DNA from: Gillisia marina
GTDB taxonomy: Bacteria; Bacteroidota; Bacteroidia; Flavobacteriales; Flavobacteriaceae
DNA: 64,000 nt
Reading direction: 5' to 3'
NCBI RefSeq assembly: GCF_000258765.1
Contig: NZ_AJLT01000052.1
Span: 1 to 64,000, forward strand
The notes under the pieces were generated by a model. That model made no database searches. It saw nothing but the letters and a program-made list of their open reading frames with translations, and had not been told where the DNA came from. Shown one piece after another: positions 1-64,000 of this stretch. The translations under genes were made by a program, and so were the position numbers. Numbering within the stretch: position 1 is the first letter of the stretch; every line of letters begins with the position of its first letter.

Positions 1-1343
1 TTTTTTAAGCACCTCTACTTTGAAGTCATGATATTGCAAGCGTGTATCCCCCAAAGCTCGATCGTCATTCCCGGAGAAATTAAAAAACATTGAAGATATT
101 TTCCCTTCCACTTCAATATTTAATGCCGGTTTTAAAAATGAATTCATTCCATCTGCAGAAATCCCGGCTAAGTCACCCGAAAATTCAAATTTATCTTCCT
201 GATCTCTAATGTCAAATTCCATATTAAAATTCAGCTTAGATTCCCCCATAAAATTGGCTCTTGCATTTATGGTGTAAGCGGAAAATTATCAGATTCCATA
301 TTTAAATTAGTTACATTTTGGATAGTTACATCCATATCAGAAAATAACACTTTCCCCGGAGGTTTTCCCGTCACAGATTTTTCCTCATAAGAAAGACTCG
401 AATTTACTATTTGGATTTTATCAAATTTCAATTTTGTGCCTATCTCTCTTAATTTCCGACTATATAATGGCTTAATACTATTGTCATCTGGCAGTAGCTT
501 ATTTCTGTATATATGGAATTCTGCATTTTCGATAGAAGTTTTCGCACTTTCAAGATGCAATTTATCGCCATTAAAACCCCACGCGAAATCCTTCATCTTG
601 ATTTGCGGAATGCTTAGCTCAAATCTATCGTGTTCAATTTTCTGCCTTTTATCGAATTCTGTTTTGCTGTATTTGGGAAGAATTCTTAAATCGGAAATAG
701 TAAGTACACTCTTTTTTAACTTTAATTTGTTGGCATGAAGATCATGCTCAGAATCTAAAGCGTAATATAAAGAATCACTATTAATCGAAACTTCACTGAA
801 GTTAAATGGAACTTTGTTTTTTAGGCTTTCTTCGGTAATATGAAGGTTATAAATGTCCATGTTTTTTAATGAAACATACAAACCATCCTTTACAGTATCA
901 TTATCTGATATTTTTAAATAGCCGTCTTGAATCACCAGATGCCTAATCTTAATATCCTCCTCAAATTCTTTTTTAGAATTTTCATTCTTAGTCTTGTTCA
1001 GAGTATCCGACTTAGTGATGTGTATCCTAGGTTTTTTAAATACAATTCTATCAAATACAATTTTCTTAGTAGAGAAATATTCCTTATAATCTAGGTCTAT
1101 TACTCGTATTTCTTGAGAACTGATGTTAGCGCTACCCAGTTTTAATTTCGGATTTGTAATTTTGGAACTCCCGCCTATAAGATCTACAGTAATGTCTTCG
1201 TAATCCACATTAGAGTTCACCAACTCTTTCTTTATCCCCTCCTTTATTTTATGTTTTGCGAAATTATTTGCAAAAAATGCTATTCCGAACAAAACGATCA
1301 AACCGATAAAGGCATAAAGTAAAATCTTATATTTCTTCTCCAC
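1..1343 (-). CDS. AsmA-like / DUF748-like membrane-anchored protein, 3' end outside window, frameshifted
   Basis: The start at 1343 gives an N-terminal membrane anchor (about residues 7-25), followed by a long beta-rich periplasmic region with repeated phrases such as 'LKLKKSVLTISDLRI' and 'FDKIQIVNSSLSYEE'. This pattern is typical of AsmA/DUF748-type repeats, which in other bacteria belong to bridge-like proteins linking inner and outer membranes. The frame stops at 267, but the next frame continues the same protein (from 'INARANFMGES' to the window edge) if one C is restored to the CC at about 269-273. I read this as one gene with a one-base error. The exact family is uncertain and the function is not known. 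The gene has no obvious operon partner in the window. Confidence 0.6.
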
Positions 1344-1552
1344 TATAAATGTAATATTTAAGTCAATTTACAAACCCGAAAAGTATTCCTGGATTCTCTT
1401 AGGCATATTTTAACTTATTTACTTTCAAACTTCTGGAAATGTATAAGTTAAAATTAAGTCAAATTGTAATTTTTCAGTTCAAAAAACGACTTAAGGTATT
1501 ATATTTGAACAATTGAAATTAAAACGTATAAAAACTTGTACTTCACTTAAAA

Positions 1553-1798
1553 ATGATATTTAAATTAGCGATAAAGATTGTGTTTTTAGCCCTAGAGATA
1601 TTCCTTGGCTTTTACAGTCTTGTTATGACCGATAGTTTAACAATGAAATTTTTATTTTTTACTGTTTCAGCTATCATTATTGCATTTGCTATTACAAAAC
1701 TTACAAATAGGATATTACCTTCAGATATAGATTCTTTTCCAAGTGACGATATTATTTCTGAAACGTATATTGAAAAAGAGAATTCACCACTAAGTTAA
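1553..1798 (+). CDS. small hypothetical membrane protein (81 aa)
   Basis: Short ORF with an ATG start and two predicted hydrophobic helices (about residues 5-25 and 30-48), followed by an acidic, serine-rich tail. I do not recognise a family. It lies alone between the divergent AsmA-like gene and the metallophosphoesterase, and is followed by a hairpin terminator at 1849-1886, which supports it being a transcribed unit. Its base composition matches its neighbours. It is likely an inner-membrane protein. No function can be offered. Confidence 0.55.
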   Translation: MIFKLAIKIVFLALEIFLGFYSLVMTDSLTMKFLFFTVSAIIIAFAITKLTNRILPSDIDSFPSDDIISETYIEKENSPLS

Positions 1799-1848
1799 AT
1801 TATAGTCGAAGTTGTTGTTAAGATTGAAAGTGATAATGACTATAATTT

Positions 1849-1886
1849 GAAAAATCCGATGAAATTAATTTTATCGGATTTTTTTT
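1849..1886 (+). terminator. intrinsic terminator after the small membrane protein
   Basis: AAATCCGAT and ATCGGATTT form a stem around a short loop and are followed by a run of T. It sits between the small membrane gene and the metallophosphoesterase. It shows that the longer start at 1847 for the next gene would lie inside a terminator, so 1898 is the better start. Confidence 0.8.
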
Positions 1887-1897
1887 TACTATTACAT

Positions 1898-2545
1898 ATG
1901 AAGATTATTTGCATTTCCGACACTCACAATAAACATGAAGAATTAGAACTTCCAAGTGGGGATTGTATTGTCCATGCGGGAGACTTTACAGAAGCAGGCA
2001 CGAAAAAGGAAAGTATTAATTTCCTAGAATGGTTTTCTAAAACACCTTACAAGCATAAAATTCTAATAGCCGGAAATCACGATTTCTATTTTCAAAAAAA
2101 ATCACATAAGTTAATTCAAACGATCCCTACTAACATTCACTATTTAGAAGATAGTGGCGTAACCATTGAAAATATAAATTTTTGGGGTTCCCCTTACACT
2201 CCGGGAGATAATACTTGGGCTTTTACTAAGGATCGGGGAAGACCACTTTCTCAGCATTGGAATAAAATACCTAAAAAAACCAATGTTTTAATTACACATA
2301 GTCCCCCATTTGGAGTATTAGATGAATTAGATAACAAAACAATGGTTGGATGTAAAAATCTAATCGAACGATTAAGTGAATTAGATATCACCCACCATAT
2401 ATTCGGTCACGTACATAACGATTATGGAAAAGTGAAAACCGAAAGAACAACCTTCATCAATTCCTCTTCCATTGATGAATCTTATAGAATAATTAATAAG
2501 CCAATTTCAATTATTTATCGACAACATTCTAATATAACCGTTTAA
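1898..2545 (+). CDS. calcineurin-like metallophosphoesterase (215 aa)
   Basis: A small stand-alone phosphoesterase with the full set of metal-binding motifs of the family: D-T-H in ISDTHNKH near the N-terminus, GDF, GNHDFYF, THSPPFG and GHVHND near the C-terminus. These bind two metals and hydrolyse phosphodiesters or phosphomonoesters; the actual substrate cannot be read from sequence. The open frame extends upstream to 1847, but that stretch is a terminator hairpin. The start at 1898 (MKIICISDTH) is where family members begin. There is no signal peptide, so it is cytoplasmic. It is close to the bacterial UPF0046/MPPED-type proteins. Confidence 0.88.
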   Translation: MKIICISDTHNKHEELELPSGDCIVHAGDFTEAGTKKESINFLEWFSKTPYKHKILIAGNHDFYFQKKSHKLIQTIPTNIHYLEDSGVTIENINFWGSPYTPGDNTWAFTKDRGRPLSQHWNKIPKKTNVLITHSPPFGVLDELDNKTMVGCKNLIERLSELDITHHIFGHVHNDYGKVKTERTTFINSSSIDESYRIINKPISIIYRQHSNITV

Positions 2546-2666
2546 AGTCTTAAATAGTTAATTAATTGCTAATCAATTGGATGTTAGGATTTTATTAACA
2601 TTAAGAAATGTAACTTTACGATGTGTTAAAACACCTATAGGAACATTAACATTAATGTAATTGAAT

Positions 2667-2996
2667 ATGCAAAACTTTACCCTAGACGTAATCTTAGAAG
2701 ATGTTAAAAATTTGATCTCTTACAGTATTACCAACCAAGACATAGACAACTCTAAATTTGAGAGCCTTCACAAAGCAATTCTTAAAAGATATTTTGATGC
2801 AAAAAACATCAAAATAAACTATAAAGATCAAACCGTAGATCTTAACTTACCTGTTGCTAAAGGTAAATTTACCCCTATAACTTTTGAGTGCTTAGATCTT
2901 AATGGTTTTTTACAATCTTGTTTGAAAGCAGATGAAAATAGCCTTTACTTCTATCAGAATCTACTTACTCATTATAATATTGTAAGTGCAGCGTAA
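2667..2996 (+). CDS. hypothetical protein (109 aa)
   Basis: Cytosolic-looking protein with no signal peptide or membrane segment. Its middle is rich in Lys, Asn and Ile, and it ends in 'LLTHYNIVSAA'. The frame is open from a TTG at 2661, but the ATG at 2667 is preferred. A TAACTTTA box at about 2610 could be the -7 element. A strong terminator follows at 3019, so it is a single-gene unit. I do not recognise the family. It resembles short conserved Flavobacteriaceae proteins of unknown role. Confidence 0.6.
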   Translation: MQNFTLDVILEDVKNLISYSITNQDIDNSKFESLHKAILKRYFDAKNIKINYKDQTVDLNLPVAKGKFTPITFECLDLNGFLQSCLKADENSLYFYQNLLTHYNIVSAA

Positions 2997-3018
2997 GAAT
3001 TAAATTTTATATTATACA

Positions 3019-3053
3019 AAAAGCCCCCAACTTTAAAGCTGGGGGCTTTTTTG
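3019..3053 (+). terminator. strong intrinsic terminator
   Basis: AAAAAGCCCCCA and TGGGGGCTTTTTT form a GC-rich stem around CTTTAAAGC, followed by T6. It ends the 2667 gene. Confidence 0.92.
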
Positions 3054-3086
3054 TGTTTTATTTTCGCCAAAAATTCATGATATTTA

Positions 3087-3407
3087 ATGGATAAAATTTT
3101 AACAAACATGAAAAGCAACTTCAGCGAGATCATAAAAGGAGAAACAGTCACACTCGTAGATTTTTATGCAGATTGGTGTGGCCCCTGCAAAACCTTAGCT
3201 CCTATTTTAAAAGACACTAAAACATCCTTGGGGGATAAAGTGAAAATTGTAAAGATAGATGTAGATAAAAATCAGGAGCTCTCTTCTAATTATCAAGTAC
3301 GAGGTGTGCCAACATTGATACTATTTAAAGATGGAAAGCAAGTATGGCGACAATCCGGAGTTTTGCCAAAAGAAGAATTAGTAAGAATTATAGAATCTCA
3401 TTTTTAA
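3087..3407 (+). CDS. thioredoxin family protein with WCGPC active site (106 aa)
   Basis: A single thioredoxin fold. The redox motif WCGPC is at residues 30-34 and the cis-proline region 'RGVPTLILF' near residue 78. It should act as a cytosolic dithiol-disulfide reductant. There is no signal peptide. An alternative start is Met8. Two other thioredoxin-like genes lie in the window: a canonical trxA at 32476 and a cysteine-less one at 7937, whose C-terminal half closely resembles this protein (the shared phrase around 'KIDVDKN' and 'WRQ.G'). It stands alone, downstream of a terminator. Confidence 0.9.
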   Translation: MDKILTNMKSNFSEIIKGETVTLVDFYADWCGPCKTLAPILKDTKTSLGDKVKIVKIDVDKNQELSSNYQVRGVPTLILFKDGKQVWRQSGVLPKEELVRIIESHF

Positions 3408-3585
3408 GAGGTAATTCTAACATTGAGTTCTTGGACATAAGAATTTTTAGAATCCCATAAAGCAAGAAGCTCAGGCAAAACTGCTCGGGCATTTTTTTAT
3501 ATTGATTTACTAGAGAACTCCTTGACTAAGATTTGGAGTCCCAATAATTATTAGAATCTCGCTCAACAATATTAGACACAAAAAA

Positions 3586-3609
3586 AACCCAAACTAAAAA
3601 GTTTGGGTT
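3586..3609 (-). terminator. duplicated terminator hairpin (distal copy)
   Basis: AACCCAAAC / GTTTGGGTT stem with loop TAAAAA. Read on the minus strand it is followed by a run of T. It is the decayed second copy of the tRNA-Gln terminator, with base changes on both sides of the stem that keep the pairing. Confidence 0.7.
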
Positions 3610-3686
3610 TTCTATTGAAGTTGGCCTACTAGGGGCTCCCCTCGACGACGCTCGGGACAGGCTTCTCGCCCAACAATATTAGATAC

Positions 3687-3717
3687 AAAAAAACCCGAAC
3701 TAAAAAGTTCGGGTTTT
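3687..3717 (-). terminator. terminator of tRNA-Gln
   Basis: AACCCGAAC / GTTCGGGTT stem with T7 on the minus strand, 11 bases beyond the tRNA 3' end. Confidence 0.85.
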
Positions 3718-3727
3718 CTATCGAAGT

Positions 3728-3799
3728 TGGCCTACTAGGGCTCGAACCTAGACTCTTCTGTACCAAAAACAGACGTGTTGCCAGTTACACCATAGGCCA
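3728..3799 (-). tRNA. tRNA-Gln (anticodon TTG)
   Basis: The reverse complement folds as a tRNA. The acceptor stem is TGGCCTA with TAGGCCA, the anticodon stem TCTGT/ACAGA closes loop TTTTGGT (anticodon TTG), and the T arm contains GGTTCGAGCCC. The 3' CCA arises from the final GCCA. The length is 72 nt. It is transcribed leftward into the terminator at 3687-3717. Confidence 0.95.
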
Positions 3800-3991
3800 G
3801 TATTTCAATACGGGTGCAAATTTAAAACAAACTTTATTTTACACAAACATTTTTCGTCTTTTTTCTAATTTATTTTTCAGGTTTTTTATTTTTATCAACT
3901 CGATAGAAAATATTCGCTTTTAAGTGCCGTTATAAATGCATTCCTGTAATTATTCTTAAATTCGCCTCATCATACTCAATATGCGCATAAT

Positions 3992-6900
3992 ATGACAGAT
4001 TTTAACTTTGGTAAATGGAACAAAATACTTGGATGGCTGGTATTTGTAATTTCTCTTACTACGTATTGGTTAACCGTGGAACCCACTGCAAGTTTTTGGG
4101 ATGCCGGGGAATATATAGCTACAGCAGCTAATCTTGAGGTAGGACACCCCCCCGGAGCACCGCTTTATCAAATGATGGGTGCCTTTTTTGCCACTTTTGC
4201 GCCAGAAGCTGGCCAAATTGCACTTTTGGTAAATATGATGTCCGGCTTAGCTAGTGCCTTTACCATTCTGTTTATGTTTTGGTCAATTGTGCTTCTACTT
4301 CAAAAAGTAACAGGCCCGGTTGTAACCTTAAGCGATAGCAAAAAGTTGGCGATTTTAGGAAGTGCGTTTGTTGGTTCTTTAGCTTTCACATTTACAGATA
4401 GTTTTTGGTTTAATGCTGTAGAGGCCGAAGTATATGCCATGGCGGCTTGTATAATGTCTGTTTTGTTTTATCTAGGCTTACTTTGGGAACGAGATATGTT
4501 TGCGCCACGTGGAAATAGATGGGTCATTCTCATCTCTTTTGTAGTAGGTCTTTCTTTCGGGGTTCACTTTATGGGGCTTCTTACCATCCCGGCAATCGGA
4601 TTTCTATATTATTTTAAGAATTACAAGAAGATTACTGTTAAAAACTTTATTGTTGCCAATCTTGCCGTAGTAGCTGTTTTAATGTTCATTTTTAAACTGC
4701 TCTTACCTTATACACTTACATTTTTCGCTACTGCTGAAGTTTTCTTTACCAATTCTATTGGCCTTCCTTTTAACTCGGGAACTATCATAGCACTTCTAGT
4801 TATTGTCGCTACCTTTTACTTCGGAATTAGATATACACTGAAGAAGAAATATTATCAGTTAAATACTTTACTACTTTCTATTCTTTTTATCCTAATTGGT
4901 TTCTCAAGCTGGACGATGCTTCCAATTCGTGCGAATGCCAATACCGTGATCAACGAAAACAGTCCAGATAATGCTCGTGAATTGTTGGCTTACTATAATA
5001 GAGAACAATATGGAGAGACTCATTTATTCTTCGGCCCGCAGTTTACCGAAATGTATAGTGGTCTGGATCCGGAAAACCCTTATTTAGATGATGCCCCTAA
5101 TTACGAAAAAGACAGAGAGCTTGGGAAATATGTAATAGTAAATGATTATAAAAATGCTCGTCAGAATTTAGACGACAGTCATAAAACGGTACTTCCAAGA
5201 ATGTGGAGCACACAGCATGCTGCAAATTATATGCAATTTACCGGTCCGCTGGAATTCACTGTGAAACAGGAATATCAGGGCGAAGAACAATTACTAGCTG
5301 CTATTGCTGAATTCAGAAAAAATGTGGCTCTTGGAAGAGTAGATAACGAAGGCTACCACACCTTCCTCAATCAGTTTAGTGAATATCTTAACGTAGAAAA
5401 ACCCTCTTTTGGAGCTAACCTTAGCTATTTATTTGAATACCAATTTGGGTATATGTACTGGCGTTATTTCATGTGGAATTTTACGGGTAGACAAAATGAT
5501 GTTCAAGGCCAATATTCTGACACTAATGGAAATTGGCTAAGCGGAATCAATTTTATAGATGAAATGAGATTAGGCTCGCAAGACAATCTCCCATCAGATA
5601 TGAAGAATAACAAGGCAAGAAACACCTATTATTTCCTTCCCTTCATCTTAGGCTTATCGGTCTATTCTTTCATTTTAAAAGAGACAAGAAAGGGTTTTGG
5701 GTGTTGATGGTCTTCTTTTTATTTACCGGAATTGCCTTAAAAATCTATTTAAATGAACGTCCGTTTGAGCCAAGAGAACGGGATTATGCTTTGGTAGGCT
5801 CTTTTTATGTGTTTGCCATATGGATAGGCTTTGGGGTTTATGCAATCTTCGATTCCATCAAAAAATATTTAAAACCTTCCCTTGCTGCTCCAATTGCAAT
5901 TGCTGCCTGCCTTTTAGCGGTACCAACTGTTTTAGCTTCTCAAAACTGGGACGATCATGATAGATCCGATAGATATTCGGCATTAGCAATGGCAAAAATG
6001 TATCTGGATTCTGTAGATGAAAATGCAATTTTATTCACCATTGGGGATAATGACACTTTTGCACTTTGGTATGCCCAACAAATTGAAGGCTACAGGAAAG
6101 ATGTAAGAATTGTGAACACCAGCCTCTTCGCAACCGATTGGTATATCTCTCAAATGAAACGCAAGGCTTGGGATAGCGATCCTATTCCTTCGCAATTAGA
6201 ATATAAGCAATACCGCGCAGGAACGAATGAATTTGTGATGTATCAGCAGGTTACCAAGGACACCATGGCTATTCAGAATTGGATGAATTGGATTGCAAGT
6301 GACAATCCGGGAACTCAAGGACAACTCCAAAGTGGCCAAGTGGTGAACACGTTCCCTACTAAAAACATCAGAATTCCGGTAGACAAGAATGCTGTTCTTA
6401 AAAATGGAATTGTGGACGAAAAAGATGCCGATCTCATAGTAGACAATATCTTTTTAGAGCTGAACGGAAATGTGATTTATAAGAACAGGCTTTTAATGCT
6501 TGATATCATTGCCAACAATAACTGGGAACGTCCTATATATTTCACTGGCGGAAGTTATGGCGACGATGATTATTTATGGATGAAGGATTACCTTCAACTG
6601 GATGGAGTCGCCTATAAATTAGTTCCTATTCAAACGAAAGTAAATCCTAGATTCCAGTATGAAATGGGGCGTATAGATTCAGATAAAATGTACGAGATCG
6701 TGAAGAATTGGGACTGGGGGAATATGGAAGATCCAAATATCTATCATGATCCGGAAACTAAAAAGAACTCCATTACTTATAGAGGCAACATAGGAAGATT
6801 AGTGGAGCAATTGTTAATTGAAAACGACACGGCTAGAGCTAAAGAGATGATAGATCTTGCAATGGAAAAAATGCCGGTGGATTATTACGGGTATTATACA

Positions 6901-7287
6901 CTTCTTGAACCTTTTATAAATGGTTATTTTGAAGTTGGAGAGCCCGAAAAGGCTAAAGAGCTATGGATTAAGATCGCTGTTAAATATCAGGAGAATCTTA
7001 AATATTATAGCGGTTGGGATGAAGATCGTCAGTATAACTTTGCCGATGATATTATTACAGATATGGAAAGATATAGATCCCTGATAGATCTATTATTCAG
7101 AAATGGAGAACAGGAATTTGCACGTAAAAAAGCTGAAGAATTTAATAATTACCTAAAACTATTTCCTAGGTTTTATGACGAAAGCGAAGAGGCAGATGAA
7201 GAGCCATTAATGCCAACAGACTCTGCAATAGAAAGCGAATTCCAGACAGAACAAAGCTTACCGGAGTTAGATAGTACTATAGAGTAA
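3992..7287 (+). CDS. DUF2723 / GT117-type membrane glycosyltransferase (about 1098 aa), one frameshift
   Basis: The N-terminal half is a polytopic membrane domain with the DUF2723 signature, including 'TVEPTASFWDAGEYI', 'VGHPPGAPLYQM' and many helices up to about residue 330. The C-terminal half is a soluble region with 'NERPFEPRERDYALVGSFYVF', 'TIGDNDTFALWYAQQ' and a TPR-like tail ending in an acidic stretch. DUF2723 proteins of Bacteroidota are placed in glycosyltransferase family 117 and are thought to use lipid-linked donors on the periplasmic face, probably in protein O-glycosylation. The frame breaks at about 5695-5700 (stop at 5707). One extra T in TTTT at 5695-5698 joins 'ETRKGF' to 'WVLMVFFLF' in a single protein. 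The polysaccharide deacetylase follows 14 bases later, so they are likely co-transcribed. Confidence 0.85.
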
Positions 7288-7301
7288 TTGCAAATAAAGC
7301 A

Positions 7302-7940
7302 ATGGTATATTTTAAAAATATTTCATCATTAGGGAGGCTCTTATACCCCTCCCTTTTATGGAATATGCCACGCGATCAAGATACTATTTATTTAAGCTTC
7401 GACGATGGGCCACATCCTGAGGTCACAACATGGGTTTTAGAAATGCTGAATAAATACAACGCAAAAGCCACTTTTTTTTGTGTAGGAGAAAATATAGATA
7501 AATACCCTGCAGTTTTTAAAAAACTTATTTCTGAAGGACATTCATTTGGAAATCATACTCACAATCATTTAAAAGGCTGGAAAATTTCGACACCACAATA
7601 TCTTGAAAATGTATTGGAAGCTGAAGCTGTGATTTCAAGGTTTACTAAACATACAGAGGATCAAAAACTTTTTAGGCCTCCATATGGGAAAATAAAACCC
7701 TCTCAGGTAAAACGATTACAGCTACTTAATTATAAAATTGTAATGTGGGATTCCTTGAGTGCAGATTTTGATGCATCTATTTCTGCTGAAGATTGCTTCA
7801 ATAATGTTATTGAAAATAGTAAAGCGGGAAGTATTGTGGTTTTTCATGATAGTGAGAAAGCTTCAGAAAAACTAAAGAAAGTATTGCCAAAAGTTTTAGC
7901 ATATTATTCAGAAAAAGGATTCAATTTTAAAGGTCTTTAA
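7302..7940 (+). CDS. polysaccharide deacetylase family protein (NodB domain, CE4), 212 aa
   Basis: A compact NodB-homology domain. The metal and catalytic motif FDDGPHPE has Asp34-Asp35, the H-x3-H metal motif is at His85/His89 ('GNHTHNHL'), and 'FRPPYGKI' is the third motif. The family removes N- or O-acetyl groups from glycans such as peptidoglycan or chito-oligosaccharides. There is no clear signal peptide, although the first 20 residues are mildly hydrophobic. It sits directly after the DUF2723 gene, probably in the same transcript, and converges with the thioredoxin-like gene at 7937, sharing 4 bases. The substrate is unknown. Confidence 0.9.
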   Translation: MVYFKNISSLGRLLYPSLLWNMPRDQDTIYLSFDDGPHPEVTTWVLEMLNKYNAKATFFCVGENIDKYPAVFKKLISEGHSFGNHTHNHLKGWKISTPQYLENVLEAEAVISRFTKHTEDQKLFRPPYGKIKPSQVKRLQLLNYKIVMWDSLSADFDASISAEDCFNNVIENSKAGSIVVFHDSEKASEKLKKVLPKVLAYYSEKGFNFKGL

Positions 7941-8233
7941 ACGTATTCCTTTAAAAGACCAATCAGCGTATTGGCATCTTGCTCGCCATTTTGTCTCCAT
8001 TTCATTTCTCCTCCTTTATAGATCATAAGTGTAGGAAGTCCTTTTACCCTAAGCGCTTCGGCTAGTTGCGGATTCTTATCAACATCTATTTTAATGATCT
8101 TTGCCTTATCGCCAAGAGCGGCTGCAACATCCCTAAGCACGGGATGCATGGCTGTAGAAGCCTCATTCCACTCGGTATAAAAATCCAATAAAACCGGAAT
8201 GTTTAAATCTATTAATTCACCAAATTTTGACAT
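7937..8233 (-). CDS. thioredoxin-like protein lacking the redox cysteines (98 aa)
   Basis: The fold is clearly thioredoxin: 'PVLLDFYTEW' at residues 13-22 leads into the active-site position, and 'RVKGLPTLMIYKGG' carries the cis-proline. In place of WCGPC it has W22-N-E-A-S, so both cysteines are missing. It therefore cannot act as a disulfide reductant. It may be a chaperone-like or binding member of the family, as with non-catalytic thioredoxin domains elsewhere. The frame extends upstream to 8290, but Met at 8233 (MSKFGELI) begins at the domain boundary and fits better. It may be transcribed with the metallophosphoesterase at 8309, which ends 75 bases upstream. Confidence 0.82.
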   Translation of the reverse strand: MSKFGELIDLNIPVLLDFYTEWNEASTAMHPVLRDVAAALGDKAKIIKIDVDKNPQLAEALRVKGLPTLMIYKGGEMKWRQNGEQDANTLIGLLKEYV

Positions 8234-8308
8234 AAAATTAAAAGCTAAATTTAAATTAGATCTTAATACCTTGTTGCGTACTAAAATCAAATATAGTAAT
8301 TTCTTTGA

Positions 8309-9535
8309 TTATGCGGGTTTTGAGCCTTTTCGAAGTTCAATAACCGAAATTTCCGGCCATATTCCTACCCTTCCAGGATAGGCTAAATACCCAAAGCCAC
8401 GGTTCACATTAATATATCGCCCAAATTCCTCATAAATCCCTGCCCAGTTCTCGTATCTATATTGCACGGGGCTCCATTTAAACCAGCCCGGAATTTCAAT
8501 TCCAAATTGCATTCCGTGCGTATGTCCGCTTAATGTTAAATGATAATTATTAGCGTCTTTTTTTATCTTCTCCTGCCAATAGGAAGGATCATGACTCATT
8601 AAAACCTTAAAATCCTGTGGAGACAATCCTTTTCCTGCAAGATCTAAATCACCCATTTTTTTGAAGCCGCCTGCGCCCCAGTTCTCTACTCCAACTAAGG
8701 CAATTCGTTCCCCGTTTCTTTCCAAGAATCGGTGTTCATTAAGCAATAGGTTCCACCCCATCTTAGAATGAACATTTTTTAAATCGGCTAAATTATTTAA
8801 TCTTGCTTCATCATTTTCCCATGCAACATAATCGCCATAATCATGATTCCCAAGTACTGAAAACACCCCATCTTTCGCATCTAATTTAGAAAAGGTTTGC
8901 AGCCAAGGATCCATTTCGGTAGCCTTATTATTTACCAAATCTCCAGTAAATAAAATGGTGTCTCCCTTTTGCTGATTAACAAGGTCTACGGCGTATTCTA
9001 TTTTTTCCTTATTATCAAAACTCCCACTATGGATATCACTAATTTGAGTAATTCTATAGCCATCGAAAGCATCCGGCAAGTCATCAAAATACAAGGTGTA
9101 ATTAAGAACTTTATAATTGTACTTTCCTTTATACATACCGTAGAGCAAAGAAGCAAAAGGAATTGCTGCAACCCCTAAAGCAATCTGACTCAAAAAAGTT
9201 CTTCTTGAAGGCATTTCAAAAGAAGTCTTGCTGGAAAATAATTTAGTATATATCGCTGTTAAAAAACGAATGATATCTTCACCAAACATAAATATGGTAA
9301 GCAAAATTTTACTTACCATAAAAGCAAGTACAAACCCCATTGCATAACCTCTCCCACCATTAAACCCTCCACTAGGGTTAGGTTGCATGAATTGATAGAT
9401 AAAATTCCCTAAAACTAGTAGCGAAAGAATTATATAAGAAATATAAATCCAGTTGTTCTTCGTTAAAGTTTTAATCGCCTGGAAAGCGTAAATATCAACA
9501 AGTATGTAAAAACAGATAAACAGGAACCAACGCAT
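8309..9535 (-). CDS. membrane-anchored metallophosphoesterase (408 aa)
   Basis: The N-terminus (about residues 1-105) has three to four hydrophobic helices. A linker ('PSRRTFLSQIALGVAAIPF') resembles a further membrane segment, followed by a calcineurin-like phosphoesterase domain from about residue 155. The metal motifs are all present: ISDIHSGSF, FTGDLVNN, LGNHDYGDY, MSHDPSYW and SGHTHGMQFG. This is the YkuE/YpbG-type arrangement; related proteins cleave phosphodiester or lipid pyrophosphate substrates at the membrane. The true substrate cannot be told from sequence. The start ATG at 9535 gives a full-length protein. Confidence 0.88.
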   Translation of the reverse strand: MRWFLFICFYILVDIYAFQAIKTLTKNNWIYISYIILSLLVLGNFIYQFMQPNPSGGFNGGRGYAMGFVLAFMVSKILLTIFMFGEDIIRFLTAIYTKLFSSKTSFEMPSRRTFLSQIALGVAAIPFASLLYGMYKGKYNYKVLNYTLYFDDLPDAFDGYRITQISDIHSGSFDNKEKIEYAVDLVNQQKGDTILFTGDLVNNKATEMDPWLQTFSKLDAKDGVFSVLGNHDYGDYVAWENDEARLNNLADLKNVHSKMGWNLLLNEHRFLERNGERIALVGVENWGAGGFKKMGDLDLAGKGLSPQDFKVLMSHDPSYWQEKIKKDANNYHLTLSGHTHGMQFGIEIPGWFKWSPVQYRYENWAGIYEEFGRYINVNRGFGYLAYPGRVGIWPEISVIELRKGSKPA

Positions 9536-9710
9536 GGGGCATTCAATTTTTTGCGAAGATACTTTTAATCACCGTTTTAAGTTTTGATTTTATAGATAAA
9601 TTAACGTCAAAGTAGTCATTTCCAAGTCGAACCAACTCCTATCTTTAGTACAATTTATGAATCACAACAGATAGCTTCCAATTCTGTTTATTATCATTTA
9701 TATTTAACCT

Positions 9711-10724
9711 TTGTTAAATATTCAAAACTTGAAAAGACGGAAGTTTATCATAAAATCTGTTCTGGCTTCTGCCGGGATTAGCCTTTTGTCAAATTCTCTT
9801 TCAGCTTTCAACCAAAATCATAATCTTAAAAACACAGAAATGACTCAAAATAATTCAACCATATTTCCTTTAACAATAGCTACCTGGAACTTTCCGAATG
9901 CCAGTAAAAAAGCCGGAGAATTATTAGCCAATGGTGCTAATGTCTTAGATGCAGTGGAGCAAGGCGTGATGGTGGAAGAAGCTGATATTCGAAACACCAC
10001 CGTTGGAAAAGGAGGTGCACCAGATAGGGATGGAAATGTCACTTTAGATGCCTGTATTATGTCCCCAAAAGGAGATGCCGGAGCTGTGGTTTATTTAAAA
10101 CATACTTCTAAAGCAGCTTCGGTTGCCAGAAAAGTAATGGAAGAAACTCCACATGTTATGCTGGCCGGAGAAGGGGCCGATCTTTTTGCAATTCAGCAAG
10201 GCTTTGAGAAAGAAGAGCTATTTACAGAAAGTTCGAAAGAAGCTTATAAAGAATGGTTGAAAAGGAAGGAATATAAACCAATCATTAACATAGAGAATCA
10301 TGACACCATTGGGATGTTATGTATAGACGAAAATGGAGATTTGGCAGGAGCATGTACCAGTTCAGGACTATCTTATAAAGTAAATGGTCGTGTTGGAGAT
10401 TCCCCAATTATTGGTTCCGGCTTATTTATAGATAATGAAATTGGTGGCGCAGTTGCAACCGGAATGGGGGAAGCCATTATGAAAAGTGTCGGTAGTTTTT
10501 TGATTGTAGAATTAATGCGACAAGGAAAATCCCCACAAGAGGCGTGTGAAGAGGCCATCAACAGAATTATTAAAGCGAATCCAAACTATAAAGAATTTCA
10601 GGCGGCATTTATTGCAGTGAATAAGAAAGGAGAAATTGGCTCTCATTGTATCCAAAAAGGTTTTAGTTACGTGAAATATCAAGATGGGAAAAATGAAAAT
10701 ATCCCGAGCTCTTATAATTTTTAG
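9711..10724 (+). CDS. N4-(beta-N-acetylglucosaminyl)-L-asparaginase (glycosylasparaginase), secreted
   Basis: Ntn-hydrolase of the asparaginase-2 family. The autocleavage site H-D-T-I-G places the nucleophile at Thr199. 'GRVGDSPIIGSG' and 'GGAVATGMGEAI' downstream match the substrate-binding loops. The enzyme removes the glycan-Asn link left after glycoprotein breakdown. The N-terminus has RRKFIIKSVLASAGISLL, a twin-arginine-like or Sec signal, so it is exported. No ATG fits: the start is TTG at 9711 or 9729, and the first ATG (residue 44) would remove the signal. Family members in Bacteroidota are usually about 330-340 residues, matching this length. Flavobacterial members act in the periplasm. 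Confidence 0.9.
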   Translation: MLNIQNLKRRKFIIKSVLASAGISLLSNSLSAFNQNHNLKNTEMTQNNSTIFPLTIATWNFPNASKKAGELLANGANVLDAVEQGVMVEEADIRNTTVGKGGAPDRDGNVTLDACIMSPKGDAGAVVYLKHTSKAASVARKVMEETPHVMLAGEGADLFAIQQGFEKEELFTESSKEAYKEWLKRKEYKPIINIENHDTIGMLCIDENGDLAGACTSSGLSYKVNGRVGDSPIIGSGLFIDNEIGGAVATGMGEAIMKSVGSFLIVELMRQGKSPQEACEEAINRIIKANPNYKEFQAAFIAVNKKGEIGSHCIQKGFSYVKYQDGKNENIPSSYNF

Positions 10725-11013
10725 AACCTAATTGGTGGTTTATTTTCACTTATAATATCTTATTTTGTCTGTTCGAGCCCTTCGACTACGCTCAGGACAA
10801 ACTAAAGTCGAGAACTTATTAGCTTAAAAAAGGGAGGTTTCCCCCGAGACTTCGGGGCGCTCAACCTGACATACCTACATTACAGTATAATACTAAAGGA
10901 GCTTATAGATCAATTTTTACAAACATAATTAACAAATAACATCAGTTTTAAAAGTACAAAACAGATTATTCGGCAATAACTTTGTAGTTTTGAATTTCAA
11001 TTAATTCTTACCC
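10725..11013. other. intergenic region upstream of polA with a REP-like sequence
   Basis: No gene is seen. A REP-like stretch (CCCTTCGACTACGCTCAGGA, 10778-10797) shares its core with the one at 3637-3660. A GC-rich patch, 'CCCCCGAGACTTCGGGGCGC', at 10840-10860 can fold as a hairpin. Confidence 0.5.
10977..10984 (+). promoter_or_regulatory. putative -7 box for polA
   Basis: TAACTTTG matches the Bacteroidota consensus TAnnTTTG, 30 bases before the polA start codon. No clear -33 TTTG is seen, so it is a weak call. Confidence 0.4.
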
Positions 11014-13846
11014 ATGGCAGACCAAAAACGCTTATTTCTACTCGATGCTTACGCTTTAATCTTTAGAGGTTATTACGCCTTTATAAAAAACCCGCGAATT
11101 AATTCTAAGGGATTAGACACTTCAGCAATAATGGGATTTACCAACTCCCTTTTCGATGTAATTCGTAGAGAACGGCCGGATCATTTAGCGGTATGTTTTG
11201 ATAAAGATGGGAGCCACGAGCGCACAGAACTATATGCAGATTATAAAGCAAATAGGGACGCTACCCCTGAACCTATTTCAATTGCGATACCTTACATAAA
11301 GGATATTTTACATGCCATGCATATTCCCGTGGTAGAATTACCGGGTTGTGAGGCAGATGATGTAATTGGAACGCTGGCGAAACAAGCTGAAAAGGAAGGG
11401 TACAAGACCTTTATGGTAACGCCAGACAAGGATTTTGCCCAATTGGTTTCAGAAAATATTTTCATGTATCGCCCTGCAAGAATGGGAAATGGAATTGAAA
11501 TTCTTGGAATTCCTGAAGTTCAGAAAAAATTTGGTGTTGAGCGTCCAGAACAAGTGATCGATTTTCTTGGGATGATGGGAGATGCTTCAGATAATATCCC
11601 TGGCCTTCCCGGAGTTGGTGAAAAAACAGCCAAGAAATTTTTAGCTGAATTTGGGAGCATGGAAGAACTTTTAGCAAATACAGATAAGCTGAAAGGAAAA
11701 ATGAAAGAGAAGATTGAGGCTAATAAAGAATTAGGAATTCTATCTAAAACACTTGCTACCATCATTACCGATTGTGATGTGCAGTTTCATGCTGAAAACT
11801 ATGAATTGTCTCAGCCCGATGGTGAGAAAGTTCAATTGTTGTTCGAAGAACTGGAATTCCGAAGATTAAAAGATCAGTTTTTAAAATTATTTTCAGGAGA
11901 ACAAACCGCAACTCCTACCCAGGTTTCAGGGACGCCTACCGCGAAAGCTCAAGCAAAAGAATCGACGGCAGGAGCCGGGCAATTTTCATTATTTGGCGGA
12001 AACGCTACTGTAATTGAAGAGACTTCCAGCAGAAAAGATTTATCAACTTCCGGTCACGTATACCAAAGCCTCACCAGCAATATGGCGATTGAGTTGTTTC
12101 TGAAAAATTTATTGAAGCAAACCAGCGTTTGTTTTGATACGGAAACCACAAGTTTGAATCCGTTGGAAGCAAAATTGGTAGGAATTGCATTTTCTTGGGA
12201 AGCAGGAAAGGGGTTCTATTTGCCATTTCCCGGGGATGATAATGTGGCACAAACGTTAATAGAGAAGCTTCGCCCATTTTTTGAATCAGAAGAAATAGAA
12301 AAGATTGGTCAGAACTTAAAGTATGATATAAAAGTTCTCGCAAAATATAATATTGAAGTAAAAGGGAATTTATTCGATACCATGATCGCGCATTATCTGA
12401 TTAATCCAGATATGCGACATAATATGGATGTGCTTGCCGAAACTTACCTTAACTACACTCCGCAATCTATTACTGAACTTATCGGTAAAAAAGGTAAGAA
12501 TCAGGGAAATATGAGGGATGTTCCTTTAGATAAGCAGACAGAATATGCGGTGGAAGATGCAGATATTACACTTCAGCTAAAGCAACATTTTCAGCCCGAA
12601 TTAATAGAAGCAGAGACTGAAAAATTATTCAATGAAATAGAAATTCCATTAGTAAGAGTTCTGGCAGATATGGAATTGGAGGGCATCAATTTAGATGAAG
12701 ATTTTTTAAAATCACTTTCTTCAGAATTAGAAAAAGATATCGCAAATCTCGAAAAGAGGATTTATGAAGAGGCCGGAGAAGAATTTAATATTGCATCTCC
12801 AAAGCAATTAGGAATTATTCTTTTTGAAAAATTGAAACTAGTAGATAAACCAAAGAAGACGAAGACCGGTCAATACTCCACAAGTGAAGATGTGCTTTCT
12901 TACTTAGCATCAGAACACGAAATTGTAAAAAGTGTTTTGAAATATAGAGGTTTGGTAAAATTGAAGAATACCTATGTTGATGCCTTGCCTAATCAAGTTG
13001 AAAAAAGCACAGGCAGGGTTCATACCGACTATATGCAAACCGTTGCTGCGACGGGAAGATTGAGTTCCAACAATCCGAATTTGCAAAACATTCCAATAAG
13101 AACTGAAAGAGGAAGACAAGTTAGAAAAGCATTTATCCCAAGAGATGAGAATTACACTTTGTTAGCGGCAGATTATTCCCAGATAGAACTTCGAATTATC
13201 GCAGCCTTGAGCAAGGAAGATACTATGATCGAAGCCTTTAAAAAAGGTGAAGACATTCACGCTTCCACTGCATCGAGAGTTTTTAATGTGCCTTTAGAAG
13301 AAGTAACACGAGAGCAACGTAGTAATGCGAAAACAGTAAATTTTGGAATTATTTATGGGGTTTCTGCATTTGGATTGAGCAATCAGACCGACCTTTCCAG
13401 AGGAGAGGCAAAAGATCTTATTGAAACTTATTATGCAACCTATCCTAAACTGAAAAACTACATGCAGGAGCAGGTAGATTTTGCAAGAGATCATGGCTAT
13501 GTACAAACTGTATTAGGAAGACGTCGATACTTAAAAGATATCAATTCGCACAATGCAGTAGTTCGTGGAGCTGCTGAAAGAAATGCCGTTAACGCGCCTA
13601 TTCAAGGAAGCGCTGCAGATATCATTAAGCTCGCAATGATTAATATTCATCGAAAATTAAAAGAAGGTAACTATAAGACTAAGATGCTTTTACAGGTACA
13701 TGATGAATTGGTTTTTGACACTTATAATGAAGAACTATCCGCGATGAAAAAAAATGATCAAGGCTGAAATGGAAAATGCTTTTAAGATGGAAGTGCCTCT
13801 AGATGTGGATTTAGGAGAGGGTAAAGATTGGCTGGAAGCGCACTAA
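11014..13846 (+). CDS. polA: DNA polymerase I (about 943 aa), one frameshift near the C-terminus
   Basis: Domains in order: 5'-3' exonuclease (residues 1 to about 290, with 'GCEADDVIGTLA' and 'GVGEKTAKKFL'), an active-looking 3'-5' exonuclease (about 355-540, 'CFDTETTSLNP' with its Asp and Glu present), and a family A polymerase ('LLAADYSQIELRI', 'RSNAKTVNFGIIYG', 'LLQVHDELVF'). It repairs DNA and processes Okazaki fragments. The open frame stops at 13767 because of A8 at about 13747-13754. With A7 the protein continues 'KMIKAEMENAFKMEVPLDV' and ends at 13846, which matches the conserved end of Pol I. Because polA is essential or nearly so, a sequencing indel is far more likely than a real break. 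Confidence 0.95.
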
Positions 13847-13879
13847 GAGTTCAAAATTCAGAATTCAGAATTTTTCTAT

Positions 13880-14443
13880 TTATATCCGAGTATATTCCAA
13901 GGCTAGAATTCTAATTTTTGAAGCTGAAGTATCTCCCGGATCGTTCACATATACATTCGATTCTGCTTTAGAAACATCAAAAGCAAAAGTTGAAGTAGTA
14001 TAGTTAAGCGGCTTTCTTTGAGAGTAGATTGTTCCATCTATCGTTATATCCATTAAAAGGTCGCTACCTTCAATATCCCAAGTTCCAAAATCGACTCTGT
14101 TTTTCACACAAACAAATTCAGCATTATTTGTTCCTCCGTTAAAATCGAGACGCGCATTTGTGGTGGAAAATGTTCTATCCTGATTAAAAATGACTTTCAT
14201 ATCATTAAAACAGGCAGATTCATTCAAAAGATTTTTATCCCCAGTTCCATCATTATTTAGATCTACCAAGGTATCTGCTTGCATGGCAGAAAGCTTCCAC
14301 TCCCCCACAAGATCGTCGGGATTAATAGCAGCAGCAAAATTGCTAGTTTTAAACGAGGAATTAGCGTCAGTTTCGTCTTCTTTACTACAAGAAAAGATTA
14401 CCAGAGCCAAAGCAAGAAGTAGGGAGATTTTAGACAAATTCAT
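13880..14443 (-). CDS. lipocalin-like lipoprotein (187 aa)
   Basis: Signal peptide with lipobox ending at Cys19 ('LALVIFSCS'), a Ser/Glu/Asp linker, then a beta-rich domain starting 'LVGEWKLSAMQADTL', the typical opening of lipocalin-like or DUF5004-type domains of Bacteroidota. It should be an outer-membrane or periplasmic lipoprotein. The role is unknown. The phrase 'DLNNDGTGDKN' looks like a calcium-binding-like loop but may simply be a loop. It converges with polA and is not in an operon. Confidence 0.72.
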   Translation of the reverse strand: MNLSKISLLLALALVIFSCSKEDETDANSSFKTSNFAAAINPDDLVGEWKLSAMQADTLVDLNNDGTGDKNLLNESACFNDMKVIFNQDRTFSTTNARLDFNGGTNNAEFVCVKNRVDFGTWDIEGSDLLMDITIDGTIYSQRKPLNYTTSTFAFDVSKAESNVYVNDPGDTSASKIRILALEYTRI

Positions 14444-14708
14444 TACGTAGGTATTTGATATTAGGGATACTAAAAGGCAAACATAAGTTTTTTAATAAGA
14501 ATTTTATGACATTATTAACATCAATATTACTGTTTAACGTCAAATAATGTTTTTTAACGAAATGATAAATTTCAAATATTTCTTATTTAGGCATTATTAT
14601 ATTCTAGCCTTTCTTCATTAATCAGCTTCAAATTAAAAGCAACTATTGAAAGAAATAAAAGCTATTGAAAGCCAATGATTTCTGTTCTAATAAATTAATG
14701 AAGGTCTA

Positions 14709-14739
14709 TTTGCTTTCTGAATTTATAATTGTACATTTG
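14709..14739 (+). promoter_or_regulatory. rplM promoter (TTTG - 19 nt - TACATTTG)
   Basis: TTTG at 14709-14712 and TACATTTG at 14732-14739 match the flavobacterial -33 and -7 boxes with a 19-base spacer. They lie about 75 bases upstream of rplM, leaving room for the hairpin leader. Confidence 0.75.
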
Positions 14740-14741
14740 CA

Positions 14742-14779
14742 CCCCTGTTTTCCCGATAGATTTATCTAGGGGCAGGGAA
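14742..14779 (+). promoter_or_regulatory. rplM leader hairpin, possible L13 autoregulatory site
   Basis: Outer stem CCCTG/CAGGG encloses CCC/GGG and GATA/TATC. The hairpin begins within a few bases of the predicted transcript start and ends about 35 bases before the GTG start. Ribosomal protein leaders often bind their own product. No known family was verified. Confidence 0.5.
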
Positions 14780-14812
14780 TGGAATGTTTAATAACAAGTA
14801 AAATTAATTAGT

Positions 14813-15268
14813 GTGGACACATTAAGCTACAAAACAGTATCGGCCAACAAGGCTACCGTGACCAAGGATTGGGTACACGTAGATGCTGATGGTCAGACTT
14901 TAGGTCGTCTTTCTACTCAGGTTGCAAAATTACTAAGAGGGAAATTCAAGCCTAACTTCACCCCACACGTTGATTGCGGTGATAACGTAATTGTTACCAA
15001 TGCCGAGAAAATCAACTTAACAGGTAAAAAATGGGATTCTAAAGAATACATTCGCCACACCGGCTATCCTGGGGGACAACGCAGTCTAACTGCAACCGAA
15101 TTATTCAATAAAGGACCGGAAAGGTTAATTGAAAATGCGGTAAAAGGAATGCTACCTAAAAACAAATTAGGCGCAGCAATATTCCGTAATTTAAAGGTAT
15201 ATGTAGGATCAGAACATGATCATACTGCACAAAAACCTAAAACTATCAACTTAAACGATCTTAAGTAA
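14813..15268 (+). CDS. rplM: 50S ribosomal protein L13
   Basis: Full-length L13 (151 aa). The typical phrases are 'DGQTLGRLSTQVAKLLRGKFK', 'VIVTNAEKINLTGKKW', 'HTGYPGG' and 'AVKGMLPKNKLG'. The start is GTG at 14813, which keeps the usual N-terminus. Its stop codon overlaps the rpsI start codon (TAATG), the common L13-S9 translational coupling. It is a 50S subunit protein needed early in assembly. Confidence 0.98.
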   Translation: MDTLSYKTVSANKATVTKDWVHVDADGQTLGRLSTQVAKLLRGKFKPNFTPHVDCGDNVIVTNAEKINLTGKKWDSKEYIRHTGYPGGQRSLTATELFNKGPERLIENAVKGMLPKNKLGAAIFRNLKVYVGSEHDHTAQKPKTINLNDLK

Positions 15269-15654
15269 TGGAAGTTATTCACAAAATTGGTCGTAGAAAA
15301 ACGGCTGTTGCACGTGTGTATGTTGGACAAGGAAAAGGCAACATTACTATCAACAAAAAAGATCTTAACGATTATTTTACAACAGGACCTTTAGTTTATA
15401 AGGTAATGCAACCTCTTAACATGACTGGGAACGAAGAGAACTTCGATATCAAAGTTAATGTTTATGGTGGTGGTATCACTGGACAAGCTGAAGCGATTCG
15501 TCTTGCTATTTCTAGAGCAATGGTAGAATTAGACCCGGAAAACAGAGCTACTTTAAAGCCTGAAGGTTTAATGACCAGAGATCCAAGAATGGTAGAACGT
15601 AAGAAATTCGGACAGAAGAAAGCTCGTAAGAAATTCCAGTTCTCTAAACGTTAA
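15268..15654 (+). CDS. rpsI: 30S ribosomal protein S9
   Basis: 128 aa with the expected 'IGRRKTAVARVYVGQGKG', 'YGGGITGQAEAIRLAISRA' and the conserved C-terminal 'KKARKKFQFSKR', whose last Arg reaches toward P-site tRNA. Its start overlaps the rplM stop. It is co-transcribed with rplM. rpsB follows after about 157 bases that hold a structured leader. Confidence 0.98.
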   Translation: MEVIHKIGRRKTAVARVYVGQGKGNITINKKDLNDYFTTGPLVYKVMQPLNMTGNEENFDIKVNVYGGGITGQAEAIRLAISRAMVELDPENRATLKPEGLMTRDPRMVERKKFGQKKARKKFQFSKR

Positions 15655-15707
15655 TATCATTGGGCATTGCCCGAAAGTTCATTTAAAAATTAAAATTTTT
15701 GTTGTTG

Positions 15708-15779
15708 CTCCGATGTCACACTTAGCGTGTTGAAGTATCGGAGGTTAGTTTAGCATCTAAACCACGCCTTAGCGGGGTT
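15708..15779 (+). promoter_or_regulatory. structured leader upstream of rpsB (three hairpins)
   Basis: Hairpin 1: CTCCGA (15708-15713) pairs with TCGGAG (15738-15743), with an inner ACAC/GTGT stem. Hairpin 2: GTTTAG (15748-15753) with CTAAAC (15757-15762). Hairpin 3: CCaCGC with GCGgGG (15762-15777). Hairpins 2 and 3 share C15762, so they may compete. It could be an S2-responsive leader. No Rfam family was confirmed. Confidence 0.55.
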
Positions 15780-15811
15780 GCTATCTCAACAGAACGTAAA
15801 CTATTACAAAA

Positions 15812-16747
15812 ATGGCAAACAAAGTAGAAGTAAAAGAATTACTTGATGCAGGTGTACATTTTGGACACCTTACAAGAAGATGGAACCCAAACATGGCCCC
15901 ATATATCTATATGGAACGCAATGGGATTCACATCATAAACCTATATAAAAGTGCTGCAAAAATGCAGGAAGCTGGTGAAGCTCTTAATAAGATCGCTGCT
16001 AGTGGAAGAAAGATACTTTTTGTAGCTACCAAAAAACAAGCAAAAGAAATTGTTGCAGAACATGCAGCAAAAGCCAACATGCCTTACATTACTGAAAGAT
16101 GGCCTGGTGGAATGCTTACAAACTTTATCACTATTCGTAAAGCTGTTAAGAAAATGGCTTCTATCGATAGAATGAAAAAAGACGGAACTTTCAACACTCT
16201 TTCTAAGAAAGAACGTTTACAAGTAGACCGTTTAAGAGCTAAGTTAGAGAAAAACTTAGGTTCTATTTCAGAGATGAGCCGTCTTCCTTCTGCTCTATTT
16301 GTTGTAGATATTACCCGTGAGCATATCGCGGTTAAAGAAGCTCAAAAATTAAACATTCCAATCTTTGCAATGGTTGATACAAATTCTGATCCTCGTGAAG
16401 TAGAATATGTGATTCCATCTAATGATGATGCTTCAAAATCTATCGACAAAGTTGTTTCTTACATGGCAGATGCTATCATTGCTGGTCTTTCTGAAAGAAA
16501 GAACAACAAAGAAGAAAAAGGCGACAACAAAGAGGAAAAAGCCGACAAAGCTGCAAAAGCTGCAAAAGCAAAAAAATCTGAAGATAAAGTAGAAGCTCCT
16601 GCTAAAGCTGAGAAAGCTGAAGTAGAAGTACCTTCTAAAGATGCTGAAGATAAAAAAGCGATGAAAGAGGCTAAAAAAGAAGTGAAATTAGAATCTAAAG
16701 AAGAAACAGTTGAAAAAGCTGCTGATTCTACTGAAGAGAAAGAATAA
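15812..16747 (+). CDS. rpsB: 30S ribosomal protein S2 with a long charged C-terminal tail (311 aa)
   Basis: Residues 1 to about 228 are a canonical S2: 'LLDAGVHFGHLTRRWNPNM', 'ERWPGGMLTNF', 'RLPSALFVVDI' and 'FAMVDTNSDP'. The last 85 or so residues are a low-complexity tail of Lys, Glu and Ala, which most bacteria lack (usual length about 240). Such tails occur in Bacteroidota S2 proteins and are probably disordered. It is followed by a terminator and then tsf, the usual S2/EF-Ts order. The function of the tail is unknown; the S16 protein in this window has a similar one. Confidence 0.97.
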   Translation: MANKVEVKELLDAGVHFGHLTRRWNPNMAPYIYMERNGIHIINLYKSAAKMQEAGEALNKIAASGRKILFVATKKQAKEIVAEHAAKANMPYITERWPGGMLTNFITIRKAVKKMASIDRMKKDGTFNTLSKKERLQVDRLRAKLEKNLGSISEMSRLPSALFVVDITREHIAVKEAQKLNIPIFAMVDTNSDPREVEYVIPSNDDASKSIDKVVSYMADAIIAGLSERKNNKEEKGDNKEEKADKAAKAAKAKKSEDKVEAPAKAEKAEVEVPSKDAEDKKAMKEAKKEVKLESKEETVEKAADSTEEKE

Positions 16748-16771
16748 CACACACCCTTTTTTAAGTAATAT

Positions 16772-16820
16772 ATAAGTCGTTTAGATCTTTCTTCAACCAA
16801 AGCTAAACGACTTATTTTTT
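16772..16820 (+). terminator. intrinsic terminator between rpsB and tsf
   Basis: A perfect 13-bp stem (ATAAGTCGTTTAG, 16772-16784, with CTAAACGACTTAT, 16803-16815) precedes a T run. It may act as an attenuator that lowers tsf transcription relative to rpsB. Confidence 0.88.
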
Positions 16821-16844
16821 AAAAATTAAAAAATTTTAAACATC

Positions 16845-17669
16845 ATGGCAAAAATAACAGCCGCAGAAGTAAATAAATTAAGAAAATCTACCGGTGCCGG
16901 TATGATGGATTGCAAAAAAGCATTAGTAGAAGCTGATGGAGATTTTGAATTAGCAATCGAAGTATTACGTAAACAAGGTCAAAAAGTTGCTGCCAAGCGT
17001 GCCGACAGAGATTCTGCTGAAGGAGCTGTAATAGCAAAAGTAAATGATGATGCTACTAAAGGTGTGATTGTTTCTTTAAACTGTGAGACAGATTTCGTTG
17101 CGAAGAATGATACCTATGTAGCTATGGCTACTCAAATTGCAGAAATTGCACTTTCTACTTCTTCTAAAGAAGAATTATTAGCTGCAGATTTTAATGGAAT
17201 TTCTGTTCAGGATAAATTAACTGAGCAAACAGGAGTTATCGGTGAGAAAATAGAGATTGGTGATTACCGCACAATGGAAGCTGCTTTTGTTGGTTCTTAC
17301 ATCCACGCTGGTAATAAGATTGCTGTTTTAACAGGTCTTTCTAAAAATGTAGATGGAGCTGAAGAAGCTGCCAAAAATGTTTCTATGCAAGCTGCAGCAA
17401 TGAATCCAGTTGCTTTAAATGAAGAAGGTGTAGATCAATCTACTATCGATAAAGAAATAGAGATCGCTAAAGATCAATTGAGACAAGAAGGGAAGCCAGA
17501 AGAGATGTTGGATAACATCGCTAAAGGAAAGATCAAACGTTTCTTCAAGGATAACACTTTAGTGAACCAAGATTATATTAAAGATAACAAAATGAGTATT
17601 GCTGCTTACGTTAAGTCTGTAGATAGTGATCTTAAAGTTGTTGCTTTTGAAAGAGTTGCTTTAGGATAA
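16845..17669 (+). CDS. tsf: translation elongation factor Ts
   Basis: 274 aa. N-terminal UBA-like region with 'LRKSTGAGMMDCKKALVEADGD' split over the core, then 'VSLNCETDFVAKND' and 'GNKIAVLTGLS' in the dimerisation/core domain. EF-Ts exchanges GDP for GTP on EF-Tu. Typical ATG start with an AT-rich spacer. A strong terminator ends the unit 21 bases after the stop. Confidence 0.98.
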   Translation: MAKITAAEVNKLRKSTGAGMMDCKKALVEADGDFELAIEVLRKQGQKVAAKRADRDSAEGAVIAKVNDDATKGVIVSLNCETDFVAKNDTYVAMATQIAEIALSTSSKEELLAADFNGISVQDKLTEQTGVIGEKIEIGDYRTMEAAFVGSYIHAGNKIAVLTGLSKNVDGAEEAAKNVSMQAAAMNPVALNEEGVDQSTIDKEIEIAKDQLRQEGKPEEMLDNIAKGKIKRFFKDNTLVNQDYIKDNKMSIAAYVKSVDSDLKVVAFERVALG

Positions 17670-17690
17670 GCAATCACATTATAATATATG

Positions 17691-17724
17691 AAAACCCGTT
17701 TCAATAATTTGAAACGGGTTTTTT
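17691..17724 (+). terminator. terminator after tsf
   Basis: AAAACCCGTTTCAA and TTGAAACGGGTTTTTT form a long stem with loop TAAT and a T tail. The stem also yields a T run on the minus strand, so it may serve both tsf and the convergent DUF4260 gene. Confidence 0.93.
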
Positions 17725-18074
17725 ATTTTCCTATTTCTCCTAGATGGGTAAATTTAAATCCTTTCTCATATTTTAATCCATAGCCCAATATCCTATCAAA
17801 GGAAGCATGAGAAAAAAGCATAATTCCCGCTAATTGCAAATAATGAGATCCAAAATAAACTCCCATTGCCCCTATTAATATAGCTAGTCCTTTATGATGA
17901 AATAAATTATAAGAAATAGCCCCCACCTTATTCCCTATCAAGTAGCCTAACATTCCAATATCTGGCAGTAAAAATAACATTAGAAACCACCACCATGAAA
18001 ATGGAAGAAAACTGAAAAAAAAATATACCCATTAGCAACATTCCCAATTCTTCTAATTTTAAGATAAGTTTCAT
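17723..18074 (-). CDS. DUF4260 family membrane protein (about 116 aa), one frameshift
   Basis: Small polytopic protein. The start MKLILKLEELGMLL is at 18074, one base after the stop of the cyclase gene. Reading changes frame in T9 at about 18012-18020 (seen as A9 on the + strand). With eight T the protein runs through 'FSFLPFSWWWFLMLFLLPDIGM' (a membrane helix) to 'GYLIGNKVGAISYNLFHHKG' and 'LFSHASFDRILGYGLKY', the DUF4260 signature. The function is unknown. It is likely co-transcribed with the cyclase. Confidence 0.75.
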
Positions 18075-18075
18075 A

Positions 18076-18821
18076 TCATTGAATTTTATATAATATGGGT
18101 TTACTAGGAGCAGCATCATTTTCAAAAGATGCTATCTGCAGATTTAAAATATATATGCCATCATCAATTTTATTAGGAACATAAATTAATTCTGTAATAG
18201 TAGCATCAAATCTCGTGTTTTTAGGGTAATCCCAAAATGTTTTATGCGCCAACAGCTTGCCTTCATCCTTTTCTTTATCTACAGAAGGTAAATCGATCAA
18301 TAAATGTTTAATTCCGCACTCTCTCATGTATCTAGCAGCAGCTTCTTCTAAATAAGGCCAGTTGGTATTCGAGTATTTCTTGCTTCGCTTCTCAATATAG
18401 TTGGGAAGTGTTCTTATAACAACAGATTCAACCTCCTTTTCTTTTAGCAGACTTCTAATTTGAGCTTCGGTAATTACAAGATCTTCACCCCTTTTTTCGG
18501 GTTCAACCGAAATAACCTGAGCGGTGAAAAAGAAGGTTTTTAATGCTTCATTGATGCTGTAAAATTCTCTTGTAATATGTCCAACACATTCTGTATGCGT
18601 ACCATGCCCATGCGGATTGAAATATATATTATTAAAATTGGTAGAACTTCCTGATGTCACTTTTCCTATAAAATCTCCATCCACTACCGGCTGGATCTTT
18701 GGGGCATTCAAATACCAAGCAATTGGGTTTTTATTATCTCCCTAAGAACAAGGGAAATATCCAAGGGCTTGGAGAGGTCTATATGGTAGGCTTTATTTTG
18801 GTGTTTGATTTCTGCTTTCAT
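18076..18821 (-). CDS. metal-dependent cyclase / kynurenine formamidase-like hydrolase (about 248 aa), one frameshift
   Basis: The cyclase (PF04199) fold is shown by 'HGHGTHTECVGHI', with the metal-binding HGTHxE motif, and the C-terminal 'LIDLPSVDKEKDEGKLLAHKTFW'. The uninterrupted frame starts at 18711, but the conserved N-terminus lies upstream: MKAEIKHQNKAYHIDLSKPL begins at 18821. It joins in frame ('LVLRGDNKNPIAWYLNAP') if the GGG at about 18741-18744 on the minus strand is GGGG. Relatives hydrolyse N-formylkynurenine or act as related amidases; the substrate here is unknown. DUF4260 follows by 1 base. Confidence 0.85.
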
Positions 18822-18859
18822 CCAAATTCTCCAATCTTCGAGGAGCTTATATGTTTTTA

Positions 18860-19987
18860 CTAATTTATAAAGAATAAATTACTGGCGATCCCATCACTTA
18901 AAAACTTCCCTTTTTGGGTAGCGGTAAGTATCTCTTCATTTAGTACTAAAAGCCCTAACTCAATCTCTTTCGAAGCCTCGTTCAATAAATGGGTTTTATA
19001 AGTAATCCCAAATCGCTCCTCAACCTCATCAATATCGATTCCCCACATGGTTCGCAGCCTGGTCATCACATACTCGTTATATCGGTCTGTTACAGAAAGT
19101 TCTTCTTGCTCCAAAGACAACTCCCCTTTTTCTATAGATTTTATGTAGAGCGTATTATTACTGATGTTCCATTTTCTATATTTTCCATCAAAAGAATGTG
19201 CAGAAGGCCCAATTCCTAAATAGGGTTTCCCGAACCAATAGGCTGTATTGTTTTCTGAGAAATATCCAGGCTTTCCATAATTAGAAAATTCATAATGAAC
19301 AAAGCCCTCTTCCTTAAGTATGGTTGTCAAAATATCGAAGTGCGCTCTTGCAGCCTCATCATCTACCGGTTTTACCTTACCCTTTTCAATCATTTTTTTT
19401 AGAGCAGTATTTGGCTCGATAGTTAAAGCATAGCAGGAAAAATGTGGTAATTCGAGAGAAAGTGCCGTTTGAATATTGGCTTTCCAGCGCTCCTTGCTCA
19501 TTCCCGGAATCCCATATATAAGATCTATAGAAATATTCTCGAAAAATTGTTTAGCCATCTGTATGCTTTCCAAAGCTTCTTTGGCATTATGCGCCCGATT
19601 CATCAATTGTAGATCTTCTTCAAAAAAAGATTGCACCCCAATACTCAACCTATTTATGCCAGCATCCTTGAAGGTTTTAAGGTTCTCTAGCGTAAGATCA
19701 TCCGGGTTTGCTTCCAAAGTGATCTCCACGTCTTCCCTAAGCTCAAAATTGACACTTATAGCGTCAAAGATCAGCTTCAATTCTTCTGAAGAAAGTAAAG
19801 AAGGAGTACCTCCGCCAAAATAAATAGTATCCAGCTGTTTTCCGGGCAATTCATTTTTCCGAAGCCTTATTTCTTCGCATAACATATTCACCAATTCTCC
19901 CTTTTTCCTGATAGAGGTGGAAAAATGGAAATCACAATAGTGACAAGCCTGCTTGCAAAATGGAATATGTATATATAGAGAAGACAT
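18860..19987 (-). CDS. hemW: radical SAM heme chaperone HemW
   Basis: 375 aa. Radical SAM cluster motif C11-x3-C15-x2-C18 ('FCKQACHYCDF'), the glycine-rich 'YFGGGTPSLLS', 'GVQSFFEEDLQLMNRAHNA' and the HemW C-terminal region 'YNEYVMTRLRTMWGIDI'. HemW was formerly called coproporphyrinogen oxidase-like and delivers heme to target proteins; it is not HemN because the HemN-specific cysteine layout is absent. The ATG start at 19987 gives MSSLYIHIPF, the standard N-terminus. Confidence 0.94.
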   Translation of the reverse strand: MSSLYIHIPFCKQACHYCDFHFSTSIRKKGELVNMLCEEIRLRKNELPGKQLDTIYFGGGTPSLLSSEELKLIFDAISVNFELREDVEITLEANPDDLTLENLKTFKDAGINRLSIGVQSFFEEDLQLMNRAHNAKEALESIQMAKQFFENISIDLIYGIPGMSKERWKANIQTALSLELPHFSCYALTIEPNTALKKMIEKGKVKPVDDEAARAHFDILTTILKEEGFVHYEFSNYGKPGYFSENNTAYWFGKPYLGIGPSAHSFDGKYRKWNISNNTLYIKSIEKGELSLEQEELSVTDRYNEYVMTRLRTMWGIDIDEVEERFGITYKTHLLNEASKEIELGLLVLNEEILTATQKGKFLSDGIASNLFFIN

Positions 19988-19998
19988 AGATTACAATT

Positions 19999-20398
19999 AA
20001 CAGTGATCAATTAGCAATAATCAATTTTTGATTCTAGTGGTTTTCAAAATTGAAAACATTATTTTGGATAATTCATCTGCTTTTTCAAATGCATTTTGAA
20101 AAACATCGAATTCCAAATAATCTGAATCCTTCAGAAGTGATAACCAATATTTCACTTCAAGACTTTCTTTATAAGCTATAGAAATTTTTGCGGAAAAATC
20201 AGCTTTAGAAATAGCCCCATTTGCTTCAGCTATATTGGCGCCAATAGAGGTGCCAGATCTCAACAATTGTTTAGATAATACATACTCCTTTTTAGAAGCA
20301 ATAAGATTTTTATAAACTCCAATGATCATCAATGAAAAATCATAAGATTTCTTCGAAAGTGGATTATTCATTTCACTCATTGCTAATTGATAATTGTT
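19999..20398. repeat. inverted repeats flanking a four-helix-bundle gene
   Basis: Left arm 19999-20018 (AACAGTGATCAATTAGCAAT) and the reverse complement of 20379-20398 (AACAATTATCAATTAGCAAT) match at 18 of 20 bases. The right arm covers the start codon of the 20021-20380 gene and abuts the ruvC stop codon. The unit looks like a small insertion cassette. Confidence 0.7.
20021..20380 (-). CDS. four-helix bundle protein (23S rRNA intervening-sequence protein family), 119 aa
   Basis: Typical S23/IVP family pattern: 'SYDFSLMIIGVYKNL', 'LSKQLLRSGTSIGANIAEA' (the family hallmark SGTSIGANIxEA) and 'LEVKYWLSLL'. These proteins form helical bundles and are often encoded in 23S rRNA intervening sequences or scattered as stand-alone genes. 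Their role is unclear; the related Avd protein assists diversity-generating retroelements, but no reverse transcriptase is near. It lies between hemW and ruvC within inverted repeats. Met1 or Met4 may be the start. Confidence 0.9.
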   Translation of the reverse strand: MSEMNNPLSKKSYDFSLMIIGVYKNLIASKKEYVLSKQLLRSGTSIGANIAEANGAISKADFSAKISIAYKESLEVKYWLSLLKDSDYLEFDVFQNAFEKADELSKIMFSILKTTRIKN

Positions 20399-20955
20399 TA
20401 TTGCTTCTTGAGTTTACTCGGATTTTGTTTTACAAAAGAATCCCAACCAGTATAGCTTTTCCCTACTTCAACTTTTCCTGAATTGTAGTAATGACATACC
20501 GCCGCAGCCAATCCATCGGTAGAATCTAAATTCTTGGGCAATTCCTTAAGTCCTAATAAACTTTGTAGCATTTTAGCTACTTGCTCCTTACTGGCATTCC
20601 CATTTCCTGTAATTGCCATTTTAATTTTCTTGGGCAGGTATTCGGTGATTGGAACCTCTCTGGATAGTCCGGCAGCCATAGCTACACCTTGGGCTCTTCC
20701 CAGCTTCAACATAGACTGAACGTTCTTCCCAAAAAATGGCGCCTCGATAGCGATTTCGTCTGGATGAAAAGTATCAATTAACTCAACGGTTCGCTCGAAG
20801 ATCAGTTTCAGTTTAATGTACGGATCGTTATATTTTTGGAGCAACAACTCGTTAAGTTGCAAGAACTCCATTTTTTTATTCACCACCTTAATCAATCCAA
20901 AACCCATAATAGTGGTTCCGGGATCGATTCCTAAAATAATTCGTTCGTTTTTCAA
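20398..20955 (-). CDS. ruvC: crossover junction endodeoxyribonuclease RuvC
   Basis: 185 aa. Catalytic Asp11 in 'ILGIDPGTTIMGFG', Glu in 'IAIEAPFFGKN', 'KLGRAQGVAM' and the C-terminal 'DSTDGLAAAVCHYY' with paired acidic residues. RuvC resolves Holliday junctions with RuvAB. Its stop codon abuts the inverted repeat at 20379-20398, so the cassette was inserted next to or into its 3' end without breaking the frame; the last residues 'SKLKKQ' may have been altered by it. Confidence 0.95.
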   Translation of the reverse strand: MKNERIILGIDPGTTIMGFGLIKVVNKKMEFLQLNELLLQKYNDPYIKLKLIFERTVELIDTFHPDEIAIEAPFFGKNVQSMLKLGRAQGVAMAAGLSREVPITEYLPKKIKMAITGNGNASKEQVAKMLQSLLGLKELPKNLDSTDGLAAAVCHYYNSGKVEVGKSYTGWDSFVKQNPSKLKKQ

Positions 20956-21069
20956 AAGTGGAAAGTCTTTAGCTACTACCCATTCTTAATAGTTTGTTTA
21001 CTTTTGATTGGGCTTTACAAAGCTACATAATTCTGCTTAGCAATTCTCTTAAACCGACGATCTGTAAAT

Positions 21070-22224
21070 ATGCTTTTATTTATAATTTTTCTGATTGTTT
21101 TAACGCTATGCTATGCAGCATTAATCACTGCCCTCCTCTTCGGGTGGAAAAAGGTTGAAAAGTTCGAATTAAAGGAAGTCTCTCCTTTTAATAAATTCTC
21201 CATCATAATTCCGTTTAGAAATGAAGCCGAAAATTTACCGGATCTTCTTTATTCTCTATCAAACTTAGACTATCCACGATCTCACTTTGAGATCCTTTTG
21301 GTAAATGATGAGTCTGAAGACAACTCTTTACAGGCCTGTTTTCATTTTAAACAATCTCACCCCCAGCTTACTTTTTCTATTATCAACAACAAAAGAAGTA
21401 CCGCTTCTCCGAAAAAAGACGCCATAACAACTGCAATTGCCTCATCGAGATTTAATTATGTTTTGACCACTGATGCAGATTGTATTGTTCCCGTGGAGTG
21501 GTTAAATGTATATAATCAGAGTATCCTGAAAACTAAGGCAAGTCTCATCGCTGGACCGGTAAGTTTTTTAAATGGGAGATATGTCAAAGAAAAATTTCTA
21601 AACTATCTGGTAGCATTTCAGGATCTGGATTTTATGAGCTTGCAAGCAGTCAGCATCGGAGCCTTTGGGTTGAAGAAGCCATTTATGTGCAATGCAGCAA
21701 ATATGTGCTATAAAAAAGAGGCATTTCTGAAGGTGGATGGATATCAAGAAAATTCCGATATTTCCGGGGGAGATGATGTTTTTTTACTTCAGAAATTCAC
21801 AGAATTAAATTATCCCGTATCCTTTTTAAAGTCTGAAGCCGCCATTGTAAGAACAAAACCTCAAGATTCATTAAAAACCTTGTTTTCACAGCGAATTCGA
21901 TGGGCCGCAAAAGCTCCCGCCTATAAAAGCGCTTTTTCAAAACTTGTAGGATTACTTGTTTTATTGATGAATTTAGCGATTATAGTTACAATTGTTTTAG
22001 TGCTTTTTGAAATGATTCACTACCAAATCCTGCTCTTTAGTTTCGCAATTAAATTTACAGCAGATCTTTCTTTACTATATGTATCGGCGAAGTTCTTCAG
22101 AAAAAGAATGATATTAAGTCATTATCTATGGTCTAGTTTACTTTACCCTTTTTTCTCCACAACAGTAGCCATAGCCTCTTTATTCAGCGGATTTGAATGG
22201 AAAGGAAGAAGTTTTAAGAAATAG
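21070..22224 (+). CDS. family 2 glycosyltransferase, membrane-bound (384 aa)
   Basis: An N-terminal TM helix (about 2-23), then a GT2 domain with 'SIIIPFRNEAENLPDLL', the DxD-like 'TTDADCIVP', the 'GGDDVFLL' acid motif and QRIRW (QxxRW), followed by two to three C-terminal helices (about 295-375). The QxxRW motif marks processive or polyprenyl-linked GT2 enzymes. It transfers a sugar from a nucleotide donor at the inner membrane; donor and acceptor are unknown. It is divergent from ruvC and monocistronic. Confidence 0.9.
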   Translation: MLLFIIFLIVLTLCYAALITALLFGWKKVEKFELKEVSPFNKFSIIIPFRNEAENLPDLLYSLSNLDYPRSHFEILLVNDESEDNSLQACFHFKQSHPQLTFSIINNKRSTASPKKDAITTAIASSRFNYVLTTDADCIVPVEWLNVYNQSILKTKASLIAGPVSFLNGRYVKEKFLNYLVAFQDLDFMSLQAVSIGAFGLKKPFMCNAANMCYKKEAFLKVDGYQENSDISGGDDVFLLQKFTELNYPVSFLKSEAAIVRTKPQDSLKTLFSQRIRWAAKAPAYKSAFSKLVGLLVLLMNLAIIVTIVLVLFEMIHYQILLFSFAIKFTADLSLLYVSAKFFRKRMILSHYLWSSLLYPFFSTTVAIASLFSGFEWKGRSFKK

Positions 22225-22229
22225 ATTTG

Positions 22230-22262
22230 TTAGATGTTAGATGTTAGATGTTAGATGTTAGA
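22230..22262. repeat. tandem heptamer TTAGATG, 4.7 copies
   Basis: TTAGATG repeats four times and is followed by TTAGA, just after the glycosyltransferase stop codon. It is a simple tandem repeat of a type often seen in flavobacterial intergenic regions. Confidence 0.9.
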
Positions 22263-22313
22263 CAAAATAACCAATAACTATTAACTTACAACTGTGAATT
22301 GCTTAATGTAAAC

Positions 22314-22790
22314 CTATTCAGCTTTAATAAGGATTGGCATTTTAAATACACTAGAAACAGGAATTCCCCGCTTTATTGCAGGATATATTTTAGGTAAGGA
22401 ATCTACACTTTGCCGCACCCATTTATCCAGTTCTGGTAATTGATTTGTTACCACAGAATCTACTCTTATAGAATCTACCACAGGTTTTCCAGATTTAGAG
22501 ATCTCCAGATATAAAAACAAAGTGTCATCTATAGCTTGTGTAACTATAGGTTCTTGTTTTGTGAGATAAGCATAAATCGAATTAGCTACAGTCGCCTCAA
22601 AACAACTACGTGCCTTGGTAAGATCTGTAATGCTTTTACAATTTTCGAAAGCAGGGTATTCATCTACTTCGCGCCAATTTAAAGATTTTGACTCTTGGCT
22701 AAGCACCTCTTCTGAAGAGATCTTCTTGGTTTCAAAATTATTACAACACACCAAAATTGGGAGAATAAGCAGAAGTAAAGTTTTTCTCAT
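22314..22790 (-). CDS. lipoprotein with a TonB-C-like domain (158 aa)
   Basis: Signal peptide with lipobox at Cys15/Cys16 ('LLILPILVCCNN'). The mature part has 'EYPAFENCKSITDLTKARSCF', then a beta-strand pattern 'LFLYLEISKSGKPVVDSIRV' and 'LPKIYPAIKRGIPVSSVFKMPILIKAE', which matches the C-terminal domain of energy transducer TonB as used in Bacteroidota signalling proteins. It is not a canonical TonB because it lacks an N-terminal TM helix and Pro-rich stretch. Its neighbours downstream (TPR, M56-TonB, BlaI) form a related set. Confidence 0.65.
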   Translation of the reverse strand: MRKTLLLLILPILVCCNNFETKKISSEEVLSQESKSLNWREVDEYPAFENCKSITDLTKARSCFEATVANSIYAYLTKQEPIVTQAIDDTLFLYLEISKSGKPVVDSIRVDSVVTNQLPELDKWVRQSVDSLPKIYPAIKRGIPVSSVFKMPILIKAE

Positions 22791-22851
22791 GCAGCTAACT
22801 ATCTAGTCTATTGAATGCCAAAAATAGTGAATTTAAGCAGCTTAGGAAAAA

Positions 22852-23994
22852 CTATTCTCCGTTTAGATGCAATTCTTCTTTAATATCCTTGATTCTGATT
22901 TCTACCAAATAGATCAAACTTTCATTACCCTTTTTGGAATACTTCCCAAGATAGGATTGGTAATAATTTAGCACTGCTTTTTTATCCTTAAAATAATTAT
23001 CTGCCGCAATTGCACGCTCGTATAAAGCCCGTTCATTCTCCGGGTTTTCTTCTAATGCACTATTAAAATATTGAAAGGCTTTTTCATAATCCTCTTGAAG
23101 TTTGTAAGTAAGGGCCAAGCTTAAAAACTCTGCATCTACAGGCTGTTTTTTAATGAGCAAAGACATCAGTAAATGGGTTTCAGATTTTTTTAAATCGCCC
23201 GTTCTAGCATATAATTTTCCTAGATTATAATGGGTGTCAGAATTTCTGTCTTCATAACTTAATGCCGACTCGTACTGAATTATTGCATCTTTAAAATTGT
23301 TCTGATGATAATAACAAAACCCTAATTTAGAATGCACAAATTCATTTCCCTGCCCAAGCGCTAAAAGCTTTTCTAACGGGGGAATTGCCAGCACATAGGA
23401 ATTTTCATTAAAATAAGTTTGAGCGAGTATGGAGAGTAAGGATGCATTATTTGGGTTCACTTGTAATCCTTGTAGACTTAATTTTTCTGAAACAGAAAAG
23501 TTTCTTCGGCTTAATGCATTTTTAGCAAGTTTGTATAAGGCTTGCTGATGACTAGGATCTATTTCAATCGTTCTTTCCAAAAAACCAATATGGGTACTAT
23601 CTCTTTTCTTTTCCTTTATAATTGCTTGTTGAAATTGAAATCCGGCATTTTCGGGATATTTAATTGCCAGTAGTGAAAAGAGACTATCGGCAGCATTTAA
23701 CTCCCCTGCCTTTACAAGCACCTCACCATATTCCATGGCAGAAAGCAACTTATTTGGATGATCCTGAAGAATTCTTTTATAGCTTTTTATAGCTGAATCT
23801 AAATTCCCTGAAGCCACATACAATTTTGCTAGTCGCAGCTGAACAACATCCGATTTTTCCTGAATGCTATCTAGTTGAAGAATTGCTTCAGAATAATTTC
23901 CAACAGCATACAAACTATCTGCAATAGCTAAAGTCGGGGTTTGTGCCCCGACTTGCATTACAAACAACATAATTAACAAACTTATTTTATTCAT
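22852..23994 (-). CDS. tetratricopeptide repeat protein, exported (380 aa)
   Basis: Signal peptide (residues 1-17, 'LLIMLFVMQVGAQ') followed by about nine TPR units such as 'AILQLDSIQEKSDVVQLRLAKL' split by helices and 'AIIQYESALSYEDRNSDTHYNLGKLY'. TPRs bind other proteins. The gene overlaps the 3' end of the M56-TonB gene by 8 bases, so it belongs to the BlaI-M56-TPR transcript. It is probably periplasmic and may take part in the same sensory system. Confidence 0.85.
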   Translation of the reverse strand: MNKISLLIMLFVMQVGAQTPTLAIADSLYAVGNYSEAILQLDSIQEKSDVVQLRLAKLYVASGNLDSAIKSYKRILQDHPNKLLSAMEYGEVLVKAGELNAADSLFSLLAIKYPENAGFQFQQAIIKEKKRDSTHIGFLERTIEIDPSHQQALYKLAKNALSRRNFSVSEKLSLQGLQVNPNNASLLSILAQTYFNENSYVLAIPPLEKLLALGQGNEFVHSKLGFCYYHQNNFKDAIIQYESALSYEDRNSDTHYNLGKLYARTGDLKKSETHLLMSLLIKKQPVDAEFLSLALTYKLQEDYEKAFQYFNSALEENPENERALYERAIAADNYFKDKKAVLNYYQSYLGKYSKKGNESLIYLVEIRIKDIKEELHLNGE

Positions 23995-25454
23995 TTACAT
24001 TATCAACTTGAAATACGATTGGTAAAGCATACATAACACCAACTGCTTTTCCTTTTTGCTCACCCGGAGTCATTTGGGGTAAAGAATTAATTACACGCTT
24101 CGCCTCTTCTTCCAATTTTGGATGAGGAGCACGGGATCTTACATCTACAATATTTCCGTTTTCGTCTATTTTAAATTGAACAATGACCCTATTTACTCCA
24201 GTTAGCCCAGCATCTTTCCCCAAATCGCTATTAAAATTAGCAATTACATGGTCTTGAATTTTTTGGGACATACATTTTTTTTTGCTCTTCATTAGAGGAT
24301 AAGTTTTCACAACCAGGATATAATGGCACTTGATCTATTATGGCAAACGGCACATCACTTCCTGGAAAACCATTGGATGAAGACTTATCTGGGTATTGAG
24401 CAGGAGGAGGAGGAAGAGGCCAATCGTTCCGGTCTTTAACTATCTGCTCCATGATGACAAAAAACTGATTTTTTTCAATTTCGGAAAGTTCTTTGCCTTC
24501 ATCTAATGCCTGTTTTATTTCGGCTAACTGCTCAGAAATTGAACTTTCCTTTTCCATTTTTTGAGGACTCTCCTGCGTACAGGAAACAACGGTAAGCATT
24601 ACCAACAGTAATGGCAATAATACTAGGTATTTGAATTTTGCGATGGTTTTAGATTTTGATTTTTGTAACATAACTATTCGTTTTTTGATTAATGAATGAT
24701 TAAAAAATTGATTGATGAATGAAATATTTTGTGTGTTAAAAGCCGTGTTTAGTAATTGCTCGTAATAACTTCGCTTTTCTATTGTTTTAACTACGCTGGA
24801 ATCTGCAATAAATTCGTGCAGTGCGGCTATTCTATTTTGATAGATGTATATAAGTGGATTAAACCAAAAAAAGATTTTTAGAATTTCAAAGAACACCAAA
24901 TCGTAACTATGTTTTTGCTGAACATGAATTAGTTCGTGTGCTACTATTTGTTCTCTTTCAATTTTGGGTAAAGCTGCGCCTAAAAAAATGGTTTTATTAA
25001 ATGTGCAAGCAATATTAGAGGAAGGAATTTCAATAATTTTGAAATTTTTCACTTCTGAAACAACATCAAACTTGAATAATTTTCGCAGGTTAATTAGCTT
25101 TTTTCCAATAATTCCTAAACTAACAATGGCACCAAGACAATAAATAATCGGTAGCCAATTTAAAGCATGGTTTTTTGTAGATAAAACTATTTCTGGAAGT
25201 TGCTGTACATTTTGAGTTGCTCCTCCAATATAAACTTCCGGAAGCCAAAATCTTGAAATAGAGGTTATAGATTCCTGAGGCACAATACCAGACAACATTT
25301 CAATATTAATTATGGGCAACATAAAAGCTAACACAGGTGTTACTAGTAAGTAAACCCTATTATGATTGAAAAATGTTTCCTTTTTCAGTAATAGTTCATA
25401 CACCAGCAGAAATGCTAAGTGAAATAATATGACTTGAAAAATATAAGATTCCAT
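23987..25454 (-). CDS. BlaR1/M56-family peptidase fused to a TonB C-terminal domain (about 488 aa), one frameshift
   Basis: Membrane helices near the N-terminus (about 5-22, 35-50, 100-118), then the M56 zinc site H173-E-L-I-H177 ('VAHELIHVQQKH'), a further helix (about 275-295), a soluble linker and a C-terminal TonB_C-like domain ('VNRVIVQFKIDENGNIVDV', 'INSLPQMTPGEQKGKAVGV'). M56 proteins sense signals and cleave BlaI-type repressors. The frame stops early because of A9 (24274-24282); with A8 the two parts read through as 'SSNEEQKKCMSQKIQDHV'. It starts right after blaI, and the TPR gene overlaps its end. Confidence 0.88.
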
Positions 25455-25455
25455 A

Positions 25456-25815
25456 CTAGGTGTCTTTATTTATTTCCTTTAAAATAGCCTCCAGTTCTTT
25501 GGTGTCCAGATCGTTTTTCTTTACGAAAAAAGAAACCATGCTTTTAAAGGAGCCATTAAAATAATTATCCACCAGTTTATTCATACTCTGGTTGCTGTAA
25601 GTTTCTTTCCCTACCAACGGGATGTAGATATAGCCCTTCCCCTCTTTTCTATGTCCTACAAAATTTTTGGATTCCAGAATCCTAACGATTGTAGATACTG
25701 TATTATATGCAGGCTTAGGCTCGGGCATCTCATCTATGATTCCCGCAACATTTGCTTCTTTAAGATGCCATAAGATCTGCATGATCTCTTCTTCAGCTTT
25801 TGTTAATTGTTTCAT
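25456..25815 (-). CDS. BlaI/MecI/CopY family transcriptional repressor (119 aa)
   Basis: Winged helix with 'LTKAEEEIMQILWHLKEANV', 'AYNTVSTIVRILESKNFVGHRKEGKG' (the recognition helix), and 'YIYIPLVGKETYSNQSMNKLVDNYFNG' continuing to the dimerisation region. BlaI-type dimers bind palindromes and are cut by an M56 protease on induction. The M56-TonB gene follows two bases after its stop. Two adjacent palindromes lie just upstream at 25845-25877 and likely form its operator, so it is autoregulated. Confidence 0.93.
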   Translation of the reverse strand: MKQLTKAEEEIMQILWHLKEANVAGIIDEMPEPKPAYNTVSTIVRILESKNFVGHRKEGKGYIYIPLVGKETYSNQSMNKLVDNYFNGSFKSMVSFFVKKNDLDTKELEAILKEINKDT

Positions 25816-25844
25816 TTGGATTGAATAATGTTCAGCTAATGTAA

Positions 25845-25877
25845 AACTAAATATTTAGTTGAACTAATTATTTAGTT
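25845..25877. promoter_or_regulatory. tandem palindromic operator for the BlaI-type repressor
   Basis: AACTAAATATTTAGTT (25845-25860) is a perfect 16-bp palindrome, followed at a 17-base pitch by AACTAATTATTTAGTT (25862-25877), with one mismatched pair. They lie 30 bases upstream of the repressor start. A further half site, AAACTAAATTTT, is at about 25920-25935. BlaI relatives bind palindromes of this general size. Confidence 0.75.
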
Positions 25878-26011
25878 TAAAATTTAACGGATTCTCAAAA
25901 CAAACTAATCAGATAGATATTAAACTAAATTTTAAAATTGCCCCGAAAACCTTTGAAAATTAAAAATTCAATGAAGGATTAATTCAATATTTTAGCTAAA
26001 AACAAAATAGT

Positions 26012-26509
26012 ATGGATTTAATATTAATACTGGTTGGAGGTCTATTAATGATCGTTGGAATTCTTGGGAGTTTTCTACCAGTTTTACCAGGAGTTCCCGT
26101 TAGTTGGCTAGGTCTTCTTGTATTACATCTTGCTCCTTCTATTCCAATGAACTATTGGTTATTAGGAATTACTTTAATTATTGCTATACTTATTTATGCG
26201 TTAAATCTTCTAATCCCGGCTATGGGAACAAAACGCTTTGGCGGGAGCAAATTTGGCATTATTGGCGCTACCATCGGTTTAATTGTGGGTTTAATTGCAC
26301 CCATCCCTTTCGGGGTTTTAATAGGCCCATTCATTGGGGCATTTATAGGAGAAATCATTAATAAAAGTAATTCCAAATCGGCATTAAAAGCGGCTTTTGG
26401 ATCCTTTATCGGGTTTTTAGCTTCCAGTTTTATGGAATTTGTAATTGCCTTTGGCTTTCTTATACTCTTTATTTACAAGGCTTGGGAATATCGCGATCTT
26501 TTATCTTAG
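26012..26509 (+). CDS. DUF456 family membrane protein (165 aa)
   Basis: Four to five membrane helices with glycine-rich phrases typical of DUF456: 'GILGSFLPVLPGVPVSWLGL', 'GTKRFGGSKFGIIGATIG' and 'GPFIGAFIGEI'. These are inner-membrane proteins of unknown role, named for glycine-zipper-like helices. It is divergent from the BlaI gene and a single-gene unit. Confidence 0.88.
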   Translation: MDLILILVGGLLMIVGILGSFLPVLPGVPVSWLGLLVLHLAPSIPMNYWLLGITLIIAILIYALNLLIPAMGTKRFGGSKFGIIGATIGLIVGLIAPIPFGVLIGPFIGAFIGEIINKSNSKSALKAAFGSFIGFLASSFMEFVIAFGFLILFIYKAWEYRDLLS

Positions 26510-26695
26510 CTACAAGGCATTAATTAAAAGCACTATATTCTAAACCTTTAGCTTCAGATATTCGTAAATATTTACGACATCCTTGCAACATCAATGCAAA
26601 CATTAAATATATCATAGTTATTACCACAATATTTACTTAGATTTATAAGAAAATTATTGGTTTTTTAACTATTTAACAATCTCGTATTGCGTGTA

Positions 26696-27244
26696 ATGAA
26701 TCAAGAAACTACTTATTTCTTTTTATTTATCACCCTCTTAGCAAGTAATTTTTGTCTTGCTCAAGAGTTGTATTCTACATCTTCAGCTCAGGTAGAATTC
26801 TTTTCTGAAGCTCCTATTGAAAATATTAAAGCAGATTCCAATAAAGGTATTTCGGTATTAAATCTAGATACCGGAGAGATCGCATTTCAAGTTAAGATTA
26901 ATACTTTTCAGTTTGAAAAGGCCTTGATGCAAGAGCATTTCAATGAAAATTATATGGAATCCGAAAAATTTCCCAAAGCTAGTTTTAAAGGTAAGATCAC
27001 CAATTTAGACATTCAGCAAAACACAACTCAAGATGTGCTTATAAAAGGAGATCTAAGAATGCATGGAATTTCTCGCAGCGTTGAAATTCCCGCAAAGCTT
27101 CAACTAAGGGATGAAACACTTATTTTAGAATCTACTTTTAACGTTGCCTGCGAAGATTATGAAATTAAAATCCCAAAATTGCTCTGGAAAAATATTGCGG
27201 AGATTATTCAAGTAGATCTAACAGCTAACTACAAAAAATATTAA
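26696..27244 (+). CDS. YceI-like periplasmic protein (182 aa)
   Basis: Signal peptide (residues 1 to about 22, ending 'NFCLAQ'), then a YceI beta-barrel fold: 'FQFEKALMQEHFNENYMESEKFPKASFKGKI' spread over three strands, 'DLRMHGISRSVEIPAKL' and a C-terminal strand. YceI proteins bind isoprenoids or similar lipophilic molecules. The frame is open from TTG at 26687, but ATG at 26696 is preferred. It is followed closely by DUF5777 and Rieske genes on the same strand, implying a shared electron-transfer or quinone-related role. Confidence 0.87.
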   Translation: MNQETTYFFLFITLLASNFCLAQELYSTSSAQVEFFSEAPIENIKADSNKGISVLNLDTGEIAFQVKINTFQFEKALMQEHFNENYMESEKFPKASFKGKITNLDIQQNTTQDVLIKGDLRMHGISRSVEIPAKLQLRDETLILESTFNVACEDYEIKIPKLLWKNIAEIIQVDLTANYKKY

Positions 27245-27246
27245 AA

Positions 27247-28158
27247 ATGAATAAAATTTTAATCTTCAGTATTTTCTTAATTTCTACACTCACTTCAGCT
27301 CAAGATGTGGATTCTTTAATGAATGCTTTAGAAAATGACGCCAGACCAGATTTGGTAATAGCGACATTCAAAAGCCCAAAACTTGTTTTATTGCAAACTA
27401 ATGAGACAGTAAAAAAGAATGACCTAGCGTTTTGGGTAGGACATCGCTTTGGAGATATTGGAGGCGAATTTGGAGGTTCCCATACCTTATTCGGTTTAGA
27501 TGTTGCCACCGATCTTTATTTAGGCTTCGATTATGGAATTACAGATGAGTTAACAATTGGTGTGGGAAGAAGTAAAGCTGATGAAACCTATAATTTCCTT
27601 GCTAAATATAAGTTATTGCAGCAACTGGAAGAAGGAATGCCGGTTTCGGTTACCTTATTTGGGCAAAGCAGCTGGATAACCCGAGAAGAATTTCAGAATA
27701 ATGAATTCCCCAATCAAACCGACAGAATCTCACATTTTGCACAAATTATTATCGCTAGAAAATTCTCCTCCTCGTTTTCATTTATGCTAAATCCTAGTTT
27801 TCTTGCTAGATCGCAAGTATCAGATCCAAATGATAAAGAAGGCCTTTTTGCATTGGGTATGGGAGGTCGTTTAAAGCTCACAAAACGCTTTTCTTTAATC
27901 GCAGATTATACTTGGGTAAACGGTCTTGGAAGACCTTCAGATCTTGATACTAAATATTATAACCCATTGGGTATTGGAATAGAGATAGAAACCGGCGGAC
28001 ATGTATTTAGTCTTAATTTCCAAAACGCTCCATTTATAACAGAGAATAATTTTATTCCTAATACTCAAAAATCATGGGAAGATGGTGGAGTCCGATTTGG
28101 ATTTGCCATTTCTAGGAATTTTTACGTTGGAAAGAAAAGAACAATAAACACTAACTAG
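27247..28158 (+). CDS. DUF5777 family beta-barrel protein (303 aa)
   Basis: Signal peptide ('ILIFSIFLISTLTSAQD'), then a barrel-like beta pattern with 'FWVGHRFGDIGGEFGGSHTLFG', 'YLGFDYGITDELTIGVGRSK' and a C-terminal strand 'VRFGFAISRNFYVG'. DUF5777 proteins of Bacteroidota are predicted outer-membrane barrels. It begins 2 bases after the YceI stop, so they are co-transcribed. I infer that this barrel works with YceI and the Rieske lipoprotein encoded downstream. Confidence 0.82.
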   Translation: MNKILIFSIFLISTLTSAQDVDSLMNALENDARPDLVIATFKSPKLVLLQTNETVKKNDLAFWVGHRFGDIGGEFGGSHTLFGLDVATDLYLGFDYGITDELTIGVGRSKADETYNFLAKYKLLQQLEEGMPVSVTLFGQSSWITREEFQNNEFPNQTDRISHFAQIIIARKFSSSFSFMLNPSFLARSQVSDPNDKEGLFALGMGGRLKLTKRFSLIADYTWVNGLGRPSDLDTKYYNPLGIGIEIETGGHVFSLNFQNAPFITENNFIPNTQKSWEDGGVRFGFAISRNFYVGKKRTINTN

Positions 28159-28183
28159 AGTTAACCCTTAAAATTTAGATACT

Positions 28184-28642
28184 ATGAAAAGAGATGAATT
28201 TCTTAATACTATAAGCCGAGGCTTAATATTGGTTTGCGCTGGCTCTTGTGTTGTAGCATGTAGCACCAGTGATGATAGTGGTGGCGGTACAACTCCTCCT
28301 CCAACCCCAACTCCATCCTCCGGAACAAAAGTATCTGTTGCCCTTTCACGATTGAGTAGTGTAGGAGATCAAGTAACCACTGGGGGCGTTTTATTTTTTA
28401 GAATTGCTACTGGAGATACTGCTAGCTCATTTGTTGCCACAGAGGCGATATGCCCACACCAAGGCGGTGCGTTAATTTGGAAAGCAACAGATAACAAAAT
28501 CCAATGTCAGTTACATTTTGCAGAATACAGCACTAGTGGAACAGTATTACAAGGGCCACAAGGCTCATCAGGAAATACCAGAACCCTTGAGATTTACGCT
28601 AAGGTAATAGAGAATGGAAATCTAGTTGCGACAGTAAGCTAA
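28184..28642 (+). CDS. Rieske (2Fe-2S) lipoprotein (152 aa)
   Basis: Signal with lipobox at Cys26, a Gly/Pro/Thr linker (about 34-45), then a Rieske domain. The cluster ligands C90-x-H92 ('AICPHQGG') and C108-x2-H111 ('IQCQLHFAEYS') are complete. The domain is short, like those of Rieske-type ferredoxins that pass electrons to quinol or monooxygenase partners. Lipid anchoring puts it in the periplasm or on the outer membrane. It ends the YceI-DUF5777-Rieske operon. Confidence 0.88.
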   Translation: MKRDEFLNTISRGLILVCAGSCVVACSTSDDSGGGTTPPPTPTPSSGTKVSVALSRLSSVGDQVTTGGVLFFRIATGDTASSFVATEAICPHQGGALIWKATDNKIQCQLHFAEYSTSGTVLQGPQGSSGNTRTLEIYAKVIENGNLVATVS

Positions 28643-28720
28643 AATCACCTTAATCTTTTATATTCCTGCTCTTAAATTATTTTCTTTAACTTGATAAAAA
28701 TTTAATTTAAGAGCATTCTA

Positions 28721-29746
28721 TTGAATAATTCCAAGAAATTACAAAAGACCCTATTTTATATTGTTATTGCGATAAGTACCCTCGTAATTCTAGCAAGCTT
28801 ACTTTCCCTGATATATAATATCCCCAAGTGGTATCTAAAGATTCTGGATTTCCCCCGTTTACAACAATTTATCTTAGGTGTTGTAATGCTTATACTATTT
28901 ATACTTCTGAATAATAAATGGAAGCTGCCTTCTATTGCACTTGCTGTAGGATTACTCGCAGCTATTTTTATACATTTCAGTTTTATTTCGTCTTATTTAA
29001 TTGGAGAAAAAGTAGTCTCGTCTATTAAAATTTCGGAAGTATCACCTGAAAAAACTGTTGGAATTCTTTTAGGTAATGTCCTTATTACAAATAAGGATTC
29101 TTCAAAATTTTTAGAAGTTATCCGTAATACCAATCCAGATCTCGTATTGGCTATGGAGGTAAACTCTTGGTGGGTAGAAGCACTTCAACCTTTAAAAAAT
29201 GAGTATCCATATACAATAGAATATCCTCTGGACAATGCATATGGAATGGCGCTTTACTCAAAGTATCCCTTGAGCGAAACCGAAATTCAGTTTTTAAATC
29301 ATTCTAAAGTGCCCTCTTTTAATGCGGTGGTAACTTTACCTTCCGGGGATTCTTTTAAATTTCATGGGGTTCATCCTGTAGCTCCTTTTCCGAGCGATAA
29401 ATACCCGGAAAATATTGGAGAAAATGGAAATGACCAACAAAAAGAGATAGCTCTTAAAAAAGTAGGTGAGCTTGTTTCTAAAAATCAAAAACCATCCATT
29501 GTCGCCGGAGATTTCAATGATGTTTCCTGGTCTAATACTTCTCGACTATTCGGACAAGATGGAAATTTGAAAGACGTGAGAATAGGAAGAGGCTTATTTA
29601 ATACATTTGATGCCAACTCCATAATCATGAGGTGGCCTTTAGATCATTTCTTTGTTTCTGAAGAAATTGCTGTAATAGAATTTAAACGCTTACCAAATAT
29701 AGGCTCCGATCATTTTCCGCTATTTGCGAAATTTCAAATTGAATAA
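28721..29746 (+). CDS. endonuclease/exonuclease/phosphatase (EEP) family membrane protein (341 aa)
   Basis: Three N-terminal helices (about 10-30, 40-58, 65-90), then an EEP domain with 'LAMEVNSWWVEAL', 'FHGVHPVAPFP', 'SIVAGDFNDVSWS' and 'IGSDHFPLFAKF', the catalytic Asp/His set. The fold hydrolyses phosphodiesters of nucleic acids, lipids or phosphoinositides. The start is TTG at 28721; no in-frame ATG precedes the first helix. The domain should face the periplasm or cytoplasm depending on topology. The substrate is not known. Confidence 0.85.
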   Translation: MNNSKKLQKTLFYIVIAISTLVILASLLSLIYNIPKWYLKILDFPRLQQFILGVVMLILFILLNNKWKLPSIALAVGLLAAIFIHFSFISSYLIGEKVVSSIKISEVSPEKTVGILLGNVLITNKDSSKFLEVIRNTNPDLVLAMEVNSWWVEALQPLKNEYPYTIEYPLDNAYGMALYSKYPLSETEIQFLNHSKVPSFNAVVTLPSGDSFKFHGVHPVAPFPSDKYPENIGENGNDQQKEIALKKVGELVSKNQKPSIVAGDFNDVSWSNTSRLFGQDGNLKDVRIGRGLFNTFDANSIIMRWPLDHFFVSEEIAVIEFKRLPNIGSDHFPLFAKFQIE

Positions 29747-29752
29747 TTTTCA

Positions 29753-30877
29753 TCATGATTGGAGTGATGAGTTACGTCGTACTCCAAAAAGTTCCAAGGG
29801 TTCCGATTTTCCCCTAAGAGATAATTCTCCAAGGGAATCTATTAAGTAATGATTATTATTGCTCTTTGAGGTTACCTCTAAAATATCGCGGGAGATAATA
29901 AATTTTTGATCGAACTTTTTACATTGCTCCATCATTCTAGAGGTGGTATTTAATATATCCCCGGAAAACACAATTTCTTTTTTAATAATTCCAATTTCTC
30001 CAACCACGACCTTACCCTGATGCAGTGCGGCTTTAAAACTAGGAACAAGCCCATATTTTTTTAAATAATATTGTTCTTTATTTCCAATCGCATCTTCAAT
30101 CCTAAAAAAACAAGCAATACAATTAGGAATACTAGCAGTTGCTTTTACAGGTGGCCAAGAAATAACAATTTCATCCCCCACATATTGATATATATTTCCA
30201 CGTGAATTTAAAATTGAGTCTGTAATATCATTATAAAAGTCTCTTAATAGGCCGAAAAATCGTGTATGACCTAGCTTTTCTGCTATTGGAGTGGAGTTGG
30301 TAAGATCGAGAAACATAAAAACCCGGTGGACTTCGTGCGGCCTATGATATTTTCCCAAGAACATAGAAAATAAGAGATCTGGCCCGAACTTTTCGTAGAT
30401 CTTTAATCCGTGAAGAGTAAAGAATACAATAAACAACCAACTTATTAAATTTCGAAGGGCATACGGATCAAATACAAGGAGATTCATTGCCTCTACTAAC
30501 ACATTACTGCTACCTAAGATTTGATCTTTGTAATAAAATAAAAATAAGATGACTGAGTTTATTACGAAAATAAATCCCACGAAATATAGGATACTCACTA
30601 CAAGATAGTAGGCATAGCTCTTATTTCTATATTTTTCGTTTAACCTAAAAACGATTACACTCCCTCCCAACAAACCTCCAATGGCCGGGCCTATAACATT
30701 TGCCAATACAAATTTTCCAAGGGAAAAGTTATGAGGAACAAAGAATATAAATCTATCGGTTAAAATATCATAAGTAACACATTTATAAAGAGCAAGAAAA
30801 GCCCCACAAATAACCCAAAACAAAGTAATCACCAAAACTTGGTATATCTGAATCCTAGTTTTAGGACGGAGATTCAT
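29753..30877 (-). CDS. membrane-bound class III adenylate/guanylate cyclase (374 aa)
   Basis: Five or so N-terminal membrane helices (about residues 10-165), then a cyclase catalytic domain from about 185: 'VFMFLDLTNSTPIAEKLG' with the first metal Asp, 'YQYVGDEIVISW' with the second Asp, and 'HQGKVVVGEIGII', 'FSGDILNTTSRMMEQC'. The family makes cAMP or cGMP from ATP or GTP; specificity cannot be fixed here. It is near neither a cNMP receptor nor a phosphodiesterase. A good Asp pair implies activity. Confidence 0.88.
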   Translation of the reverse strand: MNLRPKTRIQIYQVLVITLFWVICGAFLALYKCVTYDILTDRFIFFVPHNFSLGKFVLANVIGPAIGGLLGGSVIVFRLNEKYRNKSYAYYLVVSILYFVGFIFVINSVILFLFYYKDQILGSSNVLVEAMNLLVFDPYALRNLISWLFIVFFTLHGLKIYEKFGPDLLFSMFLGKYHRPHEVHRVFMFLDLTNSTPIAEKLGHTRFFGLLRDFYNDITDSILNSRGNIYQYVGDEIVISWPPVKATASIPNCIACFFRIEDAIGNKEQYYLKKYGLVPSFKAALHQGKVVVGEIGIIKKEIVFSGDILNTTSRMMEQCKKFDQKFIISRDILEVTSKSNNNHYLIDSLGELSLRGKSEPLELFGVRRNSSLQS

Positions 30878-31187
30878 GGTATAGATTTAAATCTTACCTA
30901 AAGATACAACCCGGCCAGCAAAAAATAAATACGGTGATTTGAGTATTTTATAATTGAATAAATAAAAAAGAATTGGGAAAATTCAAAGCTGACAAGAGAC
31001 CATAAAAAGAAAAAAGCCCTTTTCCAATAGTATGGAAAAAAGCTTCTCATTGGTAAATGCTGTAAAACCAGCATCTTAACCACGTTGTCTCAACTTCTTG
31101 AGACACACAACACAACTTCGTTATACTTGCTAAAAAAAGCTCCAATTTCTTGAAGCTTCTTTTTTTGCTCCCGATGATTCGGGATTG
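30878..31187. other. non-coding region between the cyclase and tRNA-Asp
   Basis: No convincing gene is seen. It holds imperfect hairpins, notably GTCTCaacttcttGAGAC (31086-31103) and CCTTTTCCAatagtaTGGAAAAaAG (31009-31031), and the probable tRNA-Asp terminator at 31133-31167. Confidence 0.5.
31133..31167 (-). terminator. probable terminator of tRNA-Asp
   Basis: On the minus strand, A7-GAAGCT and AGCTTTTTTT pair around an 11-12 base loop, ending in T7. Confidence 0.55.
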
Positions 31188-31261
31188 CGGTCTGGACGAG
31201 ACTCGAACTCGCGACCCCCTGCGTGACAGGCAGGTATTCTAACCAACTGAACTACCAGACC
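31188..31261 (-). tRNA. tRNA-Asp (anticodon GTC)
   Basis: Reverse complement: acceptor stem GGTCTGG with CCAGACC and discriminator G, D arm 'AGTTCAGTTGGTTA', anticodon stem CCTGC/GCAGG around CTGTCAC (anticodon GTC), and T arm GTTCGAGTC. 74 nt. The 3' CCA is not encoded. Confidence 0.95.
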
Positions 31262-31344
31262 GTTGCGTTATTGCGATGGCAAATATACAGCTGTTTTTAG
31301 ATCTAGCAAGCGTTTTTTGAAAAAAATTTTGATTAATTTTTAGA

Positions 31345-32275
31345 CTATCCCGCAAATTTTTGTCTCTCAACAAGATAGGTAGTCAAAATCTTTTCAAAAC
31401 TTTCTCCAATATCCGCCTGCACGTACTTTATTCGGTATTTCGCACATTGTAATTTTAGCATATTGAAGTATTTTTCGACTGAATCTTGATAAGATTCCTT
31501 GAAATTTTCGGCATAAAGATCTAAATGAACACCAGATTCTACGTCTGTAAATCTTTTTGGAGCATTATCGAAGTCGAAATTGAGTTCTTTTTTCTTATCT
31601 ATCACATGAAAAAGCACCACTTCATGCTTATTGTATTTAAGATGCTTTAATGCTTCAAACAATTCCTCCTCCTTTTTATCCTCCTGAAACATATCTGTAA
31701 AGAGGAATACGAGAGATCTTCTTTTTTAATTTCTCAGCGATCTGATGCAAATAGGTATAACTGTCTGTTGTTCTATTTTTCATCGGGGTGGCAACTATCC
31801 TATCCAATTCATTCAATAACATATGATGATGCCGCTCACTGCCTTTATCCGGTGCGTAAAAATCGTAGCTATCACTATATACGCTTAATCCAACAGCGTC
31901 TCGCTGGCGCTTTAAAATTTGCATTAAGGAAGCCGCTGCCAATGCTGAAAAAGCAATTTTATTAAGCGAAGTTCTATTAAAATTTTTGAGAAACGGATAA
32001 TGCATTGAAGATGAATTATCTACTATTAAATGGCAACGTAAATTTGTTTCCTCCTCATATCGCTTCGTATAAAGCTTATCGGTTTTTGCGTATAATTTCC
32101 AATCTATATGCTTGGTGCTTTCGCCATTGTTATAAATCTTATGTTCGGCAAATTCAGCAGAAAACCCGTGAAACGGACTTTTATGGATCCCGGAAATAAA
32201 ACCTTCTACCACTTGTCTGGCCAATAATTCCAAGTTGATGAAACCACCAGATTTATGGACTTCCTGTTCTAACAT
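31345..32275 (-). CDS. DUF58 domain-containing protein (about 309 aa), one frameshift
   Basis: DUF58 signature: 'FAEHKIYNNGESTKHIDWKLYAKTDKLYTKRY' over two segments, followed by a von Willebrand-like 'HLIVDNSSSMHYP' (MIDAS-type D-x-S-x-S). The frame breaks at an A run of six (31718-31723, seen as T6 on the + strand). With five A the protein reads on from 'IAEKLKRRSLVFLFTDMFQEDKK', and the second part, 'HEVVLFHVIDKKKELNF', completes the domain. DUF58 proteins usually occur with MoxR AAA ATPases, which are absent here. trxA and dnaE lie upstream. Confidence 0.87.
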
Positions 32276-32413
32276 TTTTTGAACTCTATAATTAACCTAA
32301 GAAAGGTATGGAATATAATTTTTGGAATCAAGAACTTCAGAGCAAGCACAAAAGATCTGTTTTGATAGTTGTTGGGAGGCAAGCGTCAAGTAATTAAACT
32401 CACATTGAGGGAA

Positions 32414-32458
32414 TAAAAAAAAGCCTTGCTAAATTTAAATCTAGCAAGGCCTATATTT
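32414..32458 (-). terminator. terminator after trxA
   Basis: GCCTTGCTA / TAGCAAGGC stem (32423-32431 and 32442-32450) with a T8 run on the minus strand. Confidence 0.92.
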
Positions 32459-32475
32459 TATAATTCTGAAGTTCT

Positions 32476-32793
32476 CTATAAAAGAGCGTCTAATGCTTCA
32501 GCATATGTTGTTTTTGGAGCAACTCCAACTTGACGTCCAACTACTTCTCCGTTTTGGAAAATCAATACGGTTGGGATGTTTCTCACACCATATTTAGCCG
32601 CGAATTCTTGGTTAGCATCTACATCTAGTTTTCCTACAACAGCTTTCCCATCATAGTCCTTACTGATATCATCTATAATTGGTCCAACCATTCTACAAGG
32701 TCCACACCAAGCTGCCCAGAAATCAACCATTACTGGTTTCTCACTTTTTAATACTGTTTCTTCAAAATTAGCATCTGTTATCTCTAAAGCCAT
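32476..32793 (-). CDS. trxA: thioredoxin
   Basis: 105 aa with the complete thioredoxin fold: 'PVMVDFWAAWCGPCRMVGPI' has the C30-G-P-C33 pair, Asp24 of the buried acid, and 'RNIPTVLIFQNGEVVGRQVG' with cis-Pro. It reduces protein disulfides in the cytosol with thioredoxin reductase. The length and motifs are those of a housekeeping TrxA. A terminator at 32414-32458 ends it. It is separated from dnaE upstream by about 207 bases. Confidence 0.97.
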   Translation of the reverse strand: MALEITDANFEETVLKSEKPVMVDFWAAWCGPCRMVGPIIDDISKDYDGKAVVGKLDVDANQEFAAKYGVRNIPTVLIFQNGEVVGRQVGVAPKTTYAEALDALL

Positions 32794-32949
32794 AATTTGT
32801 TTTTTATTTCAATTAATATGTAAAAATAGTCAATTATTTCAGCAAACCTTACAGCGCTTGTATCGGATTTGGCTATTCAAATATCAGGCGGTCTTATCAT
32901 AAATGATATTGCCGATACATTTGCCATTATAGAAAACGATTTAAAATCT

Positions 32950-32974
32950 AACATTTCGACAAGCTCCATGTGGC
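32950..32974. repeat. REP-like element
   Basis: The core ATTTCGACAAGCTCCATGTG resembles the inverse of a sequence at 41562-41586 (ATTCCGACAGGCTCAATGTG), with four mismatches. Confidence 0.5.
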
Positions 32975-33000
32975 ATTTAAAATCTTAAAAAAAAGTACCT

Positions 33001-36000
33001 TTAATTCAATTTATATTTTACATGCTCCTCATCTAAAGCATTTAAAAGCTCTTGTGAGATCTTTACCTTTTGCTTTCTACTTGTCAAATTTAATTTAATA
33101 AGCTCTTTCATTTCATAAACTATAAAGTGTAAATTGTGATCTCCTTTATGAGTCCTGAAAATATCTTTTAAAGAATCTATGTCCTCTTCTTTTAAATCAT
33201 TAATATCTAACTGAATGGTAAGTTTTCTGGCATAAATGTCCATGATATCGTGCAATAACTGAAAATTATTGAACTGAATCCTAGGCTCACCTTTACTTCC
33301 TGTTTCCTTGTTGGTCCAGCCCTCTTTCACAAAAGCTTTTATGTACACAAATGCATTGGGCACCAAAAAGTGCTGGTATTTAAGATATTCCTCTCCAAAA
33401 ATCCTGAATTCATAAGAATCCCAATAATCTTCTATAGAAAAAGCAGCCCAACCTTTACCCATTTTACTAGTTCTATGCTGTACTTCTGAAATTACTCCCC
33501 CAAAGGAAAGCTCACTGTTCACAAATTTTTCCTGCTCTTTAAAATCAGATACTTTTGAATTGCAGAAATAATGAATTTCAGCTTTAAAATCATCTAATGG
33601 GTGCCCCGAAATATAAATCCCCACAACTTCCTTCTCTCTCTTCAACTTTCCAATTCCTCCCCATTCTTCACAAGGTGGTACTACAGGCTCAGGGATCTGG
33701 ACATCACTGGCTTCTCCAAACAAACTTACTTGCGATGAGTTTTCGTTCTCCTGAAATTTAACCGCGTATTTAATCACCTTTTCTAAAAAGGTAATCCCAT
33801 CTCCCTCATCATGAAAGTATTGTGCTCTATGATTTCCGAAACCATCAAATCCTCCCGCAAGTGCTAAATTTTCCAACGCTTTTTTATTTGCAGCACGAAG
33901 ATCCAAGCGTTTAGCCATATCAAAAATGGACTTATAAGCTCCTTTCTCAGTTTTTCTATTTTCTACAATAGTGGCCACCGCACCAGAACCAACGCCTTTT
34001 ACTGCACCCATTCCAAATCTTACAGCATTCTCTTTATTAACAGAGAATTTATGGAACGATTCATTTACATCGGGCCCAAGCACTTTAAGCTTCATCCGCT
34101 TACACTCTTCCATAAAGAACGTCACCTGTTTGATGTCGCTCATGTTATTAGAAAGTACCGCCGCCATATATTCTGCCGGATAATGCGCTTTTAAATATGC
34201 AGTCTGATAGGCAATCCAGGCATAACAGGTAGAGTGAGATTTGTTGAAAGCATAAGCTGCAAATGCCTCCCAATCTTTCCATACTTTCTCCAGCACATCC
34301 CGAGGATGCCCCTTTGCTTCTCCCCCATCTAAGAACTTCGGTTTCAATTGCTCCAGTAAAGCAAATATTTTTTTACCCATCGCTTTCCTCAAAACATCGG
34401 CTTCACCTTTGGTAAATCCTGCCAAACTTTGAGAAAGCAACATCACTTGCTCTTGATATACTGTAATCCCGTAGGTTTCCTTTAAATATTCATCCATCCC
34501 GGGAAGGTCATAGGCGATCTCTTCATTCCCATGTTTTCTGGCAATGAAACTCGGAATATATTCCATAGGTCCAGGCCTATAAAGGGCATTCATCGCAATA
34601 AGATCCCCAAAAACAGTAGGCTTTAAATCCTTCATGTGTTTTTGCATTCCTGGAGATTCATATTGAAAAATCCCTACGGTTTCTCCGCGTTGGAATAATT
34701 CATAGGTTTTCTCATCATCTAGCGGAAAAGTATCTGGGTCTAATACGATATTATGTCTTCCCTTTACAATTTTAACTGTGTCTTTTATCAAGGTTAAGGT
34801 CTTCAACCCTAAGAAATCCATTTTTAATAGCCCGGCACTTTCTACTACCGAGTTATCAAACTGAGTAACGTATAAATCTGAATCTTTTGCGAGTGCTACC
34901 GGAACGAAATTCGTAATATCACTCGGGGTAATAATCACCCCACAGGCATGAATTCCTGTATTTCTTACCGATCCTTCTAAAATTCGAGCCTGATTTAAAG
35001 TTTGTGATTGTAAATCATCACCATCGGCAATATTTAGAAGCTCATTTACTTTTTCCAGATCTTCACTTCGGAACATTTTCTTGAGCTCTTTCGCATCTTT
35101 TCCAAAGATTTTACCCAATTTGGACATGGTCGGGATCAATTTTGCTATCCTATCCGACTCATGAAGTGGAAGATCCAATACTCGGGCAGTATCACGAATA
35201 GAAGACTTAGCAGCCATGGTACCATAGGTGATAATTTGAGCTACCTGATTGGCACCATATTTCTTGATCACATAATCCATAACTCGGCTCCGACCTTCAT
35301 CATCAAAATCGATATCAATATCGGGCATACTTACACGATCCGGATTTAAGAATCTCTCAAAAAGCAGATCGTATTTAATGGGATCTATATTTGTAATCTT
35401 TAAGCAGTAAGCAACAGCACTTCCCGCAGCAGATCCCCGACCGGGTCCTACCGAAACATCCATTTCTCGTGCCGCACGTATAAAATCTTCTGTGATCAAA
35501 AAATATCCCGGATACCCTGTCTTTTCAATAACAGAAAGCTCAAAATCCAGTCTTGTTTTAATATCTTCCGTAAGCTCGCCATACCGCTCCTTGGCTCCCA
35601 CATACGTAAGATGCTTTAAATAGGCATTTTCACCACGCTTGCCACCATCATTTACATCTTCAGCATCTAAAAATTCTTCAGGAATATCAAAAGCAGGCAA
35701 TAATACATCTCTTGCAAGTTCGAATGGCTCAATTTTATCTACTACTTCCTGGATATTGGAAATAGCTTCCGGCAAATCCTTGAATAAGCTTTTCATCTCG
35801 GCATCCGACTTGAAATAGAACTCATTATTAGGTAATCCATACCTATAACCTCGTCCCCTTCCTATTGGAGTGGCTTGCTTTTCGCCATCCTTAACACACA
35901 ATAAAATATCGTGAGCATTAGCATCTTCCTTTGCACAATAATAGGTGTTATTCGTTGCAACAGTTTTTACCTGATGCTTCTTGGCCAATTTCACCAACAC

Positions 36001-37389
36001 ATCATTTACCCTATTTTCTTCCTCAAGATCATGGCGCATTAATTCTATATAAAGATCTTCTCCAAATGTCTCTTTCCACCAAATGAGAGCTTCCTCTGCC
36101 TGATTTTCACCAACATTTAAAATCTTCCCCGGCACTTCCCCATAGAGGTTTCCGGTAAGCACAATAAGGTCTTCCTTATATTGTTCGATCACTTTTCTAT
36201 CTATTCTAGGCAAATAGTAAAACCCATTTACATAAGCAATAGATGCCATTTTGGCCAGATTATGATACCCATTCTTGTTCTTGGCAAGGATCACGATCTG
36301 ATACCCATTATCTTTTCTAGTTTTGTCTAAATGATCTTCGCAAACAAAGAATTCACAACCGATAATCGCTTTTAATTCTTTAGCAGTTGCCAGCTCACCT
36401 TTTTCTACCGAAGCGGCATTTAGAGTTCTTACAGATTTATTATAATTTCCAACTTCTTTCACGAAGTGAAAAGCACCCATCATATTTCCATGATCGGTCA
36501 ATGCCACGGCGGGCATATTTTCTTTAGAAGCCGATTCAATAAGATTCGGGATACTGATGGTGGACTGTAAAATAGAAAATTGAGAGTGGTTATGAAGGTG
36601 AGAGAATCGGGCTTCAACCAGTTTCTCAAGATTCTCTTCAATCTCCTCGGAGCTAACCTCATCTACTTTTTCAAGCTTTTGAAGTTGCTCCCTTATTCTA
36701 GCCGAAGCCTTTTTAAGATTGATATGTTTTAATCCAATAAGCTTAAATGGCTCCGGATTTTCTTCTTTATAATTTTCAAAGTAATCTTCGGAAACCTGAA
36801 GTTCTTGTTTGGTATAATTCTCTAGTCGAATTAATTCTAAAAAACAACGGGTTGTTGCTTCCACATCGGCTGTTGCATTGTGCGCTTCAGAAAACGGCTG
36901 ATCAAATAATTCTTGATGTAACTCGGTAAGTGTAGGTAACTTAAATCTTCCATACCTTCCACCAGGCAGCTTACATAATTCGGCAGTTTTTTCGGTACAT
37001 GTATCTAAAACCGGAAATGCTTCCATAGGATTTTCTAATCCTTCTCTTAGAAACTCCGCCCCCATAATATTAAGGTCGAAGCCAACATTTTGTCCTACAA
37101 TAAATTTAGATCTCTGTAAAGCAGCCTGAAATTTTTCTAAAACTTCCTGAAGCGATATTCCCTCTTGCTGTGCTAATTCAGTACTAATTCCATGAATTTT
37201 TTCAGCATCAAACGGGATATTGAATCCTTCGGGCTGTACTAAGTAATCTTGATGCTCCACCAAATTACCCATTTCGTCATGTAATTGCCAGGCTATTTGA
37301 ATACAGCGGGGCCAGTTGTCGAAATCTGTTAATGGGGCATCCCATTTTTTAGGTAATCCAGTAGTTTCGGTATCAAAAATTAAGTACAT
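33001..37389 (-). CDS. dnaE: DNA polymerase III alpha subunit with N-terminal DEDDh exonuclease domain (1462 aa)
   Basis: Residues 1 to about 190 are a DnaQ-like 3'-5' exonuclease: D6-x-E8 ('FDTETTG'), D105 and H170/D175 ('SEAHNATADVEAT'). A linker leads to the PHP domain from about 261 ('FSHLHNHSQFSIL', 'VALTDHGNM'), then the polymerase III palm ('MPDIDIDFDDEGR' near 690), fingers, a tandem helix-hairpin-helix and an OB-fold C-terminus. It copies the chromosome. The fused proofreading domain is known for Bacteroidota DnaE and stands in for a separate epsilon chain. A second exonuclease subunit was not seen here. Start ATG at 37389. Confidence 0.95.
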   Translation of the reverse strand: MYLIFDTETTGLPKKWDAPLTDFDNWPRCIQIAWQLHDEMGNLVEHQDYLVQPEGFNIPFDAEKIHGISTELAQQEGISLQEVLEKFQAALQRSKFIVGQNVGFDLNIMGAEFLREGLENPMEAFPVLDTCTEKTAELCKLPGGRYGRFKLPTLTELHQELFDQPFSEAHNATADVEATTRCFLELIRLENYTKQELQVSEDYFENYKEENPEPFKLIGLKHINLKKASARIREQLQKLEKVDEVSSEEIEENLEKLVEARFSHLHNHSQFSILQSTISIPNLIESASKENMPAVALTDHGNMMGAFHFVKEVGNYNKSVRTLNAASVEKGELATAKELKAIIGCEFFVCEDHLDKTRKDNGYQIVILAKNKNGYHNLAKMASIAYVNGFYYLPRIDRKVIEQYKEDLIVLTGNLYGEVPGKILNVGENQAEEALIWWKETFGEDLYIELMRHDLEEENRVNDVLVKLAKKHQVKTVATNNTYYCAKEDANAHDILLCVKDGEKQATPIGRGRGYRYGLPNNEFYFKSDAEMKSLFKDLPEAISNIQEVVDKIEPFELARDVLLPAFDIPEEFLDAEDVNDGGKRGENAYLKHLTYVGAKERYGELTEDIKTRLDFELSVIEKTGYPGYFLITEDFIRAAREMDVSVGPGRGSAAGSAVAYCLKITNIDPIKYDLLFERFLNPDRVSMPDIDIDFDDEGRSRVMDYVIKKYGANQVAQIITYGTMAAKSSIRDTARVLDLPLHESDRIAKLIPTMSKLGKIFGKDAKELKKMFRSEDLEKVNELLNIADGDDLQSQTLNQARILEGSVRNTGIHACGVIITPSDITNFVPVALAKDSDLYVTQFDNSVVESAGLLKMDFLGLKTLTLIKDTVKIVKGRHNIVLDPDTFPLDDEKTYELFQRGETVGIFQYESPGMQKHMKDLKPTVFGDLIAMNALYRPGPMEYIPSFIARKHGNEEIAYDLPGMDEYLKETYGITVYQEQVMLLSQSLAGFTKGEADVLRKAMGKKIFALLEQLKPKFLDGGEAKGHPRDVLEKVWKDWEAFAAYAFNKSHSTCYAWIAYQTAYLKAHYPAEYMAAVLSNNMSDIKQVTFFMEECKRMKLKVLGPDVNESFHKFSVNKENAVRFGMGAVKGVGSGAVATIVENRKTEKGAYKSIFDMAKRLDLRAANKKALENLALAGGFDGFGNHRAQYFHDEGDGITFLEKVIKYAVKFQENENSSQVSLFGEASDVQIPEPVVPPCEEWGGIGKLKREKEVVGIYISGHPLDDFKAEIHYFCNSKVSDFKEQEKFVNSELSFGGVISEVQHRTSKMGKGWAAFSIEDYWDSYEFRIFGEEYLKYQHFLVPNAFVYIKAFVKEGWTNKETGSKGEPRIQFNNFQLLHDIMDIYARKLTIQLDINDLKEEDIDSLKDIFRTHKGDHNLHFIVYEMKELIKLNLTSRKQKVKISQELLNALDEEHVKYKLN

Positions 37390-37599
37390 CTATTATTTTT
37401 TCAGAATTCCATTGGGATCAAATCCTATTATCTAATTCACATCTTACATTTCAAAAAGTCAACTATCAACAAGTCATAATCACCTGATTACATGTAAGGT
37501 AAAAACCAGAAAAGGAATTGGTCCTTGGGTTTAAAAATAGAAAAATTAAAATCGAATTTAAATAGATCAAGAAACTAATTATCAACCAATTTTAAGCAC

Positions 37600-37652
37600 A
37601 AAAAAATCCTCCCGGAATATGCGCTTCTGCATATCCCGGGAGGATTTTGGCT
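37600..37652 (-). terminator. strong terminator after the DUF2383 gene
   Basis: ATCCTCCCGG and CCGGGAGGAT form the base of a 17-bp-plus stem (37606-37645), with an A run on the + strand that gives T6 on the minus strand. Confidence 0.92.
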
Positions 37653-37667
37653 AATTCTAACTTTTTA

Positions 37668-38123
37668 TTATTTTCTATCTTCCCAAGTTTCCATCGCCTT
37701 TACTTTATTAAGTGCAGCAGAAATAGAATCTCTTTGTTTCATTAGTACGTTTCCTGTAGATGGTGGCAAGCTAGTATCTTTTAAAACTTCGTTATACTCT
37801 TCTACAGCAGCTTTTTCTCCTCTAATTGCTTCTTCTAAAACAGCTTCTTCTTTTTCAGAAGACAAACTCGTTTTCAAATTCATCCAAGCACGGTGTGCAT
37901 CGGCAGCTAAACTCGTTCCTTTTTCTGGAGCTTCACCAAAATTTCTAATTTCAGATTTTAGTTCATGTCCAAAATCATATCTTTCTTTTGCTCTTTCATT
38001 AAAAAATGACTGTAACTGAGGATTTTTCACTTTTTCGGCAGCAAATTTATAACCTTTCTCTGCGTCATAATTCTTTTCCAATAATTCATTCAACTTATTT
38101 GCAACTTCTTCAGAATATTTCAT
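37668..38123 (-). CDS. PA2169-type four-helix-bundle protein (DUF2383), 151 aa
   Basis: Helical throughout: 'SEEVANKLNELLEKNYDAEKGYKFA', 'FFNERAKERYDFGHELKSEIR' and 'ALNKVKAMETWE'. The DUF2383/PA2169 family is ferritin-like, with Glu- and His-containing helices that could bind metal; activity is unproven. The frame runs upstream to 38174, but Met at 38123 (MKYSEEVANK) begins the domain. Flavobacterial homologues are often stress-induced. A strong terminator follows. Confidence 0.82.
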   Translation of the reverse strand: MKYSEEVANKLNELLEKNYDAEKGYKFAAEKVKNPQLQSFFNERAKERYDFGHELKSEIRNFGEAPEKGTSLAADAHRAWMNLKTSLSSEKEEAVLEEAIRGEKAAVEEYNEVLKDTSLPPSTGNVLMKQRDSISAALNKVKAMETWEDRK

Positions 38124-38441
38124 AATATGTATTTTTTGATTAGTAATTTTATTTTCAACAGTATAAAAATACAAGATAAAAGCCTTGGTAGCATCATGTT
38201 TAACAGGGTTTAGTATAGTTTAACGGCTTTTAACACGGCAGCCAGAAATTGATCAGATTTTCTTAATTATTAGCTAAACAGCACTTCAAAAGTTTATCCT
38301 AAACCTGTACTATTTTATGTTTAAGCCTCTGACTATTTATTAAAAATTGTAATGAAGAATTGTGTTTAGAAAAACAAATAATATAGTATCTTTGCAGACT
38401 CATTAATAATAGAGGTCGTGAACCTCACTAATTAATTAATT
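38124..38441. other. intergenic region with the rpsP promoter
   Basis: Divergent promoter region between the DUF2383 gene and rpsP. Apart from the rpsP -7 box at 38387-38394 it is AT-rich, and no gene or clear repeat is seen. Confidence 0.6.
38387..38394 (+). promoter_or_regulatory. rpsP -7 box
   Basis: TATCTTTG fits TAnnTTTG, 48 bases before the rpsP start. A TTTA at 38365-38368 sits 18 bases upstream as a weak -33 element. Confidence 0.55.
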
Positions 38442-38990
38442 ATGCCTGTAAAAATTAGATTACAAAGACACGGTAAAAAAGGGAAACCATTTTACTGGAT
38501 TATTGCTGCGGATAGCCGTGCAAAAAGAGATGGAAAATACCTTGATAAAATTGGTATCTACAATCCAAATACAAACCCTGCAACTATTGAGTTAGATGTA
38601 GATGGTGCTGTAAAATGGTTACAAAATGGAGCACAGCCAACAGATACGGCTCGTGCTATTCTTTCTTACAAAGGAGCCCTTCTTAAAAATCACCTTGTTG
38701 GTGGAGTTAGAAAAGGAGCTTTAACTGAAGAGCAAGCTGAAGAAAAATTCAAAACTTGGTTGGAGGAAAAAGAAGGAGCTGTTTCTTCTAAAGAAGAGTC
38801 TTTATCTAAAGCACAAGAAGATGCTAAGAAAAAAGCTCTAGATGCTGAAAAAGAAGTGAATGCTAAGCGTATGGCGGCATCAGCTGAGGCTGAAACTGCA
38901 GCTGCTGAAGCTGAAGCTAGTGAAGAGGTTGCTGAAGGAACTGAAGTGGAAGCTGCTGAAGCTTCATCTGAAGAGAACAAAGAAGCTTAA
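38442..38990 (+). CDS. rpsP: 30S ribosomal protein S16 with a long C-terminal tail (182 aa)
   Basis: Residues 1-85 are normal S16 ('KIRLQRHGKKGKPFYWIIAADSR', 'NPATIELDVDGAVKWLQNGAQPTDTAR'). The rest is a Glu/Ala/Lys/Ser-rich tail with coiled-coil character ('AEAETAAAEAEASEEVAEG'), so the protein is about twice the usual 80-90 residues. Tails like this occur in Bacteroidota S16 proteins. It begins an operon with rimM and trmN6, the common rpsP-rimM pairing. Confidence 0.97.
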   Translation: MPVKIRLQRHGKKGKPFYWIIAADSRAKRDGKYLDKIGIYNPNTNPATIELDVDGAVKWLQNGAQPTDTARAILSYKGALLKNHLVGGVRKGALTEEQAEEKFKTWLEEKEGAVSSKEESLSKAQEDAKKKALDAEKEVNAKRMAASAEAETAAAEAEASEEVAEGTEVEAAEASSEENKEA

Positions 38991-39005
38991 TTTAAATTTC
39001 TAACG

Positions 39006-39533
39006 ATGCTTAAAGAGGAATGTTTCTATTTAGGAAAGATCGTTAGCAAGTTTAGTTTTAAAGGGGAGGTGTTAATTAAATTAGATACCGACGAACCTGA
39101 AGAATACACTGGAATGGAATCGGTTTTCGTTGATTACAACGAAAACTTGGTTCCATTTTTTATTGAAAGAAGCGGACTTCACCGAAGCACCTTGCTTCGC
39201 GTAAAATTTGAAGACGTTGATACAGAGGAAGATGCTGAAGACATTATGAAATGTGATGTTTACCTTCCACTCAATCAGCTTCCAGAATTAGATGGCGATA
39301 AATTCTATTTCCACGAGATCATAGGCTTTACAGTAGAAGACATTAACTATGGTACAGTTGGAAAGATCACTGCCATAAACGATAGTACCGCACAATCATT
39401 ATTTGAGATCGATAAGGATGGAAAGCAAATTCTTATTCCCTTAAATGATGAATTCATAGAAAAACTGGACAAGAAGAATAAGATTATTTTTGTTCAAACT
39501 CCCGAAGGTCTTATAGATCTTTACTTAGACTAG
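39006..39533 (+). CDS. rimM: ribosome maturation factor RimM
   Basis: 175 aa: N-terminal RimM beta-barrel ('CFYLGKIVSKFSFKGEVLIK', 'GMESVFVDYNENLVPF') and C-terminal PRC-barrel ('YFHEIIGFTVEDINYGTVGKI', 'DEFIEKLDKKNKIIFVQTPEGLIDLY'). It helps assemble the 30S head with S19. It lies 15 bases after rpsP, so translation is probably coupled. No unusual features. Confidence 0.95.
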   Translation: MLKEECFYLGKIVSKFSFKGEVLIKLDTDEPEEYTGMESVFVDYNENLVPFFIERSGLHRSTLLRVKFEDVDTEEDAEDIMKCDVYLPLNQLPELDGDKFYFHEIIGFTVEDINYGTVGKITAINDSTAQSLFEIDKDGKQILIPLNDEFIEKLDKKNKIIFVQTPEGLIDLYLD

Positions 39534-39539
39534 TCTAAT

Positions 39540-40259
39540 TTGGAAACCCCATTTCGTTTTAAAGACTTTAGTATAGCTCAGGATAAATGTGCCATGAAAA
39601 TTGGTACAGATGGCGTCTTGCTTGGCGCTTGGACCCCAATATCTTCTGAAGTCTATTCCATATTAGATATTGGTTCCGGAACAGGGATAATCGCTCTAAT
39701 GCTCGCACAGCGAAGCCATGCAGAAACCATTGACGCTCTCGAGATCGATGAAGATGCCTACGAGCAAGCAGTCGAAAATTTCGAGAATAGCCCATGGGGA
39801 GACAGAATGTTTTGTTATCACGCCGCTTTCGATGAATTTGTTGAAGAAATGCAGGATGAAAAATACGATCTCATAGTAAGCAATCCTCCTTATTTTTCTA
39901 GCAATAATGCTTCAAAAATAACTACTTCTCGTGAAACCGCTAGACTGCAAGCATCCCTTCCTTTCGAAGAACTGCTTCAAGGAGTATCTCAATTGCTTTC
40001 AGAAAATGGAACTTTCAGCATAGTAATCCCAAAGGAAGAAGAAATCACTATTTTGGAAATCGCTGCTTTAAATAAACTCTACCCAAATAAGATCACTGAA
40101 GTAAAAGGTACTGAAACTGCTAAAGTTAAACGCAGCTTAATCACCTTTCTATTTCTTCAGAAAGAAATAGAAAGAGACCTTTTAATTCTAGAAGAGAGCA
40201 GGCACAACTACACTCCTGAATACAAAAAAATGGTTGCTCCATTTTACCTTAAATTATAA
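39540..40259 (+). CDS. tRNA1(Val) (adenine(37)-N6)-methyltransferase, TrmN6-like
   Basis: Class I SAM methyltransferase: 'DIGSGTGIIALMLAQRS' is the SAM loop, and 'DLIVSNPPYFSSNNASK' carries the NPPY motif of N6-adenine MTases. This is the TrmN6/YfiC family, which modifies tRNA1-Val A37. The start is TTG at 39540, 6 bases after rimM. 239 aa matches relatives. Transcribed with rpsP-rimM. Confidence 0.88.
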   Translation: METPFRFKDFSIAQDKCAMKIGTDGVLLGAWTPISSEVYSILDIGSGTGIIALMLAQRSHAETIDALEIDEDAYEQAVENFENSPWGDRMFCYHAAFDEFVEEMQDEKYDLIVSNPPYFSSNNASKITTSRETARLQASLPFEELLQGVSQLLSENGTFSIVIPKEEEITILEIAALNKLYPNKITEVKGTETAKVKRSLITFLFLQKEIERDLLILEESRHNYTPEYKKMVAPFYLKL

Positions 40260-40318
40260 GACTTTTAAATTGCTTGCTATTAGCCGGTTGGTTATTTTTG
40301 TTTTCAAAATCATAACCA

Positions 40319-41497
40319 ATGAAACCAGATTTATTTCAAGCTCCGGATTATTACAACCTGGACGATCTTTTAACCGAAGAACATAAAATGGTACGTGATG
40401 CTGCCCGCGAATGGGTAAAGCGTGATGTATCTCCTATTATAGAAGAAGCTGCACAAGAAGCTAAATTCCCGAAATCTATTATTAAAGGTCTTGCCGAAAT
40501 AGGTGCTTTTGGACCTTATATCCCTGAAGAATATGGTGGCGCCGGATTAGACCAGATTTCATACGGACTTATCATGCAGGAAATCGAGCGCGGAGATAGT
40601 GGGGTTAGATCTACTGCATCTGTTCAGTCTTCTTTAGTGATGTATCCTATTTTTAAATACGGAAGTGAAGAGCAAAAGAAAAAATATTTACCAAAATTAG
40701 CCTCCGGAGAATTTATGGGTTGTTTTGGTCTTACCGAACCAGATCATGGATCTAATCCAGGTGGAATGGTTACCAATTTTAAAGATAAAGGAGATCATTA
40801 TTTATTGAATGGAGCCAAACTTTGGATCTCCAACTCTCCGTTTGCAGATATCGCTGTGGTTTGGGCGAAAAATGAAGAAGGAAGAATTCACGGGCTTATA
40901 GTAGAACGTGGAATGGAAGGCTTCTCTACGCCGGAAACTCACAACAAATGGTCTCTTAGAGCTAGCGCAACCGGAGAATTGATATTTGATAATGTAAAAA
41001 TTCCAAAAGAAAACTTACTTCCAAACAAATCCGGTTTAGGAGGCCCTCTTGGCTGCTTGGATTCTGCACGTTTTGGAATTGCCTGGGGAGCGATTGGAGC
41101 AGCGATGGATTGTTATGACACCGCACTTAGATACTCCAAAGAACGCATACAGTTTGGAAAACCAATTGCCGGTTTCCAATTGCAACAAAAGAAATTAGCA
41201 GAAATGATTACTGAGATCACCAAAGCTCAGTTATTAGCTTGGAGATTAGGAGTTTTAAGAAATGAAGGAAAAGCAACCTCTGCCCAGATCTCTATGGCGA
41301 AGAGAAATAATGTAGATATGGCATTAAAAATTGCTCGTGAAGCTAGACAAGTGCTAGGCGCCATGGGAATCACCGGGGACTACAGCATTATGCGACATAT
41401 GATGAATCTTGAAAGTGTGATCACTTATGAAGGAACCCACGATATCCACTTATTAATAACAGGCCTAGATATCACCGGAATTCCAGCTTTTAGTTAA
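40319..41497 (+). CDS. acyl-CoA dehydrogenase, probably glutaryl-CoA dehydrogenase
   Basis: 392 aa with the acyl-CoA dehydrogenase domains: N-terminal helical bundle, beta domain ('FGLTEPDHGSNPGGMVTN') and C-terminal bundle. The catalytic Glu is in 'VITYEGTHDIHLLITG', the arrangement typical of glutaryl-CoA dehydrogenases, and 'SGVRSTASVQSSLVM' also agrees. It converts glutaryl-CoA to crotonyl-CoA in lysine and tryptophan breakdown, using FAD. It is monocistronic with a terminator at 41518. The exact substrate is an inference from motif resemblance. Confidence 0.87.
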   Translation: MKPDLFQAPDYYNLDDLLTEEHKMVRDAAREWVKRDVSPIIEEAAQEAKFPKSIIKGLAEIGAFGPYIPEEYGGAGLDQISYGLIMQEIERGDSGVRSTASVQSSLVMYPIFKYGSEEQKKKYLPKLASGEFMGCFGLTEPDHGSNPGGMVTNFKDKGDHYLLNGAKLWISNSPFADIAVVWAKNEEGRIHGLIVERGMEGFSTPETHNKWSLRASATGELIFDNVKIPKENLLPNKSGLGGPLGCLDSARFGIAWGAIGAAMDCYDTALRYSKERIQFGKPIAGFQLQQKKLAEMITEITKAQLLAWRLGVLRNEGKATSAQISMAKRNNVDMALKIAREARQVLGAMGITGDYSIMRHMMNLESVITYEGTHDIHLLITGLDITGIPAFS

Positions 41498-41517
41498 TCA
41501 TTAAAACAAAATAATTT

Positions 41518-41546
41518 AAAAGGGCAGCTATAGAAAGCTGCCCTTT
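41518..41546 (+). terminator. terminator after the acyl-CoA dehydrogenase
   Basis: AAAGGGCAGCT / AGCTGCCCTTT stem with loop ATAGAA. The T run is short, ending TCAATTTT. Confidence 0.85.
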
Positions 41547-41561
41547 CAATTTTGCATAAAA

Positions 41562-41586
41562 GTCACATTGAGCCTGTCGGAATGTT
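41562..41586. repeat. REP-like element
   Basis: CACATTGAGCCTGTCGGAAT lies in the DUF3050 upstream region. It is the inverse relative of the element at 32950-32974. Confidence 0.5.
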
Positions 41587-41713
41587 CTTAAAAATACAGA
41601 CAAAACTTCTACAAACTCAGTTTGACAGTTTTAAAAAAGTTTAGTATCATTTCCACAATCGTTAAACTTTATAAAAACCACGCCAAAGGTTTTAAAAATC
41701 AAAGCCTTAAAAG

Positions 41714-41721
41714 TATTTTTG
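41714..41721 (+). promoter_or_regulatory. putative -7 box for the DUF3050 gene
   Basis: TATTTTTG matches TAnnTTTG, 20 bases before the start codon. The -33 box is not clear. Confidence 0.4.
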
Positions 41722-41740
41722 CGGAAATTTTAGACTACTA

Positions 41741-42517
41741 ATGATCCAGGAAATAAATACCGCTTTAGAGCCCCAAACAAAAGAATTACTTAATCACTCT
41801 CTTTACAGCAAAATAAGCACCCCAGAGCATCTTAGATGTTTTATGGAGCATCATGTTTTTGCTGTTTGGGATTTTATGTCCTTACTTAAAGCACTTCAAG
41901 AAAAACTAACAGCTACAACCACTCCTTGGGTGCCTGTTGGAAATCCTGAGTTACGATATTTAATAAATGAAATAGTTCTTGCTGAAGAAACCGATATGAA
42001 TTTGGATGGAAAACGACAAAGCCATTTCGAAATGTATTTAGATGCAATGGAGAATAGTGGTGCCAGCAAAATAAAGATTGAAGAATTTGTTGCCCAAGTA
42101 ATTCACGGTACTGACATTTTTCTAATTATTGCCACTAGTGATCTTCCCAAAAGCATCAAACAATTTCTAAAATTTACGTTTGAAATCGTTGCGGAAGGAA
42201 AACCACACAAAATAGCTGCGGCTTTTACTTTTGGAAGAGAAGGATTGATTCCCGATATGTTTACTTCAATTATTAAAAATATTCAGCAGAAATTTCCAGA
42301 GGAAGATCTAAAACATTTCAAATATTATTTCGACAGGCATATTGAATTAGATGCCGATGAACATGGTCCAATGGCATTTAAAATGGTAGAGGAGCTTTGT
42401 GAAAATGATCCGATAAAAAAGAGCGAAGTTAAAGAGGTTGCCAAAGAAGCCCTAGAAAGTAGAATAGCACTTTGGGACGGAATATTAGATGAAATCGAAA
42501 CTTCGGTGCTCGTATAA
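41741..42517 (+). CDS. DUF3050 domain-containing protein (258 aa)
   Basis: All-helical, similar to heme-oxygenase-like folds: 'FMEHHVFAVWDFMSLLKALQ', 'LINEIVLAEETDMN', 'FTFGREGLIPDMFTSI' and a C-terminal 'YYFDRHIELDADEHGPMAF'. Conserved His/Glu positions suggest metal or cofactor binding, but no activity is established for DUF3050. It converges with the end of the PUL and is not part of it by strand. No signal peptide, so it is cytosolic. Confidence 0.83.
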   Translation: MIQEINTALEPQTKELLNHSLYSKISTPEHLRCFMEHHVFAVWDFMSLLKALQEKLTATTTPWVPVGNPELRYLINEIVLAEETDMNLDGKRQSHFEMYLDAMENSGASKIKIEEFVAQVIHGTDIFLIIATSDLPKSIKQFLKFTFEIVAEGKPHKIAAAFTFGREGLIPDMFTSIIKNIQQKFPEEDLKHFKYYFDRHIELDADEHGPMAFKMVEELCENDPIKKSEVKEVAKEALESRIALWDGILDEIETSVLV

Positions 42518-42552
42518 AAGAGACCCTGAAATAAGTTAGGTGACGAGTTGTT

Positions 42553-44382
42553 TTAAGATTTACTACTTATCACCTCGCTTTTTTCTGAAATCCCATTCTC
42601 ATTAAAGGCTTCCACCTGAAAAAAGTATTCGGAATCTATATTTAAAGCTCTCAGGTCATAGTTGTTCTTGTCATATATAAGCACTGAATTATTAAGCCTA
42701 TCAGCCTTAATCCCCCAATACAGCACGTAGCCCTGAGTGTTTTCAATACTTTTCCAGTTTAAAGTGGCATCCCTTCTATCTTTTTCTCTAACTACTACGA
42801 AGTTTTCTGGCCTAGATGGCTTCTTTCCAGATCCAATTCCAAACACCCTAAATTCTGAAATCGCTAAATATTTGTTGGAACAAAACACGTGCTTATATCG
42901 CACATATCTCGCTTCTAATTCTTTATCAAATTGAATGAAAGCGTGAGGCTGATCTTTCTTATTCTTAGAATAATCGGCTGCAGTTTTCCAATCTTTTTTA
43001 TCTAATGATACTTCAATTATAAATTGATGTTTTAGATTATCGGGACGCCCAAATACCTCAGCATTTACATCGTGAAAATTAATTTGGGTCGCCTTTAAAT
43101 TCATTTTACTTCCCAAGTCCACTGTGAAGTAAATGGAATCATTATTCTGTTCTGACACCCAAAAACTTCTGATGTTCTCGTCGGTTAACTTTGAAATATT
43201 ATAATCTTCTTCAAGTTTTTCCGGAGTGTATCCTTGTTCGGTCTCCTCAATAGTCTTCGCGTGAATTGTCGCTAAGGGAGCATTTGTTTCAACAGGTTTA
43301 TTATAGGATAATAACATCCAACCCGTAAATCGATTTTTATGGCTTTTCACCTTAACATTGGGCAAATAATGAGGATAATCTCCATAAGCTGTATTTACAT
43401 ACATCTGCCCATCTTCCTCAAATCCTGCCGGGTACATCCCAATTCGACGTTCAAATTTATAGTTTACAGAAATCGGCATAGTTGCAAAATGCCAATAATT
43501 ATCATTAAAATCTTGAACCGTACTTCCATGACCTGCTCCATTTAAAAAACCTCCGGGTTTATAAGAGATTGGATTGTATTCCGCATACGTAAAAGGCCCA
43601 AGTGGCGAATCTCCAACATAAACACCATCTGCATATACATTCCATTGCGTCCCAGGAGCGGCATATTGTAAATAATATTTCCCATTATGCTTGGTCATCC
43701 AAGGCCCCTCGATAAATGGTTTCACATCTGAATTATGATTGTTTCCAAAGCGTTCCCAGCCATGCTCCTCCGGATGTAAGGTAATTAGATCTACCGGCTC
43801 TCCAATAGGAACATAATTCTTGTTTGGATCTAATTCCAGTCCTTTAATAGGAAATAAGTTGGAAGATCCTTCATAAACATATACTCTTTTATCATCGTCT
43901 ACAAAGATAGCCGGGTCGTGCAGGGTGTGTGGAATTACACTATAGGTAGTTTTCCAATCTCCTAATTTAGGGTTGTTGGTTTTAATTAATGCGTTTACTC
44001 CAGAAGGGTCACCTAACACCAAGATCTCATCTTCTGTGGCCCAAGCTGCAGGAGCGTTCGAACCATTGAAATACCAGCTTTGTGGCTTTATGAATTTCCA
44101 ATTGGACATATCTTTGGAATACCAATATCCATGCGAACGGGTTACAAACATATAAAAGCCGTCTTTATAACGAACTATCGAAGGATCTGCTCCAGACCTA
44201 TAACTCACATTTCTGAAGGCGTAATGAGACATATATGAGTAGTCGATATCTATAGGATTACAGTAAGCTGTAAAACTTTGTTTTATCTCTGTCTCGTTCG
44301 AATCCAGACTTTTTGAACTATTTTCATTATCCTCACAGGACACAATGAATACTATACATATGAGAAGTAGAAAATTTTTCAT
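42553..44382 (-). CDS. GH43-like lipoprotein with F5/8 type C and fibronectin III-like domains (609 aa)
   Basis: Lipobox at Cys16. The five-bladed propeller has the GH43 triad: D66 ('SGADPSIVRYKDG'), D156 ('HTLHDPAIFVDDD') and E225 ('FIEGPWMTKHNG'). A discoidin/CBM32-like region follows (about 390-510, 'IYFTVDLGSKMNLKATQINFHDV', 'YVRYKHVFCSNKYLAISEFRV'), then an FN3-like end. GH43 enzymes mostly act on arabinosides, xylosides or galactosides; the subfamily is not identifiable here. It is the last gene of the PUL, 19 bases after the GH97 stop, and would trim side chains at the cell surface. Confidence 0.85.
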   Translation of the reverse strand: MKNFLLLICIVFIVSCEDNENSSKSLDSNETEIKQSFTAYCNPIDIDYSYMSHYAFRNVSYRSGADPSIVRYKDGFYMFVTRSHGYWYSKDMSNWKFIKPQSWYFNGSNAPAAWATEDEILVLGDPSGVNALIKTNNPKLGDWKTTYSVIPHTLHDPAIFVDDDKRVYVYEGSSNLFPIKGLELDPNKNYVPIGEPVDLITLHPEEHGWERFGNNHNSDVKPFIEGPWMTKHNGKYYLQYAAPGTQWNVYADGVYVGDSPLGPFTYAEYNPISYKPGGFLNGAGHGSTVQDFNDNYWHFATMPISVNYKFERRIGMYPAGFEEDGQMYVNTAYGDYPHYLPNVKVKSHKNRFTGWMLLSYNKPVETNAPLATIHAKTIEETEQGYTPEKLEEDYNISKLTDENIRSFWVSEQNNDSIYFTVDLGSKMNLKATQINFHDVNAEVFGRPDNLKHQFIIEVSLDKKDWKTAADYSKNKKDQPHAFIQFDKELEARYVRYKHVFCSNKYLAISEFRVFGIGSGKKPSRPENFVVVREKDRRDATLNWKSIENTQGYVLYWGIKADRLNNSVLIYDKNNYDLRALNIDSEYFFQVEAFNENGISEKSEVISSKS

Positions 44383-44401
44383 AATTCAGTTTTTCTAAAA
44401 A

Positions 44402-46501
44402 TTAATTTGCCGGCACGATACTAACAGCTGTTCCTCCTCCGGGAGCCAAATTCAGTTTTAATATTGATTTGCTTGTAACTGTTTGCTCTTTTATGGAATA
44501 GCTCTTTGGATTTATTTTCCAGTCGGCATCCTTTCCATCCTGGTAAATAATGGCTTTGTATTTTTTATTTGGAGAAAGAAAATCAAGTTTTATTTCAGTT
44601 TTTCTTGGGTTTTTATCGGTAATGGAACCTAAGAACCAGCTCTCTGAGTTTTTATCTTTTCTAACCACAGTTAAGTAATCTCCAGGTTCAGCTTCCAGAT
44701 AAATAGATTCTTGCCAATCTAACGGCACGTCTTTTATAAATTGAAATGCATCAAGATATCTTTCGTAATTCTCAGGTAAGTCTGCAGCCATTTGTAAGGG
44801 AGAATACATGGTGACATATAAGGCCAATTGCTTAGCTAAAGTGGTATGTACTTGTTCTGTCTTAGTAGGATCATAAATATTCATCTTAATTTCAAAGATC
44901 CCTGGAGTATAATCCATAGCTCCTCCTAATAATCGTGTAAACGGTAGAATGGTTTCATGCTTTGGGTCGTTCCCCGAGCTCCATGCATTAAATTCATTTC
45001 CACGGGCAGCTTCGGCAGCAATATAATTCGGATAGGTTCTGCTATATCCTGTAGGGCGAACACTTTCATGAGAATTCACCATGATCTTATAATCTGCAGC
45101 GCGTTGTGCCACAAAGTTAAAATGATTCACCATAGTTTGCCCGTCATGATATTCCCCACGCGGAATGATCCTTCCCACATAGCCTGTTTTCACTGCCGGA
45201 TAATCGTATTCTTTCATGAGGTCAAAAGCTCTGTCTAAATGCCTTTCATAGTTGGCAACAGAACCAGAGGTTTCATGATGCATGATCATTTTGACTCCCT
45301 TAGCTTTAGCGTAATCTGCAACTTCTTTGATATTAAAGTCCGGGTAAGGAGTGGTAAAATCGAAAACATCTTCTTTCCAATTGCCAAACCAATCTTCCCA
45401 ACCAACATTCCAACCTTCTACCAAAACTCCGTCGAATCCGTGTTTGGCAGCAAAATCTATATATCTTTTAGTGTTTTCTGTAGTTGCGCCATGCTTTCCG
45501 GAAGGAATAAGATCTTTGGAGGCTGCATTTTGAGCATTTTGGCTCCCGGCAAAATCCCATGTAGATTTCCCTACATGCATTTCCCACCAAATCCCAACAT
45601 ATTTCATAGGTTTAATCCAAGAGGTGTCTTCTAGTTGATTGGGTTCATTAAGATTTAAGATCATTTTTGAACTTACAACTTTCCGAGCATCATCACTTAC
45701 CATTATAGTTCTCCATGGAGTTACTGAAGGAGTTCTTAAATAAGCTTTATCTCCAAGAGCATCCGGAACTAATTGCGAGCTAAGTTTAAAACTTTCAATA
45801 TCTACATTTAAATGCATTACAGGATAATTAACCACTGCTGCTTCAAAAATATTGATATACAGGCCATCATTAGATTTCATCATTAATGGCGATTGTACTC
45901 TATAATTGCTTTCAATACTCTTTAAAGCGATCCCGTTATTTAAATCCAGTTTGGAATTGTCTATTTCAGATAACTTAGTTTCAGAATACACATATTCCTG
46001 ACTGTCATAATCTCCCGGGATCCAAAAGGTTTTATGATCCCCTGTAAGATTGAACTCTGTATTCTCTTCAGAAACAATAAAATAACTAAGAGCGTCTTGA
46101 GCAGGAAATTCGTATCGAAAAGCCACGCCTTCATCATAGACTTTGAAAATGATATCCAATTTTCTATTGGCTTCCTTTTGAAGCAAATGAAAGCTTACCT
46201 GTATATAATTATTTTTGATGCTGGATTGCTCTCCCAACACCGGGTTCCAGGAATCATCAACGCTTGTTTCTTTTTTATTTAGAATACTAAAACCTGTTGT
46301 AAGGGCAGTATCATCCTTGAGAGAAATCCCCAGCTTACTAGGTTTAACAACCTCTTTCCACTTGTATCTAACTTGATATGTTGGCTCTCCTAAAGAACTT
46401 AGAGAGAATTCCAAAGTAATCTCTTTGGAGGGAGATTGAATTTGTTGCGCAGAGATTGACGAAAAAACAAGCACAAACAGCAAAAAATATAATTTTTTCA
46501 T
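44402..46501 (-). CDS. GH97 glycoside hydrolase, predicted inverting alpha-glucosidase (SusB-like), 699 aa
   Basis: Signal peptide (about 1-18). N-terminal super-beta-sandwich, catalytic TIM barrel from about 300, C-terminal beta domain. Residues expected of inverting GH97 are present: E410 ('IMHHETSG'), E479 ('VNSHESVRPTG') and E503 ('ARGNEFNAW'). The retaining alpha-galactosidase branch has an Asp nucleophile instead; here the corresponding stretch reads 'AVKTGYVGR', with no Asp. In SusB the three Glu bind calcium and catalyse. An alpha-glucosidase in this PUL implies an alpha-glucosyl part in the substrate. It lies 20 bases after the GH3 stop, in the same transcript. Confidence 0.92.
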   Translation of the reverse strand: MKKLYFLLFVLVFSSISAQQIQSPSKEITLEFSLSSLGEPTYQVRYKWKEVVKPSKLGISLKDDTALTTGFSILNKKETSVDDSWNPVLGEQSSIKNNYIQVSFHLLQKEANRKLDIIFKVYDEGVAFRYEFPAQDALSYFIVSEENTEFNLTGDHKTFWIPGDYDSQEYVYSETKLSEIDNSKLDLNNGIALKSIESNYRVQSPLMMKSNDGLYINIFEAAVVNYPVMHLNVDIESFKLSSQLVPDALGDKAYLRTPSVTPWRTIMVSDDARKVVSSKMILNLNEPNQLEDTSWIKPMKYVGIWWEMHVGKSTWDFAGSQNAQNAASKDLIPSGKHGATTENTKRYIDFAAKHGFDGVLVEGWNVGWEDWFGNWKEDVFDFTTPYPDFNIKEVADYAKAKGVKMIMHHETSGSVANYERHLDRAFDLMKEYDYPAVKTGYVGRIIPRGEYHDGQTMVNHFNFVAQRAADYKIMVNSHESVRPTGYSRTYPNYIAAEAARGNEFNAWSSGNDPKHETILPFTRLLGGAMDYTPGIFEIKMNIYDPTKTEQVHTTLAKQLALYVTMYSPLQMAADLPENYERYLDAFQFIKDVPLDWQESIYLEAEPGDYLTVVRKDKNSESWFLGSITDKNPRKTEIKLDFLSPNKKYKAIIYQDGKDADWKINPKSYSIKEQTVTSKSILKLNLAPGGGTAVSIVPAN

Positions 46502-46521
46502 AGAAGATTTATAACACGAAT

Positions 46522-48870
46522 TTACTTAACAAGCTCAAATTTTGACTTTAGAGTTTCCTCAGAATTAGTTCCAACAAAAACTTCAAACTCTCCAGGTTCT
46601 GCAACAAAATCTAAATCATAATTATAAAATTTCAAATCCTCAGCAGTCAATTTAAAGCTCACTGTTTTAGTTTCACCTTTTTTCAATTGGATTTTCTGAA
46701 AGCCTTTTAATTGCTTTACCGGTCTGGTAATAGATCCTACCAGATCCCTAATATATAATTGCACCACTTCTTTCCCATCATAATTCCCTGTGTTTTGAAT
46801 TGTCACACTAACCTCTAATGTCCCATTTTCTTCAAGCTGCTCTGGACTCAGCTTTAAATTATCATATTTAAAGTTGGTGTAACTCAAGCCGTAACCAAAA
46901 GGAAATAAAGGCTCGTTGCGTTCATCTATATAATTGGAACGGAATTTCTCAAACTTCCCTTCGGAATTTCCAAGGGGTCTTCCGGTGTTCTTATGACTGT
47001 AATAAATAGGAATTTGACCTACACTCCTGGGAAAAGTAGCGGTGATTTTTGCTGAAGGGTTTACATTTCCAAACAACACATCTGCAATAGCATATCCCGT
47101 TTCAGTACCACCAAACCAAACATCCAGGATCGCTGGAACAGTTTCGTTCTCTTGAGTTAGTACTAAAGGTCGCCCGTTAAATAAAACTAAGACTACCGGT
47201 TTTCCTGTTTTAAGCAAAGCATTCAGCAAGTCTTTTTGAGATTGGGGAATTGAGATATTTGTACGACTACTACTTTCTCCGCTCATTTCTGCCGCCTCCC
47301 CTATCGCTGCAATAATCACATCGGCCTTTGAAGCAATGTCTAAAGCTTCTTTTAGCAATTCTTCATCAGACCTGCCATCTCTTGGAATTTCCTTACCAAA
47401 CATGGTTCCTCTTTCCTCAAAATCCTTATCATAAGAAAGGTTACTTCCTTTTGCATATAATACAGAACCGGCGCTCCCTACAACCTCTTTGATTCCTTTA
47501 AGCACAGAAATAGATTTATCCTGAGGTGTTGCCACACTCCAGGTTCCAGCCATATTCTCATTAGTATTTGCCAAAGGACCAATCACAGCTATAACTCCGG
47601 TCTTTTTAATAGGAAGGAGATTATTTTCATTTTTTAGCAGCACCATAGATTCTGCAGCCACTTTTCTTGCGAAGGCTCTATTTTCCGGAGTGAATATTTC
47701 TGATTTAGCTCTGTTCTCATCACAATATTTATAGGGATCTTCAAATAGACCTAATTCATATTTTGCCTCTAATATGCGTCTCACTGAAGCATCTATTTTC
47801 TCAATAGAAACTTTTCCTTCGTTTACCGACTTTTCCAAAGTTGAGACAAATCCTTCACCAACCATATCCATATCTACCCCAGCATTTAAAGCTAAAGCAG
47901 AAACCGTTTGCAGATCACCCATTCCATGAGCTATCATTTCATTGATCCCTGTATAATCTGTTACCAAAAATCCTGAGAAATTCCACTGATTTCTCAAAAC
48001 ATCTGTAAGCAACCATTTATTCCCTGTAGCAGGAATACCGTCTACCTCATTAAAGGAAGCCATTACAGATCCTACTCCAGCATCGATGGCCGCTTTGTAA
48101 GGTGGGAAATAGTCATTATACATTTGAATTCTACTCATGTCTACTGTGTTGTAATCTCTACCGGCTTCAGATGCGCCATATAATGCAAAATGCTTAACGC
48201 AGGAAAGTATAGTGTTGTTCTTACTAAGATCTTCTCCTTGATATCCACGAACCATCGCTTTTGCAATTTCTCCCCCTAAATATGGATCTTCCCCATTCCC
48301 TTCAGAAACACGTCCCCACCTAGGGTCTCTGGAAATATCTACCATAGGAGAAAAGGTCCAGTTAATTCCATCGGCACTAGCTTCCTTTGCAGCCATTTTC
48401 GCGGTTTTTTCAATCATTTCCATATCCCAGGAAGTAGATAATCCCAATGGAATTGGAAAAGTGGTTTCATAACCATGAATTACATCCATCCCAAAGATCA
48501 ATGGAATCTTTAATCGACTATCCTCGACTGCTATTCTTTGAACTTCTTTAATCTTTTCTACCGTTTTTATATTGAAAAGACCCCCGATTTTTCCTTCTTT
48601 TATTTTCTGTGCAACATCCGAACTTTTAGCTTGTCCTGTCGTAATATCCCCAGAGGAAGGCAAGTTTAACTGACCAAGTTTTTCTTCTAAAGTCATCACA
48701 GAAAGTAAGGAATCTATCTTTTTATTCATTTCAACTTTATTCGCCTTAAAAGCTGAATAATCTATTCCATGAGATTTTTCTTGTGCATTCACCATTAGGG
48801 TAAATGCAAAAGTTGCCAGTAAAATCAATTTTGTTTTTAACATCGGGGTCTTCATTATATTATAGTTCAT
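46522..48870 (-). CDS. GH3 beta-glucosidase (782 aa)
   Basis: Signal peptide near the N-terminus. Met6 or Met10 may be the true start. The (beta/alpha)8 domain carries the nucleophile D305 ('SGFLVTDYTGINEM'), 'LSCVKHFALYGASEAGRDYN' and 'DPRWGRVSEGNGEDPYLGG'. The second domain begins at about 420 and has 'IAAIGEAAEMSGESSSR', with the usual acid/base region. A fibronectin III-like end ('NTGNYDGKEVVQLYIRD') completes the BglX-type layout. It would release glucose from beta-glucosides such as sophorose. In known beta-1,2-glucan PULs a GH3 sits beside GH144, as here. Confidence 0.95.
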   Translation of the reverse strand: MNYNIMKTPMLKTKLILLATFAFTLMVNAQEKSHGIDYSAFKANKVEMNKKIDSLLSVMTLEEKLGQLNLPSSGDITTGQAKSSDVAQKIKEGKIGGLFNIKTVEKIKEVQRIAVEDSRLKIPLIFGMDVIHGYETTFPIPLGLSTSWDMEMIEKTAKMAAKEASADGINWTFSPMVDISRDPRWGRVSEGNGEDPYLGGEIAKAMVRGYQGEDLSKNNTILSCVKHFALYGASEAGRDYNTVDMSRIQMYNDYFPPYKAAIDAGVGSVMASFNEVDGIPATGNKWLLTDVLRNQWNFSGFLVTDYTGINEMIAHGMGDLQTVSALALNAGVDMDMVGEGFVSTLEKSVNEGKVSIEKIDASVRRILEAKYELGLFEDPYKYCDENRAKSEIFTPENRAFARKVAAESMVLLKNENNLLPIKKTGVIAVIGPLANTNENMAGTWSVATPQDKSISVLKGIKEVVGSAGSVLYAKGSNLSYDKDFEERGTMFGKEIPRDGRSDEELLKEALDIASKADVIIAAIGEAAEMSGESSSRTNISIPQSQKDLLNALLKTGKPVVLVLFNGRPLVLTQENETVPAILDVWFGGTETGYAIADVLFGNVNPSAKITATFPRSVGQIPIYYSHKNTGRPLGNSEGKFEKFRSNYIDERNEPLFPFGYGLSYTNFKYDNLKLSPEQLEENGTLEVSVTIQNTGNYDGKEVVQLYIRDLVGSITRPVKQLKGFQKIQLKKGETKTVSFKLTAEDLKFYNYDLDFVAEPGEFEVFVGTNSEETLKSKFELVK

Positions 48871-48879
48871 CTTCTTTTA

Positions 48880-50589
48880 TTATTCCATGCGTTCACCGCG
48901 TAATTTCTCAAAATTTTTATATGCCCTTTTAACTGATTCTGGGGTTGAGGTTTCAAATTCCTTTTCAGTGACTTTATATGCTCTTTGTAAGGAATCCAGT
49001 TTGCTTTTCATTTTATCTATCCTATCCTGATACTTAATTTCACCATATAGATTTTTAAGTTCTTTAGGATCTTCCTTTAAGTCATAAAACTCCCATTGAT
49101 CTATGTCGTCGTAAAAATGAATCAACTTGTACCTCTCGGTTCTCACGCCATAATGGCGTTTCACCATGTGGAAAGCAGGAAAATCATAAAAATGATAATA
49201 AATCGCTTCTCGTTTTGGAGCCATATCATTTTCAGAAAAGAGATTTTTAAATGAAACCCCTTGCATATCTTGAGGTGGTTTTATTCCTGCAAAATCTAAA
49301 ATTGTAGGGGCAAAATCAAGATTTTGGGTAAGTCCATTCACTGTAGAATTTGGTTTGATCTTCTTAGGAAATTGCATTAGCAAAGGCATTTTAAAAGATT
49401 CTTCGTACATAAATCTTTTATCGAACCAACCCTTTTCCCCAAGATAAAATCCTTGATCTGAATTGTATATAACAAGCGTGTTTTTATCCAAACCTGTTTT
49501 TTCAAGATAATCTAAGATTTTCCCGACTCCTTCATCTACAGAAGCAATTGTGGCCATATATTCCTGTAAATAACGTTGCAACTTATATAAGGCCATCTCT
49601 TTCCCGCTTAGATTTAAGTCGTGCATGGCATCATTCTTCTCGCGATAAGCTGTATTCCAAATCTTGCGTTGTTCTGGAGTCATTCTTTCAAAATCATCCG
49701 TCCATGGATTGCTGGCTAATTCATCTGTACCATGATGCTTAGACATTTTTAAGTCATGCCCTTCGTACATATCTTTATAAACAGTTTGTAATTGCTGTTG
49801 TGCTGCCTTTTGATTTGGATGCTTAGAAAAATAGGTGTCAGGAACAGGAAATTGAACAGAATCATATAAATTTAAATGTCGTAGCGCAGGCATCCAATTT
49901 CTATGTGGTGCTTTGTGATGTACCATGAGATAAAAAGGCTTCATTTTGTCCCTCTTTTCCATCCAATCTATTGAATAATTGGTGATAAGATCTGTGGCAT
50001 ATCCTTCAGCAATTGCAGTATCTTTCATATTAATCGCCCAGTGTGGATTGTTTTTTACATATTCCTTATCCAGATTTACCGTGTCTTTTTGCTCTATAAA
50101 CTCTGGGTTATAATATTTTCCTTGATCATTTAAAATCTTCCAATAATCGAATCCTGTTGGGAATCCATGAAGATGCCACTTCCCAATAATGGCCGTTTGG
50201 TACCCATTCTCTTGAAGGATCTTCGGAAAGGTTTGTTGAGAATTATCGAATTTTTCACCATTCATTCTGAAGCCATTAATATGACTATGCTTCCCTGTTA
50301 GGATGACTGCTCTACTGGGACCACAAATTGAATTGGTACAGAAGTTCTTCTGAAAAACGGCTCCGTTCCTAGCCAATCTGTCAATATTTGGGGTAGGTGC
50401 CACTTTTCCTATTTCATGACCATAGGCGCTAATTGCCTGAACCGCATGATCATCGGCCATAATAAAAATTATATTTGGTCGATCCTGTTCTAGCTCAATT
50501 TTCGATAAGTCTGAATTCTTCGAATCTTTCTTGCATCCACTTAAAATGGAGATGAAAATCAAGAGGAAGAATTGAAGACTTAATTTCAT
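48880..50589 (-). CDS. S1-type sulfatase lipoprotein (569 aa)
   Basis: Lipobox at Cys19 ('SILSGCKK'). The formylglycine site is C89-G-P-S-R ('TNSICGPSRAVILTGK'), so it belongs to the arylsulfatase superfamily and needs a maturase. Metal ligands: 'IMADDH' at 44-48 and 'VIYNSDQGFYLGEKGW' later. It removes O-sulfate from a glycan. No sulfatase-maturating enzyme lies in the window, but one must exist elsewhere if the enzyme is active. It sits between the esterase (6 bases) and GH3 (10 bases), a tight PUL gene. The substrate is unknown. Confidence 0.93.
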   Translation of the reverse strand: MKLSLQFFLLIFISILSGCKKDSKNSDLSKIELEQDRPNIIFIMADDHAVQAISAYGHEIGKVAPTPNIDRLARNGAVFQKNFCTNSICGPSRAVILTGKHSHINGFRMNGEKFDNSQQTFPKILQENGYQTAIIGKWHLHGFPTGFDYWKILNDQGKYYNPEFIEQKDTVNLDKEYVKNNPHWAINMKDTAIAEGYATDLITNYSIDWMEKRDKMKPFYLMVHHKAPHRNWMPALRHLNLYDSVQFPVPDTYFSKHPNQKAAQQQLQTVYKDMYEGHDLKMSKHHGTDELASNPWTDDFERMTPEQRKIWNTAYREKNDAMHDLNLSGKEMALYKLQRYLQEYMATIASVDEGVGKILDYLEKTGLDKNTLVIYNSDQGFYLGEKGWFDKRFMYEESFKMPLLMQFPKKIKPNSTVNGLTQNLDFAPTILDFAGIKPPQDMQGVSFKNLFSENDMAPKREAIYYHFYDFPAFHMVKRHYGVRTERYKLIHFYDDIDQWEFYDLKEDPKELKNLYGEIKYQDRIDKMKSKLDSLQRAYKVTEKEFETSTPESVKRAYKNFEKLRGERME

Positions 50590-50594
50590 GATTC

Positions 50595-51302
50595 TTATTT
50601 TTTCTGAGCTAACATCCAGCTGTAAAACTCCGGATTATTATAGGTTTCCTCCCAGCTATTATGGTTTGCAAAAGGATAGATCGTATATTTTACATCATTC
50701 CCAGCTTCTTTAAGGGTTTTTACCATTTGGTTGCTATTCTCAGGTAAAACCACATCATCTAAGGCGCCATGAAAAACCCAGATTGGCATGTCTTTAATGT
50801 GAGATATATTTCTATAAATTGGTCGGTAAATTGCACCACAAACAGGGGCCAACGAAGCGAAAAGCTCTGGATATTCTCCTCCGGTTGCCCAAACCCCATA
50901 ACCACCCATACTTAAACCTGTAAGGTAAACTCTGCTTTTATCTATTCGGTTTTCCTTCATCACATTTTTAACCAGCGCTGCAACTTCATGTGGTTGCCAA
51001 TAAACTCCTTCCGGGCATTGTGGAGCTAATATTACTGCATCAATTTTATTTCCATCTTTAACATATTTTAAGGGCCCGTGTACAGATACCTTGGATAAGT
51101 CTTTTCCGCGCTCTCCAGCTCCATGAAGAAAAACAATAAGTGGGAAATCTATTTTTGAATCATTATATCCATCTGGAGTGTATAGGGCATAATCCAACTT
51201 AACAGACATTTCTATTTTCTCCTCAAAAGAATGTTCTGTGATCTGAGAAAATGAAGTTGAATACATTCCAACGATAAAAAATAAAACCAAAAAATTTTTC
51301 AT
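50595..51302 (-). CDS. secreted alpha/beta hydrolase, carboxylesterase-like (235 aa)
   Basis: Signal peptide (residues 1-20, 'MKNFLVLFFIVGMYSTSFSQ'). Catalytic Ser131 in the nucleophile elbow GLSMGGYG, with Asp in 'HGALDDVVLP' and His in 'FANHNSWEE' completing the triad. The fold and 'FLHGAGERGKDL' match the feruloyl/acetyl esterase-like (CE1-like) class often found in PULs. It may remove acetyl or acyl groups from the glycan before the hydrolases act. It starts 6 bases after the GH144-type gene stop. Confidence 0.85.
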   Translation of the reverse strand: MKNFLVLFFIVGMYSTSFSQITEHSFEEKIEMSVKLDYALYTPDGYNDSKIDFPLIVFLHGAGERGKDLSKVSVHGPLKYVKDGNKIDAVILAPQCPEGVYWQPHEVAALVKNVMKENRIDKSRVYLTGLSMGGYGVWATGGEYPELFASLAPVCGAIYRPIYRNISHIKDMPIWVFHGALDDVVLPENSNQMVKTLKEAGNDVKYTIYPFANHNSWEETYNNPEFYSWMLAQKK

Positions 51303-51308
51303 ATTTCA

Positions 51309-52685
51309 TTAGTAATTAAATCCTAATTTATCCAATCCTTGCTTCAACTCATCGGCACCCATAAACAAATCCCAAATAAGGCCAGATCTATAATTCTCAA
51401 TCATTACTACTTGTGGCCCTTGATCTATTGCTAAATATCTAGGTGCTACCCAATCTTCTCCCTCAAGACTAAAAGCATCATAAAAACCTGCCGGACCCCA
51501 GGTAAGTTCATTAAGATCATTAAAGAAATATTCCATTGCTCTTAATGACTCTTCAGGAGTATAAGGAATAGAGCTAATAGCAGCGGTAGGAGAAATTACA
51601 CCTCTATCATGCTTTGGGGAATGAGCAGAATACCCAATACTACCATCCTCACTTTTAGTATAGCTGGCAGTTAAACCCCATACATTTTCTCCGTAACCTT
51701 CAAAATTTTTAGGATTTTCAACACAGTACAAATAATCTATTTTTGAGTGGTTAACATTCAACTCCCAATAATTGGCATATTGATCTGAAAGCCCTTTTGG
51801 ATTCAAGCCTAAATAAGAATAATGAGCCCAGAATAATGGCCCTCCAAACTCCTGAGCTCCATTATGACTTAGAATAAGTGGTAAGTCATACTTAATTTTG
51901 GCACTTTTAATTTCTCCCTTACGAGCCCAACCATTATGATATGGAGCTGCACTAATACTATGTGTAGGAGATGCTGCAGCCAGAACATATGTAATTAAGG
52001 TTTCGTTGTATCCCTCTAAAGGAAAGTTCATTTCCCAATTATGAGTAGGAGACCAGTGCCAAAAAAGAACATCTTTATTATCGTTGGTGTACCAATCCCA
52101 TTCTATACCCTTCCAAAGTTCATCGAACTTTGATGCTACTGCTCTTTCTTGTTTATTACCGTTTTTTAAATATTCTCTTACAACTATAAAACCCTGAGCC
52201 AAAAAGGCTGTCTCGACAATGTCCCCTCCATTATCCTTATTGCTAAACGACTGAGTTTTTCCTGTTTCTCCATTCATCCAATGCGACCAGGCTCCATGGT
52301 ATCTATCTGCCCCGGCAAGAAAATCAGCTATTTTATCAAGCCTGAGAACTGCTTCTTTTCTTGGTATAAATTTCCTTTCCATACCTACCACCAAAGACAT
52401 CAAACCAAAGCCTGATCCACCGGAAGTAACTATATGGGCATCATTTTTAGGATAATTTCCATCGGGGTGAAAGCGCTCTCTAGCCATTCCGGATTTTGGT
52501 TCGGCATAATCCCAGAAGTATTTAAGAGTTTGGATTTGTACGGTATCTAATAAAGCTTCGCCATCTAATTTTTCAATTTGCTCATTTTTAGAATTCAATG
52601 CAAAATCACTATTATCTTCTGAAAGATTCTTACATGAAGTGCTAATAATTATTGTTACTACTAAAAGGTATTTGTGGAATTTCAT
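51309..52685 (-). CDS. GH144-type lipoprotein (glycoamylase-like PF10091), second copy (458 aa)
   Basis: Lipobox Cys18 (from Met at 52685; 'IIISTSCKN'). All-helical (alpha/alpha)6 domain with the catalytic-type acids of endo-beta-1,2-glucanase: 'NGGDIVETAF' (D155/E158 from this start) and 'GYNETLITYV' (E228). These correspond to the Asp, Glu and Glu known from the founding enzyme CpSGL of Chitinophaga pinensis. It is about 55-60% similar to the other copy at 54884. It probably cuts beta-1,2-glucan or sophorooligosaccharides at the surface. Older databases call this family glucoamylase, which is misleading. Confidence 0.9.
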   Translation of the reverse strand: MKFHKYLLVVTIIISTSCKNLSEDNSDFALNSKNEQIEKLDGEALLDTVQIQTLKYFWDYAEPKSGMARERFHPDGNYPKNDAHIVTSGGSGFGLMSLVVGMERKFIPRKEAVLRLDKIADFLAGADRYHGAWSHWMNGETGKTQSFSNKDNGGDIVETAFLAQGFIVVREYLKNGNKQERAVASKFDELWKGIEWDWYTNDNKDVLFWHWSPTHNWEMNFPLEGYNETLITYVLAAASPTHSISAAPYHNGWARKGEIKSAKIKYDLPLILSHNGAQEFGGPLFWAHYSYLGLNPKGLSDQYANYWELNVNHSKIDYLYCVENPKNFEGYGENVWGLTASYTKSEDGSIGYSAHSPKHDRGVISPTAAISSIPYTPEESLRAMEYFFNDLNELTWGPAGFYDAFSLEGEDWVAPRYLAIDQGPQVVMIENYRSGLIWDLFMGADELKQGLDKLGFNY

Positions 52686-52710
52686 TGTTTGGATTTGTTT
52701 CAATTAATTT

Positions 52711-52751
52711 AAAATATGTTGCACTTCCGTTTTGGAAACGCAACATATTTT
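52711..52751 (-). promoter_or_regulatory. hairpin between the surface-binding protein and the second GH144-type gene
   Basis: AAAATATGTTGC (52711-52722) pairs with GCAACATATTTT (52740-52751), with an inner TTCC/GGAA stem. There is no long T run. It may stabilise mRNA or partly stop transcription within the PUL. Confidence 0.6.
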
Positions 52752-52819
52752 ACTAGGTCAAGAAAAATATTTGATTTTAGAGAAATGTGATAGTTATAAT
52801 CCTTAGAGGATCTATCAAA

Positions 52820-54798
52820 TTATTCCCACCTAATATCATCTATATAATAAACATCTTCGGCGGTACCATCGGTCTGCCCTGCATTAAAGAAGAACACCAA
52901 ACTCTCATGATTTTCTGTAGCCTGATCACTAAAGTCAACTGTATACTCTGTCCACTCGTCAATTACAGATATATCTATAAAAATTTCTTTAACCGGGGAA
53001 GTCCCACCTTCTAGTTTAGCCAATAAAGGCACAGCTCTACTCGAAAGGATCTTGATCTTCAATTGATTTTTGGTAGAAAGGTCGATCACTCCTCCTCTGT
53101 TAAAGACTAATGCATCAAACGCGTTCGTTCCATTTTCAGTCACTTTCAATACTTTATCGCTAGTGTTTACACCACTTGGATCTGGGTTATCCACAATTTC
53201 AAAAGTGGTAATACAACAAGTGATTTCATAGTTCTGCTGACATTCAAAATCATTCACTATATCCATATTGGTTGCAACACCATCGCAAGGATCAAATGCT
53301 GCGAATCTTAGATCATCTATGTAATACTTATCTGTTGGAGTTCCGTCGCTTGCGCCTCCATTAAAAAATAATACGAGTTTTGTATGATCTGCTGCAGCCT
53401 GATCTGTGAAATCTACAGTATATTCTGCCCATTCCCCAACTACATCAATATCTACAAACACTTCTTTTACAGGAGAGCTACCACCTTCAAGCTTAACCAA
53501 TAGTGGCACTGCCTTTTCTGAAAGAATCTTGATCTTGAAAAAATTTCTAGTTGAAAGATCAAAAGATTGAGAAGATTCAAATATTAAAGCATCAAATGGT
53601 TGAGTTCCATCGTCTGTAACCTCTAGAACCATATCACTAGGATTAGCATCTCCAAGCATAGGATTTTCAACTATAGAATTAGGAATAAAACCTGGTATCG
53701 TGGTGTTTTGCTGACAGTTAAAATCATTTACAATACTTAGATCTGGAACAACACCGCTACAAACATCAGAAAGTTCAGCGAATTTAAGGTCATCTATATA
53801 ATACACCTGAGTGCCATCTGTCTCTACTCCGGCATTAAAGAATAAAACTATCTTATTATGATTTTCTGCGGCTTGATCACTGAAATCGTAAGAATACTCT
53901 ACCCATTCTCCTGTCTTGGTTACGCTAGCGTCTTTTTCTATCGGTGAAGAAGTGCCTCCTTCTAGTTTAGCTAATAAGATTCCTTCAACCGGTGCTAAGA
54001 CTTTTATTTTAAATATGTTATTTGTTGAAAGGTCTATTGGTTCAGCATAATCTATTATTACAGCATCAAATGCTCCCATTTCATCTATATACTTACCAAC
54101 AAATTTACTGTTGTTAAGATCAGATTTTAAAGGGTTTGCTGTAAGCTCTACTTCCGGAACTTCTTGATTTTTCTGACAATCGAAATCGTTTACAATAGCA
54201 AGATCTATTGCCACTCCGGCACAAGGATCTGGTGTAGTCACCCATTGAAGATCATCTATATAATAAACATCTGAACCATCATTTTCTACTCCGGCATTAA
54301 AAAATAGTACCAACTTAGTATGATCCTGATTGAATTGATCGCTGAAATCAAAGGAATATTCCACCCACCCGGATGTATTGGTAATATTTGCATCTACCTC
54401 TTTACCCGGAGAGGAGCCACCTTCAAGTTTTGCCTTTAAAAGTCCGGCAACACTAGATTTCACTTTAATTTTAAAGGTATTGAATGTTGAAAGATCTATT
54501 GAAGTACCATAATCTATGATCAAGCATCCCATGGTCCGGAAGGATCATTGTATTGCCCTACAAAACGACTTGTATTTGCACCAGATTCATCTGGATTTAG
54601 CACAGCCTCTACCCCATCCAGAACTACATTAGCTTGGCATTGGAAATCTGAAATAATATTAGGATCTGGAACTACGTTGGTTTGCTCGCAAGGAATAGAT
54701 GCTATTGAAGGAAAAAATTGTTCTTCTTCAGTACAAGAGGAAAAAATCATCAATAAACCTATCGATATATAACTTAGGAATAGTTTAATTGTTTTCAT
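52820..54798 (-). CDS. four-repeat surface glycan-binding lipoprotein (about 659 aa), one frameshift
   Basis: Lipobox near Cys22 ('LLMIFSSCTEEEQ'). The rest is four tandem domains of about 145-155 residues, each with 'IVNDF.CQ', a 'DLST.N.FKIK' strand, 'LEGG(S/T)SP.KE', 'W.EY..DFSDQ' and 'YYIDD(L/I)'. They look like jelly-roll carbohydrate-binding modules. No catalytic motif is seen. The frame breaks near 54530; one extra T in CTTG joins 'GPWDA' to 'LIIDYGTSIDLS'. It lies between two GH144-type genes and behind SusD, the usual place of the surface glycan-binding protein (SusE/F-like), which captures the polymer. Confidence 0.85.
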
Positions 54799-54883
54799 TA
54801 CTCAACGCGATTTAAGTTAGTTATATTTTTAAAATTTTTATTTTAAACGACCTTCAGATCGCCTTTACTTGATCTTGAATGAA

Positions 54884-56257
54884 TTAGATATTCGGACTTG
54901 TAAAACCTAGTTTTGTTAAGCCTTGTTTTACTTCGGGACAAGACATGAATAAATTCCATAACAACCCGGTTCTATAATTTTCTACCATAACTATTATTGG
55001 TCCTTGATCTATTGCCAGATATTGATTTGAATACCAATTGGCAGATTCATTAAAGGCATCGTAAAACCCATACTGCCCCCATAGTTTTCCATTGTAATTG
55101 TAATAGAAATTCCGTAGTGCTTGCAAAGATTCATCTGGCGTGTAGGGCATAGACGACAATGCTGCCGTTGGAGTAATTGTACCATTATCGTTGGTAGGAC
55201 TGTGTGCCGAATACCCTTGGTTATCATCACTAGCCGTTAATCCCCAAGTAGTTACACCATATCCCAAAAAACCTTTGGGGTTTCTCGTGCAGTACTCTCT
55301 ATTGATAAGAGTATGATTTATATTTTGATCCCAGTAATTTGCGTAGTTGTCCTGTAATCCTTCAGGATTTAACCCTAAAAAGGAATAGTGAGCAAAAAAC
55401 AATGGGCCACCAAAATCTGGGCCTAGAGGTAATTGCCATTTCTGATAATATAATTTTCCGTTTAAATGGTTATTTCCCGAGGCCCATCCATTATGATAAA
55501 CATCTGGCTCTATAGCATGAGTTCTGGAAGATGCCGCTAACACATAGGTAATAAGGGCTTCATTATACCCCTTGATTTGATGATTGATAGTAAAACCGTA
55601 TTCCGGAGACCAGTGCCAGGTTAGTGATTTTTTATTATTGGTATACCAATCCCATTCTACTCCATCCCAAATTAGATTGATTTTATCCCTCAATTCTTTT
55701 TCTTCGGAATTGTCCAAATCAAAATACTGTCTGGCAGTAAGTAAACCTTGGATCATAAAAGAGGTTTCTACCAGGTCTCCCCCGTTATCTTCAGTAAAAA
55801 AAGGTCTTACTTTTCCGGTATTTCCATTGTACCAATGTGGTAAGGCTCCATGAAACCTGTCTCCGTCCAAAATAAAACTGGTGATCTTATTCAATCTACC
55901 TAAGGCTTCTTCGCGAGAAATGTAGTTTCTTTCTACACCAACAATAATCGCCATGACTCCAAATCCACTCCCTCCGCTAGTAACTATATTGGGACTTTCT
56001 CCTCCATAAGCATTTGCATCAGATCTTTCACGAGCCATTCCACTAACTGGATGGCCAAAATCCCAAAAGTATTTGAAAGTTTGTTCCTGCACTTTATCCA
56101 TTAACTCATTATCTGTAAGCTGAGGTGGCAAACCCGAGTCCGGATCTGTTGGGACGGGTTTACCTCCACTTGAGTCATCATTGCTTGAGCACGATACAAA
56201 CACAGTACTTAACATCCCAAAAAAGATTAGCGTGAGTATAAATCGTGTTTGTTTCAT
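54884..56257 (-). CDS. GH144-type lipoprotein (glycoamylase-like PF10091), first copy (457 aa)
   Basis: Start Met at 56257 (MKQTRFILTLIF); the longer frame to 56335 has no signal. Lipobox near Cys23 ('LSTVFVSCSS'). Same (alpha/alpha)6 family as the gene at 51309: 'NGGDLVETSF' (D161/E164), 'GYNEALITYV' (E233), 'WHWSPEYGF' and 'PFYDAF'-like C-terminal phrases. GH144 cuts beta-1,2-glucan. The two copies differ outside the core, so they may be endo- and exo-acting or face different sides. It follows SusD by 43 bases. Confidence 0.9.
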   Translation of the reverse strand: MKQTRFILTLIFFGMLSTVFVSCSSNDDSSGGKPVPTDPDSGLPPQLTDNELMDKVQEQTFKYFWDFGHPVSGMARERSDANAYGGESPNIVTSGGSGFGVMAIIVGVERNYISREEALGRLNKITSFILDGDRFHGALPHWYNGNTGKVRPFFTEDNGGDLVETSFMIQGLLTARQYFDLDNSEEKELRDKINLIWDGVEWDWYTNNKKSLTWHWSPEYGFTINHQIKGYNEALITYVLAASSRTHAIEPDVYHNGWASGNNHLNGKLYYQKWQLPLGPDFGGPLFFAHYSFLGLNPEGLQDNYANYWDQNINHTLINREYCTRNPKGFLGYGVTTWGLTASDDNQGYSAHSPTNDNGTITPTAALSSMPYTPDESLQALRNFYYNYNGKLWGQYGFYDAFNESANWYSNQYLAIDQGPIIVMVENYRTGLLWNLFMSCPEVKQGLTKLGFTSPNI

Positions 56258-56300
56258 GAAAAAATAATTTTTAAGATTGTAACCTTTCAGAATACTATTA

Positions 56301-57746
56301 TTAGTAACCAGGATTTTGAACCAATTGACCGTCACTTAGGTCGATTTGAGCTTGTGGAATTGGAAATAACTCATGTTTTCCATCCACAAAATTCTTACCG
56401 TGAGCCCGCAATACTGCTCCAGCTCTACCTTGACGTACCAGATCGAAATATCTATCATGCTCAAAGGCAAGTTCAGCTCTTCGTTCTCTCCACACATCCA
56501 TGATCGTTACATTTTCTAAACTTTCAAGCCCTGCACGATTTCTCACCATGTTTAATGGCGTTTTCGCATCGCCTCCTACATTTATTGCTGCTTCAGCATT
56601 CATTAAAAGCACCTCTGCATATCTTAAAATTCTAACATTCTTATTTGATTCCCAATCTCCCCCATTAAAGCTTTCCATAGTCCTACTTACATAGGCTTTT
56701 TGATTATATCTAGGGTTAGAAACTGTTTCTGCAACAAGAAAATCATCCCAAAGAGTTTCTCCTCTAAAAATTATGGTAGCATCTCTTCTTTCATCTCCTT
56801 CTTCATAAAAATTAGTAAGATCTTCTGTTGGGGTATTAAATCCCCAGCCCCAGCCTCCAGCACCTCTAGCACCTTGGGTAACAAAATATCCTTGTACACC
56901 TTTATTTGGCGTTTCTCCCCTCCCCTGAATCTCAAAAATAGATTCTGAATTATTTTCTCCAATTTCTTTCCAGATATCCTCATATACAGGAGTTAAACTA
57001 TAACCCAGACTCATCACCTCATTGGTAAGCTCTAAAACTTGTTGCCAGTTCCCCTGGTACATGTTTACTTTTGCCAATAATGTTAAGGCGGCACCTTTTG
57101 TTGCTCTTCCAAGATCGGCACTATTATATGAGTTAGGTAAACTTTCTATAGCATCCTCTAAATCTTGAGTTATAAATGTATATATAGCTTCTTTTGAAAC
57201 TCTCGTATTTGCGGCATTAATATCATCCTGATTTTGAATATCCGGAACACCCTCTATTAATGGAACACCTCCAAACATTCTCACCAATCTAAAATAAAAT
57301 TCAGCTCTCAAAAATTTACTCTCTCCAATTAATCTATCTCTGAGGTCTTCATCGATATCCAAATCTGGAAGAAATTTTAATGCCTGATTTGCTCTCGCAA
57401 TACCTTGGTAGTTCCCTTCCCAAACTTCATTAAAAGAAATAGAGGTAGAAGTAAAGGTTAGATCATCTAAAAGTTGCTTGTCATTACCCGTATCTCCAGG
57501 ATCACTTCCTTTATCGGCATCATCACTAGTAATACTACTCACACCAATCCAAGAAAAAGAACTTTCGTTAAAGTCTAAAAACTTATTATAGATGGCATTC
57601 ACAAGCTCTGTAGCCGCAGTAGGGCTGGAAAGAGCTTGTTCCGGAGTTTCCTTGGATGGTTGTACATCCAGAAATTCATTATCATCACAACTTACAAGTG
57701 TTAGGAACACTAGACTTGTAATAATTATGTTATTAAAATTTTTCAT
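56301..57746 (-). CDS. SusD/RagB family nutrient-binding outer-membrane lipoprotein (481 aa)
   Basis: Lipobox Cys20 ('FLTLVSCDD'). SusD-like N-terminus ('FLDVQPSKETPEQALSSPTAATELVNAIY', split over two segments), TPR-like helices, 'FYFRLVRMFGGVPLI' and the C-terminal 'RERRAELAFEHDRYFDLVRQGRA'. It caps the SusC barrel and binds glycan. The start is the Met at 57746; the frame continues upstream to 57755. It follows SusC by 12 bases, standard pairing. Confidence 0.97.
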   Translation of the reverse strand: MKNFNNIIITSLVFLTLVSCDDNEFLDVQPSKETPEQALSSPTAATELVNAIYNKFLDFNESSFSWIGVSSITSDDADKGSDPGDTGNDKQLLDDLTFTSTSISFNEVWEGNYQGIARANQALKFLPDLDIDEDLRDRLIGESKFLRAEFYFRLVRMFGGVPLIEGVPDIQNQDDINAANTRVSKEAIYTFITQDLEDAIESLPNSYNSADLGRATKGAALTLLAKVNMYQGNWQQVLELTNEVMSLGYSLTPVYEDIWKEIGENNSESIFEIQGRGETPNKGVQGYFVTQGARGAGGWGWGFNTPTEDLTNFYEEGDERRDATIIFRGETLWDDFLVAETVSNPRYNQKAYVSRTMESFNGGDWESNKNVRILRYAEVLLMNAEAAINVGGDAKTPLNMVRNRAGLESLENVTIMDVWRERRAELAFEHDRYFDLVRQGRAGAVLRAHGKNFVDGKHELFPIPQAQIDLSDGQLVQNPGY

Positions 57747-57758
57747 ACCTAGCATTTT

Positions 57759-60734
57759 TTAAAAATTTAAATTCACACCTACGAGATAGGACTTTACAGA
57801 TGGATAAGCATTCAATTCGATCCCAGAGGAGTTCCCCAGTGGGTCTCCATTTCCTGGTAGTTCTGGTGTAAACCCTGTGAATTCCTTAAAGATAAAAGGG
57901 TTTTGTGCCAGTGCATATACCCTAATCTTTTTAACTCCAGCGATAACATCTGGTAAAGTATATCCTACCGTAATATTATTAATTCTGAAAAAATCTCCGC
58001 TTTCTAAGAAATATGTAGAAGATAATGGTACTTCGTTAGAAGGTGCGGGATTCATATTAGATCCACTATCAAAATTAAAGATGTTGTTAGCTACACTAGC
58101 TTCCACATTTTCACCTCCAAAACGCTGTGCTTTTTTACCGTTGTAAACCATGCTTCCCGAATTTCCATAGCCTTCAATATTGAAATCCCAGTTTTTATAT
58201 TCGAAGCCTGCATTTATTCCAAAATAGAGATCCGGCTGAATTGAACCGAAGAACTGACGGTCATCATTATCTATTACCCCATTATTGTCTAAATCTGTAT
58301 AAATAAAATCCCCTCTTTCATCAAACCCCTGAACTTCCAGCACAAAGAAACTCCCCAAAGGCTGACCTTCCCTTAAGATCTTTGTAACTTGTCCATTATC
58401 AATGCTTCCTCCCTGTTGCTCAAAAGCAAAAGGATTGGTTATCTCTTCTAAATTATTATCGTTTGTTGTAAGATTCCCACTAATATGATATTTAAAATTG
58501 TCATTGATATCATCATTCCAATGAAGGGCAAATTCTAAACCTTTATTCCTGATCTTACCCGCATGAGTTAGGGTAATCCCCGAAGCTCCAAAAGCATCTG
58601 GTAAGCTAATAGGTAAGATCGCATTCCTATTTAATCTATTATAGTAATCAAATTCCCCAGAAAGCCGGTTATCTAGAAAGGCGAATTCCACCCCAATATC
58701 GTACTCTTCAGTAACTTCCCATCCAACATTTTCGTCTATGATGGCAGTAATTGTTGACCCGGGAACCAATGCCTGATCTGGCCCAAAAACAGTTCCCAAA
58801 TCTGAATCAAAGGTTATCACGTTTAAAGGAATATTCTGGTTCCCCAATTCACCCCAACTAGCTCTTAATTTGAGAGTGTTCAGGAATTCAGATTCGTTTA
58901 AGAAGTCTTCATTGGTAATCAACCATCCTATACCTACTGAAGGAAAATTACCCCATTTCTCAGCATTGTTGGCAAAGACGCTAGAACCATCACGCCTTAT
59001 TGTAGCTGTTAAAAGATATTTATTATCAAAATCATAATTAAGTCGTGCAAAGTATGATCTCAACCTCCTTTTGTCTGAAAGTTCACTATTCGCTATATCT
59101 GTTCCTTGTTCTCCGTTGTTTAATGAGAAGAGATTTGAATCTTCAGGAACGTTATTTCGTGTACCTTCTAGAAAATCATTTTGTTCCTCTTCCGCAGTGG
59201 TTCCCAGGGTTAGCTTAACTCCATGTTTTTCAGCAAAGGTTTTATCAAAAGTTAAGAAAGCATCGAATACCCAATGATAAAAATCATCTTTTCTTACCCT
59301 TAAAGTATTTCTATTAGGAGAATCAAAATCTGAAACTTCTCTGGTAGGATCTCCTGCAAGGAATTGTTCTAAATTAGGTGTAAAAACGTAAGATTTTCCA
59401 TATCCACTCTCAATCCCAAATCTTGTAGTCCCAGATAAATAATCGGTAAAATCGTAAGTGGCAGAAACATTTCCTTGAAGAACAAGGTTTTTTCTTTTTT
59501 CATCATTTAATGCTAATGCGGCAACAGGGTTACCAACATTATTAAATCTCGCGCCTGCACTATCAAATGGCACTCCAAATCTCCCATCGAAAGAACCACC
59601 AATATATCGTACAGGTACAATTGGCGCTTGTTTGTAGGCAGTTGTAAAAGCTGAAAATGGTTTTGGAATCGATCGGTTAAGAGATAGAGAAATATTATGA
59701 TCGATTTTTAATTTGGAAGTCAGGTTATAACTAGCCTTACCTCTTAAGTTAAGCCGTCGATAATCATTCCCTATTAAAATCCCTTCTTCTTCGAAATAAT
59801 TAGCACTGAAATAAGAAGTCATTTTTTCGGTACCTCCGCTTATCGAAACATTATGGTTAATGACTGTCCCGGCGCGGGTTATCTCATCAAACCAGTCTGT
59901 ATCATATTGCTGATCTTGTTGAAATCTCTGATTTCCGAATGCCAAATTAGAAAAATTAACATAGGCACTGGAGTTCGCCATATCTACTTTACTCAACACT
60001 TCCTTAATACCAAAATAGGAAGAGACATCAATCTGCATCTTTCCAATTTTCCCGGCTTTGGTGGTTACAATAATAACTCCGTTTGCTCCTCTGGTTCCGT
60101 AAATTGCAAGAGAAGAGGCATCTTTAAGGATATCTATAGTGGTAATATCTTCACTACTAATATTGTCTATTCTATCTGTAATAATTCCATCTACTACATA
60201 AATAGGATCACGCCCAGCTTGCACAGTCCCAGTACCACGAATACGTACAACCGGTGAACTGCCCGGAGCTCCAGAACTAATAATTTGAACCCCTGCGGCC
60301 TTACCTTGTAAAGATTGAGTTGCAGTTAAGGCAGGTTGTTTTAAAAGTTCCTCTGCATTTATTCTAGTAATAGAACCTGTTACATCTTGTTTTCTTGTAC
60401 TACCGTATCCAACAAGCACAACTTCTCCCAATGAAGAAGCACTTTCCGTCATAATTACATTGATAGTGTTTTGTGTGCCAACGCTAATCTCATTTGTTTC
60501 AAATCCCAAAAAACTAAATACTAGGACGTCGTTATCATTTGCACTAATTGCGTATTTTCCATCAAAATCAGTTATAGTTCCGGTTGAAGTACCTTTAACA
60601 AGAACATTAACGCCTGGCAGCGTTACTCCACCTGGCTCCGACGTTACAGTTCCAGAAATTATTCGTTCCTGAGCTTGTAATTGAAAATAAAACATAGTAA
60701 GCAATACAAATAATAGAGTAAATTTTGTTTTCAT
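57759..60734 (-). CDS. SusC/RagA family TonB-dependent receptor (991 aa)
   Basis: Start Met at 60734 (MKTKFTLLF); the frame extends upstream to 60794. Signal peptide to about 20 ('LQAQERI'). Then a carboxypeptidase D-like regulatory domain ('SGTVTSEPGGVTLPGVNVLVKG', 'FDGKYAISANDNDVLVFSFLG'), the TonB box/plug region ('VVLVGYGSTRKQDVTGSI', 'IRGTGTVQAGRDPIYVVDGI') and a long beta-barrel. It imports oligosaccharides together with SusD, powered by TonB. SusC leads the operon. A TAGCTTTG box lies about 80 bases upstream. Confidence 0.97.
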   Translation of the reverse strand: MKTKFTLLFVLLTMFYFQLQAQERIISGTVTSEPGGVTLPGVNVLVKGTSTGTITDFDGKYAISANDNDVLVFSFLGFETNEISVGTQNTINVIMTESASSLGEVVLVGYGSTRKQDVTGSITRINAEELLKQPALTATQSLQGKAAGVQIISSGAPGSSPVVRIRGTGTVQAGRDPIYVVDGIITDRIDNISSEDITTIDILKDASSLAIYGTRGANGVIIVTTKAGKIGKMQIDVSSYFGIKEVLSKVDMANSSAYVNFSNLAFGNQRFQQDQQYDTDWFDEITRAGTVINHNVSISGGTEKMTSYFSANYFEEEGILIGNDYRRLNLRGKASYNLTSKLKIDHNISLSLNRSIPKPFSAFTTAYKQAPIVPVRYIGGSFDGRFGVPFDSAGARFNNVGNPVAALALNDEKRKNLVLQGNVSATYDFTDYLSGTTRFGIESGYGKSYVFTPNLEQFLAGDPTREVSDFDSPNRNTLRVRKDDFYHWVFDAFLTFDKTFAEKHGVKLTLGTTAEEEQNDFLEGTRNNVPEDSNLFSLNNGEQGTDIANSELSDKRRLRSYFARLNYDFDNKYLLTATIRRDGSSVFANNAEKWGNFPSVGIGWLITNEDFLNESEFLNTLKLRASWGELGNQNIPLNVITFDSDLGTVFGPDQALVPGSTITAIIDENVGWEVTEEYDIGVEFAFLDNRLSGEFDYYNRLNRNAILPISLPDAFGASGITLTHAGKIRNKGLEFALHWNDDINDNFKYHISGNLTTNDNNLEEITNPFAFEQQGGSIDNGQVTKILREGQPLGSFFVLEVQGFDERGDFIYTDLDNNGVIDNDDRQFFGSIQPDLYFGINAGFEYKNWDFNIEGYGNSGSMVYNGKKAQRFGGENVEASVANNIFNFDSGSNMNPAPSNEVPLSSTYFLESGDFFRINNITVGYTLPDVIAGVKKIRVYALAQNPFIFKEFTGFTPELPGNGDPLGNSSGIELNAYPSVKSYLVGVNLNF

Positions 60735-60815
60735 AAGCACACCTATTTTTGAAGAATTAATGTTTTCAGATTTATGATATTTACCATAGCGCATTAAAAT
60801 GCAACGAGATTATAC

Positions 60816-60823
60816 CAAAGCTA
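60816..60823 (-). promoter_or_regulatory. possible -7 box for the SusC operon
   Basis: On the minus strand TAGCTTTG fits TAnnTTTG, about 82 bases before the SusC start. A clear -33 TTTG is absent, as would be expected if an activator is needed. Confidence 0.35.
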
Positions 60824-61009
60824 ACACTAGATAGGGTGTTGTTAAGATTTACATAATATAAGTAAACACATCAAGTTTAAAGATACCTCTAAATCTTTGT
60901 TTTACAATGAATTATAAAAATAAAATAAAGTAGTTAAAATTTTATAATTTAATAATGATGTGGAAAAGATGAGGTTGAAAATGAATATTTACAACGTTTT
61001 CGAAGATAT

Positions 61010-63777
61010 TTATACTACTTTATGTAAAAATTTAACCAAATTTTGATTTTTAGGAAGATTAAATTTTTTCCGTAATCTGTATCTATGTAATTCTACACTT
61101 CTGTATGTAATTCCAATTAAAGGAGCAATTTCCTTGGAGCTAAGATTCATAATAAGGTAGGCACACATTTTTAAATCCTTTGGGGTAAGATTGGGAAATT
61201 TTAATTGTAAGTTTTTAAAGAAATCATCATGAACCTCATTAAAATTTATATCAAAAAGTGCCCAATCATTTTGAGAATTTGACTGTTGCTCTTTAATATT
61301 CATAAGCTTTGAATAGAGCGTTTTATTTTCCTTTTTAATATTTGATTTTACGATTTCCCTTTCAATTTCATTCAACATGTCCTCCTTTTTCGCCATTAAA
61401 GCAGCATAGGAAGCTAGTTCTTTACTTTTAGACTTAAGTTGAGTTTTTAATTTTTCTTGTTCTAACTGAATTATCTTATTATTATTTTCAAAATTTTGTT
61501 TTTGGAAAGTGAGGTTTTGCTTATACTCTAGATCTCTCTCCAGTAGCTTCTTCTTTCTATTAAATTTCTGTTTATTATAATAATGAACTAGAAAAAGAAT
61601 CATTGCTAAAAGAATCACATATCCAATCCAAGCCCACACACTGAGATACCAGGGCTGAAGCACACTAAAAGAAAAAAGCGTCTTTTCCGTTGTATTCCCT
61701 AAACTGACTTTTTTTTACTTTAAATTTATAATCCCCTGGATGCAGGTTTTGATATGCCACATGAGAAGTATTATTTGGTGTGGACCATTTTTTATCGTAA
61801 CCCTCCAATTTGAAAGAATAGAGGGGTAATGATAAGGTGCCTGGAGTATGACTGGAAAACTTTAAACTAATTGTATTCTTCCTGAACGGGATATCAATAG
61901 AGGCATTAAGTGGTATCGAATTACCATTTACCTTCACAGCTTCTAAAGATAGGTTAGTTAAATTGTTCTTTTTTTCAGAGATCGAAGGATTAACTTTTAA
62001 AAAACCATCGTCCAAAAATAAAAATAGCGAAATATCTATTTTCTTCGCGCTAGAAGCATTTTTAACTAATCTACTATTGATTAATTCTTCATTAAAATTA
62101 TATAAATTATCTCCTTTCGTGGAAGTAATTCGGAGTGAACTCGCGGTTTTTATAATCAGTAATTCTTTATTAATACCAGATATGCTTGAAAATGGGTATA
62201 ATTTTTTTTTCTAATATGGAGTCCCTAACCAATAGATCATGTAGTGCATCGTACCTAAATATTTGATTTTTTTTAGTTAGAAATATTTGGGAACCAAGAG
62301 CAAACATTTCATAGGGAACATTGGTATTCATAAAACTTTTTAGAAGTGTTAATTCCTCGAAATTTTCGGAAATTTTATATTTAAAAATACCTTTATGCGA
62401 GGCATCAACCCATAAACTCTGGTTTTCATCAAAATATATTCCCTTAACTGGAAAATCTAATTCTTTGAATCTAAATGATTCCCAGGAACCATTTATTTTA
62501 TGATATCTCGTAATACCAGCATAATTAGGCTGTAAATAATAATTCGTTCCGGAAATATTCAAAAAGTCCATTCCCCCATTTGTATCACTTATAAGGGTAA
62601 ATTCATTGTCCTTAATACTGTAGGTTCCATTGTTATGCCCACAAATAATTTCATCTCCAACATTTGTTAAGTCCCATACCTGACCATTAGAAGCCTTTAA
62701 AAATTTTAGCTGAGTACCTTTTAATGAGAACACCCCATGATTAGAACCCACTAAAAGATTTTCACCTTGATCTTCAATACTATATACCGTTCCTAATAAA
62801 CCCGATTTATCATTATACGCATAAACATCATTATTGAGGGATATCTTTGACAGGCCATTATCTAGCGCAAGCCATAAATTATTTTGAATATCTAAAAACT
62901 GCCTCAATACAGTATTGTTGGCTAGTCCATTATTTTTATTATAAACATATTTTAATACACCTTCCGAATCGTAAACCATTAATCCATTATTAATGGTGCC
63001 AACAAAAACCAAGTCGCCTGCGATCTTTAAATTGTTGATTTCCAGATACTCCATTTCAGCGAAAGTAGAAAAAGACCATTTTTTTAAAACAGCATCTTTA
63101 TAATAAAATATTCCGTTAATTTGGGTTGCTATTAATAACCCATCTTTGTAATCCACTATACTCTGGACACTATAATTTTCTAAAGGTTTACTCCAGCTAA
63201 GCGGAATAATACTATCATTTTCTATTTTATAGATACCATTATTTTTGGTGCCTACATATAATTTGTCATTGATGAGGAAAGTATACACGGCCGAAATATT
63301 GCCTAAAGGGAGTACATTAATTTTCTTAGTCTGCTTATTATATCTATAAATTTTATTGAAGGACTGAAACAAGATTTCCTCACCGAACGGAATTATTTTC
63401 CAAATTTCATCGTTATTAAAGATGTTTTTATCAAGTGAATCACTTATAGAAGTATACTGAAGTTCATTTTTGACATTTTTAAGCCAATAACCAAATTGAT
63501 GGTATGAACCAGAATATAAAGTATCATTTATAACGCTTACCGATCTGAATATCCCATTCGATGGCAACGTATGCTTAGCCCAATAATCTCCATTAAAGGC
63601 GAGGAGATATTTATTATTTGCTACATAAATGGTTCCATCAGGATGTTGAGTGATATCCCAATTTGAATTTTCCCCTTTATATTCAGTTTTTAGATAATTT
63701 GTGAAATAAGGAGCAATTTCCTGTCCTTGAAGAGTATAACATGTCGTTAGAAATAGACAAATTAGAACTCCCTTCAT
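61010..63777 (-). CDS. SusR-like membrane-spanning regulator (propeller, Y_Y_Y, TM, LuxR-type HTH), about 921 aa, two frameshifts
   Basis: Starts at Met 63777 (MKGVLICLFLTTCYTLQGQ, a signal peptide). Residues to about 620 are periplasmic propeller repeats ('DITQHPDGTIYVANNKYLLAF', 'LWLALDNGLSKISLNN'), then a Y_Y_Y domain ('LYSFKLEGYDKKWSTP'), a TM helix ('VWAWIGYVILLAMILFLVHYY'), a coiled coil and a C-terminal HTH ('LTPKDLKMCAYLIMNLSSKEIAPLIGI', 'YRSVELHRYRLRKKF'). No histidine kinase or receiver domain is seen, so it is a one-component sensor-regulator. Two breaks, A9 at 62201-62209 and A8 at 61710-61717, are each repaired by removing one A. It lies just upstream of SusC and likely activates the PUL. 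Confidence 0.88.
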
Positions 63778-63849
63778 TTCGTTTATTATATCCATTACTG
63801 CAAGATATAATAAAATTAGAATGTAGTCTCTAGTAAAAAGATGAGATGT

Positions 63850-64000
63850 TTATGTAGATTCCGGTGCAAGCTTCACCTCTAAGCCTTCCAATTCTGATAT
63901 AATTGGAATCTGACAGCCCAATCTACTATTGTCTTCAACAAAAAAAGCTTGATCTAGCATGTCTTCTTCTTCATAACTTTTTTCTGGAAGCAAGTGTTCA
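63850..64000 (-). CDS. 2Fe-2S ferredoxin, C-terminal part (5' end outside window)
   Basis: The minus-strand frame ends at 63850 with '...[19 protein letters not shown]', '[21 protein letters not shown]' and 'VKLAPEST'. The last cluster cysteine motif, R-L-G-C-Q, and the preceding 'EEEDMLDQA' are characteristic of adrenodoxin-type ferredoxins (Fdx) used in Fe-S assembly. Only about 49 residues are present, so start and size are unknown. It is transcribed in the same direction as the regulator but is probably a separate unit. Confidence 0.82.

Follow-up and report, generated by a model that had tools for sequence, protein, structure and literature searches.

A GH144-centred polysaccharide utilization locus in Gillisia marina with a decorated beta-1,2-glucan as its probable substrate

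Gene content and layout

The window analysed here, a stretch of 64,000 nucleotides from Gillisia marina (contig NZ_AJLT01000052.1), contains a locus of eleven genes, all on the minus strand. Its open reading frames (ORFs) and Pfam matches reproduced the order given by an earlier sequence-only reading, namely regulator, SusC, SusD, GH144, binding protein, GH144, esterase, sulfatase, GH3, GH97 and GH43. Pfam agreed for all ten genes tested: GH43 with F5/8 type C and fn3, a three-domain GH97, GH3, sulfatase with SGSH_C, alpha/beta hydrolase, PF10091 twice, a CBM4_9-like repeat protein, SusD and SusC. The susC/susD pair is adjacent and has carbohydrate-active enzymes alongside it, which is the arrangement of a polysaccharide utilization locus (PUL).

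The regulator (61010-63795; propeller, Y_Y_Y and LuxR-type) lies in two ORFs, 62170-63795 and 61010-61663, and was identified through its relative L082, which has Y_Y_Y, Reg_prop and weak LuxR-type matches. Alignment with the relative L040 placed two breaks, at about 62200 and 61705, each close to an A-run. In the locus cluster, 24 of 56 regulator ORFs are 913-977 aa long, and many of the others are cut by locus ends. Next come the SusC-like TonB-dependent transporter (57759-60794; TIGR04056 at 783 bits, and Pfam) and the SusD-like protein (56301-57755; PF07980 and PF14322), whose N-terminus is that of a lipoprotein. The predicted surface glycan-binding protein with CBM4_9-like repeats (52820 to about 54798; PF02018) has a frame break near 54520 in the alignment, and five Gillisia relatives carry an unbroken 658-aa gene. 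The breaks in the two genes are due to either decay or sequencing error, and because regulator and binding protein are both affected, the locus may be silent in this strain.

Enzyme families and catalytic residues

GH144a (54884-56335; PF10091 at 265 bits; lipoprotein-like N-terminus) and GH144b (51309-52703; PF10091 at 268 bits) are predicted beta-1,2-glucanases, and fall in separate clades of the tree, GH144b being a second old paralogue. For both, the best solved relative was CpSGL (5GZK), at 546.6 bits for GH144a and 569.7 bits for GH144b, compared with 174 and 117 bits, respectively, for XCC2207; GH189 (8WY1) gave 20 bits or no match. XCC2207 is apparently XcSGL, treated as GH144 in the available text of PMC12102758. 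In alignments using 5GZH numbering, D135, D139, E142 and E211 of CpSGL are identical in both proteins; the same source describes E211 as the general acid and D135, D139 and E142 as essential, all four having been tested by mutation. On these scores and residues the assignment of both PF10091 proteins to GH144 holds up, and a position outside the family was ruled out. The GH3 beta-glucosidase (46522-48870; Pfam, BglX at 952 bits; presumably periplasmic) matched each of six solved GH3 sequences at more than 1100 bits, so that the GH144 and GH3 core noted earlier is present.

GH97 (44402-46501; presumably periplasmic) matched 8WG0 at 844 bits and SusB at 833 bits, compared with 195 bits for the retaining enzyme 5E1Q. 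The SusB residues E194, E439, E508, E526 and E532 are all conserved in the alignment, E439 and E508 being general bases and E532 the acid of SusB (PMC12102758, available text). The earlier description as an inverting, alpha-glucosidase-type GH97 is supported by the scores and the identical catalytic residues. A retaining alpha-galactosidase was ruled out by its far lower scores and by the NCBIfam model for retaining GH97, which gave 290 bits, below its cut-off of 800.

The S1 sulfatase (48880-50589; Pfam; lipoprotein-like) was closest to 9S03 (760 bits) among solved enzymes, with the GlcNAc-6-sulfatase 5G2V, which we take to be BT4656, at 506 bits. The exo-L-galactose-6-sulfatase scored 325 bits, and phosphonate hydrolase type enzymes about 100-105 bits among the matches listed. 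No publication for PDB 9S03 was found in the literature search. The window sequence was aligned with 33 of the 39 distinct locus sequences, omitting one short sequence, four of other lineages and L097. The formylglycine motif C-x-P-x-R (C89, P91 and R93; C-x-P-S-R in this copy) is invariant in these 34 sequences, as is an Asp-x-Arg (D390, R392) matching FDKR of 5G2V, while one candidate His varies. D390 and R392 may be the Asp/Arg of the S1_11 recognition triad. In that triad, His contacts O3 and Asp/Arg contact O4 (PMC10154612, available text).

The alpha/beta-hydrolase (50595-51302; Pfam, PDB 3DOH esterase at 137 bits) is a predicted carbohydrate O-ester esterase, presumably periplasmic. GH43 (42553-44382; lipoprotein-like in this copy) matched PF04616 at 77 bits, and D66, D156 and E225, taken by position as the Asp, Asp, Glu triad, are invariant in 39 sequences (the window and 38 of 51 distinct sequences). 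Its model matched solved GH43 enzymes with Z up to 26.0 (rmsd 3.0, 283 aligned). Among the best 50 entries, matches were broad across general GH43 enzymes (Z 21 to 26), and the longest alignment was to 5MSX (BT_3662; 388 residues, rmsd 6.7). A profile search with the same alignment gave a best match of only 58 bits. The usual targets of GH43 enzymes are arabinose, xylose or galactose residues, and no role on a glucan was recognised for this one, which counts against the substrate favoured below. Localisation is uncertain for GH43 and the sulfatase because a crude lipobox pattern fits just part of their ORFs (14/55 and 25/42, respectively).

Linkage to GH144 and related loci

Linkage was scored for genes at most 20 kb from GH144 in 159 genomes of the family, counting the window's own copies and the query genes, themselves GH144-linked. 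E-value limits were 1e-100 for GH97 and sulfatase, 1e-40 for GH43, 1e-20 for the esterase and 1e-30 for the last three families searched. The identity cut-offs of 60% and 70% were chosen after the lists were seen. Per genome, the best 8 or so candidates were scored for sulfatase and GH43 and the best 7 for GH97; given these limits, distant copies are counted as minimum numbers.

Sulfatases of at least 60% identity were GH144-linked in 29 of 30 cases, compared with 1/65 for more distant sulfatases among the matches listed. All four close GH97s were linked, compared with 2/77 more distant ones among the matches listed, and 25 of 30 GH43 relatives were linked. The linkage of these three lineages to GH144 is near-exclusive. 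The trees of GH97 and sulfatase largely agree with the counts: 11 close GH144-linked GH97s form one branch (support 98) separate from 20 others of the family, and a sulfatase clade of 36 rows contains 35 that are GH144-linked (support 100), with four further GH144-linked sulfatases (L064, L069, L082 and L090) outside it. Linkage is looser for the esterase, with 29 of 86 copies in the family found within 2.5 kb of GH144. A metallophosphoesterase family was found beside GH144 in 6/6 copies in the 159 genomes (the query's own included). A PF03372 phosphatase was rejected as a specific partner (17/80 copies linked).

All 12 regions examined in Gillisia, drawn from the 12 further genomes of the genus with GH144, had related loci, as did many other genera; the three of 15 other Gillisia genomes lacking a GH144 match are at most 82% complete. 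This recurrence is a pattern and not chance. In Gillisia both GH97 and the sulfatase are accessory: GH97 occurs in 5/12 regions, and a sulfatase with 60% identity or more in 2/12. Loci of other genera again contain GH43, a sulfatase and the esterase slot in a similar arrangement, although gene order varies. The commonest set in 106 loci was GH144 (103), SusD (84), SusC (83) and GH3 (82); a GH2 family occurred in 20 of them, and no other recurring backbone depolymerase was found among the families annotated there.

Substrate and comparison with known systems

Judging from gene content and conserved residues, the locus is most plausibly a PUL for a beta-1,2-glucan with 6-O-sulfate, O-acyl and alpha-glucosyl features, and the bacterium probably feeds on such a decorated glucan through it. 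The earlier suggestion of decoration gains support from the linkage of sulfatase and GH43 and from the esterase slot adjoining GH144. We propose that GH144a at the surface, perhaps together with GH144b, cuts the backbone and that the fragments are imported by SusC/SusD. The esterase would then take off acyl groups and the sulfatase a sulfate, presumably at O6, from a gluco-configured residue, freeing non-reducing ends. GH3 would subsequently release beta-1,2-glucose, GH97 any alpha-linked glucose present in the chain, and GH43 one further substituent, with glucose as the likely end product.

The natural substrate might be an osmoregulated periplasmic glucan (OPG) shed by marine Proteobacteria, although this is offered tentatively. 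It would be a beta-1,2 ring that, like the glucan of Rhodobacter sphaeroides, is closed through one alpha-1,6 linkage; it would be esterified with succinyl or acetyl groups and, in the marine setting, sulfated at O6. Cleavage of the lone alpha-1,6 linkage would fall to GH97, deacylation to the esterase and desulfation to the sulfatase; an alpha-1,6-cyclised, acylated substrate of this type would account for GH97 and the esterase. The literature search found nothing linking periplasmic glucans to PULs, nor any sulfated cyclic glucan in marine loci, the glucan query for the latter being ill-formed. If true, flavobacteria would be recyclers of other bacteria's envelope glucans, and the carbon source bacterial rather than algal.

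It is also conceivable, though doubtful, that GH144 handles only part of a heteropolysaccharide, for example an exopolysaccharide of algae or bacteria in which short runs of beta-1,2-linked glucose occur together with 6-sulfate and with side chains of pentose or galactose. The usual substrates of GH43, the GH144-tied lineage found here and the recurrent GH2 would fit, as would the L-galactose that aquatic S1_11 relatives may read rather than a gluco sugar (PMC10154612, available text); the composition of the commonest gene set, the lack of another recurring backbone depolymerase among the annotated families and the lower exo-L-galactose-6-sulfatase score speak against it. A chimeric PUL, as the sequence-only reading had considered, in which a plain beta-1,2-glucan locus acquired GH97, sulfatase and GH43 fortuitously or to serve different substrates, is improbable. 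It would agree with their partial presence in Gillisia (GH97, sulfatase) and with variable gene order, but repeated chance capture would not yield lineages almost confined to GH144 neighbourhoods. Counting against the decorated-glucan reading are the two distant GH97 copies within 20 kb of GH144, the four GH144-linked sulfatases outside the sulfatase clade, and the accessory status of GH97 and sulfatase in Gillisia. Slightly less probable still, the sulfatase could be a phosphoric ester hydrolase that strips cyclic glucans of phosphoglycerol-type groups. Phosphoglycerol and succinate are substituents of OPGs (PMC11842490, available text) and the metallophosphoesterase accompanies GH144, but the sequence is closest to carbohydrate sulfatases.

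The clusters of Bacteroides thetaiotaomicron and Ignavibacterium album (PMC8861115) share GH144-type enzymes with a beta-glucosidase; the available text mentions no sulfatase, GH97 or GH43, and the I. album cluster has GH94, GH35 and an ABC transporter, unlike the Gillisia locus. The dextran locus FjDexUL of Flavobacterium johnsoniae has a GH97 that is likewise inverting and prefers glucosides in the order alpha-1,6 > 1,3 > 1,2 > 1,4 (PMC10316084, available text). This locus is centred on GH66 and GH31 rather than GH144, and the close GH97s linked to GH144 group in a separate clade.

Nearest are the marine GH144 loci (Lapebie et al. 2019, PMC6499787; Maribacter dokdonensis, PMC8072126, which also has GH3), combining GH144 and a sulfatase in a SusC/D locus. 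From the added sulfatase Lapebie et al. inferred a sulfated beta-1,2-glucan, ubiquitous in the sea yet so far unknown; beyond this, none was described in the literature searched. The decoration is hence less unusual than the sequence-only reading had held, the sulfatase being reported already and recurring across genera with GH43 and the esterase slot. The linkage counts name one sulfatase, one GH43 and one GH97 lineage, the esterase slot and the metallophosphoesterase as enzymes whose specificities, taken together, could show how the proposed glucan is built. A sulfated-glucan GH144 locus was thus already suspected in print; the Gillisia locus adds GH97, this GH43 and the esterase, which the available text of both papers does not mention, and what is new is the evidence that several extra enzymes, the GH144-linked GH97, GH43 and sulfatase lineages, are dedicated parts of such clusters.

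Gene order and enzyme assignments

The locus lies on contig C52 of a draft genome of 2.98 Mb (116 contigs, 93.6% complete). ORFs read on the minus strand from window position 63795 to 42553 encode a regulator, SusC, SusD, GH144a (54884-56335), a binding protein, GH144b (51309-52703), an esterase, a sulfatase, GH3, GH97 and GH43, and the order given in the sequence-only reading was correct. Pfam backed 10/10 tested gene names, and NCBIfam matched 7 of 10 locus proteins, with no match for GH43 or either PF10091 protein (GH144a and GH144b). The binding-protein gene and the regulator gene, both unbroken in relatives, have broken reading frames here (54520 and 61705-62200), and alignments with these relatives place the breaks in or near single-base runs. 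This position fits sequencing error, with decay as a possible alternative cause.

In another GH144 locus (L039, genome G011), GH3, GH43, SusC and the sulfatase are fragmented into numerous short ORFs and one GH144 has a stop, as if the locus were decaying or badly sequenced. The ORFs flanking the window's locus (39540-42517) and those at L035-L038 and L041 are alike in size (about 240, 393 and 260 aa); judged from ORF size and order, the locus probably occupies one old chromosomal site in several Gillisia.

GH144a and GH144b matched the solved GH144 reference CpSGL (5GZK) with 546.6 and 569.7 bits, and XCC2207, apparently the XcSGL treated as GH144 in PMC12102758, with 173.5 and 116.7 bits; the GH189 enzyme 8WY1 gave 19.7 bits for one and no match for the other. 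E211, D135, D139 and E142 of CpSGL, whose mutation cuts activity drastically according to the accessible text of PMC12102758, are identical in both proteins, which, with the CpSGL scores, bears out the family proposed for them from sequence alone. A FastTree phylogeny of 152 proteins of 380-560 aa (longer third copies thus missing, four duplicate loci left out) placed GH144b in a clade of 71 (58 last and 2 first GH144 of their own locus, 11 single copies) and GH144a in a distinct group of 29 (27 first copies, 2 singles). On this tree, GH144a and GH144b appear to be paralogues of long standing rather than a recent duplication.

A PF10091 protein of about 2,900 aa is encoded in two Gillisia genomes (L042:3145-11841 in G004; L043 in G009), and some Gillisia may thus synthesise the very polymer that they break down. 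The draft genome holding the window gave no match of this kind. A group of GH144 genes in Chryseobacterium, Epilithonimonas and relatives (L085-L089, L091, L097) stands without SusC/D matches in a different common neighbourhood.

GH3 scored 952 bits against the BglX model (cut-off 666). Each of six solved GH3 sequences gave more than 1100 bits; 5XXL is, we presume, the B. thetaiotaomicron beta-1,2-glucosidase. SusB residues 194, 439, 508, 526 and 532 are kept in the window GH97, with 194 and 526 presumably metal ligands, and the protein scored 844 bits against 8WG0, which we take to be the FjGH97A of PMC10316084, and 833 against SusB (2D73), but only 195 against retaining enzymes, so that the inverting type suggested earlier holds. 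Residues 439, 508 and 532 are catalytic in SusB (PMC12102758, in part). The GH43 triad (D66, D156, E225) is intact, and xylosidases and arabinofuranosidases of family GH43 align with its model (mean pLDDT 79.8) at Z of 21 to 26.

Linkage of accessory lineages to GH144

The same 159 family genomes were searched once with PF10091 and three times with protein queries, and positions were compared, linked meaning within 20 kb in this comparison; counts include the window's own copies, and identity cut-offs were chosen after seeing the lists. GH144 was above cut-off in 46 genomes. Among the matches listed, sulfatases were linked in 29/30 cases at ≥60% identity versus 1/65 below; the one unlinked sulfatase of the 30 shares its genome with a linked one. 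GH97 was linked in 4/4 cases at ≥70% identity (the window and one other Gillisia included) versus 2/77 below, again among the matches listed. Of 30 GH43 copies, 25 were linked and a 26th lay at 20.1 kb; the other four were elsewhere, two in genomes without GH144. By our estimate, a random gene in a 3.6-Mb genome has a chance of about 1/100 of lying within 20 kb of GH144.

The sulfatase tree (59 rows, 39 labelled linked and 20 unlinked, after removal of one row <480 aa) held a clade of 36 rows with support 100, comprising 35 of the linked and one of the unlinked. Four linked rows (L064, L069, L082, L090) fell outside it, so that sulfatases of other lineages serve in a few loci; the L177 sulfatase, labelled unlinked, is identical to that of L064 and truly 1.6 kb from a GH144 gene. 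For GH97, 11 close GH144-linked sequences, including the window's, were compared with 20 other, mostly high-scoring copies of the family's 77, and formed one side of a branch with support 98. One of these 20 (L154, 48% identity), labelled unlinked, actually lies 11 kb from a GH144 gene, hence GH97 near GH144 is not always of the linked lineage; a second distant copy near GH144 (G032, with stops) is absent from the tree.

ORFs of 106 loci were clustered, many loci ending at about 20 kb, at least four genomes being counted twice (L044/L034, L048/L032, L080/L119, L064/L118), one being split (L133/L134), and domain names coming from one representative per cluster. GH144 occurred in 103 loci, SusD in 84, SusC in 83, GH3 in 82, the esterase in 60, the regulator in 55, a LamG-type binding protein in 53, GH43 of the window's type in 49, the sulfatase in 41, a BD-FAE-type esterase in 27, GH2 in 20, a PF03372 phosphatase in 18, GH97 in 11, a PF00149 phosphoesterase in 10 and a binding protein like that of the window in 7. 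In the 159 genomes, 29/86 esterase copies lay within 2.5 kb of GH144, 19/31 BD-FAE and 17/80 PF03372 copies were linked to it, and the window's esterase had 72-74% identity to two others only (G005, G100). By these BD-FAE and esterase counts, more than one alpha/beta hydrolase lineage fills the esterase slot. All six members of the PF00149 metallophosphoesterase family in these genomes (L125:10214-11209 and five other genomes, the query's own copy counted) lie beside GH144, a hint that certain beta-1,2-glucans bear substituents of the phosphate type.

Twelve Gillisia regions of 20 kb, in which absences near an edge are soft, all contained both GH144 genes, the esterase, GH3 and SusD; GH43 was present in 10/12, GH97 in 5/12 and a sulfatase of ≥60% identity in 2/12. 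GH97 directly behind GH3 also occurs, beside G. lutea, in Flavobacterium psychrolimnae, F. omnivorum and a Flavobacteriaceae MAG (3/54 named loci).

Localisation and candidate substrate

Read by eye, the N-termini of GH144a, GH144b, the sulfatase, GH43 and SusD are lipoprotein-like, and those of GH3, GH97 and the esterase ordinary export-like. On these signals, GH144 would cut at the surface, and SusC/D uptake would be followed by de-esterification, desulfation and exo-hydrolysis. A crude lipobox pattern, counted from uncurated start codons, was found in 123/180 GH144, 25/42 sulfatase, 14/55 GH43, 31/91 GH3, 2/12 GH97 and 2/61 esterase ORFs of the clusters; with so partial a fit, membrane sides are presumptive.

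The closest solved chain to the sulfatase is 9S03 ('putative sulfatase', 760 bits), followed by the N-acetylglucosamine-6-sulfatase 5G2V (506) and the mucin-desulfating 7P24 (497); an exo-L-galactose-6-sulfatase gave 325. In 34 aligned sequences (the window and 33 of 39 distinct locus sequences, outlying lineages left out), no variation occurs in the C-x-P-S-R site, in the probable lipobox cysteine C19 or in an Asp-x-Arg pair. According to excerpts of PMC10154612, S1_11 enzymes remove GlcNAc 6-sulfate using a His and an Asp/Arg pair, and about half, above all aquatic ones, lack the N-acetyl-reading part and recognise L-galactose through that triad. From these relatives, the invariant residues and the reported S1_11 behaviour, 6-sulfated glucose is a reasonable prediction of the substrate, and 6-sulfo-L-galactose is the chief alternative to it.

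For Ralstonia, Xanthomonas and Cereibacter (Rhodobacter) sphaeroides, beta-1,2-glucans are described in which a single alpha-1,6 bond closes the ring and which are often succinylated or acetylated (PMC11842490, in part), and CpSGL with a B. thetaiotaomicron beta-glucosidase has been applied to such a ring (PMC11228985, in part). A molecule of this kind would need GH144, GH3, an esterase and an alpha-glucosidase with activity on 1,6 linkages; FjGH97A cleaves alpha-1,6, 1,3, 1,2 and 1,4 glucosides and prefers 1,6 (PMC10316084, in part). It is nevertheless unlikely that the natural substrate is an alpha-1,6-cyclised, acylated envelope glucan of the osmoregulated periplasmic type, with 6-O-sulfate, from marine Proteobacteria: GH97 is rare (4/46 GH144-bearing genomes), the portions of literature searched describe no sulfated envelope glucan, and GH43, itself tied to GH144, would have no part in degrading this glucan.

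Relation to known GH144 loci

Marine GH144 loci with an added sulfatase, from which a sulfated polysaccharide of unknown identity was inferred, are reported in the accessible part of PMC6499787, and GH144 is enriched in deep-water samples (PMC10405439, in part). The accessible portions of this literature mention neither GH97 in GH144 loci nor that the GH43 and sulfatase lineages are linked to GH144, although Lapebie's tables may list such combinations. Thus, as far as these portions extend, sulfatase-bearing marine GH144 loci were already known, and GH97 and the GH43/sulfatase lineage linkage are apparently new. In the excerpts of PMC8072126, GH144 occurs in every Maribacter and Zobellia compared, and the Maribacter locus, with one GH3, two GH144, susCD and sulfatase genes, resembles that of the window.
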